In this document: positions 1 to 64,000 of the stretch, one piece after another
Position numbering within the stretch: the stretch's first letter is position 1
How the letters are laid out: every line of letters starts with the position of its first letter
Assembly: GCA_905221615.1 (NCBI GenBank)
Contig: CAJNDT010001276.1
Span: 1 to 64,000, forward strand
DNA: 64,000 nucleotides
Direction of reading: 5' to 3'
Source of the DNA: Symbiodinium sp. CCMP2592
Lineage: Eukaryota > Sar > Dinophyceae > Suessiales > Symbiodiniaceae
Position numbers and translations under genes: made by a program
Notes under the pieces: model-generated
What the model was told of the DNA's origin: nothing
Database searches by the model: none
Seen by the model: only the letters and a program-made list of their open reading frames with translations

Positions 1-350
1 AGAAATTCCATAAAAACCGCAAAACCCTTGAGACCGCAGACCCCAGAAACTTCACAAAACCCCTCAGACCCCGCAGACAACACAGAACATACAGACCCCA
101 CAAACTCGGCAGATGCTACAAACACTCTAATATCTTCTTATTCTATAGATCCACAAACCTTCAGCACCCCACAGACCCCACCACAATTCCTAAAACCCCT
201 CAGACCGCAGACCCAGAAACTCCCCAGACCCCACAAAACCCCTCAGACCCAGCAGAACATACAGACCCCACAAACCCCGCAGACACTACAAACACCACAA
301 AACCCTGCTATTCCGCAGATCCCACAAATCCTCAGCCCCCACAAACCCTA
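1..350. repeat. C/A-rich degenerate satellite
   Basis: The stretch is almost G- and T-poor and made of variations of ccacaaaccccgcagac. The string cagaacatacagacccc occurs near 82 and again near 252, and ccgcagaccc near 34 and 205, so there is a tandem duplication of about 170 bp. An open frame runs through it on the plus strand, but its composition (Pro, Gln, Thr, Asn only) is what this repeat gives in that frame, so I do not call it a gene. Confidence 0.6.
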
Positions 351-399
351 CAATAATAGAACGCAACGTAATAGGCAGAAATATCGCATCTCAGTGGCC

Positions 400-980
400 A
401 TATAATCCAAGCCGGGAAGGGGAGCTCCCAACTTATTAAGAAGATTTTGGGAAAGGTCGAAGGGACTCTGATTTTTCGTAACATACTAGCATTTTATTGA
501 AATATGTATTTCTTTTTATAAAATCAAATCCAAATTTTTCGTTAGAGACACTAATCTTAGAAGAATCAAAACGCAGAACAATTTTTCCGTATATCTACTC
601 AATAGACTTTCTTGAGATAGGAAACCTTGATATAATATCATAAATAGTAAGATCCTTATTACAAAGATATATAAATGTCATCTTCCCAATTTTCGGAAAT
701 TCTCACATAAATAATCCCAAGTTTTCATGTATTGGAAATGCAGAAAAAATTAAGAGTCGTAAATCCAAAACATTTATCGAATTTATCCATGAACATTTCT
801 TTTTCCATCAATCATCATCGAAAAAAAATTAGATTCTCCGCGTGCTAACCATCGGAGACATTAAAATGAGAGAAATCCCGAGATCCATAGCCCAAGAAAA
901 TTGAAACTCTGCACTACTATCGTAATAGAAATAAAAGACTAACTACGTTAACTTTCGTGATAATTAAACCTAACACCCAT
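400..980. other. AT-rich non-coding stretch
   Basis: This is an AT-rich block with many A and T runs and no open frame of note on either strand. It differs strongly from the roughly balanced composition of the following 36 kb. I see no gene, RNA or repeat family in it. Confidence 0.4.
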
Positions 981-1254
981 AATGCATAATCTCAACTCAC
1001 TACACCACAAGAAAAGAAGACGAAGAGTAGTAAATAACCCAAGCCAACCCCTCCACCGGGGAGAGAAAAGAGAATCAAATCCAAAACCCACCCCTTTACA
1101 ACAAGCGGACGAAACCACACCGACGAAGGGATCCGGGCACGAGGCCACCCAGAGCCCTACAAGCGGCACGCACCACAGCCAGGCGAGAAGCGTAATTAGG
1201 GAGGTAAAGAGCGGTGGGTATGCGCAGGGGGCGAGCAGGGGGTCGGGCAACACG

Positions 1255-1320
1255 AATACACACACACCCACACACCCACACCCACATGTATGTATACATA
1301 TATATTGATTATATATCTAT
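1255..1320. repeat. CA/TA microsatellite
   Basis: A run of cacaca and cccaca units passes into tatgtatacatatata. Simple-sequence DNA. The short open frames across it on both strands are products of the repeat. Confidence 0.75.
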
Positions 1321-1329
1321 ATTCTTGTT

Positions 1330-3400
1330 TGAGCTTATTATGTTGCAAAACCTAGCACTCAATTCATGCCATTTAATTTCCGAAGACTATTTTCTATTGT
1401 GGAGTTGTCTGCGCATTACTAGCATTTGTTTATATCTGAATTCCGATCAATACATTTTCCAATTGAGCTACTACCTGATGTTTCTGACCCCGTTGTTCAA
1501 TTCAAATCCAGTTCAAGCCTGGGTGACCATATTCTCGCAAACCTGCTCATATGGATGTACCTTGTGCTTTCTGCGATCTCCCAGCTATTGAAGCCTCACG
1601 CTTGACTTGTCATTCTTCTCATTTCTTAGCATAGGCAGAGATATATTCGTGCAGTTCGACTCAGCACAGTTGCGAAGAGATTCCAAGCTGACATATCCTC
1701 TTCCCAGTCCCCCCACAACTTCGTGTGGATCGGACTTCAGGGCTTCGGCAGAACGACATATCCACCACTCTGCTTGCTCTTGCTGTCCTCCTTTCGAGGT
1801 AGTTGGGATACTCGGACATTCGTTGTTGCGAGTCTCCAGCACCCTCGATGTGGCGAGGGATATGTGCCGAATGTCTTTGATTGTGATAGGCACTTCGCCC
1901 TGCTCTTTTGTCGGCTGCAGTGCAGAAACCAGTGCGCAGACAAGCTCTCAGAAAGGGTAGTATACCTCCGTTCTGCATTCAGCATGACTCTGGCGGACAT
2001 CGTTGCATGAAACTTCGGTTGCAAACATGCGTGTGTGTGTGTGTGTGCTTCAACTTCAAGCTCCATCAAATGGAACCAAGCTGAGTTCTGCACACTTGGA
2101 TCGCTTCCGCAGCAGGAGATCCTTCTTTGACGTTGATCATGTGCACAGATGCAGCCCTGGCATTTGAGAAGAATTGCACAGCTGGTGCTCAATCGCTCTC
2201 CCAGATTGAAGAGGGACTATTGATGTAGAAGTACCCAATGAACTATCGCCCAACGGCACTCCTTCACCTGATGTCACTGCGCACGCCACGCGGTTTTAAC
2301 AATATCTATTGCATCGGCCCCGGTGACACCCGCCTGCTGGCAGGCCAGTGGGAAGCTCGGTTGTGATGAGCTGGTCGAGATCTCAGTGGGACATGCTGGG
2401 CTCGGAAGAAGTGGTATCCTCTGAATGCCCTGCTGGCTCTCGTACCGGCGTATCCTGGTTTAGTAAGCGGGTTAAGATCAGCGCCGATACATCATCGAGC
2501 GCAACTCCTTCACCAGCACGGGTGAAGTCTCCAAGGATCGCAAGGCGAGTAAGGCCCTGCAGCACCTGAGCAGAGTTTGCATTATAACTGGTGCTAGTCA
2601 CATCCCCTGCAGTTCCCCAGTATGCATATTGCAGCGCAAATGCCAGTGGTGCATCCTAGTTTTCAGTGCTCTACAACGTGGCTCCAGACTCGAGTCGCAG
2701 ATGCTGGCACTTTTCATCATCACGGGATGCTGTCTCCCAGTTGTGCCGTGGATTTCCCTTAGGGTGTCCACGACAAGCAGAATCTCGTTAGAGGCTCCTG
2801 CATCGACATTCATCGAAGCCTAGGTATCTCGGAGGATCGCATGGGTCTACAGCGAGATGTGCATGCTCAGAACGAGCACTGTCAAGTCATGGCGCTCCGC
2901 ACCTAGACCCAACTGACACTCTTGTTCTGTGTTTGTTTCTTCGTGTAATTTAGATTGACCAGTATCGCCAATTGATAAAGATCAGCTGAGATCATCACTA
3001 AACTTCTCCGGATTTCCGTTCTCACCGGCGGGACTGTCGGGCTTCGGGCCTTTGCGACACAGATCTGTGTTTCCCCCAAGCGTTGCCCTCACGCTTCACT
3101 TCTGCGCCCTTTCTGCGTGGGCTTCCTCAGTCTGCATCATTCTTTGACGGATTCCACAATAAGCATGAATGTCACTGTTCCTCTCAGTTCTCTGATACCA
3201 ATCTTCCGAGCAGCATTCCAGAAACAACCAGCGAGCGGGACATTTCAGACAGCGTCTGGAAGCCCGTGTCGCAGAGCCTCGGCATGCTCCAAGGTTTTCT
3301 TGAATCAGAGCCTAAGTCCTAAGTTCCCGCCTCAGCACATGCTCCAGCTTCCGCGCCGTTCTCTGCTGCTCGTGCCTTTCCGGAAAGGACTTATGCACAG
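1330..3400. other. No recognisable gene; small GT microsatellite
   Basis: I found no exon that reads like a known domain on either strand. A (GT)9-like run lies at about 2029-2047. The stretch lies beyond the last recognisable exon of the ion-channel gene that ends near 3.43 kb, so it may hold 3' exons or untranslated sequence that I cannot identify. Confidence 0.35.
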
Positions 3401-3429
3401 GACCTTACACACGCGGGGCGCAGGGCGCC

Positions 3430-3690
3430 TCAGACGTGCGATGTCAATGCTGTGCGCAACGCCATGCATTTCCAGCAGGCAGTCGGCAAACTCGCTGATT
3501 TCCTTAACTTGCAGAAGCATGCTGTGCTGAGAAGCATGACTCAAACAAAGCCTGCTTTTGCAGGTTTCTACGATGCCGAACTCAGCTACCAATGCATGTG
3601 TGATTCAATGTAGCCTTTGTTGTCGAAGTCGATGAGCTGCCAGATCTGCTCCAAGCTCACTTTGTGGAGGTCAATCCTTTGCAAGGCTTC
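3430..3690 (-). CDS. Channel exons: second EF-hand and C-terminal segment
   Basis: Positions 3690-3619 encode LEQIWQLIDFDNKGYIES, a second, less complete EF-hand, and 3513-3430 encode EISEFADCLLEMHGVAHSID, the segment that normally follows in dinoflagellate EF-hand channels. The two are in different exons; the splice sites were not fixed. Confidence 0.5.
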
Positions 3691-6600
3691 AACAGCATAC
3701 ATGAGAGATCATGAGAGCATGCTGGGATCGCTTCTGGCCATGCCCTCTCGTGAGCCCAGGCACCCAAGGTTCTTGAAGCAGAGCTGGACCCGAAGGTCTG
3801 CCAAAGCATTCTCAAACTCTTCCCACTCAACATTGCCGCTGTGGTCCGTGTCTGCTTTTGCAAACCTCGTCTTGAGTCGGTGGCTCGCAGCTTCCCGCAA
3901 CACTGCAATTTGTCTGAAACACTCGTACCACTGCTTCGTCTTGCCGCGTGCCATGGAGACCTCTCCCTCCAAAAATGTGCATTTGTCTTGCGTGCCGCAG
4001 TGCAGAGTAAGCAGTGGGTCGCCGCCGCCACTATTGCTGTTGCTGCTGCTGCTGGCGCAGCTGCTGTCGTCATCGTCAGTGTGCTGACATTGGCTCCGTG
4101 GTCGCATCTGTGCAGATTGCTTGCTAAGACCGCAGCAGGATCTCGATCTCCTTGATCCATCCTCGAACAAAGCGCTTGAATTCCATCTCGGGTCTGGCCT
4201 TTACTGAACTGAACTAAGAGTCTTTTCCGGTTCTGTATCTCTTCCAGCATCATGTTCTCTTCGTCTTGCAAAGCCATCGCAGCAGAACGGTCCACAAAGA
4301 CACCAGTGACCTGTGCAAATGACGGTGGTCAAATGGGCTTTATGTTCGCGACACGTTGCGGCAGCTTCTCGTTGCATCACTCTAGGGGCTGCACGATGTT
4401 CAGCACGCAGAACCTGGCGAACGGCTAGCGAAGCACATCTCAGCTGCATTGAATGATCTGTGCTCAGGCTTCATTCTCACTCGATTGGCGACAGGTTGGA
4501 GGTCCTACTTACATCTCGCTTTCGTGACACCGGATCCTTTGCCGTGGATGGCAAACGATGCGGGCAGTCTTGCTTGGAGATTCAGTTGGATGACAATGGG
4601 CACGTGAAGTGGGCTTTCCCCTAAACATCAATGCTGTTGCATGATGAGCTGAGTATTCCGAGTATTATGTGTTGGATTCCTTGGACAGATTTGCCTGCAA
4701 GCCATTTCTTGTCCAGCAGTACGTAACCGACTCTGCAAAACGAAGCCAGCACGAATGATGACAGAGCTAAAATGCTGAGAGTGTTGCAGCAGCCCAATGA
4801 ATCAAACTTTGAAGAGGGTATCAGAGTCGTCCAGCACTGACGAATCTAAATTAAGCACACTCCCTTATTCTTCAGTCACGAGTCGCAACTTCAGCAACCC
4901 TGAGCCAGCGACGTTGCGAGCGCGATGTACAACGTCAGGATGGGAGTCACCACGGGGTTTACCAGCATAAGTGGCGGTGCCAACTCTCCCCAACTGATGC
5001 CACCGGAGATGGTCCTCAGACCAGGGGATAGACCAAACTGCCAAACAACACAACCAAACATCTGTTGTCTGCAGCTGCTCTGATAGAAGCAAAAGCCACT
5101 ATTGACACTGCGACGGCAAACATCATTTAGAAGTCGTGACATCTATGTGATGGGACCGCATTTGCAGCATCTGGGCTGCGCGCATGGGGACGACAAGCAC
5201 GTCAACAAAATCGAAGTCTACTGCGAAGGTCTATGGATATCATACACATGCCTGCTTCTGAATCTTGGTCGCTCGCAGCTCTTACTGTCGTTGGATTTCA
5301 GCACTTCGCTGACAGTCTTGCACTTGCCGGCCCTCAGTCAGGCACCTTCCTACTCGTTGGCAACGTTCTGCCAGATACCAACAATGCTATTGTACAAAGG
5401 CCTTGACGCGCTTTGTCGCCTGGATCTCCTTTCTTTACGGTCAACGACTCGTGTGTGAGTAGGCCTCACGGCGAGCCTGGAAAACGGAACGCCGCAGATG
5501 CTCAGGAAGGTCATGAAGTCCGTTGAAAACAGTTGGTGTTGATTCTGACTCAAGCAGGCCACGCGGAAGCCCAGAAGGTGGCAATTCTCCAGTAGTCTGA
5601 AAATGACCTAAATTCATGACCTCAGGAGTTCAATGAGTTCCACGCATTGCAAGCGGCTTCTAGCTACTCCTACCAGCTTCCGCCGAGGGAACTCTACAGA
5701 GGATGTTGCAGAAGAAATGTCGTGCACCAGAAAAAACGTTCCGAATAGAGAGACCAAGGCACTTCGGTTCTTCTGATGACATCTTCGAGTGTGTGCACTT
5801 CCAATCTCTTGTCCGAGGATTCGGCGAAATCTTCTTCATCCGCCAGCTCCGCCAACAAACCTGCCACCTTCCCCCTGCCGGCACGTGCTGCCGCTGTGGC
5901 GGGGGTAATTTGCGTCTTTCCGGCACGCCGCCGAACATCTGCGCTTGCGTGGATTAATGTCCGGACCACCTCTTCGTGGCCTCTGACTGCTGCAATGAAC
6001 AAGGCCGTCAGTTGGGTTTCCGAGGTTGGTCTGTCCATGTCCGCTTTTTTCTCGCAGAGCGCCTGGACGATCTCGGGCTGATTTTGGAAAGCAGAAGCAA
6101 ATAAAGTCGATCCAGAGTCCCACACGGTAACGTGCTGCTTCCCCTTGCTCTCTTTCATTTTGCGTCGAACCGCGGCTTCTCCCAAAATGCATGACAGAAT
6201 GGTATGCTCGGTGCTCCCAATTTCCAAATCACCGGGGGCAGCATCCCAAATCTTCAAACGATAGAGCTTGTCTTTGTCCACACCAGCATCGCACAATGCC
6301 TTTAGGCTTTCGATGCGATTGTTGCTCGCTGCCAGCAAGAGAGGTGAGAAGCCGGACTTTGTCACGGCATCTTTTTCGGCTCCAGCCATACAGAGGACGC
6401 GAATCACGTCCGCGTGTCCTCGCCGAGCTGCTTCGCAAAGGGGGGTAAATCCGCTGTTGACGTCAGCTTTCTCCAGGTTTGCTCGCAACCTGATCAAAGT
6501 GCTCGTGACTTCCTCCACTCCCGTCCTGGCAGGGCAGGGATGTTCAGGGCCTTTGGCCCCTACAGCAGATGACAAACCTCGAACATCGTGAACAGATCTT

Positions 6601-9600
6601 GACAGGCACAGCAACTCAGCAAGTGGATCCTGGCACTCAGGAAGAGAGGTGTGAAACCGACTGTCTGGGTTCGGTTGATCTGGGCCCGCAGCTTGCAGAG
6701 CGACTCCACCGCAGCAACCTTGCCTTGCCCCACAGCTTCGAAGAGCGGTGTGCAGCCAAAGTCCTTCGTGGCCTTTTCCATGTCAGCACGGGCGCGCACC
6801 AACTCCTCAATGATCTCACAATGGTCGAATCGAGCTGCCAGCACCAGCGCTGTAACATTGATTGAGGTGCACGGTCTGTCGACATCGGCCAACTCCTGAC
6901 AAAGGAATCGCGTCATATTGACATGATTCGGATGGACGGCAAGATGTAGGCACGTACTGTTTGAGAAGGCCACGTCGTCTTCCCCTGCAAGGTCTGACAC
7001 GAATAGGTTGATATCGTCACGGGTAAGCCCAGCCCGAAGCAGCAATCTGGCGGCATGAACCAGCCCTGTCCTTGCCGCTTTCTGCAGGGGCGTGAGGTGA
7101 CTGTCCAGCTCCTGACGTAAAGCGTGTCCTTGCTCTCGCAGATTTGCTACGACCTGTCGGTAGTCAATATCAGTGCGGTCAAAGCATTTGGCAACAAGTT
7201 CCATTTTGCCCTTGAGCAAGGCGTTGCTACACAACTCTGCAAGCTGGGCAGCTTGCTTCTTGCGGCGCCGAATTGCCATGTTGTGGCGCACCCAGCGCTG
7301 AATTCTGTGGACTGCTGCATCGGTCACAGCCTGGGACTCCCGTTTCGCAGCCTCCTTAAGCTGATCGAGACTTCTCAACAACCTTGCAGACATGTCTTCC
7401 AGCTCGGTAAAGAGGGGCTGTGCCGACAGCAGACTTCTGCCCAAATCCCTGGGACTGTTGATGCAGGTTTCAAGCGCTTCTGCACATTTTGCAGCATGTA
7501 GCTTGACTGCAGATATACTGTCCGGGCACGAAATTGATTGTGCCTGAGTCGGCGTTGCGTCGCCCTGGGAGGATAATAGCAGCTCTGTAGTTTGGATGTA
7601 GGGAAGTAGTCTCAGGACCCACTTGTGCGTTAGTTCGGCTCGTGTGCAGGGCGAACACTTGTTTCCACTTGCCAACCACTGGAGAATCGAATCCTTCTCG
7701 TAGATGTGCCCGTCACTCATGAGCACTGGATCTTGCATGGGCTCTAAGGAGATCGGACAAGTATCGACAGCATGGTTGTGGACATCCCGTCGTCTGACAA
7801 ACTTTCCGCTCTCGAGCTTCCAGATCCGCGCCAAGGACGAGGCAATAAACTCTGGTTCGAAGCTGATCGAGAAATCCAACACCCGAGCCATTGCTACCCA
7901 GCGCTTGCCGAACAAAGGACTCCACAGAGATGGCCGGCGGAGGTTTGAGTTTGCAACGTGTCAGCCATGCTCGTCTTTAGCCTCCCTTTTGTGATTCCCT
8001 TTCAGCGTCTACATCACAACTGGTGCGGCCAAGAAGCAAGAACAAAGTGAAGCAGGTTGTCAGCCTCAATCACTTTTGTAGCACTCTTGTTGCGACAGAG
8101 ACGCGTAAGATTCGTTGCTGAAGTTGCATGTGCTGGTAAGCCCTATCAGCTCAGGTCATCTCAAGGAAGAGAAGGGAGACAGCCCGGCAAACTCCAACGG
8201 TCCGCCTCGGATGGAGCGTCAGAGTCTTGTATTTGGAAGCTCGCTCACAACGTGGCTGTATATCACAAGCGGTAACCTCTTTGCACACAGGTAGGCAGAA
8301 GCAAAGGGCTCTGAAGGCTGCTTGCAATACGAGGAAGCATGCGAGCAGGCTTCCAGACCGATCAGCAGAGAAGCTGGGAATTTCTTGCGGATTGTCTGCG
8401 AGAAATTCGCCCACAAATTGCAAGATGCATACCTGGTCATGGAAGACGAATGTGGCGTGTTGATAGGTGCAACCTCCGGTTTGCAGACGGAGTCAGACCC
8501 AGAAAGCACCGGTATTTTCAAATCGAAGCACGGCGGTAATATAAATGATGAAGAAGAGGAGAATCAGGGCCCACATCAAAGCCTTGGTTTCGGAGCGCAA
8601 TTTGCTTCGTGAAGCTGCGCCAGACAAGAGCCCTCCCAGGAGCTCTCCAATTGTGTACTGCTCATGGGCGATCCCTTGACTTCGCCACTCATCATCACTG
8701 CACCGCAAGCACTTCATCAGAAACTATCCCCAGCTACCGGATCATATGCCATGTCATAGGCTGAAGCAAGCAGCCTTCAGTGAGCTCAGTACTCCCATAA
8801 TCATGACTCTCAGGTCGGAGAAGAAGCGCAGTACGCGGAGCACACGTGCAACTCGAACCAGCCGCAGCAGTCCTGACACGAAGTGCTTTCGTCATGTCTT
8901 GCAACATGGCCCCCGACGAAATCCGGCGAACCGGTCAGATATCGCCTTGATAAAAGTCTGGAACAGACGCAGAAAGAGCCCAGAGAATTCTGGGCGACTG
9001 GACACTGAATTGCACAGCCCCTTCACAGACCACAAGAGCTAACACATAACGAGGATCACAAAACAGCATGCAAATGGATACATTAGACGCAAAGCTGCCA
9101 AGGGTTGTCTGCAAACCAGATTCACTGTACCTGCCTGCTATTATGCTTCTACGGAAAACCTTTGATTTTGCATTGCATGCGAATCCCTTGCGTCCGTCAT
9201 CCGCGTGCACTTTCTACGCAGCTGAGGCCCAGTCGCAGAATGCGAGCCGAAGACATATTAGGAGGTGGATCTGGAGCGTCTCTCATTGTTGCGAAAGTGC
9301 GGGTGATGACCTCATCCTCGGCTTCTAGGCAAGGGCATCTCGGATTTGCCCTTGCAATATTTCCAAGACGCATCTTCACATTGACAGACAAGTCGCCAGA
9401 ATTCCCAGCATCACTAGCACGGCATCCATCACATTCCACTTGATGTCAGGGTTTTGACATGAAAACATGCTCCTTCCTCAGAGTTCACAGGCAAATCATG
9501 ATGCAAGGATGTGTAGCTGCACTGGGCTACCTACTGTACAACATGCTGGACGAAAGCTTGTCGGGGGGCAGGGGGGGACTGGTGCGGGCATTGTCAGCGA

Positions 9601-10823
9601 CGACTAGTTGCGGCAGCAGCAGAGCAAAATGCAGCTGAGAGTAGCAAAATGTAGCAACAGCACAACCGGTGACCGCAGTGAAAACAGCAGAAGGAAGACG
9701 GAGCCAAGAGGGGGAGAAACAGCAGCAATAGCAATACCATAGCAGCAGTAGTAGCAACGGCGATAACGGTACGACACGCATTGAATGCGATAGCATCAAG
9801 GCTAGAAGCGATGTTGGAAGCTAAAAGAGGGAGACCTGGGGGTGGTAGACTCAACAAATTTCAAGACGTCATTGCCGTGGCCAAGGCTCTGAACAGTACC
9901 GGTTACGAATCGTCGGCGCTTGACAGTTCCGTGGGAACATGCAAGTCAGCTGCATTCCGTGGCATCGGTTTGAACATCCGACCACGCTAGTTGTACTTGA
10001 GACCAGTTTGATCTCACCCTGGCCCAGCTGCCTTCAGTCCGAAGTCGAAGAAGAAGTTCCAGTGTGAATAACACTGTGAACGTCATACCTGCCTCAGAGC
10101 AGATTTCGGATTCAAGGCTCGCAGTTGACTGAGAGGCGCGCTTTTTGCGGGCAGGTACGAGTAGTGAGTAGTGTACACCTGATCCCCTGAGCCTTTTTTG
10201 CCTGCCTTTTTTCCTTCCTAGAAACATGGCCAAGGCCGATCTCGAAGTCCCCAGCTACAGCCCCAGGGGGCGCTAACGCTTCGGCTGCAGGGACTCGGCC
10301 TGCTCTTTGCTCCTGATTTGGGGCTGTGGTCTTGATCCCAAGCGCATGTGCGCAATGTAAGCATGCACCATATTAGCGGCGAAGCTGTGAAATCCGAGTC
10401 TGACCCAGGGGGGGCCACCCTAAAGCAACCCTTCGAGGGACCTTGCATGCAAAGTTTTAGGAAAACCCAGCTGAGCCAAGAATGCAAGATGACCTTACGC
10501 CTCATGGCGGGAGAAAAGGCATGAAACTGATGCAGGGTCGCCTGGCTCTGCGGCTTCATTACCTCAAGATGTATGGTCTCTTGCGATAAAGCTGCAATCC
10601 GAAAGAACTCCGGCACTTCATGGCTGGGCTGTTGCACGGCATGATCTGCCTGCCATTGAAGGACTTTGCATGCCCGATTCGACGCCCCACCTTCCTCGAC
10701 ATGCTTTGTTCCAATATTATGGCATCAAAACAGAAGTGACCTGGCGACCGACCTGCATCTCCCGAGCCTGGACACCAAAAAGAATGGCATTGCTCAAGAT
10801 GAGCACTGCAGCGAATGCTTCTC
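3430..10823 (-). CDS. Voltage-gated cation channel with C-terminal EF-hands (multi-exon)
   Basis: This is the assembled reading of one six-helix voltage-gated ion channel (ion_trans family), a plasma-membrane pore gated by voltage and probably by calcium. Exons read in order on the minus strand: S1 (10823-10753), a micro-exon (10628-10596), S2 (10092-10018), S3 (about 9463-9385), start of S4 (about 9335-9235), rest of S4 plus linker (8872-8775), S5 (8582 to about 8520), pore loop (5014 to about 4920), post-S6 segment (4310 to about 4210), two EF-hands (3869-3811 and 3690-3619) and a C-terminal segment (3513-3430). The S4 arginines are spaced every third residue after joining, as in voltage sensors. 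The stretch between S5 and the pore, the S6 helix and the N-terminus are not resolved. A complete U-box/ankyrin gene lies in the 3.5-kb S5-to-pore gap, so the two halves could instead be remains of two channel genes. Confidence 0.6.
3740..3960 (-). CDS. Channel exon: first EF-hand
   Basis: Encodes FAKADTDHSGNVEWEEF with the EF-hand loop D-x-D-x-S-G-x-V-x-x-x-E, a calcium-binding loop. The exon ends near FKNLG at a GT donor. Confidence 0.65.
4210..4310 (-). CDS. Channel exon: end of S6 and cytosolic helix
   Basis: Starts after TTTGCACAG and encodes VTGVFVDRSAAMALQDEEN, the usual end of S6 and first cytosolic turn of these channels, then a charged helix ending LLVQFSK. The donor is probably AAAG|GCCAG. 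Confidence 0.65.
4920..5014 (-). CDS. Channel exon: pore loop and start of S6
   Basis: After a CTGAG acceptor the exon encodes TISGGISWGELAPPLM and then a hydrophobic stretch (PVVTPILTLYIALAT). Ser-Gly-Gly-Ile-x-Trp is a pore-loop pattern of eukaryotic four-domain-like channels. A possible micro-exon coding FCVLNI at about 4393-4411 would link it to the next exon. Confidence 0.55.
5694..7891 (-). CDS. U-box / IQ / ankyrin-repeat protein (probable E3 ubiquitin ligase)
   Basis: Two exons (7891-6630 and 6525-5694) give about 697 residues. The U-box (Cys-Pro-Ile-Ser-Leu...Asp-Pro-Val, then Tyr-Glu-Lys and Cys-x-x-Cys) lies at about residues 44-90; U-boxes bind E2 enzymes and transfer ubiquitin. 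A basic IQ-like helix (AAVHRIQRWVRHNMAIRRRK) follows at about residues 197-216, and ankyrin repeats fill the rest (HLAVHPNHVNMTRFL, FGCTPLFEAVGQGKVAAVESL, SGFTPLCEAARRGHADVI). The start is the ATG giving MARVLDF; the open frame continues upstream only through non-ATG codons. The 104-nt intron has GA-AG ends with GCCAGGA at both borders, and splicing it restores an ankyrin repeat. The last 30 or so residues do not look like ankyrin, so the C-terminus may be wrong. The gene sits between the S5 and pore exons of the ion channel, on the same strand. Confidence 0.8.
6526..6629 (-). other. GA-AG intron of the U-box/ankyrin gene
   Basis: A 104-nt intron with a GA donor (GCCAG|GATCC) and AG acceptor (GCCAG|GACGG). 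The heptamer GCCAGGA occurs at both junctions, like a target-site duplication. Removing it joins two ankyrin half-repeats in frame. Confidence 0.7.
8520..8582 (-). CDS. Channel exon: S5 helix
   Basis: Encodes ALMWALILLFFIIYITAVL, a clean S5 helix continuing the linker. The donor is not clear. No turret or pore helix was found between here and 7.9 kb; the next recognisable channel piece is at 5.0 kb. Confidence 0.65.
8775..8872 (-). CDS. Channel exon: S4 voltage sensor and S4-S5 linker
   Basis: The exon starts after GTGTCAG and encodes LRLVRVARVLRVLRFF, with Arg at every third position, followed by MIMGVLSSLK. It ends at a GC donor (AAG|GCTGC) and joins in frame to the S5 exon, whose acceptor context is also AAG|GCT. 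Confidence 0.7.
9235..9335 (-). CDS. Channel exon: S3-S4 loop and start of S4
   Basis: Ends with NMSSARILR and a GA donor (CTGC|GACTGG). Joined across the 362-nt intron 8873-9234 to the next exon, the S4 helix reads ARILRLLRLVRVARVLRVLR without a break. The pentamer GACTG is present at both ends of the intron. The 5' edge is uncertain. Confidence 0.55.
9385..9463 (-). CDS. Channel exon: S3 helix
   Basis: The segment encodes DIKWNVMDAVLVMLGILATC, with the Trp-Asn-x-x-Asp typical of S3. The exact splice sites were not settled; donor candidates lie just after the Cys codon. Confidence 0.6.
10018..10092 (-). CDS. Channel exon: S2 helix
   Basis: A 75-nt, phase-0 exon between TCTGAG and the donor GTGAGA. 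It encodes MTFTVLFTLELLLRLRTEG; the conserved Phe-Thr-x-Glu-Leu and following Arg are the S2 signature. Confidence 0.65.
10596..10628 (-). CDS. Channel micro-exon before S2
   Basis: A 33-nt exon (11 codons, PSHEVPEFFRI) between CAACAG and a GC donor (ATT|GCAGC). Both ends are phase 0. The residues match the segment that precedes S2 in this family, and the join to the next exon gives an unbroken S2. Confidence 0.5.
10753..10823 (-). CDS. Channel exon: S1 helix
   Basis: A 71-nt exon between an acceptor CTGCAG and a donor GTCGG. It encodes AFAAVLILSNAILFGVQ, the usual S1 pattern of a hydrophobic run with an Asn and a closing Gly-Val-Gln. It ends in phase 0 and joins in frame to the next exon at 10628. 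Confidence 0.6.
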
Positions 10824-10999
10824 CTGCAGAACCACAGCACCTCACGGCAGAGTTTGCTGCCATGCCAGATTCGTCCTTTATTCGGACTCGCATATTCGAC
10901 TCCTAAACTTCTGAACTTAGAAAACTCACGCAGCAATGTGGCTCAGTACCTGCAGCAGCCAAAAGCAGCGGCAGTTGGTCGGCGCAGCCACTGGTTGCA

Positions 11000-13900
11000 T
11001 ACAAGTAGCGTCTTCATGCAGCCGTTCAATCGTTTGGCCAGGGACACGTCCTGCTCCTGGGCGTCTTCTGGCATTGAGTTGAGCGACCTTGGCCGTGGTG
11101 GCGACTCCTTCCTGACAATGCACTGTGCTGATTGCTTCGAAGGCTCATCATGCCCTTGCCTTGGCACAAGGCCAGACTGCTGCGAACGTCAGGCACCGCA
11201 TGCACGACCACGGAAGCAGTGCTCGTACGGCTCATGAGTCTGTGCGACAGAGCCGAGGTGCTTTTGGTTCCCTTTCTCTGCGATGTGTCATCAGTAAATG
11301 CGCTCTCCTGCACCTGGCCGCTGTTGCAGGGGACCGTGGGTGGGTCGTCATACTGTGACAAGTATAGCTGGGGCCGACACTGAAGAGATAGAAAACGTGG
11401 GCGCGACCTTCGCCTCTACTGCAGCTGGCTCAAGAACCTGCGGAAGGCGCAGTCAAAGGCTTTCCTCTTTGCGCGACCTTCTGTTCGACAAAAATCATCA
11501 GCGTGCCATGTGTGGACTGAGATGAATTGAAACAGCCGCCTGCGGTGCCGGTTCATCACTTTGGTGTAGCATAGAACATACCACTCCTGCCACTCTCCTC
11601 GGACGCGGTGAACTTCGCCGCTTTTGCAACACTGAAACTCCATCCCAAAGGCTACCCTGTGAAGTGGAGCCTTGCCGTGTGTGCCACTGCGCTCTTTTGT
11701 CGAGCGGCTCAGTCTGCTCCGCGAGGAGCTCTTGGATTTGGAGCTCCTCCAAGCACAGTATAGCCAGTATAGCTACACAGGTCTTCCAGCTTCTCACTTG
11801 GGGCTTGCAACGCTTGTTCAGCCTGCCTGCTATGGTCGCATCCAGCTTGGGCAGCTTAGGCCGGTAACTTCAGTTTTTCTGTCCATGCATTCTTGTTCTG
11901 CATTGCTTGTCGCGGCCTGTTGTCGGAGCACTGACTGTATCGACTCGAGCAGCTCGGCAGTTGGATCTGGTGGCTGCCTGAGACATCATGCGCTGTCTCC
12001 AAACCGGTGTTTTCAAAGCGCAGCTCTTGTTGGAGATCGAACAAAAAGCACAATCTGAATTTAAACAGAAGTGACTTGGACGTTTGCAGCGCGTTCTGCT
12101 TCTCGACCTCTTCGGGTTTGCACGGCCTGATCTGCGAATGATTGAAAACCCCCTGTCGGCCAAATTGACAATTCCTCACTGTCAGCCAATGCTCGATCGC
12201 TTGTTAAAGCGAGCCAAGCGCCTAGGATCATACACAGCAGCCGGTAACCTTCAGCAAACACAACTGCCCGTTTGCCTCGGCATCCCTCAGCGTAGAGGTC
12301 TCACCATTGCAGTGAAGTGACACCGGCTGACTCTAATTTGAGCCAATGTCAGGACGAGGTCTGGTGTTGTCAGTTTCAACTTGCAGATCAAGACTAAAAA
12401 GTTCTCGGCGCAAACACTGCAGGCCGGACAGGAAGCTGCTCTGTGACTGGCTGAGACAAGGGCAGCCGCGATCTCACACTCCGTGGCATCCGTGAAAGGC
12501 AACGCCTGGCTGCCACTGGTCTTGCAGCAGGTTGAACCCTGCTTGCGATGCGGTGCCGAATCTCAATCGTGCATGTACTGTCGTGTAACCGTGTCGAACT
12601 TCAGCCATGCAGCTGCGTTCATCGGATCTCGCCACCAATGATTCCCAGTGGAAAGAGTGACCTGTGCAAAGTAAGACAAGGGACCAACAACCACGCAAAT
12701 TATAAGGCTTTTCTGCGCAGCCAACTGCAGTCGTCCTGTAGTCACCCGATAATTCAGTCTTGGACGCATGCGATATTGACCAGCAACCCGTCAGTGCCTG
12801 GACGATCTTCTCCTCACCTGTCCATTCCAAGCCATTATCCTGGCCGATCGGTATGCAACGGAGTCAGAGGTCTCTGTCTGCATTCGTGCTTCAATATGAA
12901 AGCTGCCAGCACCCAGAGCTCGTCCAGCGATCGATAGCGACAGGTCGAGAGCATGCGAAAAGCAAGCTTTGCGGAAGTTGCGTGCCGGCAGGACAGCGAA
13001 GCGGACAAGCCGCATCCCGCGGTCGCTGTTGCACGAAGCGCACTCTAGAGTGATGAAATCCAGGGGGCTGTTCCTCACGAGGAACTCTTGTCTGTAGGCG
13101 CGGTGGGACCAACATGCTGAGCTTCCGGCAGATGCTGGAAATCACCATAGGTGCTGGCAATCGTGAATTGCAGTGTCCTCTCGAGAGGTGATGGGCATCA
13201 TCCCAAATACCGTGCCGTATGCCGCGATACGAAGCAACACGCCAAAGCAGTCCCGCCGTAGGACGCGGCCAGCTCAGGCAAGTAGAACCTGAGGGGTCGC
13301 GGGTGCGGCAATTACCAGTGTGAGAAGTGTTTATGAACCGTGTCGGAGCAAGCAGAGCCGGTGTAGGTAAACTTAAAGCCCTAACTAATTACGAACTTCC
13401 GATTCAACCGGATCTTGTTTCGAACACGGCTGAAGTCTGTTCTTGTACGGGGTCTGAACTCAATGCAGGCATAACCAACTAGAACCTGAACCTCAAGCTT
13501 GAAGAGATTTCAGCTGGCATCCGACAAGTCTTTGGGCGTCCAGCTTCCCCGGTGGGGCTTCGAAGTACCACTTGGACCTGAAGGCCAGAAGCTGTCAGCT
13601 GCCAGCTCAAGAGTCAACTCGCTGAGCGCAGAACTTGTCACTGTTGGTATCGAAATCGATATACTGGACTTCGTCGGTGCCTCTCACGCCGTCTCTATGA
13701 GGTGCTGTGAAGTCTACACGTCCGAGTCCATGGCCATAGAGGTAGCGGTTGAGCATTCCCCATCCGAAGGCCTACATCACGCGCAGTGTCCACTCAAAGC
13801 GAAGCTCATCGAAGTTCTTTCCACAGAGCTTCAGTCGTCTGCTCTGCTCGTCAGAAAGAGAAGGGTTGAAGAATTACTGCTCGTTCAGGATCAATAAAGT

Positions 13901-16200
13901 ATTGTCGGTAGGCATTCTTCTCAATCTCTTTCCGAACACATGGTTTGCAACGTGTAACAAATCCTCTCAGGACCAAAATCTGCAGAGCATGGCAGCGACT
14001 GTAAATGCGTGTTCGGCCTGCCACGTTGGCACTGTGGCATAGATGTTGCCCGAGATAGTCCAAGCCTCTGAGCTCGCTCTTGGCTATGGCTATGCGGCTC
14101 TGGGAAGTGAAACAGGGTTGGCCAGGTGGCGTCTGTGCCACCTACGAAGGTGGAAGCCGCGACTTGCTGCGAGGGGCCTCAACTTTGAGAAGCCAGCGCT
14201 GGAATGAGCTGGCACGCTCGCCGACATGAGATCGCCTCTAGGAGGATTTTCGTCTACCATGTGTCTCTTTGTGAGTCTTTTTAGCGAAACGTCTTAATTA
14301 ATAGCCCACTTATGTGGTGACCCTGTGTCTAACATGTGGCGCTCTCTACAACTCGCTGGATATCTGTCGGACTAGCTCCGAAACAGCGGAACTTGTGGAT
14401 TGATTAAGTGCAGCACTGCTGAAGGAGACTTGGCCGGGCTGTGATTTGTTTCCGCCAGCTGGCTCCTGCCGCTCGCACAATTACTTTGGTCTTGCGAATG
14501 CCCCTCAAGACGTGTTGCCCTATTTCCTGGACTTCGTACGTCATTGCTGCCCAGCGCCCTTCTGGCGGAAAAACGTCGGAAGGTGGAATATATACCACCC
14601 GCCTCAGCAATGCACTGAGGCGTGACTCTTGCTTCATTTGGCAGTCACTGCTGGATGAAGCTTTAGATTAGTTCCAGGGCCGTCTATGTGTCAAGTCAAA
14701 CAGCCGTCGAGCGCGCGTTTGCCTGCGGTCCAAGCTGCCCCAAGGCATCTGTCACCTTAAAGGGCAACTCGAAGTCCTGCATCTCAAATGCTGGCTGGAC
14801 CAGGACGCTTCAAGGACATCACTCTGCCAGGACAAGGCAGCCCTTCCTTGATGGATGTCGCAGCATATTTCGGATCTGTCCCGTAAGTTCTGTAGTTCTG
14901 GGAAGTCTCATACCTGTCAGAAACACGGCTGCAAGCCTCGCGATGTGACGGTTGCAGAAGTCAAAATCAGGCAGGTGCAAAGCGCCACTGGATGGCAACG
15001 AAGTGATGAGGTATTGGAGATCTCTGCCTCCCTCCTGCAGGTCGACGAAACTCTAGACCTGGACTTCCCCAAAATGTCTGGTTTCCGTAATCTGTGGTGT
15101 CGGTCCTCATAACCACTCAGTTGGCATACAGTTGCCTGGCCTTAGCGAGCAATAGACGGAGAGAGGGAGAGCGAGAGCTCTCTTCTGAGGGCAGCACCTG
15201 CAGGAGTGGGGCAGGCCGTGTGTTGAGCAACGGGATTGCTGGCGCCAAGACAGAGACTCTCAACGACCCGGCTAGTCACGATTTTTCGGCGATGATTCTT
15301 CAGTTCTCTAGTGCGCTTGGGGTTGAAATCACGAGGCAGGAAGCACGGGGCTCTAGCACTAAATTAACACGACAACTATTCTGGCTGGAGCACGCACCAC
15401 TTTCACCGCGACTAGTCTTCATCATCTGCGGCAAGGACCAGCCACCTTTCTCAGATTCTGTCACAGTGGTATCACGAAGCCCCAGGCGGAGCTGCTGTCT
15501 TGAAGTCTTTCGGACACAATACAGACCAATCGGAAAGACAACGCTCCAATAGTGCATGCTTGGACATCTTGTCCCGTCCAGATTCAGCCTGAGACCTCTT
15601 CCCTGACAGGGCCTTGTATACAGAATAGGGAAGATGTTGTCGATGTCAGCAAAGCCATCTTGGAAGGCACATGCCTCAGTAAGGGTCATAACAATGCCGC
15701 AATGCAGTTGAGAAAGCACGCTCCTGGGGCTCCGACCACCAGCACAAGCTGTAAAGCCGCTGCCATGGCAGCAGCTTGTGTGAAACTGCGGAAGTAAGTC
15801 TGTTGTTGAATGTATGTTTCCTGCAACAGCATCCTTCGTCCGACTTAAGGGGTTGAAATTACTTCCGTGCTGGCGGTGTATTGTGCAACCTCATGAGGAG
15901 CCGACAGGCCTCTGAGCCTCTGAGCCGCCATTCTTTCAGAAAAGGAAACATCTCAGCTCTCCTTAGATGGAGCCTTCCTCCAAGCCACGGGCCTTTTCCA
16001 CTGAGAGCAGCTCCGTTTGCGACATCGTGGCGTGACTGTGCGGTCGCGCCGGAAGCAGAAAACAAATGAGCACAGGCATGGCCCATCTCCTGGTGTGGAA
16101 CCTGCACCTGTAGCAGCCCAGAATACAGTTAAAGATGCACGCAAGCTGCTATACGTGACCACCTTTCGGCCTGGTCTTACATAAGCCGAAGCTGCTTTAT
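11000..16200. other. No clear gene; a possible exon near 11.8 kb
   Basis: No stretch reads as a known domain. On the minus strand 11797-11680 encodes LEELQIQELLAEQTEPLDKR, a plausible helical exon that could belong to the N-terminal part of the ion channel, which is still missing. Everything else is short and mixed in composition. Confidence 0.25.
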
Positions 16201-16267
16201 CATGGCGCGCGATGCGGCAGGAAGCTTGCTGTGTGACGTGGACAGGCATGAGAAAATTGCGCATCGC

Positions 16268-18439
16268 ACCTGTAGGAGCACCTCGTCTGGACAGAAGCCT
16301 CCCAGCATCATGTCGAGGTAGGTGAAGCCAGCGTCTTTGATCTCTTTCACGCCCAAACCTGCGACCAAACAAGGCGAAACCTTCGCCTTCTGAGCTTTTC
16401 TCTCTCTTGGTAAGGATTCCATCGAGGGCCAGGAGGGGTCCGAATCTGCTCCGCCTCCAGTTTGAGAATGTTTTTGTCCGGTCCAGACCGGATTAGAGAT
16501 CTGCAAAGGCGGATCCTGAAACGAAGGCACCCAGAGACGGAACCTTCGTTGTTTGAATCCGGGATTTCGTGCATCGAAACTTCGCCTGCGACCTCCTGAC
16601 ACGGAGTTTTGGCACAGGTGCAGACTGGCAAGCCTTTTCGAATCGCGGGAGGGAAGCGCCGGCATCAGCATCTTGGCATGCCAAAGAACCACAGGCTCCC
16701 CAGCAGCAGATAGTTGGGAGGCATGCACGCAAGCTGTTGCACGAGAAACTCCCCTGATCTCGCCTGCTTTGCGAAGCTCGGCCACGCCGGTCCCCATTTC
16801 CCGCAGTTCTGCGGGTGTTCGCCCAGCGCGCAGCAGCTCCTGACTACAAAAGTCACAGAATTCAACGGGAGATGGATGACAACACGCTCAGGTAGCTCTA
16901 GACGTCAAACAGGGTGCGCACATCAGCACTGGCCCTGGCGAGGTCTGACCGCCGTCGGCTCACCCACAAGGGTTGTGGCACAGGTGGGACAAAAGGTAGG
17001 AGACAAGCTGAACGCCTGCTTGAGGCAGCTGTGCCGCTCAACGATGTTGCTGGACACGCAAAGTGTGCCGCACCACATCTGCATACGGCTGCATACGTGC
17101 ATAAAAAATGCATGTGCAAGAAGAGGCCTCTGCCTCTGTCTGGCCAGGCCGAGCACTTAGGGGCAGTGCATCTATAGTGACATATACGATAATATGACAC
17201 AGAATCTATGCAAGTGTGACTCAATGGTACCGGAATGCTTGATACCTTTGCTTGGCTTAGTCTCGTCGTCGTTCGAAGGCTCATCTTCTGCAGTCTTTTG
17301 CTGTTGCTAGTGTTCGCGCACTCGTGTGAAGGTTGGTCACTGGAGGATGGGCTGCTCTAGACAATTCCCGATGCTCGCAGAAACATGACGTGCACTTGCT
17401 GCGATAAAGATGCAGACACAACGAAGCTCTGCAGCAATACTCCTGCGCTGTATAGCCACCTTCTTTCCTGAGCAGATGCTGCCACTGTTTTCAAGTATAT
17501 ACTTCTTCCACACAGCTGTGGCAGGTATGCGAGAAGCGTCAACTCTGAAGAGCTATATCCGCCGGTGAGGAGTTGATGCGCAGGGAACTGCGACTTTCTC
17601 ATCTGCTCAGCCTTCAAAGAGGATGATCTTGGAACTGACAATTACAAAGCGCCACAAGAAGTCGGACACTGGCGGGAACTCGGCATATCGAGCCTTGAAG
17701 CTCAAGAGCCGCAGCTCGTAGGCAGTGAAGCCAAGGTCCTGTACGGTCCCCGCGGCTTGTCGGCTTGCGCATGCCGCATGCATGTTGCGATCTTGAACTA
17801 CTCTGATCCAACTGGCGCCCTGACCTTCAGCTCTGCAGGGGAATACCCTGCATCCTTCAGTTCAGGCGCAGTACAGCCTGAATTCTGACAGTCACCAGCG
17901 GAGCAAAGAGAGAGAGAGAGAGAGCTACAGCTAAAGGCTAAAGGTTTGCCGGTGCCACACAGATATCTACTGTCTGTGCAAATATGGGCCTGAAGCTTGC
18001 AGAGCTTTGGCAGAGTATCCCGCTTCTCGCAGTCCTGAGAGCAAGGCCAAAAGCTCACGGAATGCACCCACTCACGCCCGCCCCCGCACACCCACACAGC
18101 ACGAACACACACAGACACGTGCACACTGGTGCAGATCTCCACTCCAAGTACTGAGTCCTTCTCACCTCAACACACCTGAAACGATACTACCGTACGATGC
18201 AGGTACGTCGAGTTGGCGTTTAAAGTGGATATCACAGCCTGCATGCGATCAATTTGCTCGCAATCCTTGGCAAACACGAGATTCTCCCTCACACAGACGC
18301 ACGTGTGGCCTTTCGTGTCCAGGCCCAGCGCTCGCAGCTCCGAAACGTCGCAGCCCGCGAGTCGCAGGGCGGCAGCGGAGTGGCCGAGCTCGAGGATGGC
18401 AGCAGCACTGAATCCTGCCGCCTCACATTCGAAGCTCAT
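16268..18439 (-). CDS. Decapeptide-repeat protein (AG[FY]SxxEL[RK] repeats), multi-exon
   Basis: Several minus-strand exons share a ten-residue repeat, about L-R-x-A-G-F-S-x-x-E. Examples: ECEAAGFSAAAILELGHSAA from 18439 (this ATG is a possible start), GLREAGYSAKALQASG near 18020, PELKDAGYSPAELK near 17840, VQDLGFTAYELRLLSFKAR near 17710, LLTGGYSSSELTLLAY near 17560, LLRAGRTPAELREMGTGVAE near 16820 and GVKEIKDAGFTYLDMMLGGF near 16340, with a GT donor after 16268. Repeats of this type are common in dinoflagellate proteins and probably form a solenoid; the function is unknown. Each exon carries only one to four repeats. The exact junctions and both ends are not resolved. Confidence 0.55.
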
Positions 18440-18499
18440 CGGAGCGAAGCTCTCGCGCGGCTACAAGCATCCTCAAGTCTTAAATGCTAAGGGCGGGCC

Positions 18500-21450
18500 T
18501 TCAGAAGCTTCACTATCGAGGTGGCATCCTCCAAGTCCGTCCCTGCCGTCTCCTGCAGCCAGGACCACAGTACATGTACGCATTCAGAGACGAATCCTCT
18601 TGCAACGCGATGGCCCGAATCGCAACGCCTTCTCCGCAACCGGAAGCATGGAAGTCTGCATTGCTCTTGGCTTGCTGGCTGCGCTGCCAGCTTGCGCTGT
18701 CATCTTCTGCTTCTGCTGCTCTTGCTGTTGGTTTCCTCAAGTTCCCACATGTTACTGACAACTTGAAGCGAGTGAGGGTGAAAATGCATGACAATTCGGC
18801 TCTCTGGATATCGGCAGCACAGCACAGTCTTGCTCGTTACATAAGACCAACGGATCTCATCAGAAACAGCCAGCCGTGATGCAGCATGAACATCGTATAG
18901 CCGGTGTCTTTTTTGCAGTTTTAGCTTTCAAATCCATGCCAGTGCGTGCGCACTGTTGCTTGGACTCTTTAGGCCATTGGCGGGCCATCATTGGCCGCTT
19001 AGAAATCGAAGAAACTCATTGGACAGCATCTTGGTTCGCTGTCTATGTTGCGGCAATGCCTGCCATGCTGTGGTGAAAACACAAGCAGTGACACGAGCGA
19101 CTGGGAGAAGACTTTCCACGGAAGTGGGCGAAGACTTCGACTGCCAATCTGGAAATCATGCCGCAGAATCAACATTGTCGGCGTGCGCAGGAGCTGCAAC
19201 TTCTGAACATCCGATCTGCTAAGTTGGTCTTCCAGCCCGTGCGTGTCAATGCTCACCCTGGCTTGCCCAACCGCTGCAGCTGCAGCTCTGAAAGAAAGAC
19301 GTTGACGCCCAGCATCACAGGCTTGTCGAGGGGGGACACATTGTCAGGAGTTCAGTCGGTAGCTGCAGCTGGCAGACCCAAAACTCGGTGGGCTACCAGC
19401 TCTAAAAGGTGCTGTTAGCATTTCTCGCCAGCAGCCTCCGCAGGTGAAGTACAAAACGACGCTTCTGTCTTCTGTTGTCTCTGAAGATAGACCGAGAAAG
19501 TGATGCTGCAATGACGCTCAGGCTTCGCCGCTCAGAAGACCACCCAGCAAATCCTGGCAGTGGTGACGGTGGACGGCAATGGATTGAGTTTTATCTGCAG
19601 AGTTCTGGAGACGAGCTTGAGTCTCACTGGTGCGAGGCATGATGTCTGCTTTGTTGGCAGTGTCAAGAGAATGTCGGCCAGCATGTGCATATTTGCATTC
19701 GATCCTTCTGCATCTTCTCACCTTTCTTGTCCAGCAACTTCTGAACCTGCCAAAGCCCCCAAAGCTGCTGAAAGCTCGAGCCGTGGCGTGGGGTGCAGCG
19801 GTGAGCAAAGCTGAGCTCTGGGCCTTGCCCTCGGAGATCTTGAAGACGGCAGCCAGGGTGCTTTGAGCCTTATCAGCTTGCTCAGCTCTGGCCGTCATCT
19901 CCGCCACCTCAAAGGCGCACTTTCAAGGCTTCCCTGATCTTCGCTGATCTTCGCACAGCTCGAGGCTCGTACGGAGGGCTGTGCGCCAGATGCATCCTGC
20001 TAAGTCGAACGACATCCAGCGATAATCTGAATCTGAAGCCTTCTGTGCTGCGAGGACTGCCGCTACTACTCAATGGAAGCACATCGACGTGTTGGCTATT
20101 CTGATGTTCCAGGACACCAAAGACGCCTCTCCGCCGGAAAAGGCTTGCATCATTGCTTTCGTCTGCTGCTGCACACCCTCCATGACACCATCCAAGTACC
20201 TGCTGACGACTTGCATGCTGCGATGTGCTGCGATTGCGCAGTCGCTCTATATATATATATATATATATATATTGATTGTGCTCGCGAAGGGAATCTGGAG
20301 TGACCATAATCCTTGGCAGTGGGGGTGTAAGATTCAAACCCGTTGCAGGGGGAGCAGCGAAGGCAATAATCGTGCCAGGCAAACACATCGAACAGCTGCT
20401 CGAGCGTCTTGTATCTCAGCGGGCCATCGTAGACAGGAGTACCTGCGATTCTGTCAGCCCTAATGGCCAAAAGGGCTGTGGCTTCTTACGTTGGAACTCT
20501 TCTTAGGCATGTGTCTGTGAGTCTGTATTCATGGATTCCAAAAGGATCGACGGAGAGGATACTTGGCCTCGCATGATTCCCTCTTGTGTTGGATGCTGTG
20601 CTCGTTGGATGCTTTGCGTAACTTGTCCTTCTTGTCGAGTGCGCTACGTCTCGTATCCCTGTGCTGGATACTTCGTCCGATGCCCCCTTTGGTTGGGTGA
20701 GAAATGTGTGTCTGTTGGGATGCTTCACACGCACTGCTTGATCCCTGTTGCCAGGGCAGACGGCTTCAGTCTACTGGTGAAGCTGCATATGTGATCTTTT
20801 GTGTCTCAAGTCTTATACTATCCTGTGCTTTATCCTAGATTGGTTGCAAGTTGCGCCCTCCAGCTACGGGGTCTGCGCTGGTGCAGTCTCTTCAATTAAA
20901 AGGCAAGTCGATCGTTCTCCAACGTGCAGTCATTGAGTGCGTCAATGCTTCAGGTTGGATAGCTGTCACGCCGCCTGCCCACGCCTTTGCCAACATGTCC
21001 AGTGCTGGTATCTTGACTGTATCTTACTGTGCAGTATGTGTAAACGCCTGTACCTATGCCCAGGTAGGGCAACTCCCTGCTGCACACGCCTGAAATACAT
21101 CACAAAATCATCGAGTCAAGCGTGCATGCCATGCCAAGCCAGGTGCATGTGTAAGTGGAAGCATGCAGTGCTTCCGGCCTACTTCCACATCCGGCGCGAC
21201 GCTGCTGGCAAGGCTCTGGGAGCTTTCGCTGAGTAGCACCTGCATTTGGACCCAGAGTGCTCTTGGAAACTCCGTGGGATGCATCGAAGTCGCTTTGGGA
21301 GCCAAGCTGAGATCCGCGCAATTTGATCCAATGCTTCCCGCTTCTCCTTGGGATCCTTCGCATATCCGACAGGCTTCTAAATCCAGGGGCTGCGACACAT
21401 GCAGTGCTTAGTAGTCAGCTTCATGAAACAACCATTCATTAGTCCGAGGG
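18500..21450. other. Mostly unassigned; (TA)n at about 20247-20270
   Basis: A perfect (TA)n tract lies at about 20247-20270. On the minus strand 19907-19800 encodes EMTARAEQADKAQSTLAAVF, a plausible helical exon, but nothing joins to it with confidence. Confidence 0.25.
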
Positions 21451-21464
21451 TGTGAAAGCGCAAG

Positions 21465-21565
21465 GGTTCCTTGATATCAGCAGCCCTCTCGACCAGCTCT
21501 CGGATCATGGACTTTGCCACGCTGACCGCGCCCTGGGATTCACAAATCACCGGCTTGCAGCAACC
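21465..21565 (-). CDS. Possible KH-type RNA-binding exon
   Basis: The minus strand encodes ESQGAVSVAKSMIRELVERA, which fits the last strand and helix of a KH domain. Neighbouring helical pieces (RWWQRQVKSEAEKLKPKLA near 21680) may belong to the same gene. No GxxG loop was found, so this is only a suggestion. Confidence 0.25.
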
Positions 21566-22690
21566 TCACCAAAACTGCGGCATGAGGGAAGGAAACAGAA
21601 GCTTATGTGTGATTTTGTGCTTGAAGCAGCCGCCTCTGCCGCAAGCTTCGGCTTGAGCTTCTCAGCCTCAGACTTCACCTGGCGTTGCCACCATCTCACC
21701 GAGAGGCAAGGGGAGATCAAGACCATTTCTGTGTGGTCGGTTTGCCAGGATCCAACGTGCAGCCAAGATGCAGCGGCATGTAGCAAAAGCGATCGCGTGG
21801 CAACAGGCACCTTATCTCAGGACATGCAGACGGCGTTCTCTCTTCGTGATGTTGTGGGCACTGGCAACGGCATGCCTTCCATGCTAGCTGCAGCTGGATG
21901 CAGATGGCATTTTATGGGCTTTTTCTACCTCGTCGCCTGCCACTGATGCAGATGCGAAGCGAATGCAGAGAGGCAGCTCATGCAAAAGCAGAGTTGCAAC
22001 TTGGTCTCAAATGTTCCGCAATTCCGCAATTAAAATGTTGGACCGCCCCCCGAGCAATCACAACAAAGGCAGTTCCAAGCTATGCGTGCAAGGTCTACAT
22101 CAAACGCCTTGATTTCATCGGGATGGTAGGGAAGCACTTTTGTTGTCATGTTGCTGTCACTTGTGGTCCGGGACTCGATGCACGAATACAAGATTCGTGT
22201 CGAAGAAACATGCTGGCTTTGGCAAGGCCCTGGCATTTCGTGTCCCACAGCACGAAAAATGTGCTAGAAATACCAAAAGCATTTCTCGGTGCTGATCCTA
22301 CATTGTGCTGCCTACATGCCTGAAACTTGCCACAGTAGCTACTTCACAATGCTCCGCGAGACCAGACACCGCTGTGTTTCCAAGTCTTGTGCTGGTCGGT
22401 CTCAGCCGGCATGTGCGCTTTGAGAAAGTCGGGTGTGCATGGAACAGCAGTCTAAGTCACTATAAGTCTTAAACCTTAAAAAGTTGCGCAGGAACAGAGG
22501 TCAGTTGTGAGCTCAAAAGACCGAACCAAGGTGTCTCATGTTGCGCTGCCTGTGCTCGAGACTTTTCTGCGCAAGTTCTTTCGAGTCTCATTCAACTGCA
22601 CCTCTAGCAAGCAACTGTCAATGTTATGGCAGCAGTGCCATGTGCGCAAGGTTTCAAACAGGATCTATGGCAGTCAGGAGTCATGAGGAG

Positions 22691-23594
22691 TCATGCCCCC
22701 GCCCGCCCAAGATCCGCTGGCTCTGTGCAGAATCGAATGAAATCGCAAGGAGGGATGTCGATGTCTGAGTCAAAGTCCAAGAACGTGTTCTTAGTCTTGA
22801 CGTGAAGAGGAAAGGCCAAGTCCTTGGGAAGTACGGGGTAGACATCAACGGCCTCAGCACAGATCTGGCCATCCGCTCGCAGTACAACCTTGAAGGGATG
22901 ACTAGACAAGGCTTCCGGTAGCGGAGAACCGCAGTCTTTGTCGTTTGGAACCTGACAATATCGGGCCGTCTTTGTCTCAGCTTTCTTCTCCTCAGGGCAG
23001 GGCTGTTCAGTTTTAACGAAGGGACCCCAACATAAAAAGGCGAAAGGGAATTACTGGGAGACCCAGGCCCTTCCTCCCCTAACCCGCCTCCAAGACGGGA
23101 GTCGGAGGACTCTGACCCGGGCTCTTCGGGCGTGTCTGGCGTTTGCCCATGAGTCTCTGCAGCACCGGGATCAATGCGTCCATCGGAGCCAAGGGCTCCT
23201 TGACACAAGGACCTTGCGGTGCTTCCAACTCCAAACCCATGGGGTCCCAAAGCAGTGGCGTTTCTACCACAAGGGCGGCGGGTGCAGTTGCCAGCGGCTT
23301 CTTCGCCTGCTCCCCTTTCGGTCCGCGCAGCTGTGCTTCCCCGTGAGCGTACTTGCACTTGTTCCCACTCTTGCAGGAGCCTTTCCGCATGAAGTCGTGG
23401 CAGAGGCTGGTGCGGGTCAGATCTGGCTTGGGCCTGATCTGTGACATGTCGTGGGCAAACTTGCACTCCTTTCCCCTTAAGCACTTGCCCATGGCAAAGA
23501 ACGAGCACAAAGCCGTGCGTTCGAGGTTGGCTGAGAGCTCCTGCTTGCTGGTGTTGAGGAGGTTCTTCTCCAAACTGATGCGTTTACCCACCAT
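22691..23594 (-). CDS. Tandem CCCH zinc-finger protein
   Basis: Two exons (23594-23088 and 22951-22691) give 255 residues from an ATG. Near residues 29-47 and 63-82 lie two CCCH fingers, C-x7-C-x5-C-x3-H and C-x8-C-x5-C-x3-H, a family that mostly binds RNA in nucleus or cytosol. The middle is Pro/Ala/Leu-rich. The second exon encodes SSHPFKVVLRADGQICAEAV and FLDFDSDIDIPPCDFIRFC. The 136-nt intron has a GC donor (GAG|GCGGG) and a TGTCAG acceptor; without it the first exon runs into a TAG just past the donor. The splice is phase 0 on both sides, which supports it. Confidence 0.75.
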
Positions 23595-23649
23595 GGCACC
23601 AAGATGCTAAGGCCACCTAGCTACCCAAATTCTAAGCTAAACAGTCGAA

Positions 23650-24640
23650 ACAAAAACGGCTAGCCACTGGCCGCAGCTTGTTGCTGGCATGAACTAGTAG
23701 CAAGGCGTGGAAGAGCGGCTTGATGCTCTGAGAACCAAGTCCCGTACAGAAGCAGGAACCACCTCAGCCGCTGAGCCACTGGCCGTTGCAGTACAAGCAT
23801 TGAACTCTCGTTTACCTGTCCTGTCTGTTTCGCTGGCCTTGAGATCTCTGCCTTTCGTTAAAGCCCTGGCCAGGTCACCTTCAGGCCCTCGGTGTCATCG
23901 AACACGCCACTTGGTGCATCGACACCTTGGGAAGCGCCAGAAAATCACGCCTAGGCCGCTACTAGTAGGTGCTTTGAGCATGTACCTGTCCGAACTGCCT
24001 GGGCACAACAGCACAACGCCGAAACCCTTGTACATGTTACATGACATGATGACCCTACTGGGGACAAACAAACTTGTTAACTACCCAATTCAAAACTTGT
24101 CAAGCATGATTTCCCAACAATGAGCATGAAGGCCTGAAGCCTTGTGATTTTTGGGGCATCGACATAGCTCGCTGGCGACCGCACGAAGATAAACAGTTGG
24201 CACCCTGTCAAGGCAGGACAGATGCAAATGGAACTGGTCACGGTGAATCTTCTTCCACGATCTGCTCTTTCAACCTTTTGACGCAGTGGGAAGTCGACGT
24301 TAGGGCATCTGAGCAGCCGGCTCACCATCACTGGAGTCCTTCTCCTGCAGAAGCTCTGCCAGGAGGGGTGCCTGACAGGGGCCAAGAGGTGTGTCTGTTG
24401 CTCTAGCAACATCAAGTCGTGTCGCAGCACCGAAAGCATGCACGTCCGATCCCCTGTCCTCTGCCGACTTGCTCCTGCACACTTCTACTCGGAGCCACAC
24501 CAGGGATGACATGCTGACAATGCTGCCCTGGCGATAGACAGAGCAGATTCACGTGTCCTGTTCAGCAGCCAACCGAAGCCTTTCTTCTCTTTCGCCTTGC
24601 TGCAAGGGAGGTGACTAATATTGACTAATCAAGCCGACTG
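23650..24640. other. Nothing recognised
   Basis: Short open frames on both strands overlap each other and show no domain or biased codon pattern. It is the spacer between the CCCH gene and the end of the Pro/Ala-rich exon. Confidence 0.3.
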
Positions 24641-24642
24641 GC

Positions 24643-24990
24643 TCAGTTATGCGTGATCTCTATGGGATGATGCGATGCCTCGGTTTTCTTTGAGTCAGAG
24701 GATGATGCAGACGCAGCAGCCTCCGAAGCGGATGTCTCGCTCTGAGACTCAGCTGGCGTGGGCTCGGCTTCGGCTGGGGGTGGTGGCGGGACTGCTGGCG
24801 GTGGCGGTGCTGCTGGCGGTTGAGTTTTGGCAGCTGGTGGGGGCGCAGCGGGTGGGATGGGTGCAGTTGTGGGTGGTGGCGCCGCCGCGGGTGTGGCAGG
24901 AGGAGGTGTAGACACTGGTGCAGGCGGTTTGGCTGCCGGCGCAGCCGTTTCCCCTTTCAGCTCCTTGACCGGCACATGTCTAAAAGTCAT
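24643..24990 (-). CDS. Pro/Ala-rich C-terminal exon
   Basis: Encodes WKCMTFRHVPVKELKGE and then a long Pro/Ala-rich tail (PPPPAVPPPPPAEAEPTPAE), a Ser/Ala stretch and a TGA stop. The frame is open upstream of the first ATG, so this is probably the last exon of a longer gene. Low-complexity tail, no domain recognised. Confidence 0.4.
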   Translation of the reverse strand: MTFRHVPVKELKGETAAPAAKPPAPVSTPPPATPAAAPPPTTAPIPPAAPPPAAKTQPPAAPPPPAVPPPPPAEAEPTPAESQSETSASEAAASASSSDSKKTEASHHPIEITHN

Positions 24991-25840
24991 GCACTTCCAT
25001 TCCAGGCTCCAGGGCTAGCGAGCACCGTCATCTCGGGCTCTAGCATCGGTTTGCGGAGTCGGAGGTGCCTGGTGACGAGCTGTCTGACTACAGCGGGACA
25101 AAGCCACCTAGACAGCAAGTGCAAGACGAAGGCAAGTTGGCAGGAATGCTACCGGAGTCGGGAGGCACCGTGTGGCATGCGTCGATCCGGCCTTTGTGGG
25201 CATCGGGGCGGTTGGCAGTTTTGGAGGCGCCGGAGGCCTCAGTCCGAGATGCAAAATCGGTGACAGAAGTCGCCATGAAAGACCCAGGGCTGTCACAACG
25301 GCGCTGCAGCCTTTGGCATGCTGCTGGATGGTGCGGCGGCTTTTGTAGGAGCGCCAGCACCTCTGCCCGAAATCTGCCAGAAATGTCAGCTGAAAGGCCA
25401 CCATTCATCATCATTCTACACATGAGATGCAGGCCATGACGCAGTAATTGGGGCAGGAGCAGTCTTCGGGGTGCCGAGCCGGCTGCTTATGCTTCCGTAG
25501 GTTTTTATCTTTCTTCCGGACACCCCGGCAGCTAACTGGCATAAGTCAACACGAGGCAAACAAACATGTTCAACCCGAGGAGAACACTTCATGCCTCGCC
25601 AGGACGTTGCGAAGTATGCGGTGCATCGACTACTCCGCCAAGTGCCAGGCTCTTCTCCAACTGGAAATACATCTCTGCGACCGACCTTTGCTGCGCATTA
25701 CTTCGTCTCAGCTGCAGAGACAGCCGAAAAGGGCTCCAAGCATCTTCGTTGTGGTTGACCGCTTCCGAAGCTTCTTCCATGCCCAGCGCGCTGCGAGGGC
25801 CAGCCCGGCCTGGTTCATGAGAGGCAACCAGACAAACTCT

Positions 25841-25892
25841 CCTCCTCCTCCTCCTCCTCCTCCTCCTCCTCCTCCTCTACATATACTATACC

Positions 25893-25927
<35 letters not shown>

Positions 25928-25976
25928 TACTACTACTACTACTACTACTACTTCGACTACGACTACGACTACTGCG

Positions 25977-26007
<31 letters not shown>

Positions 26008-26072
26008 CTACTGCTCCTGCTCCTGCTCCTGCTCCTGCTACTGCTACTACTTCTTCTTCTACTACTACTACC

Positions 26073-26148
<76 letters not shown>

Positions 26149-26149
26149 A
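25841..26149. repeat. Compound trinucleotide microsatellite (CTC, GAC, TAC)
   Basis: A run of about ten CTC, about twelve ACG/GAC, then long TAC/CTA/TTC-type triplets broken by a few changes. It gives open frames in several phases (poly-Tyr/Asp on plus; poly-Ser, poly-Val or poly-Arg on minus). These are repeat artefacts unless transcripts show otherwise. Confidence 0.85.
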
Positions 26150-26159
26150 CGCCAATACC

Positions 26160-26500
26160 TTTACCAACTCTGACGCTTCCTGACAGTATGTGGAGACGGA
26201 AAGAGTTTTGAGTTTTGAGGACGAGGCCAGAAAGGCAAGAGTGGCCCAAGTTGCCGGTCTCGCCCAAACTGGCGGAGGCGGCGGCGGTGCCTCGCCGGAA
26301 GAAGCTTCACCAACCAAGATGCGGTCTTTTTGCTGACGGGTACTTGCACGCTGGGGCATGTAGAGCGCTCGTTTGTCGGGAAGGTTGGGTGGCGCTCGAA
26401 GCTTTTGGATAAAATCGGGGTACCGGCTGTAATTGCAGGGTGTAGTCTTCCAGCGAAGGAGCCGCTCAGGAATCTTGAAAACAACTAGTGCAGGTTGAAG
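26160..26500 (-). CDS. Possible exon next to the trinucleotide tract
   Basis: The minus strand encodes PNLPDKRALYMPQRASTRQQ and a Pro-rich piece, then enters the triplet repeat. Composition is protein-like but nothing is recognised. Confidence 0.2.
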
Positions 26501-26549
26501 TGAAGGTCGCAATTGGCAATTTCTGGGTGCGGAGACAAGACAAGCAAGC

Positions 26550-27900
26550 GCACTCCAAACAGTTAAACAAAACCTTGAGGCGGGGTCATGCTGGGCGATG
26601 TCGGGTTGAAGATGTGAATGAGACAGCGTGCCTTGCTGAAAAAAGCGCGGCGTGCAATGCGGGGCTGAGGGGTCCTTGCCACAGTTTCACTCTCTTTTCC
26701 AATCTGACCCTGGCTCTGCTTGCACGAAGCTGCTTCATACGCATCTGGAAAAGAGCACTTCTGAGAGATCAGCAGCCGCAAGGGATGCACCTGAGCGCTG
26801 AATACCAGAGACCTTGCGAATCCTTCTGCGACGGGTCAGATAAGTACCACCTTGAATGTACTCTCGCGCATCTTGCGACCCCATCCAGACTCCGAAGAGC
26901 AACTTCCGCCCAGTCATGAACAGGTGGCACGACTCTGGAGCCTGTTGACTCGATAAGTCGGACGCAGACCGTGACAAGAAGTTTGAAAAGGCGGAGATGG
27001 GTGTATATCATCGGTGTAGTTCGTTCAAGATTTGTGCTTTCATCGCTTCGTTGCGCACACTTGGCTCGCTGTGAGTTCTGATTCCGTCGCCATGAAGGTT
27101 CTTGATCAGTAGACCCCGAGGAACGAGCTTGACCAGGGCTTCGTCGCAACGACGGGCAGCCCAGAGGTGTCACCTTTCGCTTTCTGTAACCACATGCTTC
27201 CGGCTGCATACTGCTGAGCGGAACAGCATCTAGACATGCTCATCGAGTCTCCAGCCTGCATCGCTTGTACGGGCGTCATCATCGCTGCAGTTGAGTGTTT
27301 TGGTACAGACAGTACACAACAGTGTTGTGGTGCTCTGCTGTACACTGCACATATTGTTCTGCGTTACCGAGATAAGCAGTACCATCACAAGACCAGAAGA
27401 CCCTCCATGAAGTCGAAAGGCTTCTTGGGCTGCCAGGCAGTCGTGAAGATGGCTCTGGTTGCAAGGTAGAAGTGGCTATCCACTCGCCCCGGATTGCAAC
27501 GCCCCTATGTACCTAACGTCACTCCGGCATTGAAATGGCCGTTGTATGCGGACAGTTTGCACATGCTAAGGGCAGGACAGCTCAATGTCCACAGATGCCG
27601 GTGCAACAAAGCTTGCTTGGCACTCGCTCAAAGTCAATTTTCCCGTCCACACCGCGTGTCGGAGGCCTTACGGGTCTGGCTGCAGCCAGAGTGTGCGCAC
27701 CATGCCAGGGTAACTTACCCCGATGGCTAGTCGTCTGTGGCGCCCTGCACAGATACGAGTCGAAACAAGACTGATGACTTTTCACTTGCCTCCCTACCCT
27801 CAGCCCTCAGCACCGGACGTAACCGGGAGCAAACTCGGATGCTTTCGTGAAGCCCAAGGCACGCTCCTCCTCCAGCCTTGGGCGAATTCGACCCTGCTCT
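26550..27900. other. Nothing recognised
   Basis: No domain, repeat or RNA gene was seen on either strand; open frames are short and overlap. Confidence 0.3.
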
Positions 27901-28034
27901 TACTGAGAGATTTGGCGCTTTGAGTACGTTTGCACACCTTGCGTCTTGCGTCGGCCGGAAGGTCTCAGTCCTGAACGTATCGCAGAATGCCCTGTCAGCA
28001 GCAGCCTGGTGAATAGGCAGAGCAGCACGACGTT

Positions 28035-31000
28035 TCAGGATGGGCGCACGAACTTGAACGTGAAGCTCACAACATTCGCCCCGGCCTGCTTTGCGACTTC
28101 TAGTTCTTCTTCATCATTGCGCTTGAACATGCACATCCAGCAGAAAGCTGCAAACAGGGCTCTCACTCGGAGTCTCTCGCACATGAGCCCTGTACCATGA
28201 GTAAGAGACTGTAGCGGCAAGCCATGCAGTCTATTGTGTTTCACCGACATCCCAAGGCCTGTGATAATCATGCAGAAGTCTATGATGCAAGCTGCAAAGA
28301 AGGTCCATCCGAACCTGTAGCGGTCCGAAAGGTGGGCTGGTTCATCTCTTTCTGCAGTTGTCTGAAAAGCAGCCCAGAAGCTGGAAGTCACGTGTCTCGC
28401 TGTACCTTTCACTTCAGAACGTGCACACGAACAAACCCGCGTCTAGTTATCGCAGTGAGATTCTGCTTCTGTCTGATATGATCCAAATTCCCGTTGGCAG
28501 GATGAGTCGTCCAAAAAGCCTTCGCTTCGGACGTGAACGGCTTCTCTGCACGGGCGCATCGATTGTGGAACTTACTTGTGCTAGTGATTGAAGCCACGCC
28601 CCATGTGTGCAAGGCAGCGTCGCTTCTATGAAAGCTCAGTGGAAAAGAGGCGATGAGGAAGGTGCTGGTGGCATATTGTCTCTTCTTGCGATTTCAAAGA
28701 GAAGCGCCCAGAGCGCCCTTCCGCGCGCCTTCGAGTTTCGGCCCTTGTCTCCCCTCCTGCGCCTCTAAAGGCAACACCGCTTTGGGCTCGCGGGGGGGGG
28801 GGGGGGGATTGGGCTCGGGGCCCTGGCCCTCCCCTTGCTGGGGTTGCGGAAGCTGTGAGCGTGCATTGCTCCCCTACGGCCACAACGACAAGACCATCTC
28901 CTCAGTGAGTGGTTGACTCGACTTGGAAAACCTTCATATAAATTACCGCTGAAAGTTGTGCACTGCATGCCGATGGCACGGCTCTTCCTCATCGACAAAA
29001 TGCTTCCGAGAACCGCACGAAAGCCCCGGAGCGAGTTGCCCGACCTCGACAAAGCAGGACAACGATGCCCAAGGCTTCGCGGGAAGTGGATAGCACCGTT
29101 TCTGTCCCTCGTCGGGTCTGGATTCCTGAACCTCATCGGCCTATCTCAGTGCATGAGGGGCCATCCGCCACATGCCCCACGTCTGAACAGTTGCCAAAGC
29201 CGAGATTCATGCGTCATAATCTCTACTACTCACTGGTCTGGTAGCTGAGCACTGCACCGTCGCCGCCCAAGACTTGGTAAACACATGATGTGACTGTGTC
29301 AACACAACATGCCAACGCAAAGCCATCGTTCGTCAGGCATCTGATGCTTCCAATTCGTATTCGCTCTTGTAGAAACTTCTCAGCATTTCTAAGCGCGGCG
29401 CTGTTGGGATCTCTCCCAGATCTGGCATCAAGAGTGCCCAGGCGACAATGCCGCCTGTCCTCAGCCAGGAGGTTCTGTCAGCTACGGACTTTTTTCAACA
29501 TTTCTGCGTTGCTTCTGGATACCCGGACAATTTCTGAGCAGATATCCCGAAGAAAATGGCCTGATGCGAGGCCGACGAGCACGACAGAACGGACGACGAC
29601 GACGACGGCGACACCCATTCTTACAACTGCACCCGGTTGCATAGTCTTTCTGACACAAGTTTTGCTGCGATTGTTGAACACTCCCGCATTCGCGATCAGG
29701 CAGTTGTGGTGGTAACCGTTGCAGCCGCCGATGCAGTGGTGGTGCTGTGCAGCAGAATCACGATGATTCGGGTGCTGATGATGGTGCCAGTCGTGAAGGC
29801 TGAAGGCTTAGAAGCAATAATGTAGTCGTGAATGAAGCAAGATGATGGTGAGCTAACTTTCATTCTGTATCACTGTATCACTATTGTTATTCACAGCACG
29901 CCCTTCATTGCTGTTGGAATTCATCTGTATTGCCATCGCGATGTTGGTGAGGACGATGTTGCGGCCGATGGTGGTGCTGGTGGTGGTTACGGAAAATATG
30001 ATGATAACGACGAATACGAGGAACCTACGAAGAAGCTGACAAGACGACGAGGACGATGATAATAATAGTCAGTGGCAATGATGAGGAAGCGCAGAAAGAG
30101 CGGGAGGAGGAGGACACTCCCGGCAACAAAAACCAAGCCATGGTTTCCCAAGCTGTAGGGCGCCCGGCGCAAATGCCGGACCCAAAAGGGTGAGTGTCCC
30201 CGTCCATGCACGGAGTGAGGAATCTGCCAGCGCTTTTGAGTAAGAGAACCTTGGACAAGCGCTTGGGTCCTCACCGTCCTAGTGGCATGGGGCGGGAACA
30301 TCGGGCCGCATTCAATATGACGGAACCAGGCTGCGGACAAGCAGAATGCGGCGCCCAAGTTGGAGAGCACGGCCAAGGAGATCAACCCGAAGAGCGGGAA
30401 GCTGCGCAGCTGTTCAAGCTTTAATGCAAAAACAGCATGCTCAAAATGAAGGAAGCTCCTCGTGTGGCAGACAGTTCAGGAATCTATCGGCCAAGCAAGA
30501 TGTGAAAGAAACTGATGCAGCGCGTAGGCTTACTCTTTGACAGATCTGAGGTCAGTCTCCGCACATGTACTTAACGATTCCGGATTCCACACGCGGTGCT
30601 AAGGCACGATCGGGGCGCCTTGCCATGTATGTCCGTGACATCACGTCGCAGGCCGATGGGTTCAGCACACAGGCATTGCCCTGTCCAAGTCCAGATTGGA
30701 GCACGAAATGAGGTCGTTCTGAAGGTTGAAATGCTGAATGCAAGACTGGGGTCATGAGCTCCTGACTCAGACTTAGGAATACTTCGTGGCTTGAGGTGAC
30801 AATCACATGAAGTTGAGGAGGACCTGCTCTTAGTAATATCTTTCCTGAGACAGGCTCTGCGAGTAGCAGCAGTAATGGTAGTAGCAGCAGCAGTAGCAGT
30901 AGTAAGGAGGAGGAGTAGAAGTAGTAGTAGAAGAAGTATCAGCAAGGGTGAAAGAAGAGAATAGTCTTTGGCCTTTCTTCGCAGTTTGTCTCGATGGCCC

Positions 31001-31322
31001 CGGTGGCTTTCATCACTCTCTTGCTTTGCGACTGTCGAAGGCTGCAATGAACCTGGCAACGTGCCCTGCCTGGGACGTCTGAAGGTCAAAGACGCCGTCC
31101 CACTTCATGATTTTCTGGCATGCAGGGCAGACTGCGAGATGGGTCTACGTTGTCTACATGGCAAAGAAAAAACTGGCACGAAGTGAGCACCCAGTGACAT
31201 AAACGCGAAGCATGCGGATGCACCCGGCAGGCTACTCTCTCCAAGACGAAGGACTTGTCGCAGGAGACGTCAATCTGCCAGTCCGGTCGCAGAGGGTGCG
31301 GGTGTTCGGCAGTCTCAGCCAT
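28035..31322 (-). CDS. Candidate multi-pass membrane protein (multi-exon)
   Basis: The first exon starts at the ATG at 31322 (MAETAEHPHPLRPDWQIDV) and ends near 31234. A second exon near 31143-31010 encodes THLAVCPACQKIMKWDGVFD, with a Cys-x-x-Cys that could bind zinc. Further exons carry hydrophobic segments: FPLFGLISLAVLSNLGAAFC near 30390, VFVAGSVLLLPLFLRFLIIA near 30130, FGWTFFAACIIDFCMIITGL near 28300 and ALFAAFCWMCMFKRNDEEEL near 28120. That they all belong to one gene is inference. The start is only 32 nt after the stop of the upstream gene. Confidence 0.4.
28789..28807. repeat. Poly(G) run
   Basis: About 18 consecutive G on the plus strand. It breaks reading frames around it and could be an assembly or slippage hot spot. 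Confidence 0.8.
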
Positions 31323-31354
31323 TTTTCGGGAAACGCCCGCTAGACTAGACTAGA
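31323..31354 (-). other. 32-nt intergenic spacer
   Basis: Between the TAG of the upstream gene (31357-31355) and the ATG at 31322. It consists of three tctag repeats and cgggcgtttcccgaaaa. It contains AG dinucleotides that could serve as a trans-splice acceptor near 31338 but leaves no room for a usual promoter or poly(A) region. Confidence 0.55.
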
Positions 31355-31523
31355 CTACTGCTGCTGCACTTCGGAATCGGAATCGGGCGCCTCGATCTTG
31401 AAGAGCGATGTTTTCATGCTCACCAGGCCGATACCTGATCCCGCGAGTACAAACGGAATGGAAGGGCAGCGAAGAGCTCGGAAGAGAGAGAGAGAGAGAG
31501 AGACAAACAGAGACGGAGAGAGG

Positions 31524-31561
<38 letters not shown>

Positions 31562-33385
31562 TGGCAGCAGCAGTTGAACAAAACGGACTCCCGAAATGTT
31601 TCATGGTTCTTCCGAGGACACTTTGATCTCATCTGAACTTGGGGGCAGGCCCAAGCCGGTGAATTCCTTGACACCTTGAGGCAACACAGTGCCAGGTGTC
31701 GGATAGCCAGTCCGGGAATGCTCTGTCCATGTGCTACTACAAGCCGATGCTTCCCCGGGCGACTGGCCCCACGATGGTCCGACCATGGTGAGACCCTAGG
31801 CAACACTGCAAGCTACTTCGCATCTTCCCGAACAGCCCTTTCATTTCTCGGGCATCCTCCAGCCGAGGACCAAGCAAGCAGGATACCGAGGCCAATCAAA
31901 GCGGCGGACCTGTTCTGGACTGTCTCACGGTCTCATGATGCCACAGCGACAACACATTGACATGGCCCACAAGCGGTACTGGCCAAGAAGCATGAACATC
32001 AAGAAATTCTCCTTATCCGACTTGGCCTGCTTCCTTAGCAAGATCCCAGAGCCCAGCCAGGTAAAAACCAGTAAAAAATGCACCAGATAATCTTAAAGCA
32101 CCATGCTTGCGTAGGCTGATTTCTACGAGTTAAGTACAACATATCAAGGCCGAGAAACGTCTGAGCCTCGCGGACCCTCTCAAGGCGCTGACCTGAGGCA
32201 GCTAAGCCCTGGCGTCGATTTAAACAGACAAGCAGGCAAGCATTGCACGGATCTTTGCTTGACATTTCGGAAAGCCCGAGTCCGCAGCGCTTCTCTTGTT
32301 CCTTCTGCAACTTCTTTTGTTGCTTGGCATACTGTGGATCTTGTGCCACGGCCTGCATGCAACGTAACTATCGTTCACCTCAAGAAGTTAATCAACATCT
32401 CACCCCAGAATGTAGCTAGAACCCCATCCGAACCGACAAGAGTCCTTTACTGATCGCAGAATAGCTTCCTGGTATTACTCGCATACGATGTGGGTGGAGA
32501 AACACGGCTCCTACCGCGAGAAGGGGCACCCACATCTTTGCGTGGCGGGGGTTGGCGGGGTTTGTCTCAAGATGAAACGGCACTGACTAGGCTAAGTTGG
32601 TCGAGCTTCATTGATTCATCAGGTCGGGTATTGCTAACAATTGCCTCTCTGGATTTCTGAAGCACTGTTAGGAGTGAATTGCGGGAAGAGCAGGCCTGGC
32701 CGCCATATCCTTGCCTCGTTGCAGAGTGGATGCCGCACACCATGTGACAGAAGGCGACCGATCCGTTCCGTGCCCGCATCAGCAGAAGGAAGGACCCATT
32801 CGATTTCAGCGCTGCTCTGAGGTTTGGGCGCTGCATATGACATCGCGGCCTGCTGGTCGCCATATCCTTGCCTCAATGCAGAATGGATGCTATCCATCTT
32901 GGCAGGGAAGGCCACTGATGTGTTGTGTGCCTGTGCGACCAGAAGGAGCTCTTCGATTTCAGCACTGCTCTAAGGTTCGGGCGCTGCATATGACATCGCG
33001 GCCTGCTGGTCACCGTATCCTTGCCTCAATGCACGGAGCGGATGCCATACATCAGATGCGGGAGGGCGACTGATCCGTCCCTCGCACACGAAAAAGCTAA
33101 GCAGAAGGAGCCATGTGATTTCAGCCTAACTCCAAGATGCAGGCGCTGCATATGGCATGGCTGCCGGCTGGTATCCTTGCTGCCTGGGCCGCTAAAATAC
33201 GGGACAAGGCATGCGTTGTGAAAGCCAGCGGTTTTCTCCCCAAGCACAGGATAAGGACCCGAGCAGAAGTGGCTGCTGGAAAGCTTGCCTCAACTCGGAG
33301 ACTGCAGTGACGCTCCGACCAACCTCTCTCTCGCGTCTGTCTGGGGCTTATGCTGTGCCATTGGGTCTGCGTAGGGGGCAGCCAT
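31355..33385 (-). CDS. Tyr/Pro/Ala/Gln-rich protein with duplicated exons
   Basis: The probable start is the ATG at 33385 (MAAPYADPMAQHKPQ), just after a TTTCAG acceptor-like site. Inner exons repeat a theme: QGYQPAAMPYAAPAS near 33170, RQGYGDQQAAMSYAAPEP near 33010, RQGYGDQQAAMSYAAPKP near 32870 and a shorter form near 32715. Later exons encode GYPTPGTVLPQGVKEFTGLG near 31700, and the last one ends KTSLFKIEAPDSDSEVQQQ with TAG at 31357-31355. Such Gln/Tyr/Pro-rich sequence is usually disordered and is common in RNA-binding proteins, but no RNA-binding domain was found. One duplicated copy (near 33010) meets a stop right after its repeat, so some copies may be dead or spliced earlier. Confidence 0.45.
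31481..31557. repeat. (GA)n microsatellite
   Basis: A GA-rich tract broken by caaacagagacgg, inside the minus-strand gene ending at 31355, probably in an intron. A similar short (GA)n lies at about 17906-17922. Confidence 0.8.
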
Positions 33386-33934
33386 GTTGAAGAGAATTGC
33401 TGAAAGCAAAGCGGCAAGACCTGGTCAGAACACACGCCTGTGCTCAGCCTATTCTGACTCCTGTATCCATCATAGTGCTCTCGGCAGCTAAGTGAGCACA
33501 GGTGGGCAGGAAGACTTGCCTGAAGTAGAACGTGTGAACCGCAGGCTCACAATACAGATGGAATGGCTGAGATCCACCCGGCAGCGGCAAGCACATGTCA
33601 CAGGCACTTCAGCCTAAGCTTTGCGCGCAGCACGATCGCTCTTTCTTCAACCCACTATACACATGTAGAAGTACAAAATGCAGTATTCCGAAGTACCTGT
33701 TTGTATCATATGTTCGGATTGTGGTTTAGCAAGCATCAAACTGCACCCCAACCCCCGAGAAATGCGAAATTCAGCCGAGCATTGAACTAGTCGGACTCTC
33801 GTCGGCGCGTGTGCTTTCTTGCTGGAGGTCCGCGCGGAACAATCAGTGCTAACGATTGGACCAGCGAGTTTGCTAGCGAAATGTATCAAAGAGGCGGGTT
33901 GGACTCTACCTCAACTCATCGGTGGGGCTGGTCG

Positions 33935-34300
33935 AGTTTCAACGTGTGTGTGTGTGTGTTTGCATTTGTACATATTTTCAATCGTATATGTGTGTATTTG
34001 TGTATGTCGCATACATACATGCATGCATGAGGGTATGCATCTTCAGCAGCGAATCAACGGGACGCACATATGCATAGTGTGTAGTGTCTGCGTACGTGTC
34101 GCAGTGCTTTTCGTTTATGTACGTATAAACTTTTGTCTGTCTGCCTGCCTGTGTGTATGTTATTGAAACTTATGTATGTATATGTTTTGGTATATGTGTA
34201 TGTGCATGTACGTAGCTATGCAATTAATTAGGCTTGTGCGTACGTGTGTGCATGCGTGCAAGGTGGCACAACTTGCACAAACATGTGTGTCCACGGCCAT
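33935..34300. repeat. GT-rich low-complexity stretch
   Basis: Interrupted GT and TATG repeats over about 350 nt, between the PUB-domain gene (stop at 34809) and the gene starting at 33385. No coding signal. Confidence 0.6.
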
Positions 34301-34808
34301 GCATTCTGTCCATAATATGCACAACGTGTACATGACATGCTTGTGCCTGTATGAGGTCACAGTGTCTCTGACAGTTGCTTTCTTGAGTGGTGCATGTGTG
34401 TCAGCGTCTGTGGGTGTGTGTCTATGTTTTTGAAGCAGCAGCTCGATACAGGTTTTAGATCAGGTGCGGACATATGTCTAGTCCGCGACATGACACATTT
34501 TGGAGTTGCCAAGAGGTGGCGCCTTTTGAAGCAGTGTGTTGGTGTCCGTGCCAAGAGGTGGGGGCTTTTGAAGCAGAGTCCCGCTATCCGGGTTGTGATT
34601 TCGTGCAGCGTTTCCAGAAGAATAGAGTCCACTCCATCCCAGGAGATGCTTCATGAGCGTCTCGCAATTTCACCACTGGTGCACTTAACGAAGTAGACTG
34701 GGGCAGATATTAGCGGAAAAGGCTCTCAAAAGGTCGACCGGAGAACGGCAGCATTCCAGACCCGGACAACTCCTGGGGCGGCGCTTTTCTGCGGAAAGCG
34801 CACACTCG

Positions 34809-36430
34809 TCAACCTCCGCTTTGCGGCTCTTCGGATGCGCCAGAATCAGCTGGTGCCGCTACCTCGTGTGTCGACTCCGCTGGGTGAGCCATCGGCACCT
34901 CCGCCGGGTGGGCAGCATGTGCCTCTGCCGGATGTGCTGCTTGAGCAGCAAGAGGATTCTGGGATTCTGCTGGGTGCGCTGCTTGTGGGGCTTCTGCTGG
35001 ATGGGCCGCTGGCTGTGGCTGTGCAGGTGGCTGTGACATACCTTCGGCAGGGTGTGCTGCTGTCACGACCTCATGTGATGACACAGGCACATTCATCAAA
35101 TCCAATGTCGCCGTTGCATGCTCCACTGCAGTCTTGCCATGCACTTGCTGCACCACGAGTCGACATCTGAAAAACCCTCATAAGGCCACATCACATGAGC
35201 AGGTTGGCGAGAGTGAGGGATTACACACAAGAGGCGATGTATCCATTCCAGCGACACTTCTGGGAAGTCAAACTCGGAACAACGAGTCGCTCCAAGAGCA
35301 AGCACGACCTGTCTTTGCGATCTACGAGCCACCAATGCTTAAACTCTTGTGCTTTATCATGCTCAAAGAGGAACGATCCGGTGAAAAAAAACATCTTCCC
35401 TTTTGCCCAGATAGCAGTATTCGAAAGACAAGGCTGCAACATGCTCAAGCAGCCCGAATCAACTGAGACCTCGACGGCAGCTGCTTGGGCTGGATGAGCA
35501 ATGGGTAAGTGCATATGCTGCTGTTGCATGGGAGGACCCGTGAGGAGAGGTGGGGTTGGATTTGGAAGATGCGGAGCCGCGGGAGCCGAAGGGCCTGGAG
35601 CCTCTGCGGGATGTGCGATGGCAGGAGGTAAGGTTTCTGCAGGGTGGGCCGGTTGCGCCGGTTGCGGCCCAGGCAATCCGCCAGAACTCCCCGCGGAGGT
35701 TACCGCTTGTGCAGCCGGTGCTTCCTCGCTTTGGATGTCTCGGGCTTGGCTCGCCCATTGCGCCGCCGCGGAAGGCCGCGCGCTCGCCCAGGGCCTCGCA
35801 GCCGTTACCGCTTGCGCAGGCGCTTGTGCCACCGCCGGCGCCACAGGCGGTGAGGCTGACGTTCCGGCAGCAGCAGCGGCACCTGCCGCGGCGGCGGAAG
35901 GCGCCGGAGCCTCTCCTTGCGAGGCCACTGCACCTCGCGGCTCCTCGGCCCCTGGCACCGCATTCGTCGCTCTGGAAGCCCAGGTCTGGTCCAAGTTCCT
36001 TTGGGCGTCTTGGACGAGTTCCAAGGTGCGTTGGGCATCCTCCGTGTTCGATTCCGCCTGCTGGTCACCAAACACGAAGTTGGGATGCTGAAAACTAAAG
36101 CCTGCCAGTTGGAGCAGCTTTGCCGCAGCACTGTTGTTCCGGAAGATCTCGCTGAATCGAGAGCTGGAAGTGTTCACTTTCCGGTTCTTCTCAGAGCTGG
36201 GATCTTTCAGCAAGTTCAGGAGGACCATCGCAAGAGTGCTGAGTGACTTGGCAGCCTCCGCCTTGCTGTTGCTTTCCTGAGGAGATGCAGAGAACGGCAC
36301 GCAAGGCACGCAGAATTTTAGGGGGGGAACCTCCCGGCGAGTCAGCCAGGGTGCTGCCACCAGCTGCTGCAAACAGCCATTCGTGGCATCAAAGAAGTCG
36401 CGAACGGAGCGTGGCTGACGAGGTGCCGGT
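34809..36430 (-). CDS. PUB-domain protein with His-Pro-Ala-Glu repeats (multi-exon)
   Basis: A PUB (PUG) domain is read from 36270 to 36080: SLSTLAMVLLNLLKDPSSEK, then NRKVNTSSSRFSEIF and AAAKLLQLAGF. PUB domains bind the AAA ATPase p97/VCP tail and occur in N-glycanase and UBX proteins. The upstream exon (FFDATNGCLQQLVAAPWLTR) ends at 36331 and joins in phase 0 over a short 54-nt GT-AG intron (36277-36330). Downstream the protein is Ala/Pro/Gln-rich with repeats of AHPAE. A last exon from about 35147 to the TGA at 34809 continues the same AHPAE repeats, with candidate donor GAG|GTCTCAG near 35480 and acceptor GTGCAG near 35150. The start codon is not located. Confidence 0.6.
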
Positions 36431-38070
36431 GATGCCGGGCCTGTGGCGACTGCAAGAAACAGCAACCAGCAAGCCTGAGTTAGTTTCTGGACCTGACGGG
36501 CTCGAACACTTGGTCGCCAATGCAGGTGCACTTGCGACAGCGTGCAGTGACCTGACAACACAGTGACTGTCGAAGGCTCGGAGATGAACGCGAGGTTGGT
36601 CTGAGGCTCATGCTTGTTGCTCGTCCCGTCGGACCTTGTCTGAAAATGGCTTGGGTTCGGTGTGCCATCATGGCTCTCGCCAGCATGGAGATCCACTGCC
36701 AGCTTCGATGACAAGGGTGATGCGCAGCTTTTTTGTCAAGCATGCCGTTCTCTCAGGCTGCTGGTAGCTGTTCTCCGCAATCACATGCCGCCTAACACAG
36801 TCTTTGCACGAATCAAGCTTTCCTTAGTGGTCAAGATTCGATCATTTTTGACCGCCTCTGGGCTCCCTGACGGCAGAGCACCAAAGCAACCAAGCAGCCT
36901 TCTCTTCAGTGCGCGCTTGTGCACGCAAGTCGAAATTCTTCAAGAGCCAGTCACACTCCTGGCGACTGAAACTGCACTTGCAGAAGAATTTCCCGACAGC
37001 TCATCTGCAGAGTACAGTGTCCGCATTTCAGCTCTCAACTTGTCTCTCTCTCTCGAGACATGTCTGACGGCCGAGGGTTTAACGACTAAGAGATGTCCCG
37101 ATATCCCAAAGACATTTCAAAGGGTCCTGGTGCAAGTCAGCTGTGTACTGCTGTGTGGCGGCCAACTGCTTCTTCTTGCCATCCACGTCTTTCCTCATGC
37201 TTGCAACAACACCGAAGTCTTTGCTGTGCGTGTGCACGCACGAATTGGGCGCGTCTGAGCAGGTAAGAGCATATCGATTGCAATCATTCTGGGCAGTTGC
37301 TTCGGAGTCTGAATTTCTGGACACATCACGGCATGGTAGCGCCACGCATTGCTACTGCTTCTACAAGTAATTAACATTAAGATGTTGGTATCTTTCATGT
37401 CCACTGAGCAAAGTAACATACTACGGCGAGACTGGATGAACGCTCCACAGAGGTCCTCCTGAAACCGTTTCTGAGGCGTGGCAGTTGTTGCATGAAAGCC
37501 ATGATGGGGCAGGCAGGCCTCTTCAAAAAGTTCGACAAGGACTCTCAACAAGAAGCCGATGAAGATGATGCAAGGGAGCCTCGCTTAGGGGGGAACCCAG
37601 CTACATCCTCCAGCGGCGAGGTCACCGCTGAATCTAATCATATCTCTCAGAGCCCAGGGGGACCCGTGCATGTATGCTCTGGAGACCGGTGCTGGCTGTC
37701 CTGATGGAATGGACATCGCCCCTCGTGCTTTAGGGCCGGAAGGCTCTTCGAGTAAAGCGCGTGCGAGATGTGTCAACGCATGTTCCTGCAAGTGTCTTCG
37801 TCTGGAATTTAAAGCTGTCTTTGCAGACATGTCTTCGAAACATCCTTCTGAAGCCCCGTCAAGGACTCATGTATAATCAACGGTAGCACATCGGCACAGC
37901 TAAATTTCCTGCGTAACCCCAATTTCGCTTGTCTGGGATGGGCTTTGGCAGCCCTGAAAATTATTTATGGATCCGGGCTGTTTTTGTGCATCCATGTGAA
38001 TGCAACACCAAGCAGCAATCACTCACTCTTTTTCTCCCGCGATCATGTGGAATGTGAACAGTGGTAACAA
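36430..38070. other. Left flank of the heptamer island; no firm gene
   Basis: Minus-strand 37800-37590 encodes LTHLARALLEEPSGPKARGA, a possible exon. Nothing else is recognised. TGACNCT is not enriched here; dense occurrences start at about 38078. Confidence 0.3.
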
Positions 38071-38807
38071 GAAAAATGCGACACTGACACTGGCAGCTCA
38101 GACGATGGTGGCCTGCAGGAGCAGGCAGAAACCAAAATCTGGCGTGACACTCTGACAATGGAAGCATTTGACACTCATTCTGTGTGGCCAGTACAATAAC
38201 ACACCCAATGCGCACCCCTCCATGCCTGCTCAAAGTTGACACTGATTTCCAGCTGGTAGGCCTGACATAATAGAAACACGTGACACTCATTCTGTGTGGC
38301 CAGTACAATAACTCACCCAAGACGCACCCCTCCATGCCTGCTCCAAGTTGACACTGATCTCCAAGACGAAGGCCTGCCATAGTGGATGCATTTGACACTC
38401 ATTCTGTGTGGCCAGTACAATAACGCACCCAATACGCACCCCTGCCTGCCTTGTCACAGTTGACACTGATCTCCAGCTGGTAGGTGTGTCAACTTTGAGC
38501 AGGCATGGAGGGGGCCTATTGGGTCCCAACACACACCCTCCATGCCTGCTCAAAGTTGACACTGATGTCCAGCTGGTAAGCCTGACATTAAGGAGCAATT
38601 GAGCGGCCAGGACAATAACGCACCCAATACGCAAACCTGCCTGCCTTCTCCAAGTTGACACTGATGTCCAGGAGGAGGACCTGACTTTAATGGATTGACA
38701 CTCATCGACATCCACTGCACCGTAACTGCTTGTCGACATGGTGACACTTGGCAGAGGAATCATCAACCAAAACAGAGTAGCACCAGCCAGGCGGCGAGCG
38801 GCTCATT

Positions 38808-38868
38808 CAGACCTTGACTCTTCGAGCAGCTTGACGGTCTGTCAAACTGCTCGAGGAGTCAAGGTCTG
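38808..38868. repeat. 61-nt hairpin, copy 1
   Basis: Arms start cagaccttgactc and end gagtcaaggtctg around a small loop; two mismatches. It is the first of four related copies. Confidence 0.75.
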
Positions 38869-39134
38869 AGAGAGCCAGCTGACACTTCATTCCATGACAA
38901 AGCAGACGGTAAGCCTGACATAACGGAATCACTTGACACTCGTTCTGTGTGGCCAGTACACTAACGCACCGAACACGCACCCCTCCATCCGTGCCTTCTC
39001 TAAGTTGACACTGATGCCCAGGAGGAAGACCTGACTTTAGTGAACTGTCGTCGACATGGTGACACTTGGCAAACTTAAAGGTATCATCAACCAAAACAGA
39101 GTCATAGCACCAGCCATGCGGCGAGCGGCTCATT

Positions 39135-39195
39135 CAGACCTTGACCACTCGAGCAGCTGGACGGTCTGTCCAACTGCTCGACGAGTCAAGGTCTG
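39135..39195. repeat. 61-nt hairpin, copy 2
   Basis: Same layout as copy 1. The inner arm is ctggac pairing with gtccaa, where copies 1 and 3 have cttgac pairing with gtcaaa, so both sides changed together. About four mismatches. Confidence 0.7.
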
Positions 39196-40120
39196 AGCGA
39201 GCCAGCTGACACTTCATTCCATGACAAAGCGAATGGTAAGCCTGACATAATGGAAACATGTGACAATCATTCTGTGTGGCCAGTACAATAACGCACCCAA
39301 TTCGCACCCCTCCATGCCTGGACACTGATTTCCACCTGATAGGCCTGACATAATGGAAGCATGTGACACTCGTCATTCTGTGTGGCCAGTACAATAACGC
39401 ACCCAATTCGCACCCCTCCATGCCTGCTCCAAGTTGACACTGATTTCCAGCTGGTAGGCCTGACATAATGGAAGCATGTGACACTCATTCTGTGTGGCCA
39501 GTACAATAACACACCCAATGCGCACCCCTCCATGCCTGCTCAAAGTTGACACTGATTTCCAGCTGGTAGGCCTGACATAATAGAAACACGTGACACTCAT
39601 TCTGTGTGGCCAGTACAATAACGCACCCAAGACGCACCCCTCCATGCCTGCTCCAAGTTGACACTGATCTCCAAGACGAAGGCCTGCCATAGTGGATGCA
39701 TTTGACACTCATTCTGTGTGGCCAGTACAATAACGCACCCAATACGCACCCCTGCCTGCCTTGTCACAGTTGACACTGATCTCCAGCTGGTAGGTGTGTC
39801 AACTTTGAGCACGCATGGAGGGGGCCTATTGGGTCCCAACACACACCCTCCATGCCTGCTCAAAGTTGACACTGATGTCCAGCTTGTAAGCCTGACATTA
39901 AGGAGCAATTGACCGGCCAGGACAATAACGCACCCAATACGCAAACCTGCCTGCCTTCTCCAAGTTGACACTGATGTCCAGGAGGAGGACCTGACTTTAA
40001 TGGATTGACACTCATCGACATCCACTGCACCGTAACTGCTTGTCGACATGGTGACACTTGGCAGAGGAATCATCAACCAAAACAGAGTCATAGCACCAGC
40101 CAGGCGGCGAGCGGCTCATT

Positions 40121-40181
40121 CAGACCTTGACAGCTCGAGCAGCTTGACGGTCTGTCAAACTGCTCGAGGAGTCAAGGTCTG
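40121..40181. repeat. 61-nt hairpin, copy 3
   Basis: Lies in the second 1.31-kb block and matches copy 1 except for gacagctc in the left arm, which is not matched on the right (gaggagtc). Confidence 0.7.
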
Positions 40182-40446
40182 AGAGAGCCAGCTGACACTT
40201 CATTCCATGACAAAGCAGACGGTAAGCCTGACATAACGGAATCACTTGACACTCGTTCTGTGTGGCCAGTACACTAACGCACCGAACACGCACCCCTCCA
40301 TCCGTGCCTTCTCTAAGTTGACACTGATGCCCAGGAGGAAGACCTGACTTTAGTGAACTGTCGTCGACATGGTGACACTTGGCAAACTTAAAGGTATCAT
40401 CAACCAAACAGAGTCATAGCACCAGCCAAGCGGCGAGCGGCTCATT

Positions 40447-40507
40447 CAGACCTTGACAGCTCGAGCAGCTTAACGGTCTGTCAAACTGCTCGAGCTGTCA
40501 AGGTCTG
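40447..40507. repeat. 61-nt hairpin, copy 4
   Basis: The left arm has gacagctc and the right arm gagctgtc, so the pairing lost in copy 3 is restored here by a change on the other side. Confidence 0.7.
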
Positions 40508-40570
40508 AGCGAGCCAGCTGACACTTCAGCCATGACAAAGCGAATGGTAAGCCTGACATAATGGAAACAT

Positions 40571-43245
40571 GTGACACTCATTCTGTGTGGCCAGTACAAT
40601 AACGCACCCAATTCGCACCCCTCCATGCCTGCTCCAAGTTGACACTGATTTCCAGCTGGATAGGCCTGACATAATGGAAGCATGTGACACTCATTCTGTG
40701 TGGCCAGTACAATAACGCACCCAATTCGCACCCCTCCATGCCTGCTCCAAGTTGACACTGATTTCCAGCTGGTAGGCCTGACATAATGGAAGCATGTGAC
40801 ACTCATTCTGTGTGGCCAGTACAATAACGCACCCAATTCGCACCCCTCCATGCCTGCTCCAAGTTGACACTGATTTCCAGCTGGTAGGCCTGACATAATG
40901 GAAGCATGTGACACTCATTCTGTGTGGCCAGTACAATAACGCACCCAATTCGCACCCCTCCATGCCTGCTCCAAGTTGACACTGATTTCCAGCTGGTAGG
41001 CCTGACAAATGGAAGCATGTGACACTCATTCTGTGTGGCCAGTACAATAACGCACCCAAGACGCACCCCTCCATGCCTGCTTCAAGTTGACACTGATTTC
41101 CACCTGATAGGCCTGACATAATAGAAGCATGTGACACTCATTCTGTGTGGCCAGTACAATAACGCACCCAATTCGCACCCCTCCATGCCTGCTCCAAGTT
41201 GACACCGATTTCCAGCTGGTAGGCCTGACATAGTGGACGCATGTGACACTCATTCTGTGTGGCCAGTACAATAACGCACCCAATTCGCACCCCTCCATGC
41301 CTGCTCCAAGTTGACACTGATCTCCAGCTGGTAGGCCTGACAGAATGGAAGCATGTGACACTCATTCTGTGTGGCCAGTACAATAACGCACCCAATTCGC
41401 ACCCCTCCATGCCTGCTCCAAGTTGACACTGATTTCCAGCTGGTAGGCCTGACATAATGGAAGCATGTGACACTCATTCTGTGTGGCCAGTACAATAACG
41501 CACCCAATTCGCACCCCTCCATGCCTGCTCCAAGTTGACACTGATTTCCGGCTGGTAGGCCTGACAGAATGGAAGCATGTGACACTCATTCTGTGTGGCC
41601 AGTACAATAACGCACCCAAGACGCACCCCTCCATGCCTGCTCAAAGTTGACACTGATTTCCAGCTGGTGGGCCTGACATAATGGAAGCATGTGACACTCA
41701 TTCTGTGTGGCCAGTACAATAACGCACCCAATTCGCACCCCTCCATGCCTGCTCCAAGTTGACACTGATTTCCAGCTGGTAGGCCTGACATAATGGAAGC
41801 ATGTGACACTCATTCTGTGTGGCCAGTACAATAACGCACCCAATTCGCACCCCTCCATGCCTGCTCCAAGTTGACACTGATTTCCACCTGATAGGCCTGA
41901 CATAATGGAAGCATGTGACACTCATTCTGTGTGGCCAGTACAGTAACGCACCCAAGACGCACCCCTCCATGCCTGCTCAAAGTTGACACTGATTTCCAGC
42001 TGGTAGGCCTGACATAATGGAAGCATGTGACACTCATTCTGTGTGGCCAGTACAATAACGCACCCAATTCGCACCCCTCCATGCCTGCTCCAAGTTGACA
42101 CTGATTTCCACCTGATAGGCCTGACATAATGGAAGCATGTGACACTCATTCTGTGTGGCCAGTACAATAACGCACCCAATTCGCACCCCTCCATGCCTGC
42201 TCCAAGTTGACACTGATTTCCAGCTGGTAGGCCTGACATAATGGAAGCATGTGACACTCATTCTGTGTGGCCAGTACAATAACGCACCCAATTCGCACCC
42301 CTCCATGCCTGCTCCAAGTTGACACTGATTTCCAGCTGGTAGGCCTGACATAATGGAAGCATGTGACACTCATTCTGTGTGGCCAGTACAATAACGCACC
42401 CAATTCGCACCCCTCCATGCCTGCTCCAAGTTGACACTGATTTCCAGCTGGTAGGCCTGACATAATGGAAGCATGTGACACTCATTCTGTGTGGCCAGTA
42501 CAATAACGCACCCAATTCGCACCCCTCCATGCCTGCTCCAAGTTGACACTGATTTCCAGCTGGTAGGCCTGACATAATGGAAGCATGTGACACTCATTCT
42601 GTGTGGCCAGTACAATAACGCACCCAATTCGCACCCCTCCATGCCAATTGCTCCAAGTTGACACTGATTTCCGGCTGGTAGGCTTGACAGAATGGAAGCA
42701 TGTGACACTCATTCTGTGTGGCCAGTACAATAACGCACCCAAGACGCACCCCTCCATGCCTGCTCAAAGTTGACACTGATTTCCAGCTGGTGGGCCTGAC
42801 ATAATGGAAGCGTGTGACACTCATTCTGTGTGGCCAGTACAATAACGCACCCAATTCGCACCCCTCCATGCCTGCTCCAAGTTGACACTGATTTCCAGCT
42901 GGTAGGCCTGACATAGTGGAAACATTTGACACTCATTCTGTGTGGCCAGTACAATAACGCACCCAAGACGCACCCCTCCATGCCTGCTCAAAGTTGACAC
43001 TGATTTCCACCTGATAGGCCTGACATAATGGAAGCATGTGACACTCATTCTGTGTGGCCAGTACAATAACGCACCCAAGACGCACCCCTCCATGCCTGCT
43101 CCAAGTTGACACTGATTTCCAGCTGGTAGGCCTGACACAATGGAAGCGTTTGACACTCATTCTGTGTGGCCAGTACCATAACGCACCCAATGCAAACCCC
43201 GTCCAAGCCTGCTTCAAGTTGACACTGATCTCCAAAAGGTGGGCC
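40571..43245. repeat. 112-bp tandem array, about 24 units
   Basis: Units start tgacactcattctgtg and are 112 bp long, about 24 in a row, with starts at 40571, 40686, 40798 and so on to 43152. Each unit has two TGACACT motifs 68 and 44 nt apart. A variant unit near 41549 recurs near 42672, with the same neighbours, giving a higher-order period of ten units (1123 nt, including a 3-nt insertion). Since 112 is not a multiple of three, an open frame passes through three units (336 nt) before meeting the one stop, so the repeat gives many 111-residue frames on the minus strand; I do not treat these as genes. Confidence 0.95.
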
Positions 43246-43523
43246 TGAGAAGGGCAGGCAATGACAGACAGTTAAAAACAAAAGCACATGGCGGAAGCAG
43301 GCACTGACACCTGCAGTTTCTTTTCAATTGCCGAATGACGCTGACTTTGACGGCAAGCTGATTGACTCTGGCGTTTTGCAAAGAATAGCGGACCCCGTTT
43401 GACACTGAATCATACTATTCGACAATGTCAATGACGATGTGACACTGGGTCCTGCCCTGCTGGTACCTGAAACAAAATTCCAGCACGTGACTCTAAAATC
43501 GACACGATGACACTGACTGACAC

Positions 43524-43716
43524 TCACTGGTCTTCACCAGACGCAATGACAGCTGTGTCTTCCATGTCAGAAGCAAAAAGCGTGGCCGGGGGAGTCTTTG
43601 ACTCTCCGACCCTATCCTTGGTGCTGACAGTGACACTGATTTCCTTGGCAAGATCTGGGTCCGTCTTTGCGAGCGATCGTTTGACCACTGACTGGGTCTC
43701 CATGACCAGCGCTCGC
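43524..43716 (-). CDS. Terminal exon of an unknown island gene
   Basis: After GGGCAG the minus strand encodes KRALVMETQSVVKRSLAKTD and ISVTVSTKDRVGESKTPPAT and ends at a TGA (43526-43524). No domain recognised. It is followed directly by heptamer-rich sequence and the 112-bp array, which may be in the 3' part of the same transcript. A second frame is also open, so frame choice is not certain. Confidence 0.4.
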
Positions 43717-43749
43717 TTCCTGCCCAGGATGAGGGCAGAAAGATGTTAG

Positions 43750-44175
43750 GATGTTCAAAATAAAACAGACATCAACACGACTGCAAGGTGCAATTTGACC
43801 TATCATGTTATACAAAGACAACCGAATGCAACTGAATGTAAACGACCTCATTGAAAACCACGAACTGACATATATATATATATATACAATATTGTAAACA
43901 TTGTGATAATTATTGTAAAACTTAAAAGTTGGCATGTTAAATCCTGATAAGTGTTGCTTATTCATAATAAATAAGACTATATTGTACTCAATATTCTGTT
44001 TGACAAAAGTACTTTAAAAAATATGTAATAATATATGACAATTCAATGTCTAGAATATTTATTATGGCCAGTTATTGTTCTTAGCCGACTTGTTTGCTGC
44101 TAGCAAAAAACGACTATTACTGTTCACCATCTTTACTAAACTAGACACTCGTGGACTTAATAGTAATTATGATAC
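43750..44175 (-). other. AT-rich intron-like stretch without heptamers
   Basis: Very AT-rich, with a short (TA)n at about 43870-43886, no coding signal and no TGACNCT. It begins at a GT donor after CCAG (44176) and is followed by an acceptor near 43717, so it is probably an intron. It shows the sharp exon/intron contrast in the island. Confidence 0.55.
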
Positions 44176-44745
44176 CTGGCCTGTTTTCCTGACTCTTCGA
44201 CAGGATGGGGCGGAGATCCAAGAATTCCTCGGACGTGAGCCTGACCCTCACAAACTGTGACTTGACCTCCGTGGCATGGTCGAGGAGAGCATTCACAGCT
44301 TGACTCTGGCCCGTGAGGACAGAATAGCCCACAAAGCATGACGTCTGCGGAACCACATCCAGGCTCAGCTGACGACTGGAGTGGTGGAGCAAGACTTCGG
44401 ATGGCCATGACAACTTTGCAATACAACAATTGCAACCGAGAACACCTTTGGTCTGGAGTCGCCAGGCCATGCCAGCATCTGACACTGATTCGAACAAGAC
44501 GATGTTGTCATGACCCTCCACACAGTAGGTCTGTTCGTGACTCTTGGTGTTTGTCTTCATGAAGTTGAACATTGTGAAAAAGTCTGACGACTGTGGAGGC
44601 CATTTTTGACACTCCTTTATCATCACACAGTAGTAGGTGAAGGAAACGTCGTTCTTGTCCATGACACTTTGCCTGATGGAGTGCTCCGAAACCACTTGAC
44701 ATGCTCCTGTGACGTTCCTTGCAAACTTGACGCTGGAGAAGATAC
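44176..44745 (-). CDS. Exon of an unknown island gene
   Basis: From a CCTGAG acceptor to the donor CCAG|GTATCA the minus strand is open for 190 codons (NDVSFTYYCVMIKECQKWPP, YCVEGHDNIVLFESVSDAGM, LTSEEFLDLRPILSKSQEN). Composition is that of a folded protein. I recognise no family. Heptamers occur in all three frames. Confidence 0.5.
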
Positions 44746-44825
44746 CTCAGGGTGTCACTCAGAGATGACACTGAGGATGAATGGTACAGGAATGTTGTTG
44801 ATTGGTAAGTCAGGTCCAGTATAAA

Positions 44826-45265
44826 CTACAGTCTTTCAAAAAGAGACATGTTTAGAAACTTCTCGAGGATGACACTGCTGCAGTAGCAGCACATCGAACT
44901 GAACACAAATGGAACACTCCCAAACCGAGTCAAGTGACAGCTCATGACACTGAGCTTCGTCTGCTGCTCCGGGCCCCCACCAAGAACGGTCAGGGCACGG
45001 TTGCAAGTGACGCTGCCACCCCCCGATGGAGTCAAGATGCCATCACAGAAAGCCCTCTGGGCCTCCACCCCCAGTGTGATGGACAACATGACTCTGGAAT
45101 CGCGAAATGTCTGCAGAGCACGGGGGGTTACTGACTCTAAGGTTGGCTCGTGACACATCGACGTTGAGAATCCCAAGCGTCTCGCTGACACTGACAGGCT
45201 GTCCTCCGGGTTTGATATTTTCGGAAGGTTGAGGAAGTTACTACCTTCTGTTTGGTGAAGTTGAC
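44826..45265 (-). CDS. Exon of an unknown island gene
   Basis: Open on the minus strand: SNFLNLPKISNPEDSLSVSA, VMLSITLGVEAQRAFCDGIL, CNRALTVLGGGPEQQTKLSV. Ends in a TAG at 44826 or at a donor before it. Unknown family. Confidence 0.4.
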
Positions 45266-45414
45266 TCTGATTTATAGTATTGCTTTTTTGTGCATACACA
45301 AATAACAACAGTAACAACAATTAGCTACTATGGTAGCTATTATTTTGAATTATTACACTGGTCTTAGTTTCAGCGAGTTGCCTTCTGACAACTCCTAAGT
45401 TGAACCTGAAGTAC

Positions 45415-45803
45415 TTACCTGTGTGTCTGTCGTTGCTGCAGGATGCTCAAGACATTTAACCCTGCTGATAGCAAACCCTGTAAACTCTGACAGGGCACGT
45501 AGAAAGCAGCCAGCTCACTCTGGTGGAAAACCGTCCCTTTCTTGACACTGAAGTCCGCCGCAGTGGGGACAAAGTCTCTCTTGGAAAGACAGGCGTAGAA
45601 GGTCGCCATGACTCTGCAACTGACAACAAGGGATCAGAAAGGGACACGGACGGCAATGACACTGACAGACTGGAGCCAAGAAGCCGCAGTGACCACTGGC
45701 ATTTCATCTTGACAGACCAACCAATGACAACTGCTTTAGCAACCACCTCAACTGCTGAGCCTCGGACAGCAATGGCAATGATCGGACCATGGAAACCTGG
45801 CAA
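45415..45803 (-). CDS. Exon(s) of an unknown island gene, one frame change
   Basis: The first part (GFHGPIIAIAVRGSAVEVVA, down to about 45620) and the second part (MATFYACLSKRDFVPTAADF, 45609-45415) are in different frames, so a short intron or a frameshift lies between. The second part starts with an AGAGTCATGG context: the heptamer overlaps the ATG. Unknown function. Confidence 0.4.
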
Positions 45804-46016
45804 CTGACAGCTGCACAGTCAGTGCTTGGCAGTGTTCTGACTCATCTTTTTTGAATGGCGCTGCAGCTCTTGACGCTCAGCAGCATGCATCCGTGTCTAG
45901 TGACACTGAACGCACGGGCATTCTTATTAATTAAAGTTGGATTGACACTGCCACTGCCACACAGGTTCCACATCCCCGGTGGATCCCAAAAGCAGCTCGG
46001 GCTCCAAGTGACACGA

Positions 46017-46364
46017 CTAACACTGGATGATGAAGGCGTTCTTTCGTTCAAGGAACCCTGCGACCTTCTGACTCTGAATCTGTGAAACAGAGCAGGACAC
46101 CTCGACATCACTCTGAGTCTGACTCTGAGTCTGCGAGTCCGAGCATGACATCTGCACATCGCCAGACTGTGGGCGAGGTGTCGTCATAATAATATCATCG
46201 TGACCCTCGGCCTTCGCCTCCGACACTGCACCTTCACCAGAACACTGGGCCTGCTTCTTTGACTCTGCAGCCATTCTCGCATCATACCTGTCGGCACATT
46301 CGATGACCCTGGTGAGGCGGTCTTCCAACGGCTTGGCATTCGCCCACACCTCGGATGATGTCAA
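46017..46364 (-). CDS. Exon of an unknown island gene, Gln/Ser-rich end
   Basis: Encodes EVWANAKPLEDRLTRVIECA and then a Gln-Ser-rich stretch (SDSQTQSQTQSDVEVSCSVS) that comes directly from consecutive AGAGTCA/AGTGTCA heptamers. It shows how the motif shapes a disordered region. Confidence 0.4.
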   Translation of the reverse strand: MTSSEVWANAKPLEDRLTRVIECADRYDARMAAESKKQAQCSGEGAVSEAKAEGHDDIIMTTPRPQSGDVQMSCSDSQTQSQTQSDVEVSCSVSQIQSQKVAGFLERKNAFIIQC

Positions 46365-46690
46365 CTAGCTAGTGTTGTTTATTAACTGTTGCAGAGTAAT
46401 ATCACAACAGTCAGTCATTCCGACCATCAGCTGTAGCTGCTGCTGCAGTTATAACGACGACAAGAACTGTCAGACTAATAATAAAATAATCAGAACAACA
46501 TATTCGAGAAATCATACTCATTCGTCATTGATAGACAGTGAATGACACCTGCTGTTTCACATCGTAAGTACAGACAGACTCTACTATCTTCCCATCACAA
46601 TCAATAAAGCCGGGCACAAATCACATCCACAGTGACAAGCAGATTAGGTCTAAGTCTAAACTCAATAAATATGACTACTGTTAAACGTTA

Positions 46691-46963
46691 CTATCCAGTG
46701 CAAGGAGCTGACACTCGCAACTCGTCACGTCTTCGCCTCAGCCTTTCCACCGAGTATCGCCCTTCGTCCACCCAGTTCGTGATGACTCTCCATCCTTGAC
46801 GCTTCTTATGACTCTGGGCTGGCTCTGACATCCTGCAGACCATCTTGGACTCTAAACGGGCGGTGACACTGTAACTCTGAGAGGCCGAAACAGCAACATT
46901 ATTGTTGTGCACACTGCGACACTGCTGTCGTAAATGACGCAATTCAACCAAGGATTCTGACAC
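46691..46963 (-). CDS. Exon of an unknown island gene ending in a stop
   Basis: Encodes SESLVELRHLRQQCRSVHNN and GWRVITNWVDEGRYSVERLR, ending at a TAG at 46691. Highly charged; no family recognised. It could be the end of a gene whose upstream exons lie at 47-48.4 kb. Confidence 0.4.
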   Translation of the reverse strand: MSESLVELRHLRQQCRSVHNNNVAVSASQSYSVTARLESKMVCRMSEPAQSHKKRQGWRVITNWVDEGRYSVERLRRRRDELRVSAPCTG

Positions 46964-46999
46964 TGCCTGACACTGTCCAAATCATGCCAGGTAAGCCAC

Positions 47000-48480
47000 G
47001 AAGCAATGGAGCTTTGACCCTGGCACGGTTAGCGTTCGTGCGGGGTTCGGCAGGGTTTGTTACATGCTCTGTGCCTGTTGCTGCAAATGAATGACTCTGA
47101 CAATGAATCACAGGTGCACTGTGTCATGAAGCAGCAGTTCAAACCAAGGACAAAACCCCAGGGATTCCTGCTGAATCTAACATGACACCTGTTGCCTGCC
47201 ACATGGGGAAAGACAGAACAGGCCTCGCAACTTCCCCATCGTCTGACACTGACCTCACAGAGAAAGGAGATATAATTGGTGCTGCGTTTTGACACTTTCA
47301 CCCTGAATCATGTCGTCGAAAAGTTAACACCTTCAGCATATTCAGGCTGTGTTCCCAAAGCCGTGCATCAGACACTGAATCTGCATCAGAATGCCGTCTC
47401 ACAACATGACTGACTGAGAAAACTGTTAAACAGAGTGTGCCAGTAACACTGTACTCTTGCATTGGATGCTCCAAGCATACAGGCAATGTTGCTCGACCAC
47501 GATGGACCCATCATGTGACATACCCACAAGAGCAAAGGAGCAACTGTTCGAACGTCTGAGGCTGACACATGCTATTGCTTGCCGGCTTGGGCTGCTTTGC
47601 AGCTTCATCGCCTGCAGTGACTGATGCTCTGAGATACCACTCCGAATGTCCCAGCACACAGGACTGACTCAGCGACAAAGTCAGTGTCATTGTTCGTTAA
47701 ATACTGTTTAACTGTGACTAGTGAATTAAATATTCAGATCTCAGCTCCCTTCTGCAGTTGCGACATGACACTCAGCCCCAGGAAACATGGCAAGCACTTC
47801 CAAGCTGTTTGAGGTCACACTCACCCTCTGGAAGCTGAGCCTTCTGCAAGGCCGAGCAATTGGACCATGACACTGACCTGGATCGGACACAGTTGGTGTA
47901 TGTGTGAGACAATGATTACGACCAACAGTGTCATAGCAATAAATTATACTATTATTGTCTGACACTTCACACGTGCCACAACCATTCAACCGGCATGGCC
48001 TCGCCCAAGGTAGGTCGGTGTTCCAGCTGCTCCTTGGTCTGACAGCTTAGAGGCTTAGAGAGACATGGAACGACTCCACATTGAGGAATCTTGGCTGAAA
48101 CTATTAATAAGTGTCCATAACCCTCCCATGTGTCAAAGACCAGTCTCCTTTCACATAAGAGCCATCAACATATGCAGCAAAAGACAGTCAGTGCCTCAAT
48201 GACACAGTGTGCAGCCTCAGAAAATAGTGGCATGCCAATACGAAGGCCCAGGACTCTGAGACTGCTGCTTTGCCCAGCAAAAGTAGCAGCACTTCGGAGC
48301 CGCAGTATGACACTGACACCTCGGAGATACATGGTCAGGAGGCAGTGCTGTGATCTGAGTGTGCAAGGTGACACTACTGGGCAAAATCTCTCCCGAAGCA
48401 CGCACGACAACCACGGTTTAACAATGCCCCTGCACACTCAAAATAAGCAGGTGTCCTTTTTTCCACAATGACACCTGCCA
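47000..48480 (-). other. Heptamer-bearing stretch with small exon candidates
   Basis: Short open pieces such as QVSVMVQLLGLAEGSASRG near 47880 (followed by a GTGAGT donor) and VSVILRLRSAATFAGQSSSL near 48310 look like exons. Density of TGACNCT is lower than in the larger exons. No assembled gene can be given. Confidence 0.3.
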
Positions 48481-48614
48481 TCTCATGTGGGAAGACCACA
48501 ACGTGACGTCTTCACGTGACACACCCACACTGGCAAAGTCGGCAATGACTCACTGCAGTCGAGCTGTGACACTAAGCCTTCAAGTCAGCAGTGTGACCAC
48601 TGACCCTGACATCG

Positions 48615-50590
48615 CTAATCGACATCAAAAGCACGGTGCAGTGCATAACGCTTGCCCCAACCAGACGTTGATCGCCGAAGCTTCGTCCGAGACCGTGACG
48701 CTTCATGCCTAGCAGACTTTCTTGACTTCTTGCCGAGCTTCTTCTTGGTCTTCTTCGCAAGCACCCTCCTGACTCTCTTTCTTGAACCCTTCTGATTCGG
48801 TAGTGACTGTGACTCTGCAAAGAGTGGTAGAAGCAAAGCCTTGTCGAAGTTGTCTGGTAACACTGGCCGTCCATTGTTTCGCATGTCCTTGACTCTGAGA
48901 AGGCTCAGACCCACCAGTGTGACCGCTGCGACGACCTCGATGTGCCTGGGCTGTCGCTGTGTGAGGTGGGGTGGTTTTTATGGCACTACTGATATAGGTT
49001 TCGAAACGACATTTGCCGAGGCACATGGTGTTGCCTGCAAGGCTTGACAGCTGACTGCTTGTTATCGACACCGGTTCCAGCTGGTCCATTGGGAAACCAT
49101 GTAGAATCATCTTCTCCATAGGGGTAATGACACTCTGGCTTTTGACACTGTACAGCACTGACCCTGGAGTGATGCAAGGGCAGTAGCCATCACAAGCCCA
49201 GGCACCGCGGCCAAGAGACTGTGACACATCCACAACCAAGTCATCCTTGCTGTGACACTGGTATGTCAGCTGCAGTGCGTCTTTCATCCGCGGTGTGAGT
49301 CCAGAGTCACCACCAGCTATGACTCTGCAAGTGTCCAGTCGGTGCGTTTTTCGAAACACAGCATGCTCACGCTCCCACTCTTGGACAGGTGGCCTTTTCC
49401 CTCTGACTCTAGTCTTGCATGTTGTGGGCTTGGGTTTTTGGAGTCTCTGACACTTCTCTTTCTCTGGATAAAGACTCTGTAGCTCATGATCCTTCCCCAA
49501 AAGACGATCATGTAGGCTGACACTCAAAGGGCGCTTCATAGAGTTGAAAACTTTGCAACCCAATGATTGAAGCGACTCTACATTGTCTGTGATCAAAAGG
49601 TCCTTCCTCAGTGCCAAAATATAAACTCTTGGACGCCTGACACTATGTCCCAGCATCGTCGGGCAAACGACAAAGTGGAACAGGCGATATGGCCTCAGGC
49701 ACTGCATCCTTGACGCTATGTCGGAGATGAACCGCAGGATCCCGACAACGTTCTCGAAAATGGCTAACGCTGGTGTCAAGGCCAGAGTCACTTCCAGCAT
49801 AGCCTGCATTGATGTATTGTAATTCATAAAATTATTATATATTATATCTGCTACTTATTTATAGGCAACAAAAACAATAATTCAATTTAAGCCAATTAAA
49901 TATCTATAATATTGAAACCAAAATGAGATACTCTGCTAAGTAGTGACTATTAATGTGTCATATCAATGTGTCAGCCCATTGCAGGATGCTACACTACAGG
50001 GAACAGCTTACCGAATGACCCTGCCAATGGTGTTACATTACCCGCCCGGCCTTGAAGGGAGCAAAGTCCTGACTCTCGAAAAAGAGACTCCTGTTGTTGA
50101 GTCTTGACCACGGCTTGCAAGGGAAACCACAGTAATAGCTGTTGACACTGGGCAGTTCACTAGGGTGGCGACTGACCATGTCTTCGAAAACTTGTGGCTG
50201 ACTCTGGCCCCGCTGCTTTGACGTCTGCACAATCCAGTCTCGACAATGTTTCATCTTGTCTGAAGCGAACTTGTGAGTGACACTGAGTCCGAGGGCGTGC
50301 AGTGCAAAGATCGGGGCATCAGCCCCACTGCAATCCGTGCCCACATCAAGATGGACGGAGCTGACACTCGCATCTCTCAGACCATGTTCCTGGAGCCAGG
50401 AAGTCCTCGAGGACTGACACTGGCAGAGCATTGGGCGAACCCAGCTGTTGAGACACTGCAATGGTTGCGACTGCGGCTTTCCATGGTCACGAAAGAAAAC
50501 CATTCTGTCCGACTCTAATTTTCGCTGTCTGACACCGTTGCTAGTTTTGACACTCTGAATGCAATGAGCGGTTTCTCTAGCTGGCTTGCA
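48615..50590 (-). CDS. Cytosine-5 DNA methyltransferase (catalytic part)
   Basis: Transfers methyl groups from SAM to cytosine in DNA. Exon one (about 50590-50042) has motif I (DVGTDCSGADAPIFALHALG) and motif IV with the catalytic Cys (YYCGFPCKPWSRL). A 238-nt AT-rich GT-AG intron (49804-50041) is followed by motif VI (AIFENVVGILRF), a motif VIII-like RRPRVYILAL, and motifs IX-X (CPCITPGS, VITPMEKMILHGFP, LSSLAGNTM). All core motifs are present, so it could be active. Near 48.95 kb the frame changes: the conserved-looking tail (GRPVLPDNFDKALLLPLFAE and a Lys/Arg-rich end, TAG at 48615) is in another frame than the methyltransferase, so a small intron or frameshift is there. Heptamers fall in loops (LGLSVTH, PSVNSYY, FESQDF) and not in the core motifs. 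Related enzymes have been reported in retrotransposons of Symbiodinium; no reverse transcriptase or integrase is visible here. Confidence 0.8.
49804..50041 (-). other. GT-AG intron of the DNA methyltransferase
   Basis: 238 nt, donor CGG|GTAATG, acceptor AATGCAG|GCT, AT-rich in its 3' two thirds. Splicing joins the motif IV exon to the motif VI exon in phase 0 with normal spacing. Only one heptamer lies in it, near the donor. Confidence 0.7.
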
Positions 50591-50599
50591 GTCAACGAT

Positions 50600-51190
50600 G
50601 AAGATTACATTAGATTATTTAATATGTCTTAAATTTCAATATTAACTAAATTCTTATTAAATTATTATTCTTTAAGTCACCCAAAACAACTAGTTCAGGA
50701 TTAAGTGTTCATGATGCAACTGGCATTAATGAATCTGAAATCAATATCCATTTAATTTGTGCTACTTCAGAATACCAACTGCAGCTTCTCAACACAATTA
50801 ATATAATCTGTTCATATAGTACTGACTGACCATTAAATCCAACTTGACTCTGCTCTTCGGACGAGCAGCAGAAGCTCACAGGCTGCATGCATGTGGAAAA
50901 AAGTCTGCGTCAGCTGACATGATTCAATCAATCACTGGCCTGATCTTGCATACACATTGAGTCCCCGGCAAAACACCGTGCACACGGATCTGCAAAGACA
51001 CCTGGCCGGCCGAAGGCTGATATTGACAGCTGACAAACAGAGTTGAACAAACTGCCAAGTGCGAACCTAAAGAGGGAATTCAGCATGACAACCTGGCACT
51101 GGCTGCTGGCACTTGACACTCAGCAATGATTCGTCTTTTTCGCGCAAGCAAGCATCAAAACTGTGTCATTATGATGCACCACAAATTTGC
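50600..51190 (-). other. AT-rich and low-heptamer stretch upstream of the methyltransferase
   Basis: 50600-50840 is AT-rich with no coding signal. 50850-51110 is more balanced but has almost no heptamer and no recognisable protein. Probably intron sequence. Confidence 0.4.
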
Positions 51191-51194
51191 GTGA

Positions 51195-51320
51195 CGGTGC
51201 ATCGTGACTTGACAATGTAGTCAACTGCAGCGATGACTCTGACTCTGAAACTGACCACCGGCTGCTTTTGCTTCCAAAACTCAGCAGGAATGACACTGCG
51301 ACTCTGCAGTGAAAGCCAAA
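51195..51320 (-). CDS. Small exon candidate upstream of the methyltransferase
   Basis: Encodes SRSVIPAEFWKQKQPVVSFR and VRVIAAVDYIVKS between AG and GT/TC-type ends, with three heptamers. It may connect the large upstream exons to the methyltransferase. Confidence 0.35.
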
Positions 51321-51455
51321 CCCTCTTTCTTAGTGACCCAATGATGAATGACAGTCGTAATATAATACGACGACTATTATTTTCGACATATGTTCCATGT
51401 GATGGTCTGAAAAGGAGGGACATTGCTGACACTGCTTGAAACACAAAATTGCTCG

Positions 51456-52817
51456 TCACCTGTCATCACCATCTTCGGCCGCACTTGATTCTGACTCTGA
51501 GTCAGCATCACCCTCGTTCAGCTGCTCGAGGATGACATCTGCGAAGTGATTTTCGACCAGTGGGCCCAAGTCTTGGTCGAAGTAGTCGCTGTCCTTTGAC
51601 GCTATGAGCTGGAGAGCCTTCAGGTCGAGAACATTTGACAACCATGAGTTGTGAACTTCATGTCGAGTGACGCTCACGTAACTGAGCCCGTCTTCCAGAC
51701 AAACACAACCCAGGCAGCCTGACCCTGGTGTGAGGTCCACAACACATGACACGTCCAGGGCCCCAAGGAGGGCTCTCCACAACTCCTGACTCTTGGTCTC
51801 TTGGTAGAAGAGAGGGCAGCTGGCACTCGCATGCTTGGGAGGGCAGTCTGACCCTGCGAAGATCTGCTGCTTCTTCTCGAGACTGATCTTGGGCCGGCAT
51901 GACACTTGGGGGACACCGAAGAAATTGAGGTCGTGGGTGGTAGTCTTCTGACGCTTGCCTGACTTCTTGTCGGTGGTTTTCCAGGGTGCTTGGAACTCGT
52001 CTGTCCGGTCCTTGACACTGATCTTGACACGGGTGACAGGAGGGATCAAATAGCCTCGCTCAAATGACTCTGACCCAGCAAAGATTTTCCTTGCCCGGGT
52101 GCTGACCCTCTTGCGGTTTGAGTAGAAGATGCCAACCTCGTGACTCTTGGGGAAGTGAGCCTCGATGAGCTTTCGTGACTCTCGAGAGCATCCATCCAGC
52201 AGCAGAATAAAGTCTGACTCTTTCTGGACGTGGCACTTGTTGAGGTAGTCGAAAAAAGGGGTGACGTCGTCACTGTTGACACTCGGGAGGCGGTTCCAGG
52301 CATTCTTGCCATCGACAAAGAGGTCCATCGAGAAGACCAAAAGCCGGTGACTCTCGTTGAGCTTACCGCTCCACGACTTGACACTTGTTTTGTCGAACAG
52401 TGTCTTCAGTGACTCTTTCGACTTGCCTGCACAAATCCCAAGTTGACAATGCTCTCTTCGGAGCTTCTGACCCTGTGACCAGACATGTTGGCGTTCCTTC
52501 TGACGATCTGACTCTTCAACTTCATCGTCATTTGGGTTCGAAGTTCGCCGAACAAGTTCACGGAATGACACTGGAGGTGAAGTGGAGGCAGTGACACTCG
52601 AAGAGGTGAGGTTCGTCAGAGCTGTCACTGTGGCTGACACTGACGCTGCGAGCTCGGTGCAGCTTTTCTTGGACTTGGAGTCCTCCAGCAGACACTCCAG
52701 CGGATCTTTGAAGTTGACAGCTGCCTGAATCAGCGGATGCAGGCATGCTTTCACAAAGGAACCACATGTGTGTGACACTACTACATGTCTCTCATGCACA
52801 AAAAGTGACACTGACAC
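51456..52817 (-). CDS. Large island exon with a methyltransferase-like fold at its end
   Basis: Open for about 450 codons. Middle: HRLLVFSMDLFVDGKNAWNR, DFILLLDGCSRESRKLIEAH. Near the end VVDLTPGSGCLGCVCLEDGL resembles the SAM-binding loop of a Rossmann-type methyltransferase (D-x-T-x-G-S-G), with VHNSWLSNVL after it; the catalytic Asn/Asp-Pro-Pro-Tyr of DNA/RNA methyltransferases is not seen. It ends in an acidic Ser/Glu stretch written by heptamers. It overlaps the preceding exon in another frame at 52781-52817, so a short intron or frameshift connects them. Probably the middle of the large gene starting at 54826. Confidence 0.5.
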   Translation of the reverse strand: MSVSLFVHERHVVVSHTCGSFVKACLHPLIQAAVNFKDPLECLLEDSKSKKSCTELAASVSATVTALTNLTSSSVTASTSPPVSFRELVRRTSNPNDDEVEESDRQKERQHVWSQGQKLRREHCQLGICAGKSKESLKTLFDKTSVKSWSGKLNESHRLLVFSMDLFVDGKNAWNRLPSVNSDDVTPFFDYLNKCHVQKESDFILLLDGCSRESRKLIEAHFPKSHEVGIFYSNRKRVSTRARKIFAGSESFERGYLIPPVTRVKISVKDRTDEFQAPWKTTDKKSGKRQKTTTHDLNFFGVPQVSCRPKISLEKKQQIFAGSDCPPKHASASCPLFYQETKSQELWRALLGALDVSCVVDLTPGSGCLGCVCLEDGLSYVSVTRHEVHNSWLSNVLDLKALQLIASKDSDYFDQDLGPLVENHFADVILEQLNEGDADSESESSAAEDGDDR

Positions 52818-52829
52818 TGAGGACGTGCC

Positions 52830-54247
52830 TTGAGGTCATTCTCGAAATCACACTCCAGGAGGGCACGGAAGAGCTCGCATGACAACTTGCCGGCTTTGCA
52901 AAGATCGCCACTGACTCTCTCCATGGCAGGAATGTCGGCCTTGTTCTCGTTCTTCTCTGACACTTCACCGAGAGTCAGAGTTTCATCTGACATGGAGGCA
53001 TCGACCATTGACCCTGTTTCCAAGGGTAGTGACTCATGAAACCGCAAAGGACTGCTGATCTTCTGCAAGGCCTTCATGATCTTGACACTCTCAGGATTGG
53101 GTGCGCTGCTGTGACCCTGGGACGAAGCAACCTTCACCATGTCCATGACAACTTTGAGAAGGAAGGCCTTGACACATGTGGTCTGTGCCCAGCCACCACC
53201 ACCAGCCTTGTCGATGACTCCTAGGGTGTAGAAGCTGGTGTCGCAGTGCTCCCTCAGGAGTGACACTAAGCAGCTATCCAGACAGAACTGCACCAGTGAC
53301 CCTAACTCTTGTGGTTGCCAACCAAACAATGACAACTGCTTCGAGCATAGCTGTACAAGTCGTGACAACTTGGTGTAGGAGCTGCTCCAAACATCACGGC
53401 CGAATTGACGCTGAATCTGGATCAGGGTCTGCTCTATGCCAGGTGACTCTGTCATTAGGGAGGCCACTTTGATCGCACCCTGCAACATGGTCGTGTTGAC
53501 TCTCTGACCATTGAACTTCACACCTGACTCTTCAAAGCGCTTCAACACAGATGCTTGGCTGCCCTCAGAAGCGATCGCATTGACCCTCTTTGCGAAGGTG
53601 TGGAAGCTATCCGCCAAAGCACCGACCCTGACTCTCTCTGAGTGCTTCAAGGCCTCTATGATTAACTCTTTCTCATCAAGATTGAATGCCCGAATCGTGA
53701 CACTCAAGGCCATTGTGTGGAGCTCCCAGACTCTTGACTCTTCCAGGGGCGGTAGCACAGTGGCCTTTGACTCTTCATCCAAAGCCTGGCCCATGCTCAA
53801 GTACCAAGCGAAAAGCCTGGCTGACCCTGCAATGAGCTGCAACCCTTTAGGCCACACAGGAAGTCGACCGAGATCTTTTGACTCTGCCAGGAACGGGTCT
53901 GAGAAATGCAGCCTGACTCCTGACACTTTCTTGGAGTTGTTGCTGACACTGTGCATCAAGGCAGTCTGAACCTCAATGACCTCTGACACCGAAGGTTCTT
54001 CAAGAAGAAGACGGTTGTGGCCCGGATGACCCTGACCCTGGAGAAACAAGGGAAACGGGTCCAGCCAGTAGATGGATCCACCAGCTTCATACATCGAGGT
54101 TCTTGTGACACTGACACTGCAATTGTCAGGGTTCCACACCTCCTTGTAGTTCGTGACTCTGGCCTTGTCACATGTGATCTCCAAGGGCGGGATGTCATGC
54201 AGCTTCTGGCCATGACTCTGGAGTCGCTCTGGAAGTTGTTGGTGCAC
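52830..54247 (-). CDS. Large island exon of unknown function
   Basis: Begins after the acceptor TGTCAGTGTCAG and is open for about 470 codons (LEITCDKARVTNYKEVWNPD, SARLFAWYLSMGQALDEESK, IIEALKHSERVRVGALADSF, FYTLGVIDKAGGGGWAQTTC). Mostly helical, soluble composition. No family recognised. The acceptor itself is built of heptamer units. Confidence 0.5.
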
Positions 54248-54399
54248 CTGACACTGACACTGACATCAATTGTCAAATCAAACTACAACATAAAACTGAC
54301 ACTGTCTAGATTTGTCAGACGTCTGCGTATAAAATCCCCTAAGAAACACTGGCAAACTAAATCTGTTGCTAATTTCAGAGCCAAGCACAAAGCGAATGA

Positions 54400-54826
54400 C
54401 ACTCTTCATGAAAATGTACGCTCCAGTCGTCTTTGACTCTTCCTCGTCCGGAAGTGCAGGCATGGGCATGCGAGTTGACACTGGTGTGCTCTCCTTTGCC
54501 TTCAACTTTTCCACAGGAATAACCAAATCGTCAACTGGAGGTGACACTTCTGGCTCTTGCTCAGCCATTTTCACTGTCGGTGACGCTGGAGGTGAAGCTG
54601 GCTTCTGTGACCCCTGCTGGGGAGTCGCCTGAGGCCTTGGAGGCAGCTGACTCTTGGGCGATTCGGAAGGCTGCACCAAAGGCTCTTTCTGTTGTGGCAC
54701 TGACCCTGAAGGCTCTTTCAGTTGCAGCACTGACCCTGAAGGCTCTTTCTGCTCTGGCACTGACCCTGTGTCAGGCTTTTTCGGGGCCCGTCTTGGCTGC
54801 ACCACTTTCGGGGCAGGGTTGACCAT
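54400..54826 (-). CDS. First exon of a large island gene, Pro/Gln/Lys-rich
   Basis: Starts at the ATG at 54826 (MVNPAPKVVQPRRAPKKPD). It carries three copies of a ten-residue repeat (GSVPEQKEPS, GSVLQLKEPS, GSVPQQKEPL), each written by a 30-nt DNA repeat that contains one AGGGTCA, then SPPVDDLVIPVEKLKAKEST and ends near ESKTTGAYIFMK. The donor is not certain. If spliced to the exons at 54247, 52817, 51320 and 50590 it would be the N-terminus of a protein of more than 1,500 residues with a C-terminal DNA methyltransferase. Confidence 0.45.
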
Positions 54827-55001
54827 GGCGGATGACACTGACTCTGTGCTAGTGGCTCGAATGATCCTAGATGGCAAGATCTGCGACTCTTTACGTTCTG
54901 GGGTATGCCAATACCTCGATCGTTGGCGCCAACGGCCGACCTATTGACATGTGCAGAACGCATGAGCCAATACCTCAAAGAGCTCAGACAAGTGTTGACG
55001 C

Positions 55002-55091
55002 TATTGGCATATGCATACTGGGTATGCCAATACCTCGGCCGTTGGCGCCAACGATCGAGGTATTGGCATACCCAGTATGCATATGCCAATA
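55002..55091. repeat. 90-bp near-perfect palindrome
   Basis: Left arm tattggcatatgcatactgg... is matched exactly by the right arm ending ...ccagtatgcatatgccaata; the centre is gttggcgccaac, itself a palindrome. Partial copies of the same words lie at 54903-54950 and 54968-55007. It is about 180-270 nt upstream of the ATG at 54826. Confidence 0.9.
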
Positions 55092-55200
55092 CCTTTTACA
55101 GCGAAGTCTGACCTCTGATGTGCAGCGGGCCTTGGTTCTCTCGACGATGTGACTCTGGATGGGCGTTACCTGAAGCGGGCACAACTGTGCAAACCCGGCA

Positions 55201-55328
55201 TGCACAAGCTGCTGGGGCCTGACACTCCATTTTCCCCCAAGGTCCCCATTGCTCTCGAAACGACCACAGCTGTGGGTCTGACAACTCAATGAAACTCAGA
55301 AAGATATTAGTGTATAACAAACCCTATT
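55201..55328. repeat. Duplicated segment, copy A
   Basis: From tgcacaagctgctggggcc to caaaccctatta; matches copy B at 55547-55775 with small changes. It contains a heptamer. Confidence 0.8.
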
Positions 55329-55546
55329 AGTCTTCATGTGATGGATGCTTGGCCCCTGGGAAGGCTTTCCTGACTGCGAAGTCACAAGATTGACGACTTA
55401 TTAGTATAGAATAATACAGAAATGTTGAGTTGCTTTTTATACAATTCCAATCTAACTAATTAAAATGAGGTGACGAAGCAATTTGAAGAGGCATCTCTGC
55501 AACAAAATTTCACTGGACTAATGACACTGCTGCACAACACCCTGCC

Positions 55547-55775
55547 TGCACAAGCTGCTGGGGCCCGACCTGGCAAGACATCTGCATCTTTGAACTGTGC
55601 TGACTCTCCGGAAGGACATGCAATCTGAACTCTCCAGACAGCAAACGCCAATAATGACTGTTGACACTCCATTTTCCCCCATGCTCCCCATTGCTCTCGA
55701 TACGACCACAGCTGTGGGTCTGACAACTGAGTGAAGGAAACTCAGAAAGGTTAGTGTCTAACAAACCCTAGTAGA
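55547..55775. repeat. Duplicated segment, copy B
   Basis: Same sequence as copy A, with about 95 nt extra after the first 25 nt. Flanked by AT-rich DNA. Confidence 0.8.
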
Positions 55776-55821
55776 GAAGGCTCGTACTATTCGTCTCTTC
55801 TAGGTAGGATTGACACTGACA

Positions 55822-56260
55822 CTAACCCTTCTTGACCCTTGTTTTTGGCTTCTTGGCTACTGGAGCTGACACTCCAAAGTGCCAAGCATTGCCTTTCTTT
55901 CCAGGCACCTGTCGCCTTGGGCACAAACGCCTGACTGCTGCCATTGCAGTGTGTAGTGACTCTAAGTCACTTATCTCAAAGCGGGCTTCTGAAGCCTGAC
56001 AACTGAGTGTCCAAACAGATTCACGATTTTGGCAAATGTGTTTCATGACTCTGCTGACACTCGGGTAGTTGTGCTGAAACACTGGGGTTAGACAAAATAT
56101 TATTGACTCTCCAGTGAATGCTGCGGGCTTGTAGTGTCTGATACTTTCCATCCTGGACTGACTCTGCCAGTCTTTCTTCCCGATCAAGCCACCACCATAT
56201 GCCACCAGAGTCAGATAGGCCATGACACTGCCAAGCCTTGAGGTATTTTGGAAGGTTGTT
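55822..56260 (-). CDS. Terminal exon of an unknown island gene
   Basis: Encodes GSVMAYLTLVAYGGGLIGKK, IIFCLTPVFQHNYPSVSRVM, FEISDLESLHTAMAAVRRLC and a basic end (KKPKTRVKKG, stop at 55822). It may be the last exon of the transposase-like gene upstream. Unknown function. Confidence 0.45.
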
Positions 56261-56484
56261 GCACTTATCAAGTGTTGGTCTTAGTCTCAGACCTGACTAC
56301 ATGAATCAATCGTTTTGGGAAAATGATCAAGCCCGGGCCAACACACTTAAATATTGACTGTGTATTGAATAATATTAAAGTGACACACATTAAATTAAAC
56401 TTAGTATTCTCTGACACTCTGTAAACTGTAGCAATTATTATTAATTAAATAACCCATCTCAACAAACAAATCCGATACTGGTCA

Positions 56485-57560
56485 TTAAGCCTCACAATCG
56501 AGATTCGATGAACGGAGCTGTTCCATTTTGACACTGTCATCGACCACAAGAAGATTTGCCTTCCTGACCTCTGCAAAGTCGACCTTGGCCAATTCTCGAG
56601 GACGCTTGTATGTGACGATGGAGGGAATGTCACTGACACCGTCTTTGGTCAAGTCCAGAACCAAATCGTTGTCTCCAAACTGTGGCACTGTAACATGACA
56701 CTGTCCAGAATATTGCTTCATGACACTGCCTCTCCGTAGCGGTGGAAGACTTGGCTTGATTCTGAGCATATTTCTCTGACGCTCCACCTGGCTGTTCTGC
56801 TCTCGGAGGACAGTGACTCTGTGGAAGTCCTGCAATGCCTTGTTCCACTTGGGGTTTTTTTCCATCTTGTGACACTCCTTCCGGTGCACTTCCTTGACAC
56901 TGAACCCGAAAAATGTTTGTTCAGGGGCCTTGCCCGACACTAAAGTTCGGATTCCTGCTCTCTGACTCTGCTGCAGTGCAGCGAAGGTCCCTTTCTTCTT
57001 GACTCTGACAGTGCCCTTGTCAGCTCTCTGCTTGTAGCTTCGAAAGCGCCTGCCATGACGCTGAAGCCACAGGTCAGCACAATCGCGTGTAAACTGTGTG
57101 AACGACAAGGTCTTTGACTCTGACACATCGGCTTCGTTCACACTGTACCCAGGGACATGAATGGGGGTGGCCACCTCTGACTCTTCCTTGGGCCCATCCA
57201 ATCGAAGTTCAAGCAGGTCTGACACAGTAATGCCATCCAAGTCAAGTGGACCCTTTGACACTTGCAGGAAATTGCGCAGCAGACTCAAATCTCTCTCCAC
57301 ACAACATTCCCCGTCCAAGATGGACAGGTAAAATGACACTATCTGAGGGAGTGCATCTGACAATGTCAAATGACGACTGCCTTGCAGTGCAGTGCCAATC
57401 CCAAGGACCCTGGCCCAGGCAGGTCTGTTGTCGTGCTGTTTCGCTGCTTTTGACACTGTGCTAGGATCTGACACCAACTCTGACATGACTCCTTCGAACT
57501 GCTGAAAAGCATCTGAACTGCTGACATTGACAGCTCTTGACCTGAATCTGGAATCCAGCG
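56485..57560 (-). CDS. Second large exon of the transposase-like gene
   Basis: Open for about 355 codons, including YLSILDGECCVERDLSLLRN, LSFTQFTRDCADLWLQRHGR and a basic stretch. It reaches a TAA at 56485, but a GC donor (GTGAG|GCTTAA) lies just before it. ECCVERDLSLLR could be compared to the C-terminal dimerisation segment of hAT transposases, a weak resemblance only. Confidence 0.45.
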
Positions 57561-57624
57561 CATCAAGAATAACTCATGACTGTAAGCTTTAATAATCAAA
57601 GTTTTGGATGACACAAAAAACGGA

Positions 57625-59952
57625 CTAAGCCGATCCAAGGTACAGCTTTTTCAAGCGAATGCGAGCCATCTGCAGAAGTTGCTGCCACGTATCTGACTCT
57701 CCACGATCCAAAGCTCGCTTGGCTTTGTCCCATGACACTAAGTCGAAGACTGTAAACACCATGTGCAGGTCACCAGTGTGGTGGTCGGCATTGACTCTGG
57801 CAATGCAGGCATCAGCAGCAGCGGAAACCGACTGCATGACATCTTGACACTGTTTCTTGGACAAAGGTCCCCACAAATGGTGCAGCTTTCCAGAATAGCT
57901 TACAGCTGACGCTTTCATGGCATTCTGCACAGCCAACAAAGACCATGTGGTTTCATCTGACCCTGTTGCTGAAGCTGGAAGATCTGCGAGCACGTGGCCT
58001 TCTATGAAAAGCTTTGTGACCCTGTGGACAAAGTCGTCTTTCTCCGCTTGACACTTGCTGATGTCGTGGTCGGCAACGTCACAGAAACGAATGACCCTGA
58101 GGAGTTCACAGTGGAAGTCGGCAGACACTCCTGCTGTCAAGACGTGCTTCGCTGTCATTTGCTCAAGGAGTTGCTGACAACTCCATCGCATATTTGGTGT
58201 AAGCCTGACATCTGACGCTTGGTAGGCGAGAAGCAGAGCAATCGGCTCCAGGAGCCGAACATATTGACTCTGTGGCTTAGCACAGCTGTCGAAACGCTGT
58301 TTGGCAAAGCTCAGGGTGCTGATTGCACGCTTGACACTCTCACTGTGCGAAGAGTTAGGCTGACACTCAGCCTGGATCGCTCGGAACTTGAGCTTCCACT
58401 GTTCCGAGTTTTGCAAACTCGGAATGACTCTGCAGAAGTGCTGCCAAAACTCTGCAAACTGACTCTCCATTGTCAGTGGCAAGCCAGCACGTCTGAACTG
58501 ATGTGCCCGGTCTATGACGCTGATCTGGAGGTTCGGCAGGCAAGTTGCTCGCATGACACTCATGCTTTTCTTCATACATTTCGCTCCGTCTGTCGAGCAG
58601 GATCTGACACTCGAGAGGAAGTGTGTCACCAAGTCAAGGTCGACTGACTCTTCATCAAGCACCACGGAAAGCTTCTCAATGCCAACCTTGACACTGTCAG
58701 AAACCTTCACACTGTAGTCTTCTTCCAGATCTTGCAAATCCGTCTCTGACGCTTTTCCATGGTGTGTGAGAACTGCAAGGACGCCGGTGAAGACAGGGCA
58801 GTGTGACTCTTCGGATTCGTCTTCAGAGGACTTCCTCTCGCCAGCAACTGCTCTGAAGCGAATGACCCTGAAGGGGGCCTTGTCATCCAACGACACTGAA
58901 ATAAACTTTGCTGACCGAATGACACTTCGCTTTCGCCTGCGAGTGACTTCTGTCATGATCTGAACCATCTGCTTGTACATTTTTCGCGAGCACTGACCCT
59001 GGCGAAGTCCGATGAACGACTCGGTCCGGGACTGACACTCTGCTTTCAAGAATGACACTGGGCTCTGCACCATCCTCCACGCACGAAGCCAGTCTGCCAA
59101 CTCAGGAACATGACCCTTCAGTCGATCCTCGTCCTCTCGAGGCATCATGACGCTGCAACTGAGAGGCTCATCCGGACACTGCATCATATGCACTGCTCGT
59201 CGGTGCATCTGACACTGCGAGTGCTGGTACAACGCTGACGCTTGCATCTGACTCAGTGCTCGGATCTCATATCTGGCCCATTTGGAATCCCAGCGATGAC
59301 TCTTCCTGCTGCCTGTGACCTTGACACTGAGAGAGCGGGCTCGAAGGGCTGCGCAGGCAGCACATCCGAGACCCCATGGCCCTCCCATTTTCTTGGGTCT
59401 TTCTTGGAGCCATGTGACTCTGACCCTCTTGCCAGCACGTGTCTGCAGAAAAGAGCCGTGACTCTGACACCATTTGACTCTGAATCTCTGGAACCAACAT
59501 CTTGGACAGGACTGATCGAACTCGTCATGACACTTGCCATTGCTTTCTGTCTGGACGCTGACACTGGTGTTGTTGAAAGCTGTCATCTTTCTCTTGGTGC
59601 CATGTGCAGATGCCAGCTTCTGACTCTTGGGTCTGTCCGAGCAGGAAACTTGAAGTGCTGACTCTGCAGCTGCAGCAGAACGAGTTCTGACCATGGAAGT
59701 TGACACTTTGCCAGACGAAGGGAACACCTTGTTGTCGTAACACTTCTGCAGTTTGGAGGGTGCACAATGCGCACGTCTCAGCATGGCAGCGATGACTCTG
59801 ACTCTGCTGTTTGTTCTGAAATGCTCAGTTGCTGACACTTCTTGGAGACACACTGTTTCCAACCCACACCGTGTGCTATCTGAAGAATCCTTTGAATGTT
59901 GACTTTGACTGACCTGAAGCACTGAGAATCCAAATAACTTCAACGGATCCAA
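57625..59952 (-). CDS. Large island protein, possibly RNase-H-like transposase
   Basis: Open for 775 codons to a TAG at 57625; no ATG near the 5' edge, so the true start is in an upstream exon or at a Met about 55 residues in. Features: Cys/His clusters (SCPRCWFQRFRVKWCQSH and CAACAAL, then QHSQCQMHRRAVHMMQCP); AKFISVSLDDKAPFRVIRFR at about residue 355, and SCSTDGAKCMKKSMSVMRA about 110 residues later, followed by VIDRAHQFRRAGLP. The order beta-strand with Asp, then Thr-Asp-Gly-Ala, then an Ala-His resembles hAT-type DDE transposases (D...TDNA...C-x-A-H). The third acidic residue was not placed. It has about 45 heptamers in 2.3 kb. It could also be an unrelated dinoflagellate-specific family. 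Confidence 0.5.
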   Translation of the reverse strand: MDPLKLFGFSVLQVSQSQHSKDSSDSTRCGLETVCLQEVSATEHFRTNSRVRVIAAMLRRAHCAPSKLQKCYDNKVFPSSGKVSTSMVRTRSAAAAESALQVSCSDRPKSQKLASAHGTKRKMTAFNNTSVSVQTESNGKCHDEFDQSCPRCWFQRFRVKWCQSHGSFLQTRAGKRVRVTWLQERPKKMGGPWGLGCAACAALRARSLSVKVTGSRKSHRWDSKWARYEIRALSQMQASALYQHSQCQMHRRAVHMMQCPDEPLSCSVMMPREDEDRLKGHVPELADWLRAWRMVQSPVSFLKAECQSRTESFIGLRQGQCSRKMYKQMVQIMTEVTRRRKRSVIRSAKFISVSLDDKAPFRVIRFRAVAGERKSSEDESEESHCPVFTGVLAVLTHHGKASETDLQDLEEDYSVKVSDSVKVGIEKLSVVLDEESVDLDLVTHFLSSVRSCSTDGAKCMKKSMSVMRATCLPNLQISVIDRAHQFRRAGLPLTMESQFAEFWQHFCRVIPSLQNSEQWKLKFRAIQAECQPNSSHSESVKRAISTLSFAKQRFDSCAKPQSQYVRLLEPIALLLAYQASDVRLTPNMRWSCQQLLEQMTAKHVLTAGVSADFHCELLRVIRFCDVADHDISKCQAEKDDFVHRVTKLFIEGHVLADLPASATGSDETTWSLLAVQNAMKASAVSYSGKLHHLWGPLSKKQCQDVMQSVSAAADACIARVNADHHTGDLHMVFTVFDLVSWDKAKRALDRGESDTWQQLLQMARIRLKKLYLGSA

Positions 59953-59959
59953 AATTACC

Positions 59960-61265
59960 TACTGTTGCGGACGGCTCATTGTCGTATTTTGGCCAAGTGC
60001 CTCCCATTAATGTGTTCAAGGCAGAATTTTGGATCGCGAGACAGGACTTACTCATTATGACATCTCCGCAGCAGCAAATTGCTAAGGCGTCTCTGCTTCC
60101 CCGCTTGTATTCAATTGGAGCAAACCTGGCAGAGGACTATAAATCACAACAGTGCAACCGTGCCAAGAAGGCCTGCTGACCCGCTGGGCATCCGCCGGCG
60201 AAAGGGCTTCAACACCTGAGGCAGTTGGCTGCTCCATGCTATTATTATTAAGGGACTCAAGAATGACAATTTGAATCAGAATTGCTTGACACTGAAATCC
60301 TACTTGTCAAGTCTCAAAGACCCGAAACCCCTCAGCTGTCGAAAATCTCCTGGCCCAATGACACTGGGTGTAGATAGAAACAAGCGGCAGCACACCAACG
60401 CTCGCAGTGCACACCCACACACAGACTGAGCAAGTGGCACTGTGCGGTCAGGCTGACCACCTGTGACTAAAATATTAGTGTGCGACTTGGGTGCGAGTTG
60501 GGTTTTTGCAAAAAACAACACAGTGATCTGACACTTGACCATGGGTAATACTTATACTGACTGTTTCGAAGATCTGAGGAACCGAGGGGATGGGACATGA
60601 ACATGACCTGCCACTTGCCTGCGATAGATGCCCTGCTAGGCTTCGATTGGTACATGCATGCTGCCATGGGGCTCAAGTAAGCCAACATATGCCACTGAGT
60701 TTGACTCTATTTGTTATTGCTGCTGGAATCTAAGGCTTGAGGCTGAAGACAACAAAGACAACTAGTAGTTGTGAGCTCTGGCAGCGAATGGGACTTGCCG
60801 CACAAAGTGCTACTTAGTGGAATTATTGGAAGATTAACTACTAGCGGCGAATGGGACATGCCGCGAACAGGAAAGGACTGTGGCTCTCAATTCGGTTTTA
60901 CACAGGGAAAACTCAGCACAGGGCTATCCACACCAGGTGCTCCAGCTCGCTACCTGGCAAAAGCTTGCAGGCACCCAGCCAAATGGGGCAAGATAAGACT
61001 CTGAATTTCCTGAAACCAGCAACGGCTCCTGAATTATTATATATCTTATTTAATTTAGTGCAGTCAGACGGGGCTCTGGCTGACTCATCACTCATCCACA
61101 GGCAGATCACCACAGGCCTGTCACAGCAGTGGGTCATGTTTGGCAATGAAATGCTGGCTGATCTTAAATTGATATGACTGTCGTGACGATGGCAGCATTC
61201 AGAGCACTGACTGTTTTGACGCTTACTCTGGCAGTCCATCTTGTCTACTAAAAGGGCACCCCATA
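59960..61265. other. Low-heptamer spacer with no firm gene
   Basis: Only four or so TGACNCT in 1.3 kb, grouped at 60288-60700. The minus strand near 60540-60300 has an 80-codon open piece of odd composition. Probably introns and intergenic sequence between the transposase-like gene and the zinc-binding gene. Confidence 0.35.
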
Positions 61266-61281
61266 GCCCAGTGACACTCAC

Positions 61282-61927
61282 CTGCTCTCATGTTCTTCAC
61301 GGTCGTGAGCTTTTTTTCGACTGACACTGCCAAATATTTCTTGCGGCACTCGTCTTCGTCTTTGACACTGGAACAGGCAAACGAGAATGAGACGAGGCTT
61401 CTGACACATCCTGGCAGCTGCTGTCCATGACGCTCAAATCGTTCCACGATTGACATTGCTGAAGCGATGACACTATAGGCAACAGCATCACCGAATAAGC
61501 TTTTCAGCTCAGCAATCTGACTCTCGAGCCTCAACCGCATTGTCTGGTAAATCCCAGTCGTCGCTACTGGGTGTTCTGACACTGCAGAGGAGGCGCCATC
61601 ATGACACTGACTTTCAGAAGAGTGTGCTGGCAAAGGCTCTGACGCTGTCCCACATCGAGGTTCACTCTGCATCCGGGATGTGGTTCTCCCACAAGGTGTC
61701 TTTGCTGACTCTGTCATTGCTGTAGCAGACGGACCAGACCATTGATATTTGACACTGCCCTCAGGCTTGGCATGACCCTCCTGGTCAACTGACACTTTGC
61801 GACGCAGTCTACGGCATGGCTTCTTCTTGTGTCGCCCGCGATGACTACTGCGGCAGCCTTCACAGTAGTTATTCGGCTTGCGCCGAAACGTTCTGGCACC
61901 GCACAAACGGCAGGCAAACCCAGCCAT
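61282..61927 (-). CDS. Small zinc-binding protein (first exon)
   Basis: Starts at the ATG at 61927 (MAGFACRLCGARTFRRKPNN), just after a TTTACAG acceptor-like site; the heptamer AGAGTCA overlaps the start codon (AGAGTCATGG). C-x-x-C then, 14 residues on, C-x-x-C make a probable zinc ribbon, followed by a Lys/Arg-rich stretch (RGRHKKKPCRRLRRK), so nucleic-acid binding is likely. Then a Ser-rich linker and helices (LRLESQIAELKSLFGDAVAY, IVERFERHGQQLPGCVRSLV). It ends at a donor GCAG|GTGAGTGTCA, where the heptamer overlaps the splice site. Later exons not found. Confidence 0.55.
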
Positions 61928-62286
61928 GACTCTGGCTCTGTAAAGCAATGATTTCTTATTATCTGAACTTCTCGAAACTGACACTACTGTAATACGACGA
62001 CTAAGGTACTGACTGGTGACTAGTCATTGAACTTAACTTTGATTGTCTGGCTGTCATTGCACTATGAACACAGTAGCAATACAATGAGATTTAACAGTTG
62101 ACCCGATGTGGTTGTTCTGAGCAACTTCCTGTGTTGTCGTCGTTCTGCGAGCAGGTTTTGCTGACTCTGCTAACGGCCTTCATTGATTGACTGAGCAAAA
62201 TGACACTGAAAGTGCTGAATGACATGACCACTGGCACAGGACAACACTCGCAGGCCCCGCCTCAGGTCTTGCTCCACATCTTCTCG

Positions 62287-62329
62287 AACAAAGGCAAGGC
62301 TTATGAGTCCCATAAGCTTTGCCTTTGTT
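62287..62329. repeat. Hairpin
   Basis: aacaaaggcaaggcttatg and cataagctttgcctttgtt form 19-nt arms with one mismatch around a 4-5 nt loop, in a stretch with few heptamers. Confidence 0.7.
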
Positions 62330-62530
62330 GGAGAAGTTGTGGCAGGATGATGTTGACACTGTCAGCCTCGGCCATGCATGGAGTGGTGACTACACCCTCA
62401 CGTCTCTCTGACTCTCTTATACAGGCCAAGTATACCTCTAATTCACTCTAGCAGCTGCAAGGCAACACTCCATTCCCTCAGCTGTTCCTGGGCTTCCAAC
62501 GGACGTCTGCCAAATGGCTCGGACGAGTGG

Positions 62531-62581
62531 GTGTCTGGCACATTCGGCCAAGAGATCCTCATAGCCGAATGTGCCAGACAC
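62531..62581. repeat. Hairpin with perfect 18-nt arms
   Basis: gtgtctggcacattcggc (62531-62548) and its exact reverse complement (62564-62581) with a 15-nt loop. It is followed immediately by the CA/CT microsatellite. Confidence 0.85.
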
Positions 62582-62597
62582 CTACCTGGGGGCCAAA

Positions 62598-62618
62598 CTG
62601 CACACACACACACACACA

Positions 62619-62699
<81 letters not shown>
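62598..62699. repeat. (CA)n(CT)n microsatellite
   Basis: About ten CA then about forty CT units. The Leu-Ser or Arg-Glu frames through it are artefacts. Confidence 0.95.
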
Positions 62700-62703
<4 letters not shown>

Positions 62704-62779
62704 CAAGCACTTGCAAGGTGACCCTGCTGCAGACGTTCCTGCCTCTGCCGTTGGCCGGGCCAAGCACCTGCGCAAAGAC

Positions 62780-62930
62780 ACACATCGAATCTGAATCCAT
62801 GTGGTAAATCTTGACTCTGAGAAGTCCGACAGCACACGCACTCGATTTTCATGACTCTCGGCTCTGGTCACGAGACTCCGACACACTGTGGCACATGCCA
62901 AAAAAGTGTAAAAGTGTCCAATGTACAATG
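62780..62930 (-). CDS. Small exon candidate
   Basis: Encodes CRSLVTRAESHENRVRVLSD and FSESRFTTWIQIR with three heptamers. Probably an exon between the Gly/Gln-rich and zinc-binding genes, or of the former. Confidence 0.3.
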
Positions 62931-63277
62931 GTTGACACTAGGAGTGCTCGCTTGTCACCAGAGGATTCCGTGTGCCAGTGTCAGCCAGGTGACTCTGCAA
63001 CTCACCAAGTTCAAGAAGTATGACTCTGACACTGATTAAACATCAGTAGAATCAGAATAGGAGTTTTATTATTTATGGCTGGCTGGCTGACACTACTGCG
63101 TTGACGCTGCGTCTTCCTGCAGCATTTCTAGGTCTTGTATGGCTCTGAACCTTGCCCAGCTGTCGTACCGGCCATATGGCTTTTGCCATTTGGCCTGTAA
63201 CGCTTGTGTCCTTGGCTGCAAGCCGGTGCAAATGACACTCTCACTGGATCTGCCACTGTATGTAAGCATGACACTGA

Positions 63278-64000
63278 CTAACACTCGAGATTGGCATGAT
63301 GTTTTTGCAAACCAAGCAGCATAATCAGACCTGCACGTACATGACCCTTGCGGCCAAACGCCAGAAGATCCCTGACGCTGTTTTTGGTCTCCTCGGAGAA
63401 GGCGATGTCATCCATCATCTCGTCCCTGAGCCAAGAATCAGACAGAAAGGCAATGACTCTGGAATCCACATGACAGGAAAATATGCAGCTAGGCCACATG
63501 ACACTGCGGAAGTCGGTTTCAGTGCGTCTTGACACTGGGTTCGGCCGTGGGAGACGTGGGTAGTCCACGTCTCTTGGGCCCAGACCACGGCCAGCCCCTT
63601 TTGGTCGCTGACCCTTTCCGGCTTGGTTCGGATCGGCCTGGGTCGATGACGCTGCTGCAGCGGCCTGGGACGGGGTAGCTGGCTGACGCTGACGGCTGGG
63701 GTAGTTGAAGTCAGTATTGACACTGTCTTCCCACTCGTGTCCCAGGTGTTGCGGGTCGTTCCTGGGAAAGGATGACGCTTCCCACCAGCGGTTCCATTGC
63801 TGATTCCTCGGGGAGCGCCTGCTCCAGTCGTCCTGACCCTGCTGCGTCTGCTGCTGTGAGTTGTTCTGACTCTGCTGCTGCTGATGCCAGCCCCAACCAT
63901 TGCCTTGACCCTGACCCCAATTCTGCCATTGCTCCTGACCCTGGGCTCGATTTCGCCTGTTGGAGCCTGATCGGTTGCGACCCCGACCCTGTTGGCCGTG
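63278..64000 (-). CDS. Gly/Gln/Asn-rich protein, cut by the window edge
   Basis: Open from the window end for 240 codons to a TAG at 63278. The first 110 residues are Gln/Gly/Asn/Trp/Arg-rich (GQEQWQNWGQGQGNGWGWHQ), then DYPRLPRPNPVSRRTETDFR and a more ordered end (FLSDSWLRDEMMDDIAFSEE). The codons CAG GGT CAG and CAG AGT CAG, giving QGQ and QSQ, each hold one heptamer, so motif and low-complexity sequence are linked. Prion-like or RNA-granule-type composition. The N-terminus lies outside the window. Confidence 0.5.
   Translation of the reverse strand, partial: HGQQGRGRNRSGSNRRNRAQGQEQWQNWGQGQGNGWGWHQQQQSQNNSQQQTQQGQDDWSRRSPRNQQWNRWWEASSFPRNDPQHLGHEWEDSVNTDFNYPSRQRQPATPSQAAAAASSTQADPNQAGKGQRPKGAGRGLGPRDVDYPRLPRPNPVSRRTETDFRSVMWPSCIFSCHVDSRVIAFLSDSWLRDEMMDDIAFSEETKNSVRDLLAFGRKGHVRAGLIMLLGLQKHHANLEC

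Follow-up and report, generated by a model that had tools for sequence, protein, structure and literature searches.

A strand-fixed heptamer in the coding exons of a giant DNA transposon of Symbiodinium and its possible role as a self-tag

Why should a degenerate seven-base word recur about every 50 nt, in one orientation only, over 26 kb of a dinoflagellate genome? A first-pass annotation of the window (the whole 64,000-nt stretch of Symbiodinium sp. CCMP2592 DNA analysed here) had reported such an island of TGACNCT, and our counts bear it out. The window holds 370 copies on the + strand and 15 on the - strand. From 38,000 on there are 358 and 10 copies, respectively, vs 12 and 5 in the preceding 38 kb, which is about chance level, so that the signal is as sharply bounded as had been described. 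With both strands taken together, 385 copies were observed vs 48 in dinucleotide shuffles of the whole window (maximum 61, n = 100). The first island copy lies at 38,085 and the last at 63,936, with one copy per ~50 to 60 nt, and copies continue as far as the contig does (63 on the + and 1 on the - strand in 3,968 bases). The ~45 copies claimed between 57,690 and 59,840 were recounted as exactly 45, and at 51,490-52,640 the claimed density of one per ~45 nt was slightly too high (23 copies, one per 50 nt). All four bases occur at the fifth position, which had been called free, but their use is uneven (at 43,300-64,000, TGACACT 123, TGACTCT 86, TGACCCT 37 and TGACGCT 30). One-base variants of the word were modestly over-represented on the + strand as well. 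We found no previous report of this word in the open-access literature.

Comparison with other contigs of the genome identifies the island as most of a giant DNA transposon, which starts at 37,933, not at the 38,078 first given for the island, and whose right part lies beyond the contig end; its full length is likely ~34.5 kb. Homology between copies begins at one point in three contigs (the window, C236 and C245). When the left ends of three copies and the right ends of three were compared by eye, a 14-bp imperfect terminal inverted repeat was recognized, CTGGGATGGGCTTT / CTGGGCTGTGCTTT, with 12 of 14 positions matching, a pairing that a short BLAST of the ends did not list. Both copies in which the two ends could be seen are flanked by 4-bp target duplications, TATG/TATG in C236 and TGAT/TGAT in C245. 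Defined inverted ends, a target duplication and dispersed copies, the features of a terminal-inverted-repeat DNA transposon, are thus all present. The flank and noncoding features of the element are as follows.

37,929 to 37,932, no strand: left flank TTGT, presumed 4-bp target site duplication, the right side lying off the contig
37,933 to 37,946, + strand: left terminus, imperfect terminal inverted repeat, where homology to the C236 and C245 copies starts
38,085 to 63,942, + strand: TGACNCT, 358 copies, which read AGNGTCA along the sense strand of the identified genes
38,169 to 43,248, + strand: subterminal tandem repeats, with units of 112 bp as well as longer blocks, usually two motif copies per 112 bp

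Over the element the word has a density of ~15 per kb and a single polarity, with no switch between the ends. The transposase-like gene of the element, ORF-A, gave 638 candidate matches in the genome, of which 58 were scored and 41 were full length; 33 of these 41 were 100% identical and 38 lacked internal stops. The genome-wide count that had been proposed as a check showed the clustered form of TGACNCT at ~15 times the reversed control, with near-identical islands elsewhere. The excess has about the size expected from the element copies and fits these and some satellites rather than an even spread. That the island is a giant transposon, near-identical at dozens of loci, had escaped the first-pass annotation.

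The genes identified by homology all read leftward. The reading frames considered here are listed below; motif copies are from word counts.

48,709 to 49,854, - strand: ORF with a weak match to C5-cytosine DNA methyltransferases (PF00145, E 0.0011, under the gathering score)
50,033 to 50,614, - strand: ORF resembling the N-terminus of the putative methyltransferase at 48,709 to 49,854, with no Pfam or PDB match
51,456 to 52,835, - strand: ORF-B, 459 aa, no family, 27 motif copies, also found near ORF-A relatives of other families
52,781 to 54,265, - strand: ORF of 494 aa, 30 motif copies
54,278 to 54,940, - strand: ORF of 220 aa, 12 motif copies
56,485 to 57,573, - strand: ORF containing the 3′ exon of ORF-A by homology to P0002 and P0004, 15 motif copies
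57,625 to 59,958, - strand: ORF-A main exon, 777 aa, transposase-like, hAT-like by eye, 45 motif copies
61,223 to 62,023, - strand: ORF, 15 motif copies, Cys-rich in one stretch as judged by eye
63,278 to 64,000, - strand: terminal part of an ORF judged Gln-rich by eye, which continues past the window

The ORF at 50,033 to 50,614 was likened to a methyltransferase N-terminal part from its motifs, and none of the methyltransferase candidates of the element matched a PDB methyltransferase. ORF-A looks hAT-like from a Cys/His pattern and conserved acidic residues seen by eye; the Pfam hAT domain gave no match in the ORF-A exons, P0002, P0004 or P0005. The predicted structure of ORF-A (mean pLDDT 51.4, low confidence) produced weak matches only and no fold match at E 0.001. 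In our searches the ORF-A DNA had no relatives among phages and its protein none among viruses or prokaryotes, and one search returned no homologue of the 494-aa ORF. The homologue P0004, from Symbiodinium sp. CCMP2592, matches contig C1180 at 99-100%; P0002 belongs to S. natans and P0003 to Symbiodinium CCMP2456.

The word is not a by-product of the encoded proteins. It occupies all three codon phases (60/53/65), as had been claimed. When the protein and codon use of nine stop-to-stop ORFs were held fixed in synonymous and codon-order shuffles, 33.8 copies were expected (sd 4.8, maximum 52, n = 300) and 178 were observed, whereas the opposite strand of the same ORFs held 3 vs 1.95. The signal thus survives the codon control that the first-pass annotation had suggested, and both a protein motif and codon use are ruled out as its cause. 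Tandem arrays as the source are likewise ruled out, because 285 of the 358 copies fall beyond the two main stretches of 112-bp arrays (38,100-39,800 and 40,500-43,300). In the units of the right-hand array, motif columns vary less than columns elsewhere (0.023 vs 0.082), but the same low variation is seen at the free base (0.025), and 3.8% of shifted placements match it, so that the case for conservation there is weak. Insertion of a small element was also rejected. The 45 sites of the ORF-A main exon align without gaps to P0001-P0004 at 26/29, 39/42, 40/45 and 42/45 positions, respectively, indicating that the word arose by substitution, and the residues at these sites are identical in just 6, 9, 4 and 4 cases.

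A strand-fixed word is also kept by three relatives whose DNA is ~50% identical; most of its positions differ, and it is spelled AGNGTCA, CAGTGTCA or AGNGTGA. In RNA, these spellings read AGNGUCA (the window element), CAGUGUCA and AGNGUGA. In the C1180 relative, 5 of 19 aligned copies fall at the places used in the window, and in the C225 relative 1 of 11. C225 contains AGTGTCA 42 times in sense and once in antisense orientation (AGNGTCA 45/2), preceded by C in 41 of 45 cases. C1335, for which the spelling is based on 2 kb at one locus, contains AGNGTGA 13 times in sense and never in antisense, with 12 copies in coding sequence vs 2.6 after shuffling (maximum 8, n = 500); 3 of 12 aligned copies coincide with AGNGTCA of the window. 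A triple pattern of the C1335 spelling was not enriched genome-wide (1251 + 1159 vs 1258 + 1321 in the control). Among the matches listed for a triple pattern in viral contigs, nearly all were single per contig, which we took as chance. Two more distant relatives (L154 and L155) yielded no convincing spelling, the best in L154 being CTNCGAG, which 4.3% of shuffles equalled. The survey covered these relatives out of a list that also includes C29, C461 and like copies, C4346 and C4984. That related transposons spell the word differently (AGNGTCA, CAGTGTCA, AGNGTGA) had been missed by the first-pass annotation.

The spacing of copies was tested in two of eight stretches, the densest, where it was more even than random (CV 0.44 and 0.55 vs 0.97-0.98 simulated, minimum 0.58 and 0.66, n = 5000). 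In the other stretches CV ranged from 0.34 (4 sites) up to 1.15 (43,300-48,700). Restoration of even spacing by splicing was judged by eye for one ORF-A intron and is unsupported, because a 243-nt gap would remain at ~140 nt. Across the ORF-A genes of four families, exons contained 106 copies in 8,754 nt and introns 2 in 733 nt (8.9 expected, P 0.007), these introns being short, mostly AT-richer and possibly recent. Gaps between neighbouring copies showed no helical phasing; all pair distances, which are not independent, showed a slight 10.25-10.5-base periodicity (0.07 vs ~0.03 random). Predicted RNA accessibility of the word in three ORFs was not consistently above that of other heptamers. 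The C164 copy is 97% identical to that of the window; 1 of 168 fixed motif positions had changed between the two vs 29 of 1262 others, so that the fixed positions were not significantly better conserved (P 0.25), and 2 of 28 free bases had changed.

We give roughly even chances to the following reading of these sequence data: the word is kept by selection as a self-tag of a giant transposon and is read by a family-specific, element-encoded factor, most likely on sense RNA. Selection, rather than a mutational process, would maintain AGNGTCA about every 50 nt along the sense strand of the ORFs and in the terminal arrays. A candidate factor encoded by the element, with a specificity that differs by family, would recognize the word, and by coating the transcripts of the element, or marking them, it could let these escape host silencing or be handled selectively. 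RNA is favoured over DNA because the strand is fixed relative to the identified genes, introns are poor in the word, and neighbour gaps lack helical phasing. Against an RNA tag we counted the terminal tandem arrays, which are not known to be transcribed and are about as word-dense as the ORFs. The accessibility result, the 10.25-10.5-base signal, the P value for C164 and the little-varying free base of the right-hand array were also counted against the explanation, as were the short and possibly recent introns, the uneven CVs of the other stretches, the single-locus basis of the C1335 spelling and the excess of one-base variants. Somewhat short of even odds, the wider reading is that a superfamily of giant dinoflagellate transposons may carry a strand-fixed heptamer code in coding exons, with a dialect per family and a co-evolving sense-RNA reader that would sort own transcripts from those of the host or rivals.

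A DNA-level self-tag of the VANDAL/VANC type, in which a protein of the element binds double-stranded TGACNCT throughout the element and either clears silent chromatin (5mC, 5-hmU) or blocks it, is unlikely but deserves serious weight. According to PMC5735166, VANC targets are typified by spellings particular to a family and by tandem repeats that bear the motif, and 5-hmU is enriched over repeats in Breviolum (PMC11071213). The word-dense terminal arrays, the weak C5-methyltransferase match and the slight periodicity also point this way. However, a double-stranded DNA binder without helical phasing needs no fixed orientation, yet the ORFs hold 178 copies in one orientation and 3 in the other, and introns, which are freer to vary, hold fewer copies than exons, the reverse of VANDAL. 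If a host RNA-binding protein read the word as an exon-definition signal, either a splicing enhancer within exons or a signal for export, this would account for its near confinement to the sense strand, its density in exons and its scarcity in introns. We regard this as improbable, since related families spell the word differently, which disfavours a single host factor, the other 38 kb of the window are at chance level, and the arrays bear the word as well.

That TGACNCT is the site at which the element's own methyltransferase(s) modify its DNA seems very improbable. The weak C5-methyltransferase match would suit it, as would ORF-B, which accompanies ORF-A in related families and whose stretch DLTPGSG looks methyltransferase-like; however, strand fixity and exon bias would not be expected, the Pfam match falls short of the gathering score, and the PDB yielded no matching methyltransferase. 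Spread of a functionless word by tandem-repeat amplification or mutational bias, although arrays are present and copies nearly identical, is hardly credible given coding copies in all phases, gap-free sites at which homologues mostly differ in residue, turnover between families at comparable density, and spacing more even than random in the densest ORFs.

The self-tag reading bears on how mobile elements distinguish their own nucleic acid from that of the host. If the wider reading is right, the heptamer would be an RNA-level self/non-self code within protein-coding genes, a system of which we found no example in the open-access papers searched. A tag that occupies coding sequence despite the constraints of codon use and protein suggests a strong selective demand, and because families at ~50% DNA identity differ in spelling, tag and reader could be compared and swapped; should a reader be found, the two together might serve as a programmable means of recognizing RNA or DNA. 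For dinoflagellates, in which chromatin is unusual and transcription is little regulated, the element provides a well-delimited giant transposon present in many nearly identical copies. Gene finders and evolutionary tests applied to element genes may mislead unless the word is accounted for.

The element resembles hAT DNA transposons in its ORF-A, judged by eye. hAT elements make 8-bp target duplications, whereas the duplication here is 4 bp (two of two copies), Pfam hAT did not match, and the element carries several ORFs over a likely length of ~34.5 kb. Bacterial DNA uptake signals, Chi and KOPS are also short words over-represented in coding sequence, Chi and KOPS with strand bias; in contrast, TGACNCT marks a mobile element at ~15 per kb, with a polarity that stays the same between the ends. 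Of the likeness to uptake signals first noted, the idea of a dense self-tag stands, but nothing observed indicates DNA uptake, since the rest of the window is near chance and the genomic excess matches element copies rather than whole-genome spread. Maverick/Polinton giant transposons, annotated in a Symbiodiniaceae genome according to PMC11071213, share size, inverted termini and protist hosts with our element. Our element makes a 4-bp duplication, and protein-primed polymerase, integrase and capsid had no Pfam match in 20 element ORFs and three homologues, a subset of ORFs in which short exons may be missed. SymbioLINE-Dnmt and SymbioDIRS-Dnmt3, described in PMC5890265 as Symbiodinium retrotransposons with DNA methyltransferases, likewise pair a cytosine methyltransferase (a weak match here) with a mobile element of this genus, but our scanned ORFs had no reverse transcriptase match, and the inverted termini and target duplications are those of a DNA transposon.

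The closest known system is VANDAL/VANC of Arabidopsis. According to PMC5735166 and PMC10398659, a short motif is repeated in one transposon family and spelled otherwise in a related one, with motif-bearing tandem repeats and an element-encoded reader; the motifs are found in noncoding DNA, introns included, and spread by tandem repeats. Our element shares the family motif, the shift of spelling in relatives and the motif-bearing tandem repeats. Unlike the VANC motifs, its word is not a noncoding one absent from exons: arrays bear it too, but it fills coding exons in all phases, is fixed in strand, and is denser there than in the examined introns, where it is scarce.

The first-pass annotation had described a dense, one-strand island of the degenerate heptamer TGACNCT. 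In the sense of the identified genes the word reads AGNGTCA. Direct counting bore the island out: the plus strand of the window holds 370 copies and the minus strand 15, with 358 and 10 beyond position 38,000 versus 12 and 5 before it. The first copy of the island lies at 38,085, and the 3,968 bases of the contig past the window hold another 63 on the plus strand and 1 on the minus strand. Dinucleotide-preserving shuffles of the window gave 48 copies on both strands (maximum 61 in 100 shuffles), compared with 385 observed. Between 43,300 and 64,000, the exact forms occurred 123, 86, 37 and 30 times against a flank-based expectation of about 1-2 each; one-base variants were far rarer, several with a modest plus-strand excess. 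Spacing was even in the two densest stretches, with a coefficient of variation (CV) of 0.44 at 57,600-59,900 and 0.55 at 51,400-54,950, whereas 5,000 runs of random placement never fell below 0.58 and 0.66, respectively. The other six stretches, for which only the observed CV is given, showed 0.34 (4 sites), 0.63, 0.76, 0.83, 0.84 and 1.15.

In the window part of the island, the minus strand holds every ORF longer than 153 aa; shorter plus-strand ORFs are also present, mostly opposite minus-strand ORFs, and a low-complexity stretch past the window has a 241-aa plus-strand ORF opposite a 304-aa minus-strand ORF. The identified genes are as follows.

57,625-59,958 and 56,485-57,573, minus strand: ORF-A, transposase-like, with relatives in Symbiodinium natans, CCMP2456 and CCMP2592
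51,456-52,835, minus strand: ORF-B, 459 aa, also near ORF-A in the C1180, C225, C2985, C5049 and C1335 loci of the same genome (36-41% identity)
48,709-49,854, minus strand: weak Pfam match to C5-methyltransferase

ORF-A has conserved stretches that we take to be hAT-like in appearance; the Pfam hAT families gave no match to it, and its predicted structure model was poor. Left of the island, minus-strand ORFs match ankyrin repeats and U-box (5694-7960, 35221-36735), with a PUB match just under the cut-off; from these domains they look like ordinary host genes.

The heptamer is kept as a word. As first proposed, it occurs in all three codon phases (178 copies in nine stop-to-stop ORFs), and the excess survived synonymous codon shuffling inside each ORF, which left 33.8 copies (sd 4.8, at most 52 in 300 shuffles). 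With codon order randomised the count was 7.2; amino-acid choice and codon choice alike are thus biased towards the word. Between 43,300 and 64,000, 176 copies fall in ORF parts (10,147 bases) and 100 in the remaining 10,553 bases; the 21 bins of 100 bases with G+C below 40% hold 4 copies between them. We compared the 45 word sites of the ORF-A main exon with its protein homologues P0001, P0002, P0003 and P0004, counting sites within the span of each. Gap-free sites numbered 26 of 29, 39 of 42, 40 of 45 and 42 of 45, and only 6, 9, 4 and 4, respectively, had the same residues (against P0001, for example, RIL to RVI, SNV to SSV and VMV to ISV). Peptides fitting the word were over-represented in P0001-P0004 and P0007 too, and hardly in P0005, P0006 and P0008-P0010; the evidence is indirect, since homologues have residues in common through descent.

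The island makes up most of a mobile element. In the islands on contigs C236 and C245 of the same genome, homology to the window begins at one same point, 37,932/37,933, and the matching pieces are 97.5-99.9% identical; C243 carries a right-hand part. The left end (CTGGGATGGGCTTT...) and right end (...AAAGCACAGCCCAG) form an imperfect inverted repeat, 12/14 by eye, flanked on both sides by TATG in C236 and TGAT in C245, and at the left by TTGT in the window copy. TTGT is common to C243 and the window contig, yet we took these as different copies because they have 49 mismatches over 13 kb. The C236 copy measured 43.6 kb (657 words on the plus strand, 15 on the minus strand), but this includes the duplication of a 9-kb stretch around 100 N; the element is therefore likely about 34.5 kb long. 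The C245 copy is shorter and likewise contains 100 N, so neither length was taken as a true variant. These N runs and the doubling point to assembly trouble in near-identical repeats. The left array contains a hairpin-like inverted repeat, GACCTTGAC...GTCAAGGTC (38810-38866 and its repeats). Short, very AT-rich inserts without the word lie inside one unit of the right-hand array (C236:41001-46421), and AT-rich stretches of the same kind among the genes resemble introns.

A whole-genome search with the ORF at 57,625-59,958 gave 638 candidates, of which 58 were scored. All 58 were at least 97% identical; 41 covered the full 777 residues, of which 33 were 100% identical and 38 lacked internal stops. 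Triple patterns of the word numbered 10,752 genome-wide versus 734 for the reversed control. Since the C236 copy minus its doubled part has 145, roughly 55 copies would account for most of the excess. Within the first 100 places on the list, the C8 ones belonged to this element and the C1, C2 and C7 ones were satellite-like. Degenerate TGACTCTATG satellites (C2:1388575-1390187, C7:40388-42609, C266, C296) mimic the word in such counts. The ATTGACACTGCC-type repeats at C223:131001-137000 differ from the one-strand islands in that they run in both orientations and form short palindromes.

Searching this genome with P0001 turned up diverged relatives, six of which were taken for comparison; C164 proved to be a 97% copy of the element's own family. 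A strand-fixed word was present in three of the five separate relatives examined. Over 1.8 kb of C1180 (51% DNA identity), the word stands 21 times in sense and twice in antisense; of its 19 aligned copies, 5 coincide with word sites of the window. In C225 (49% identity; 1 of 11 at the same place), AGTGTCA occurs 42 times in sense and once in antisense over 6.5 kb, the other three forms 3 times and once, and the preceding base is C in 41 of 45. C1335 has AGNGTCA once and AGNGTGA 13 times in sense and never in antisense; the latter is the strongest one-gap heptamer of the locus, matched by none of 300 shuffles. Coding sequence contains 12 of its copies, whereas synonymous shuffling left 2.6 (at most 8 in 500 shuffles); of 12 aligned copies, 3 coincide with AGNGTCA sites of the window. 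The triple pattern of this spelling was not enriched genome-wide, and the C569 and C91 loci had no convincing word. Because related families spell the word differently, these sequences suggest that its reader is element-encoded.

We give about an even chance to the word being read on RNA. Its strand is fixed relative to the identified genes, its polarity is not reversed between the element ends, and helical phasing of neighbour gaps is absent. Across four families, ORF-A exons have 106 copies in 8,754 nt and introns 2 in 733 nt, where 8.9 were expected (P 0.007; exon limits from alignments). However, the arrays at both element ends contain the word, its predicted accessibility was not consistently raised, and all pair distances show a slight 10.25-10.5-base signal. 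Reading on DNA is the less likely alternative.

As context, methyltransferase-bearing retrotransposons have been described in dinoflagellates (PMC5890265), as have Mavericks with high 5-hmU (PMC11071213). In VANDAL21, noncoding regions hold the YAGTATTAY motif bound by VANC21; the targets of VANC6 contain AGTTGTCC/AGTTGTAC, and VANC targets spread via tandem repeats (PMC5735166, PMC10398659). Because exon placement and strand fixity of the word differ from what is described there, we do not claim membership of VANDAL/VANC, which is the closest match in logic to the strand-fixed word of this element.
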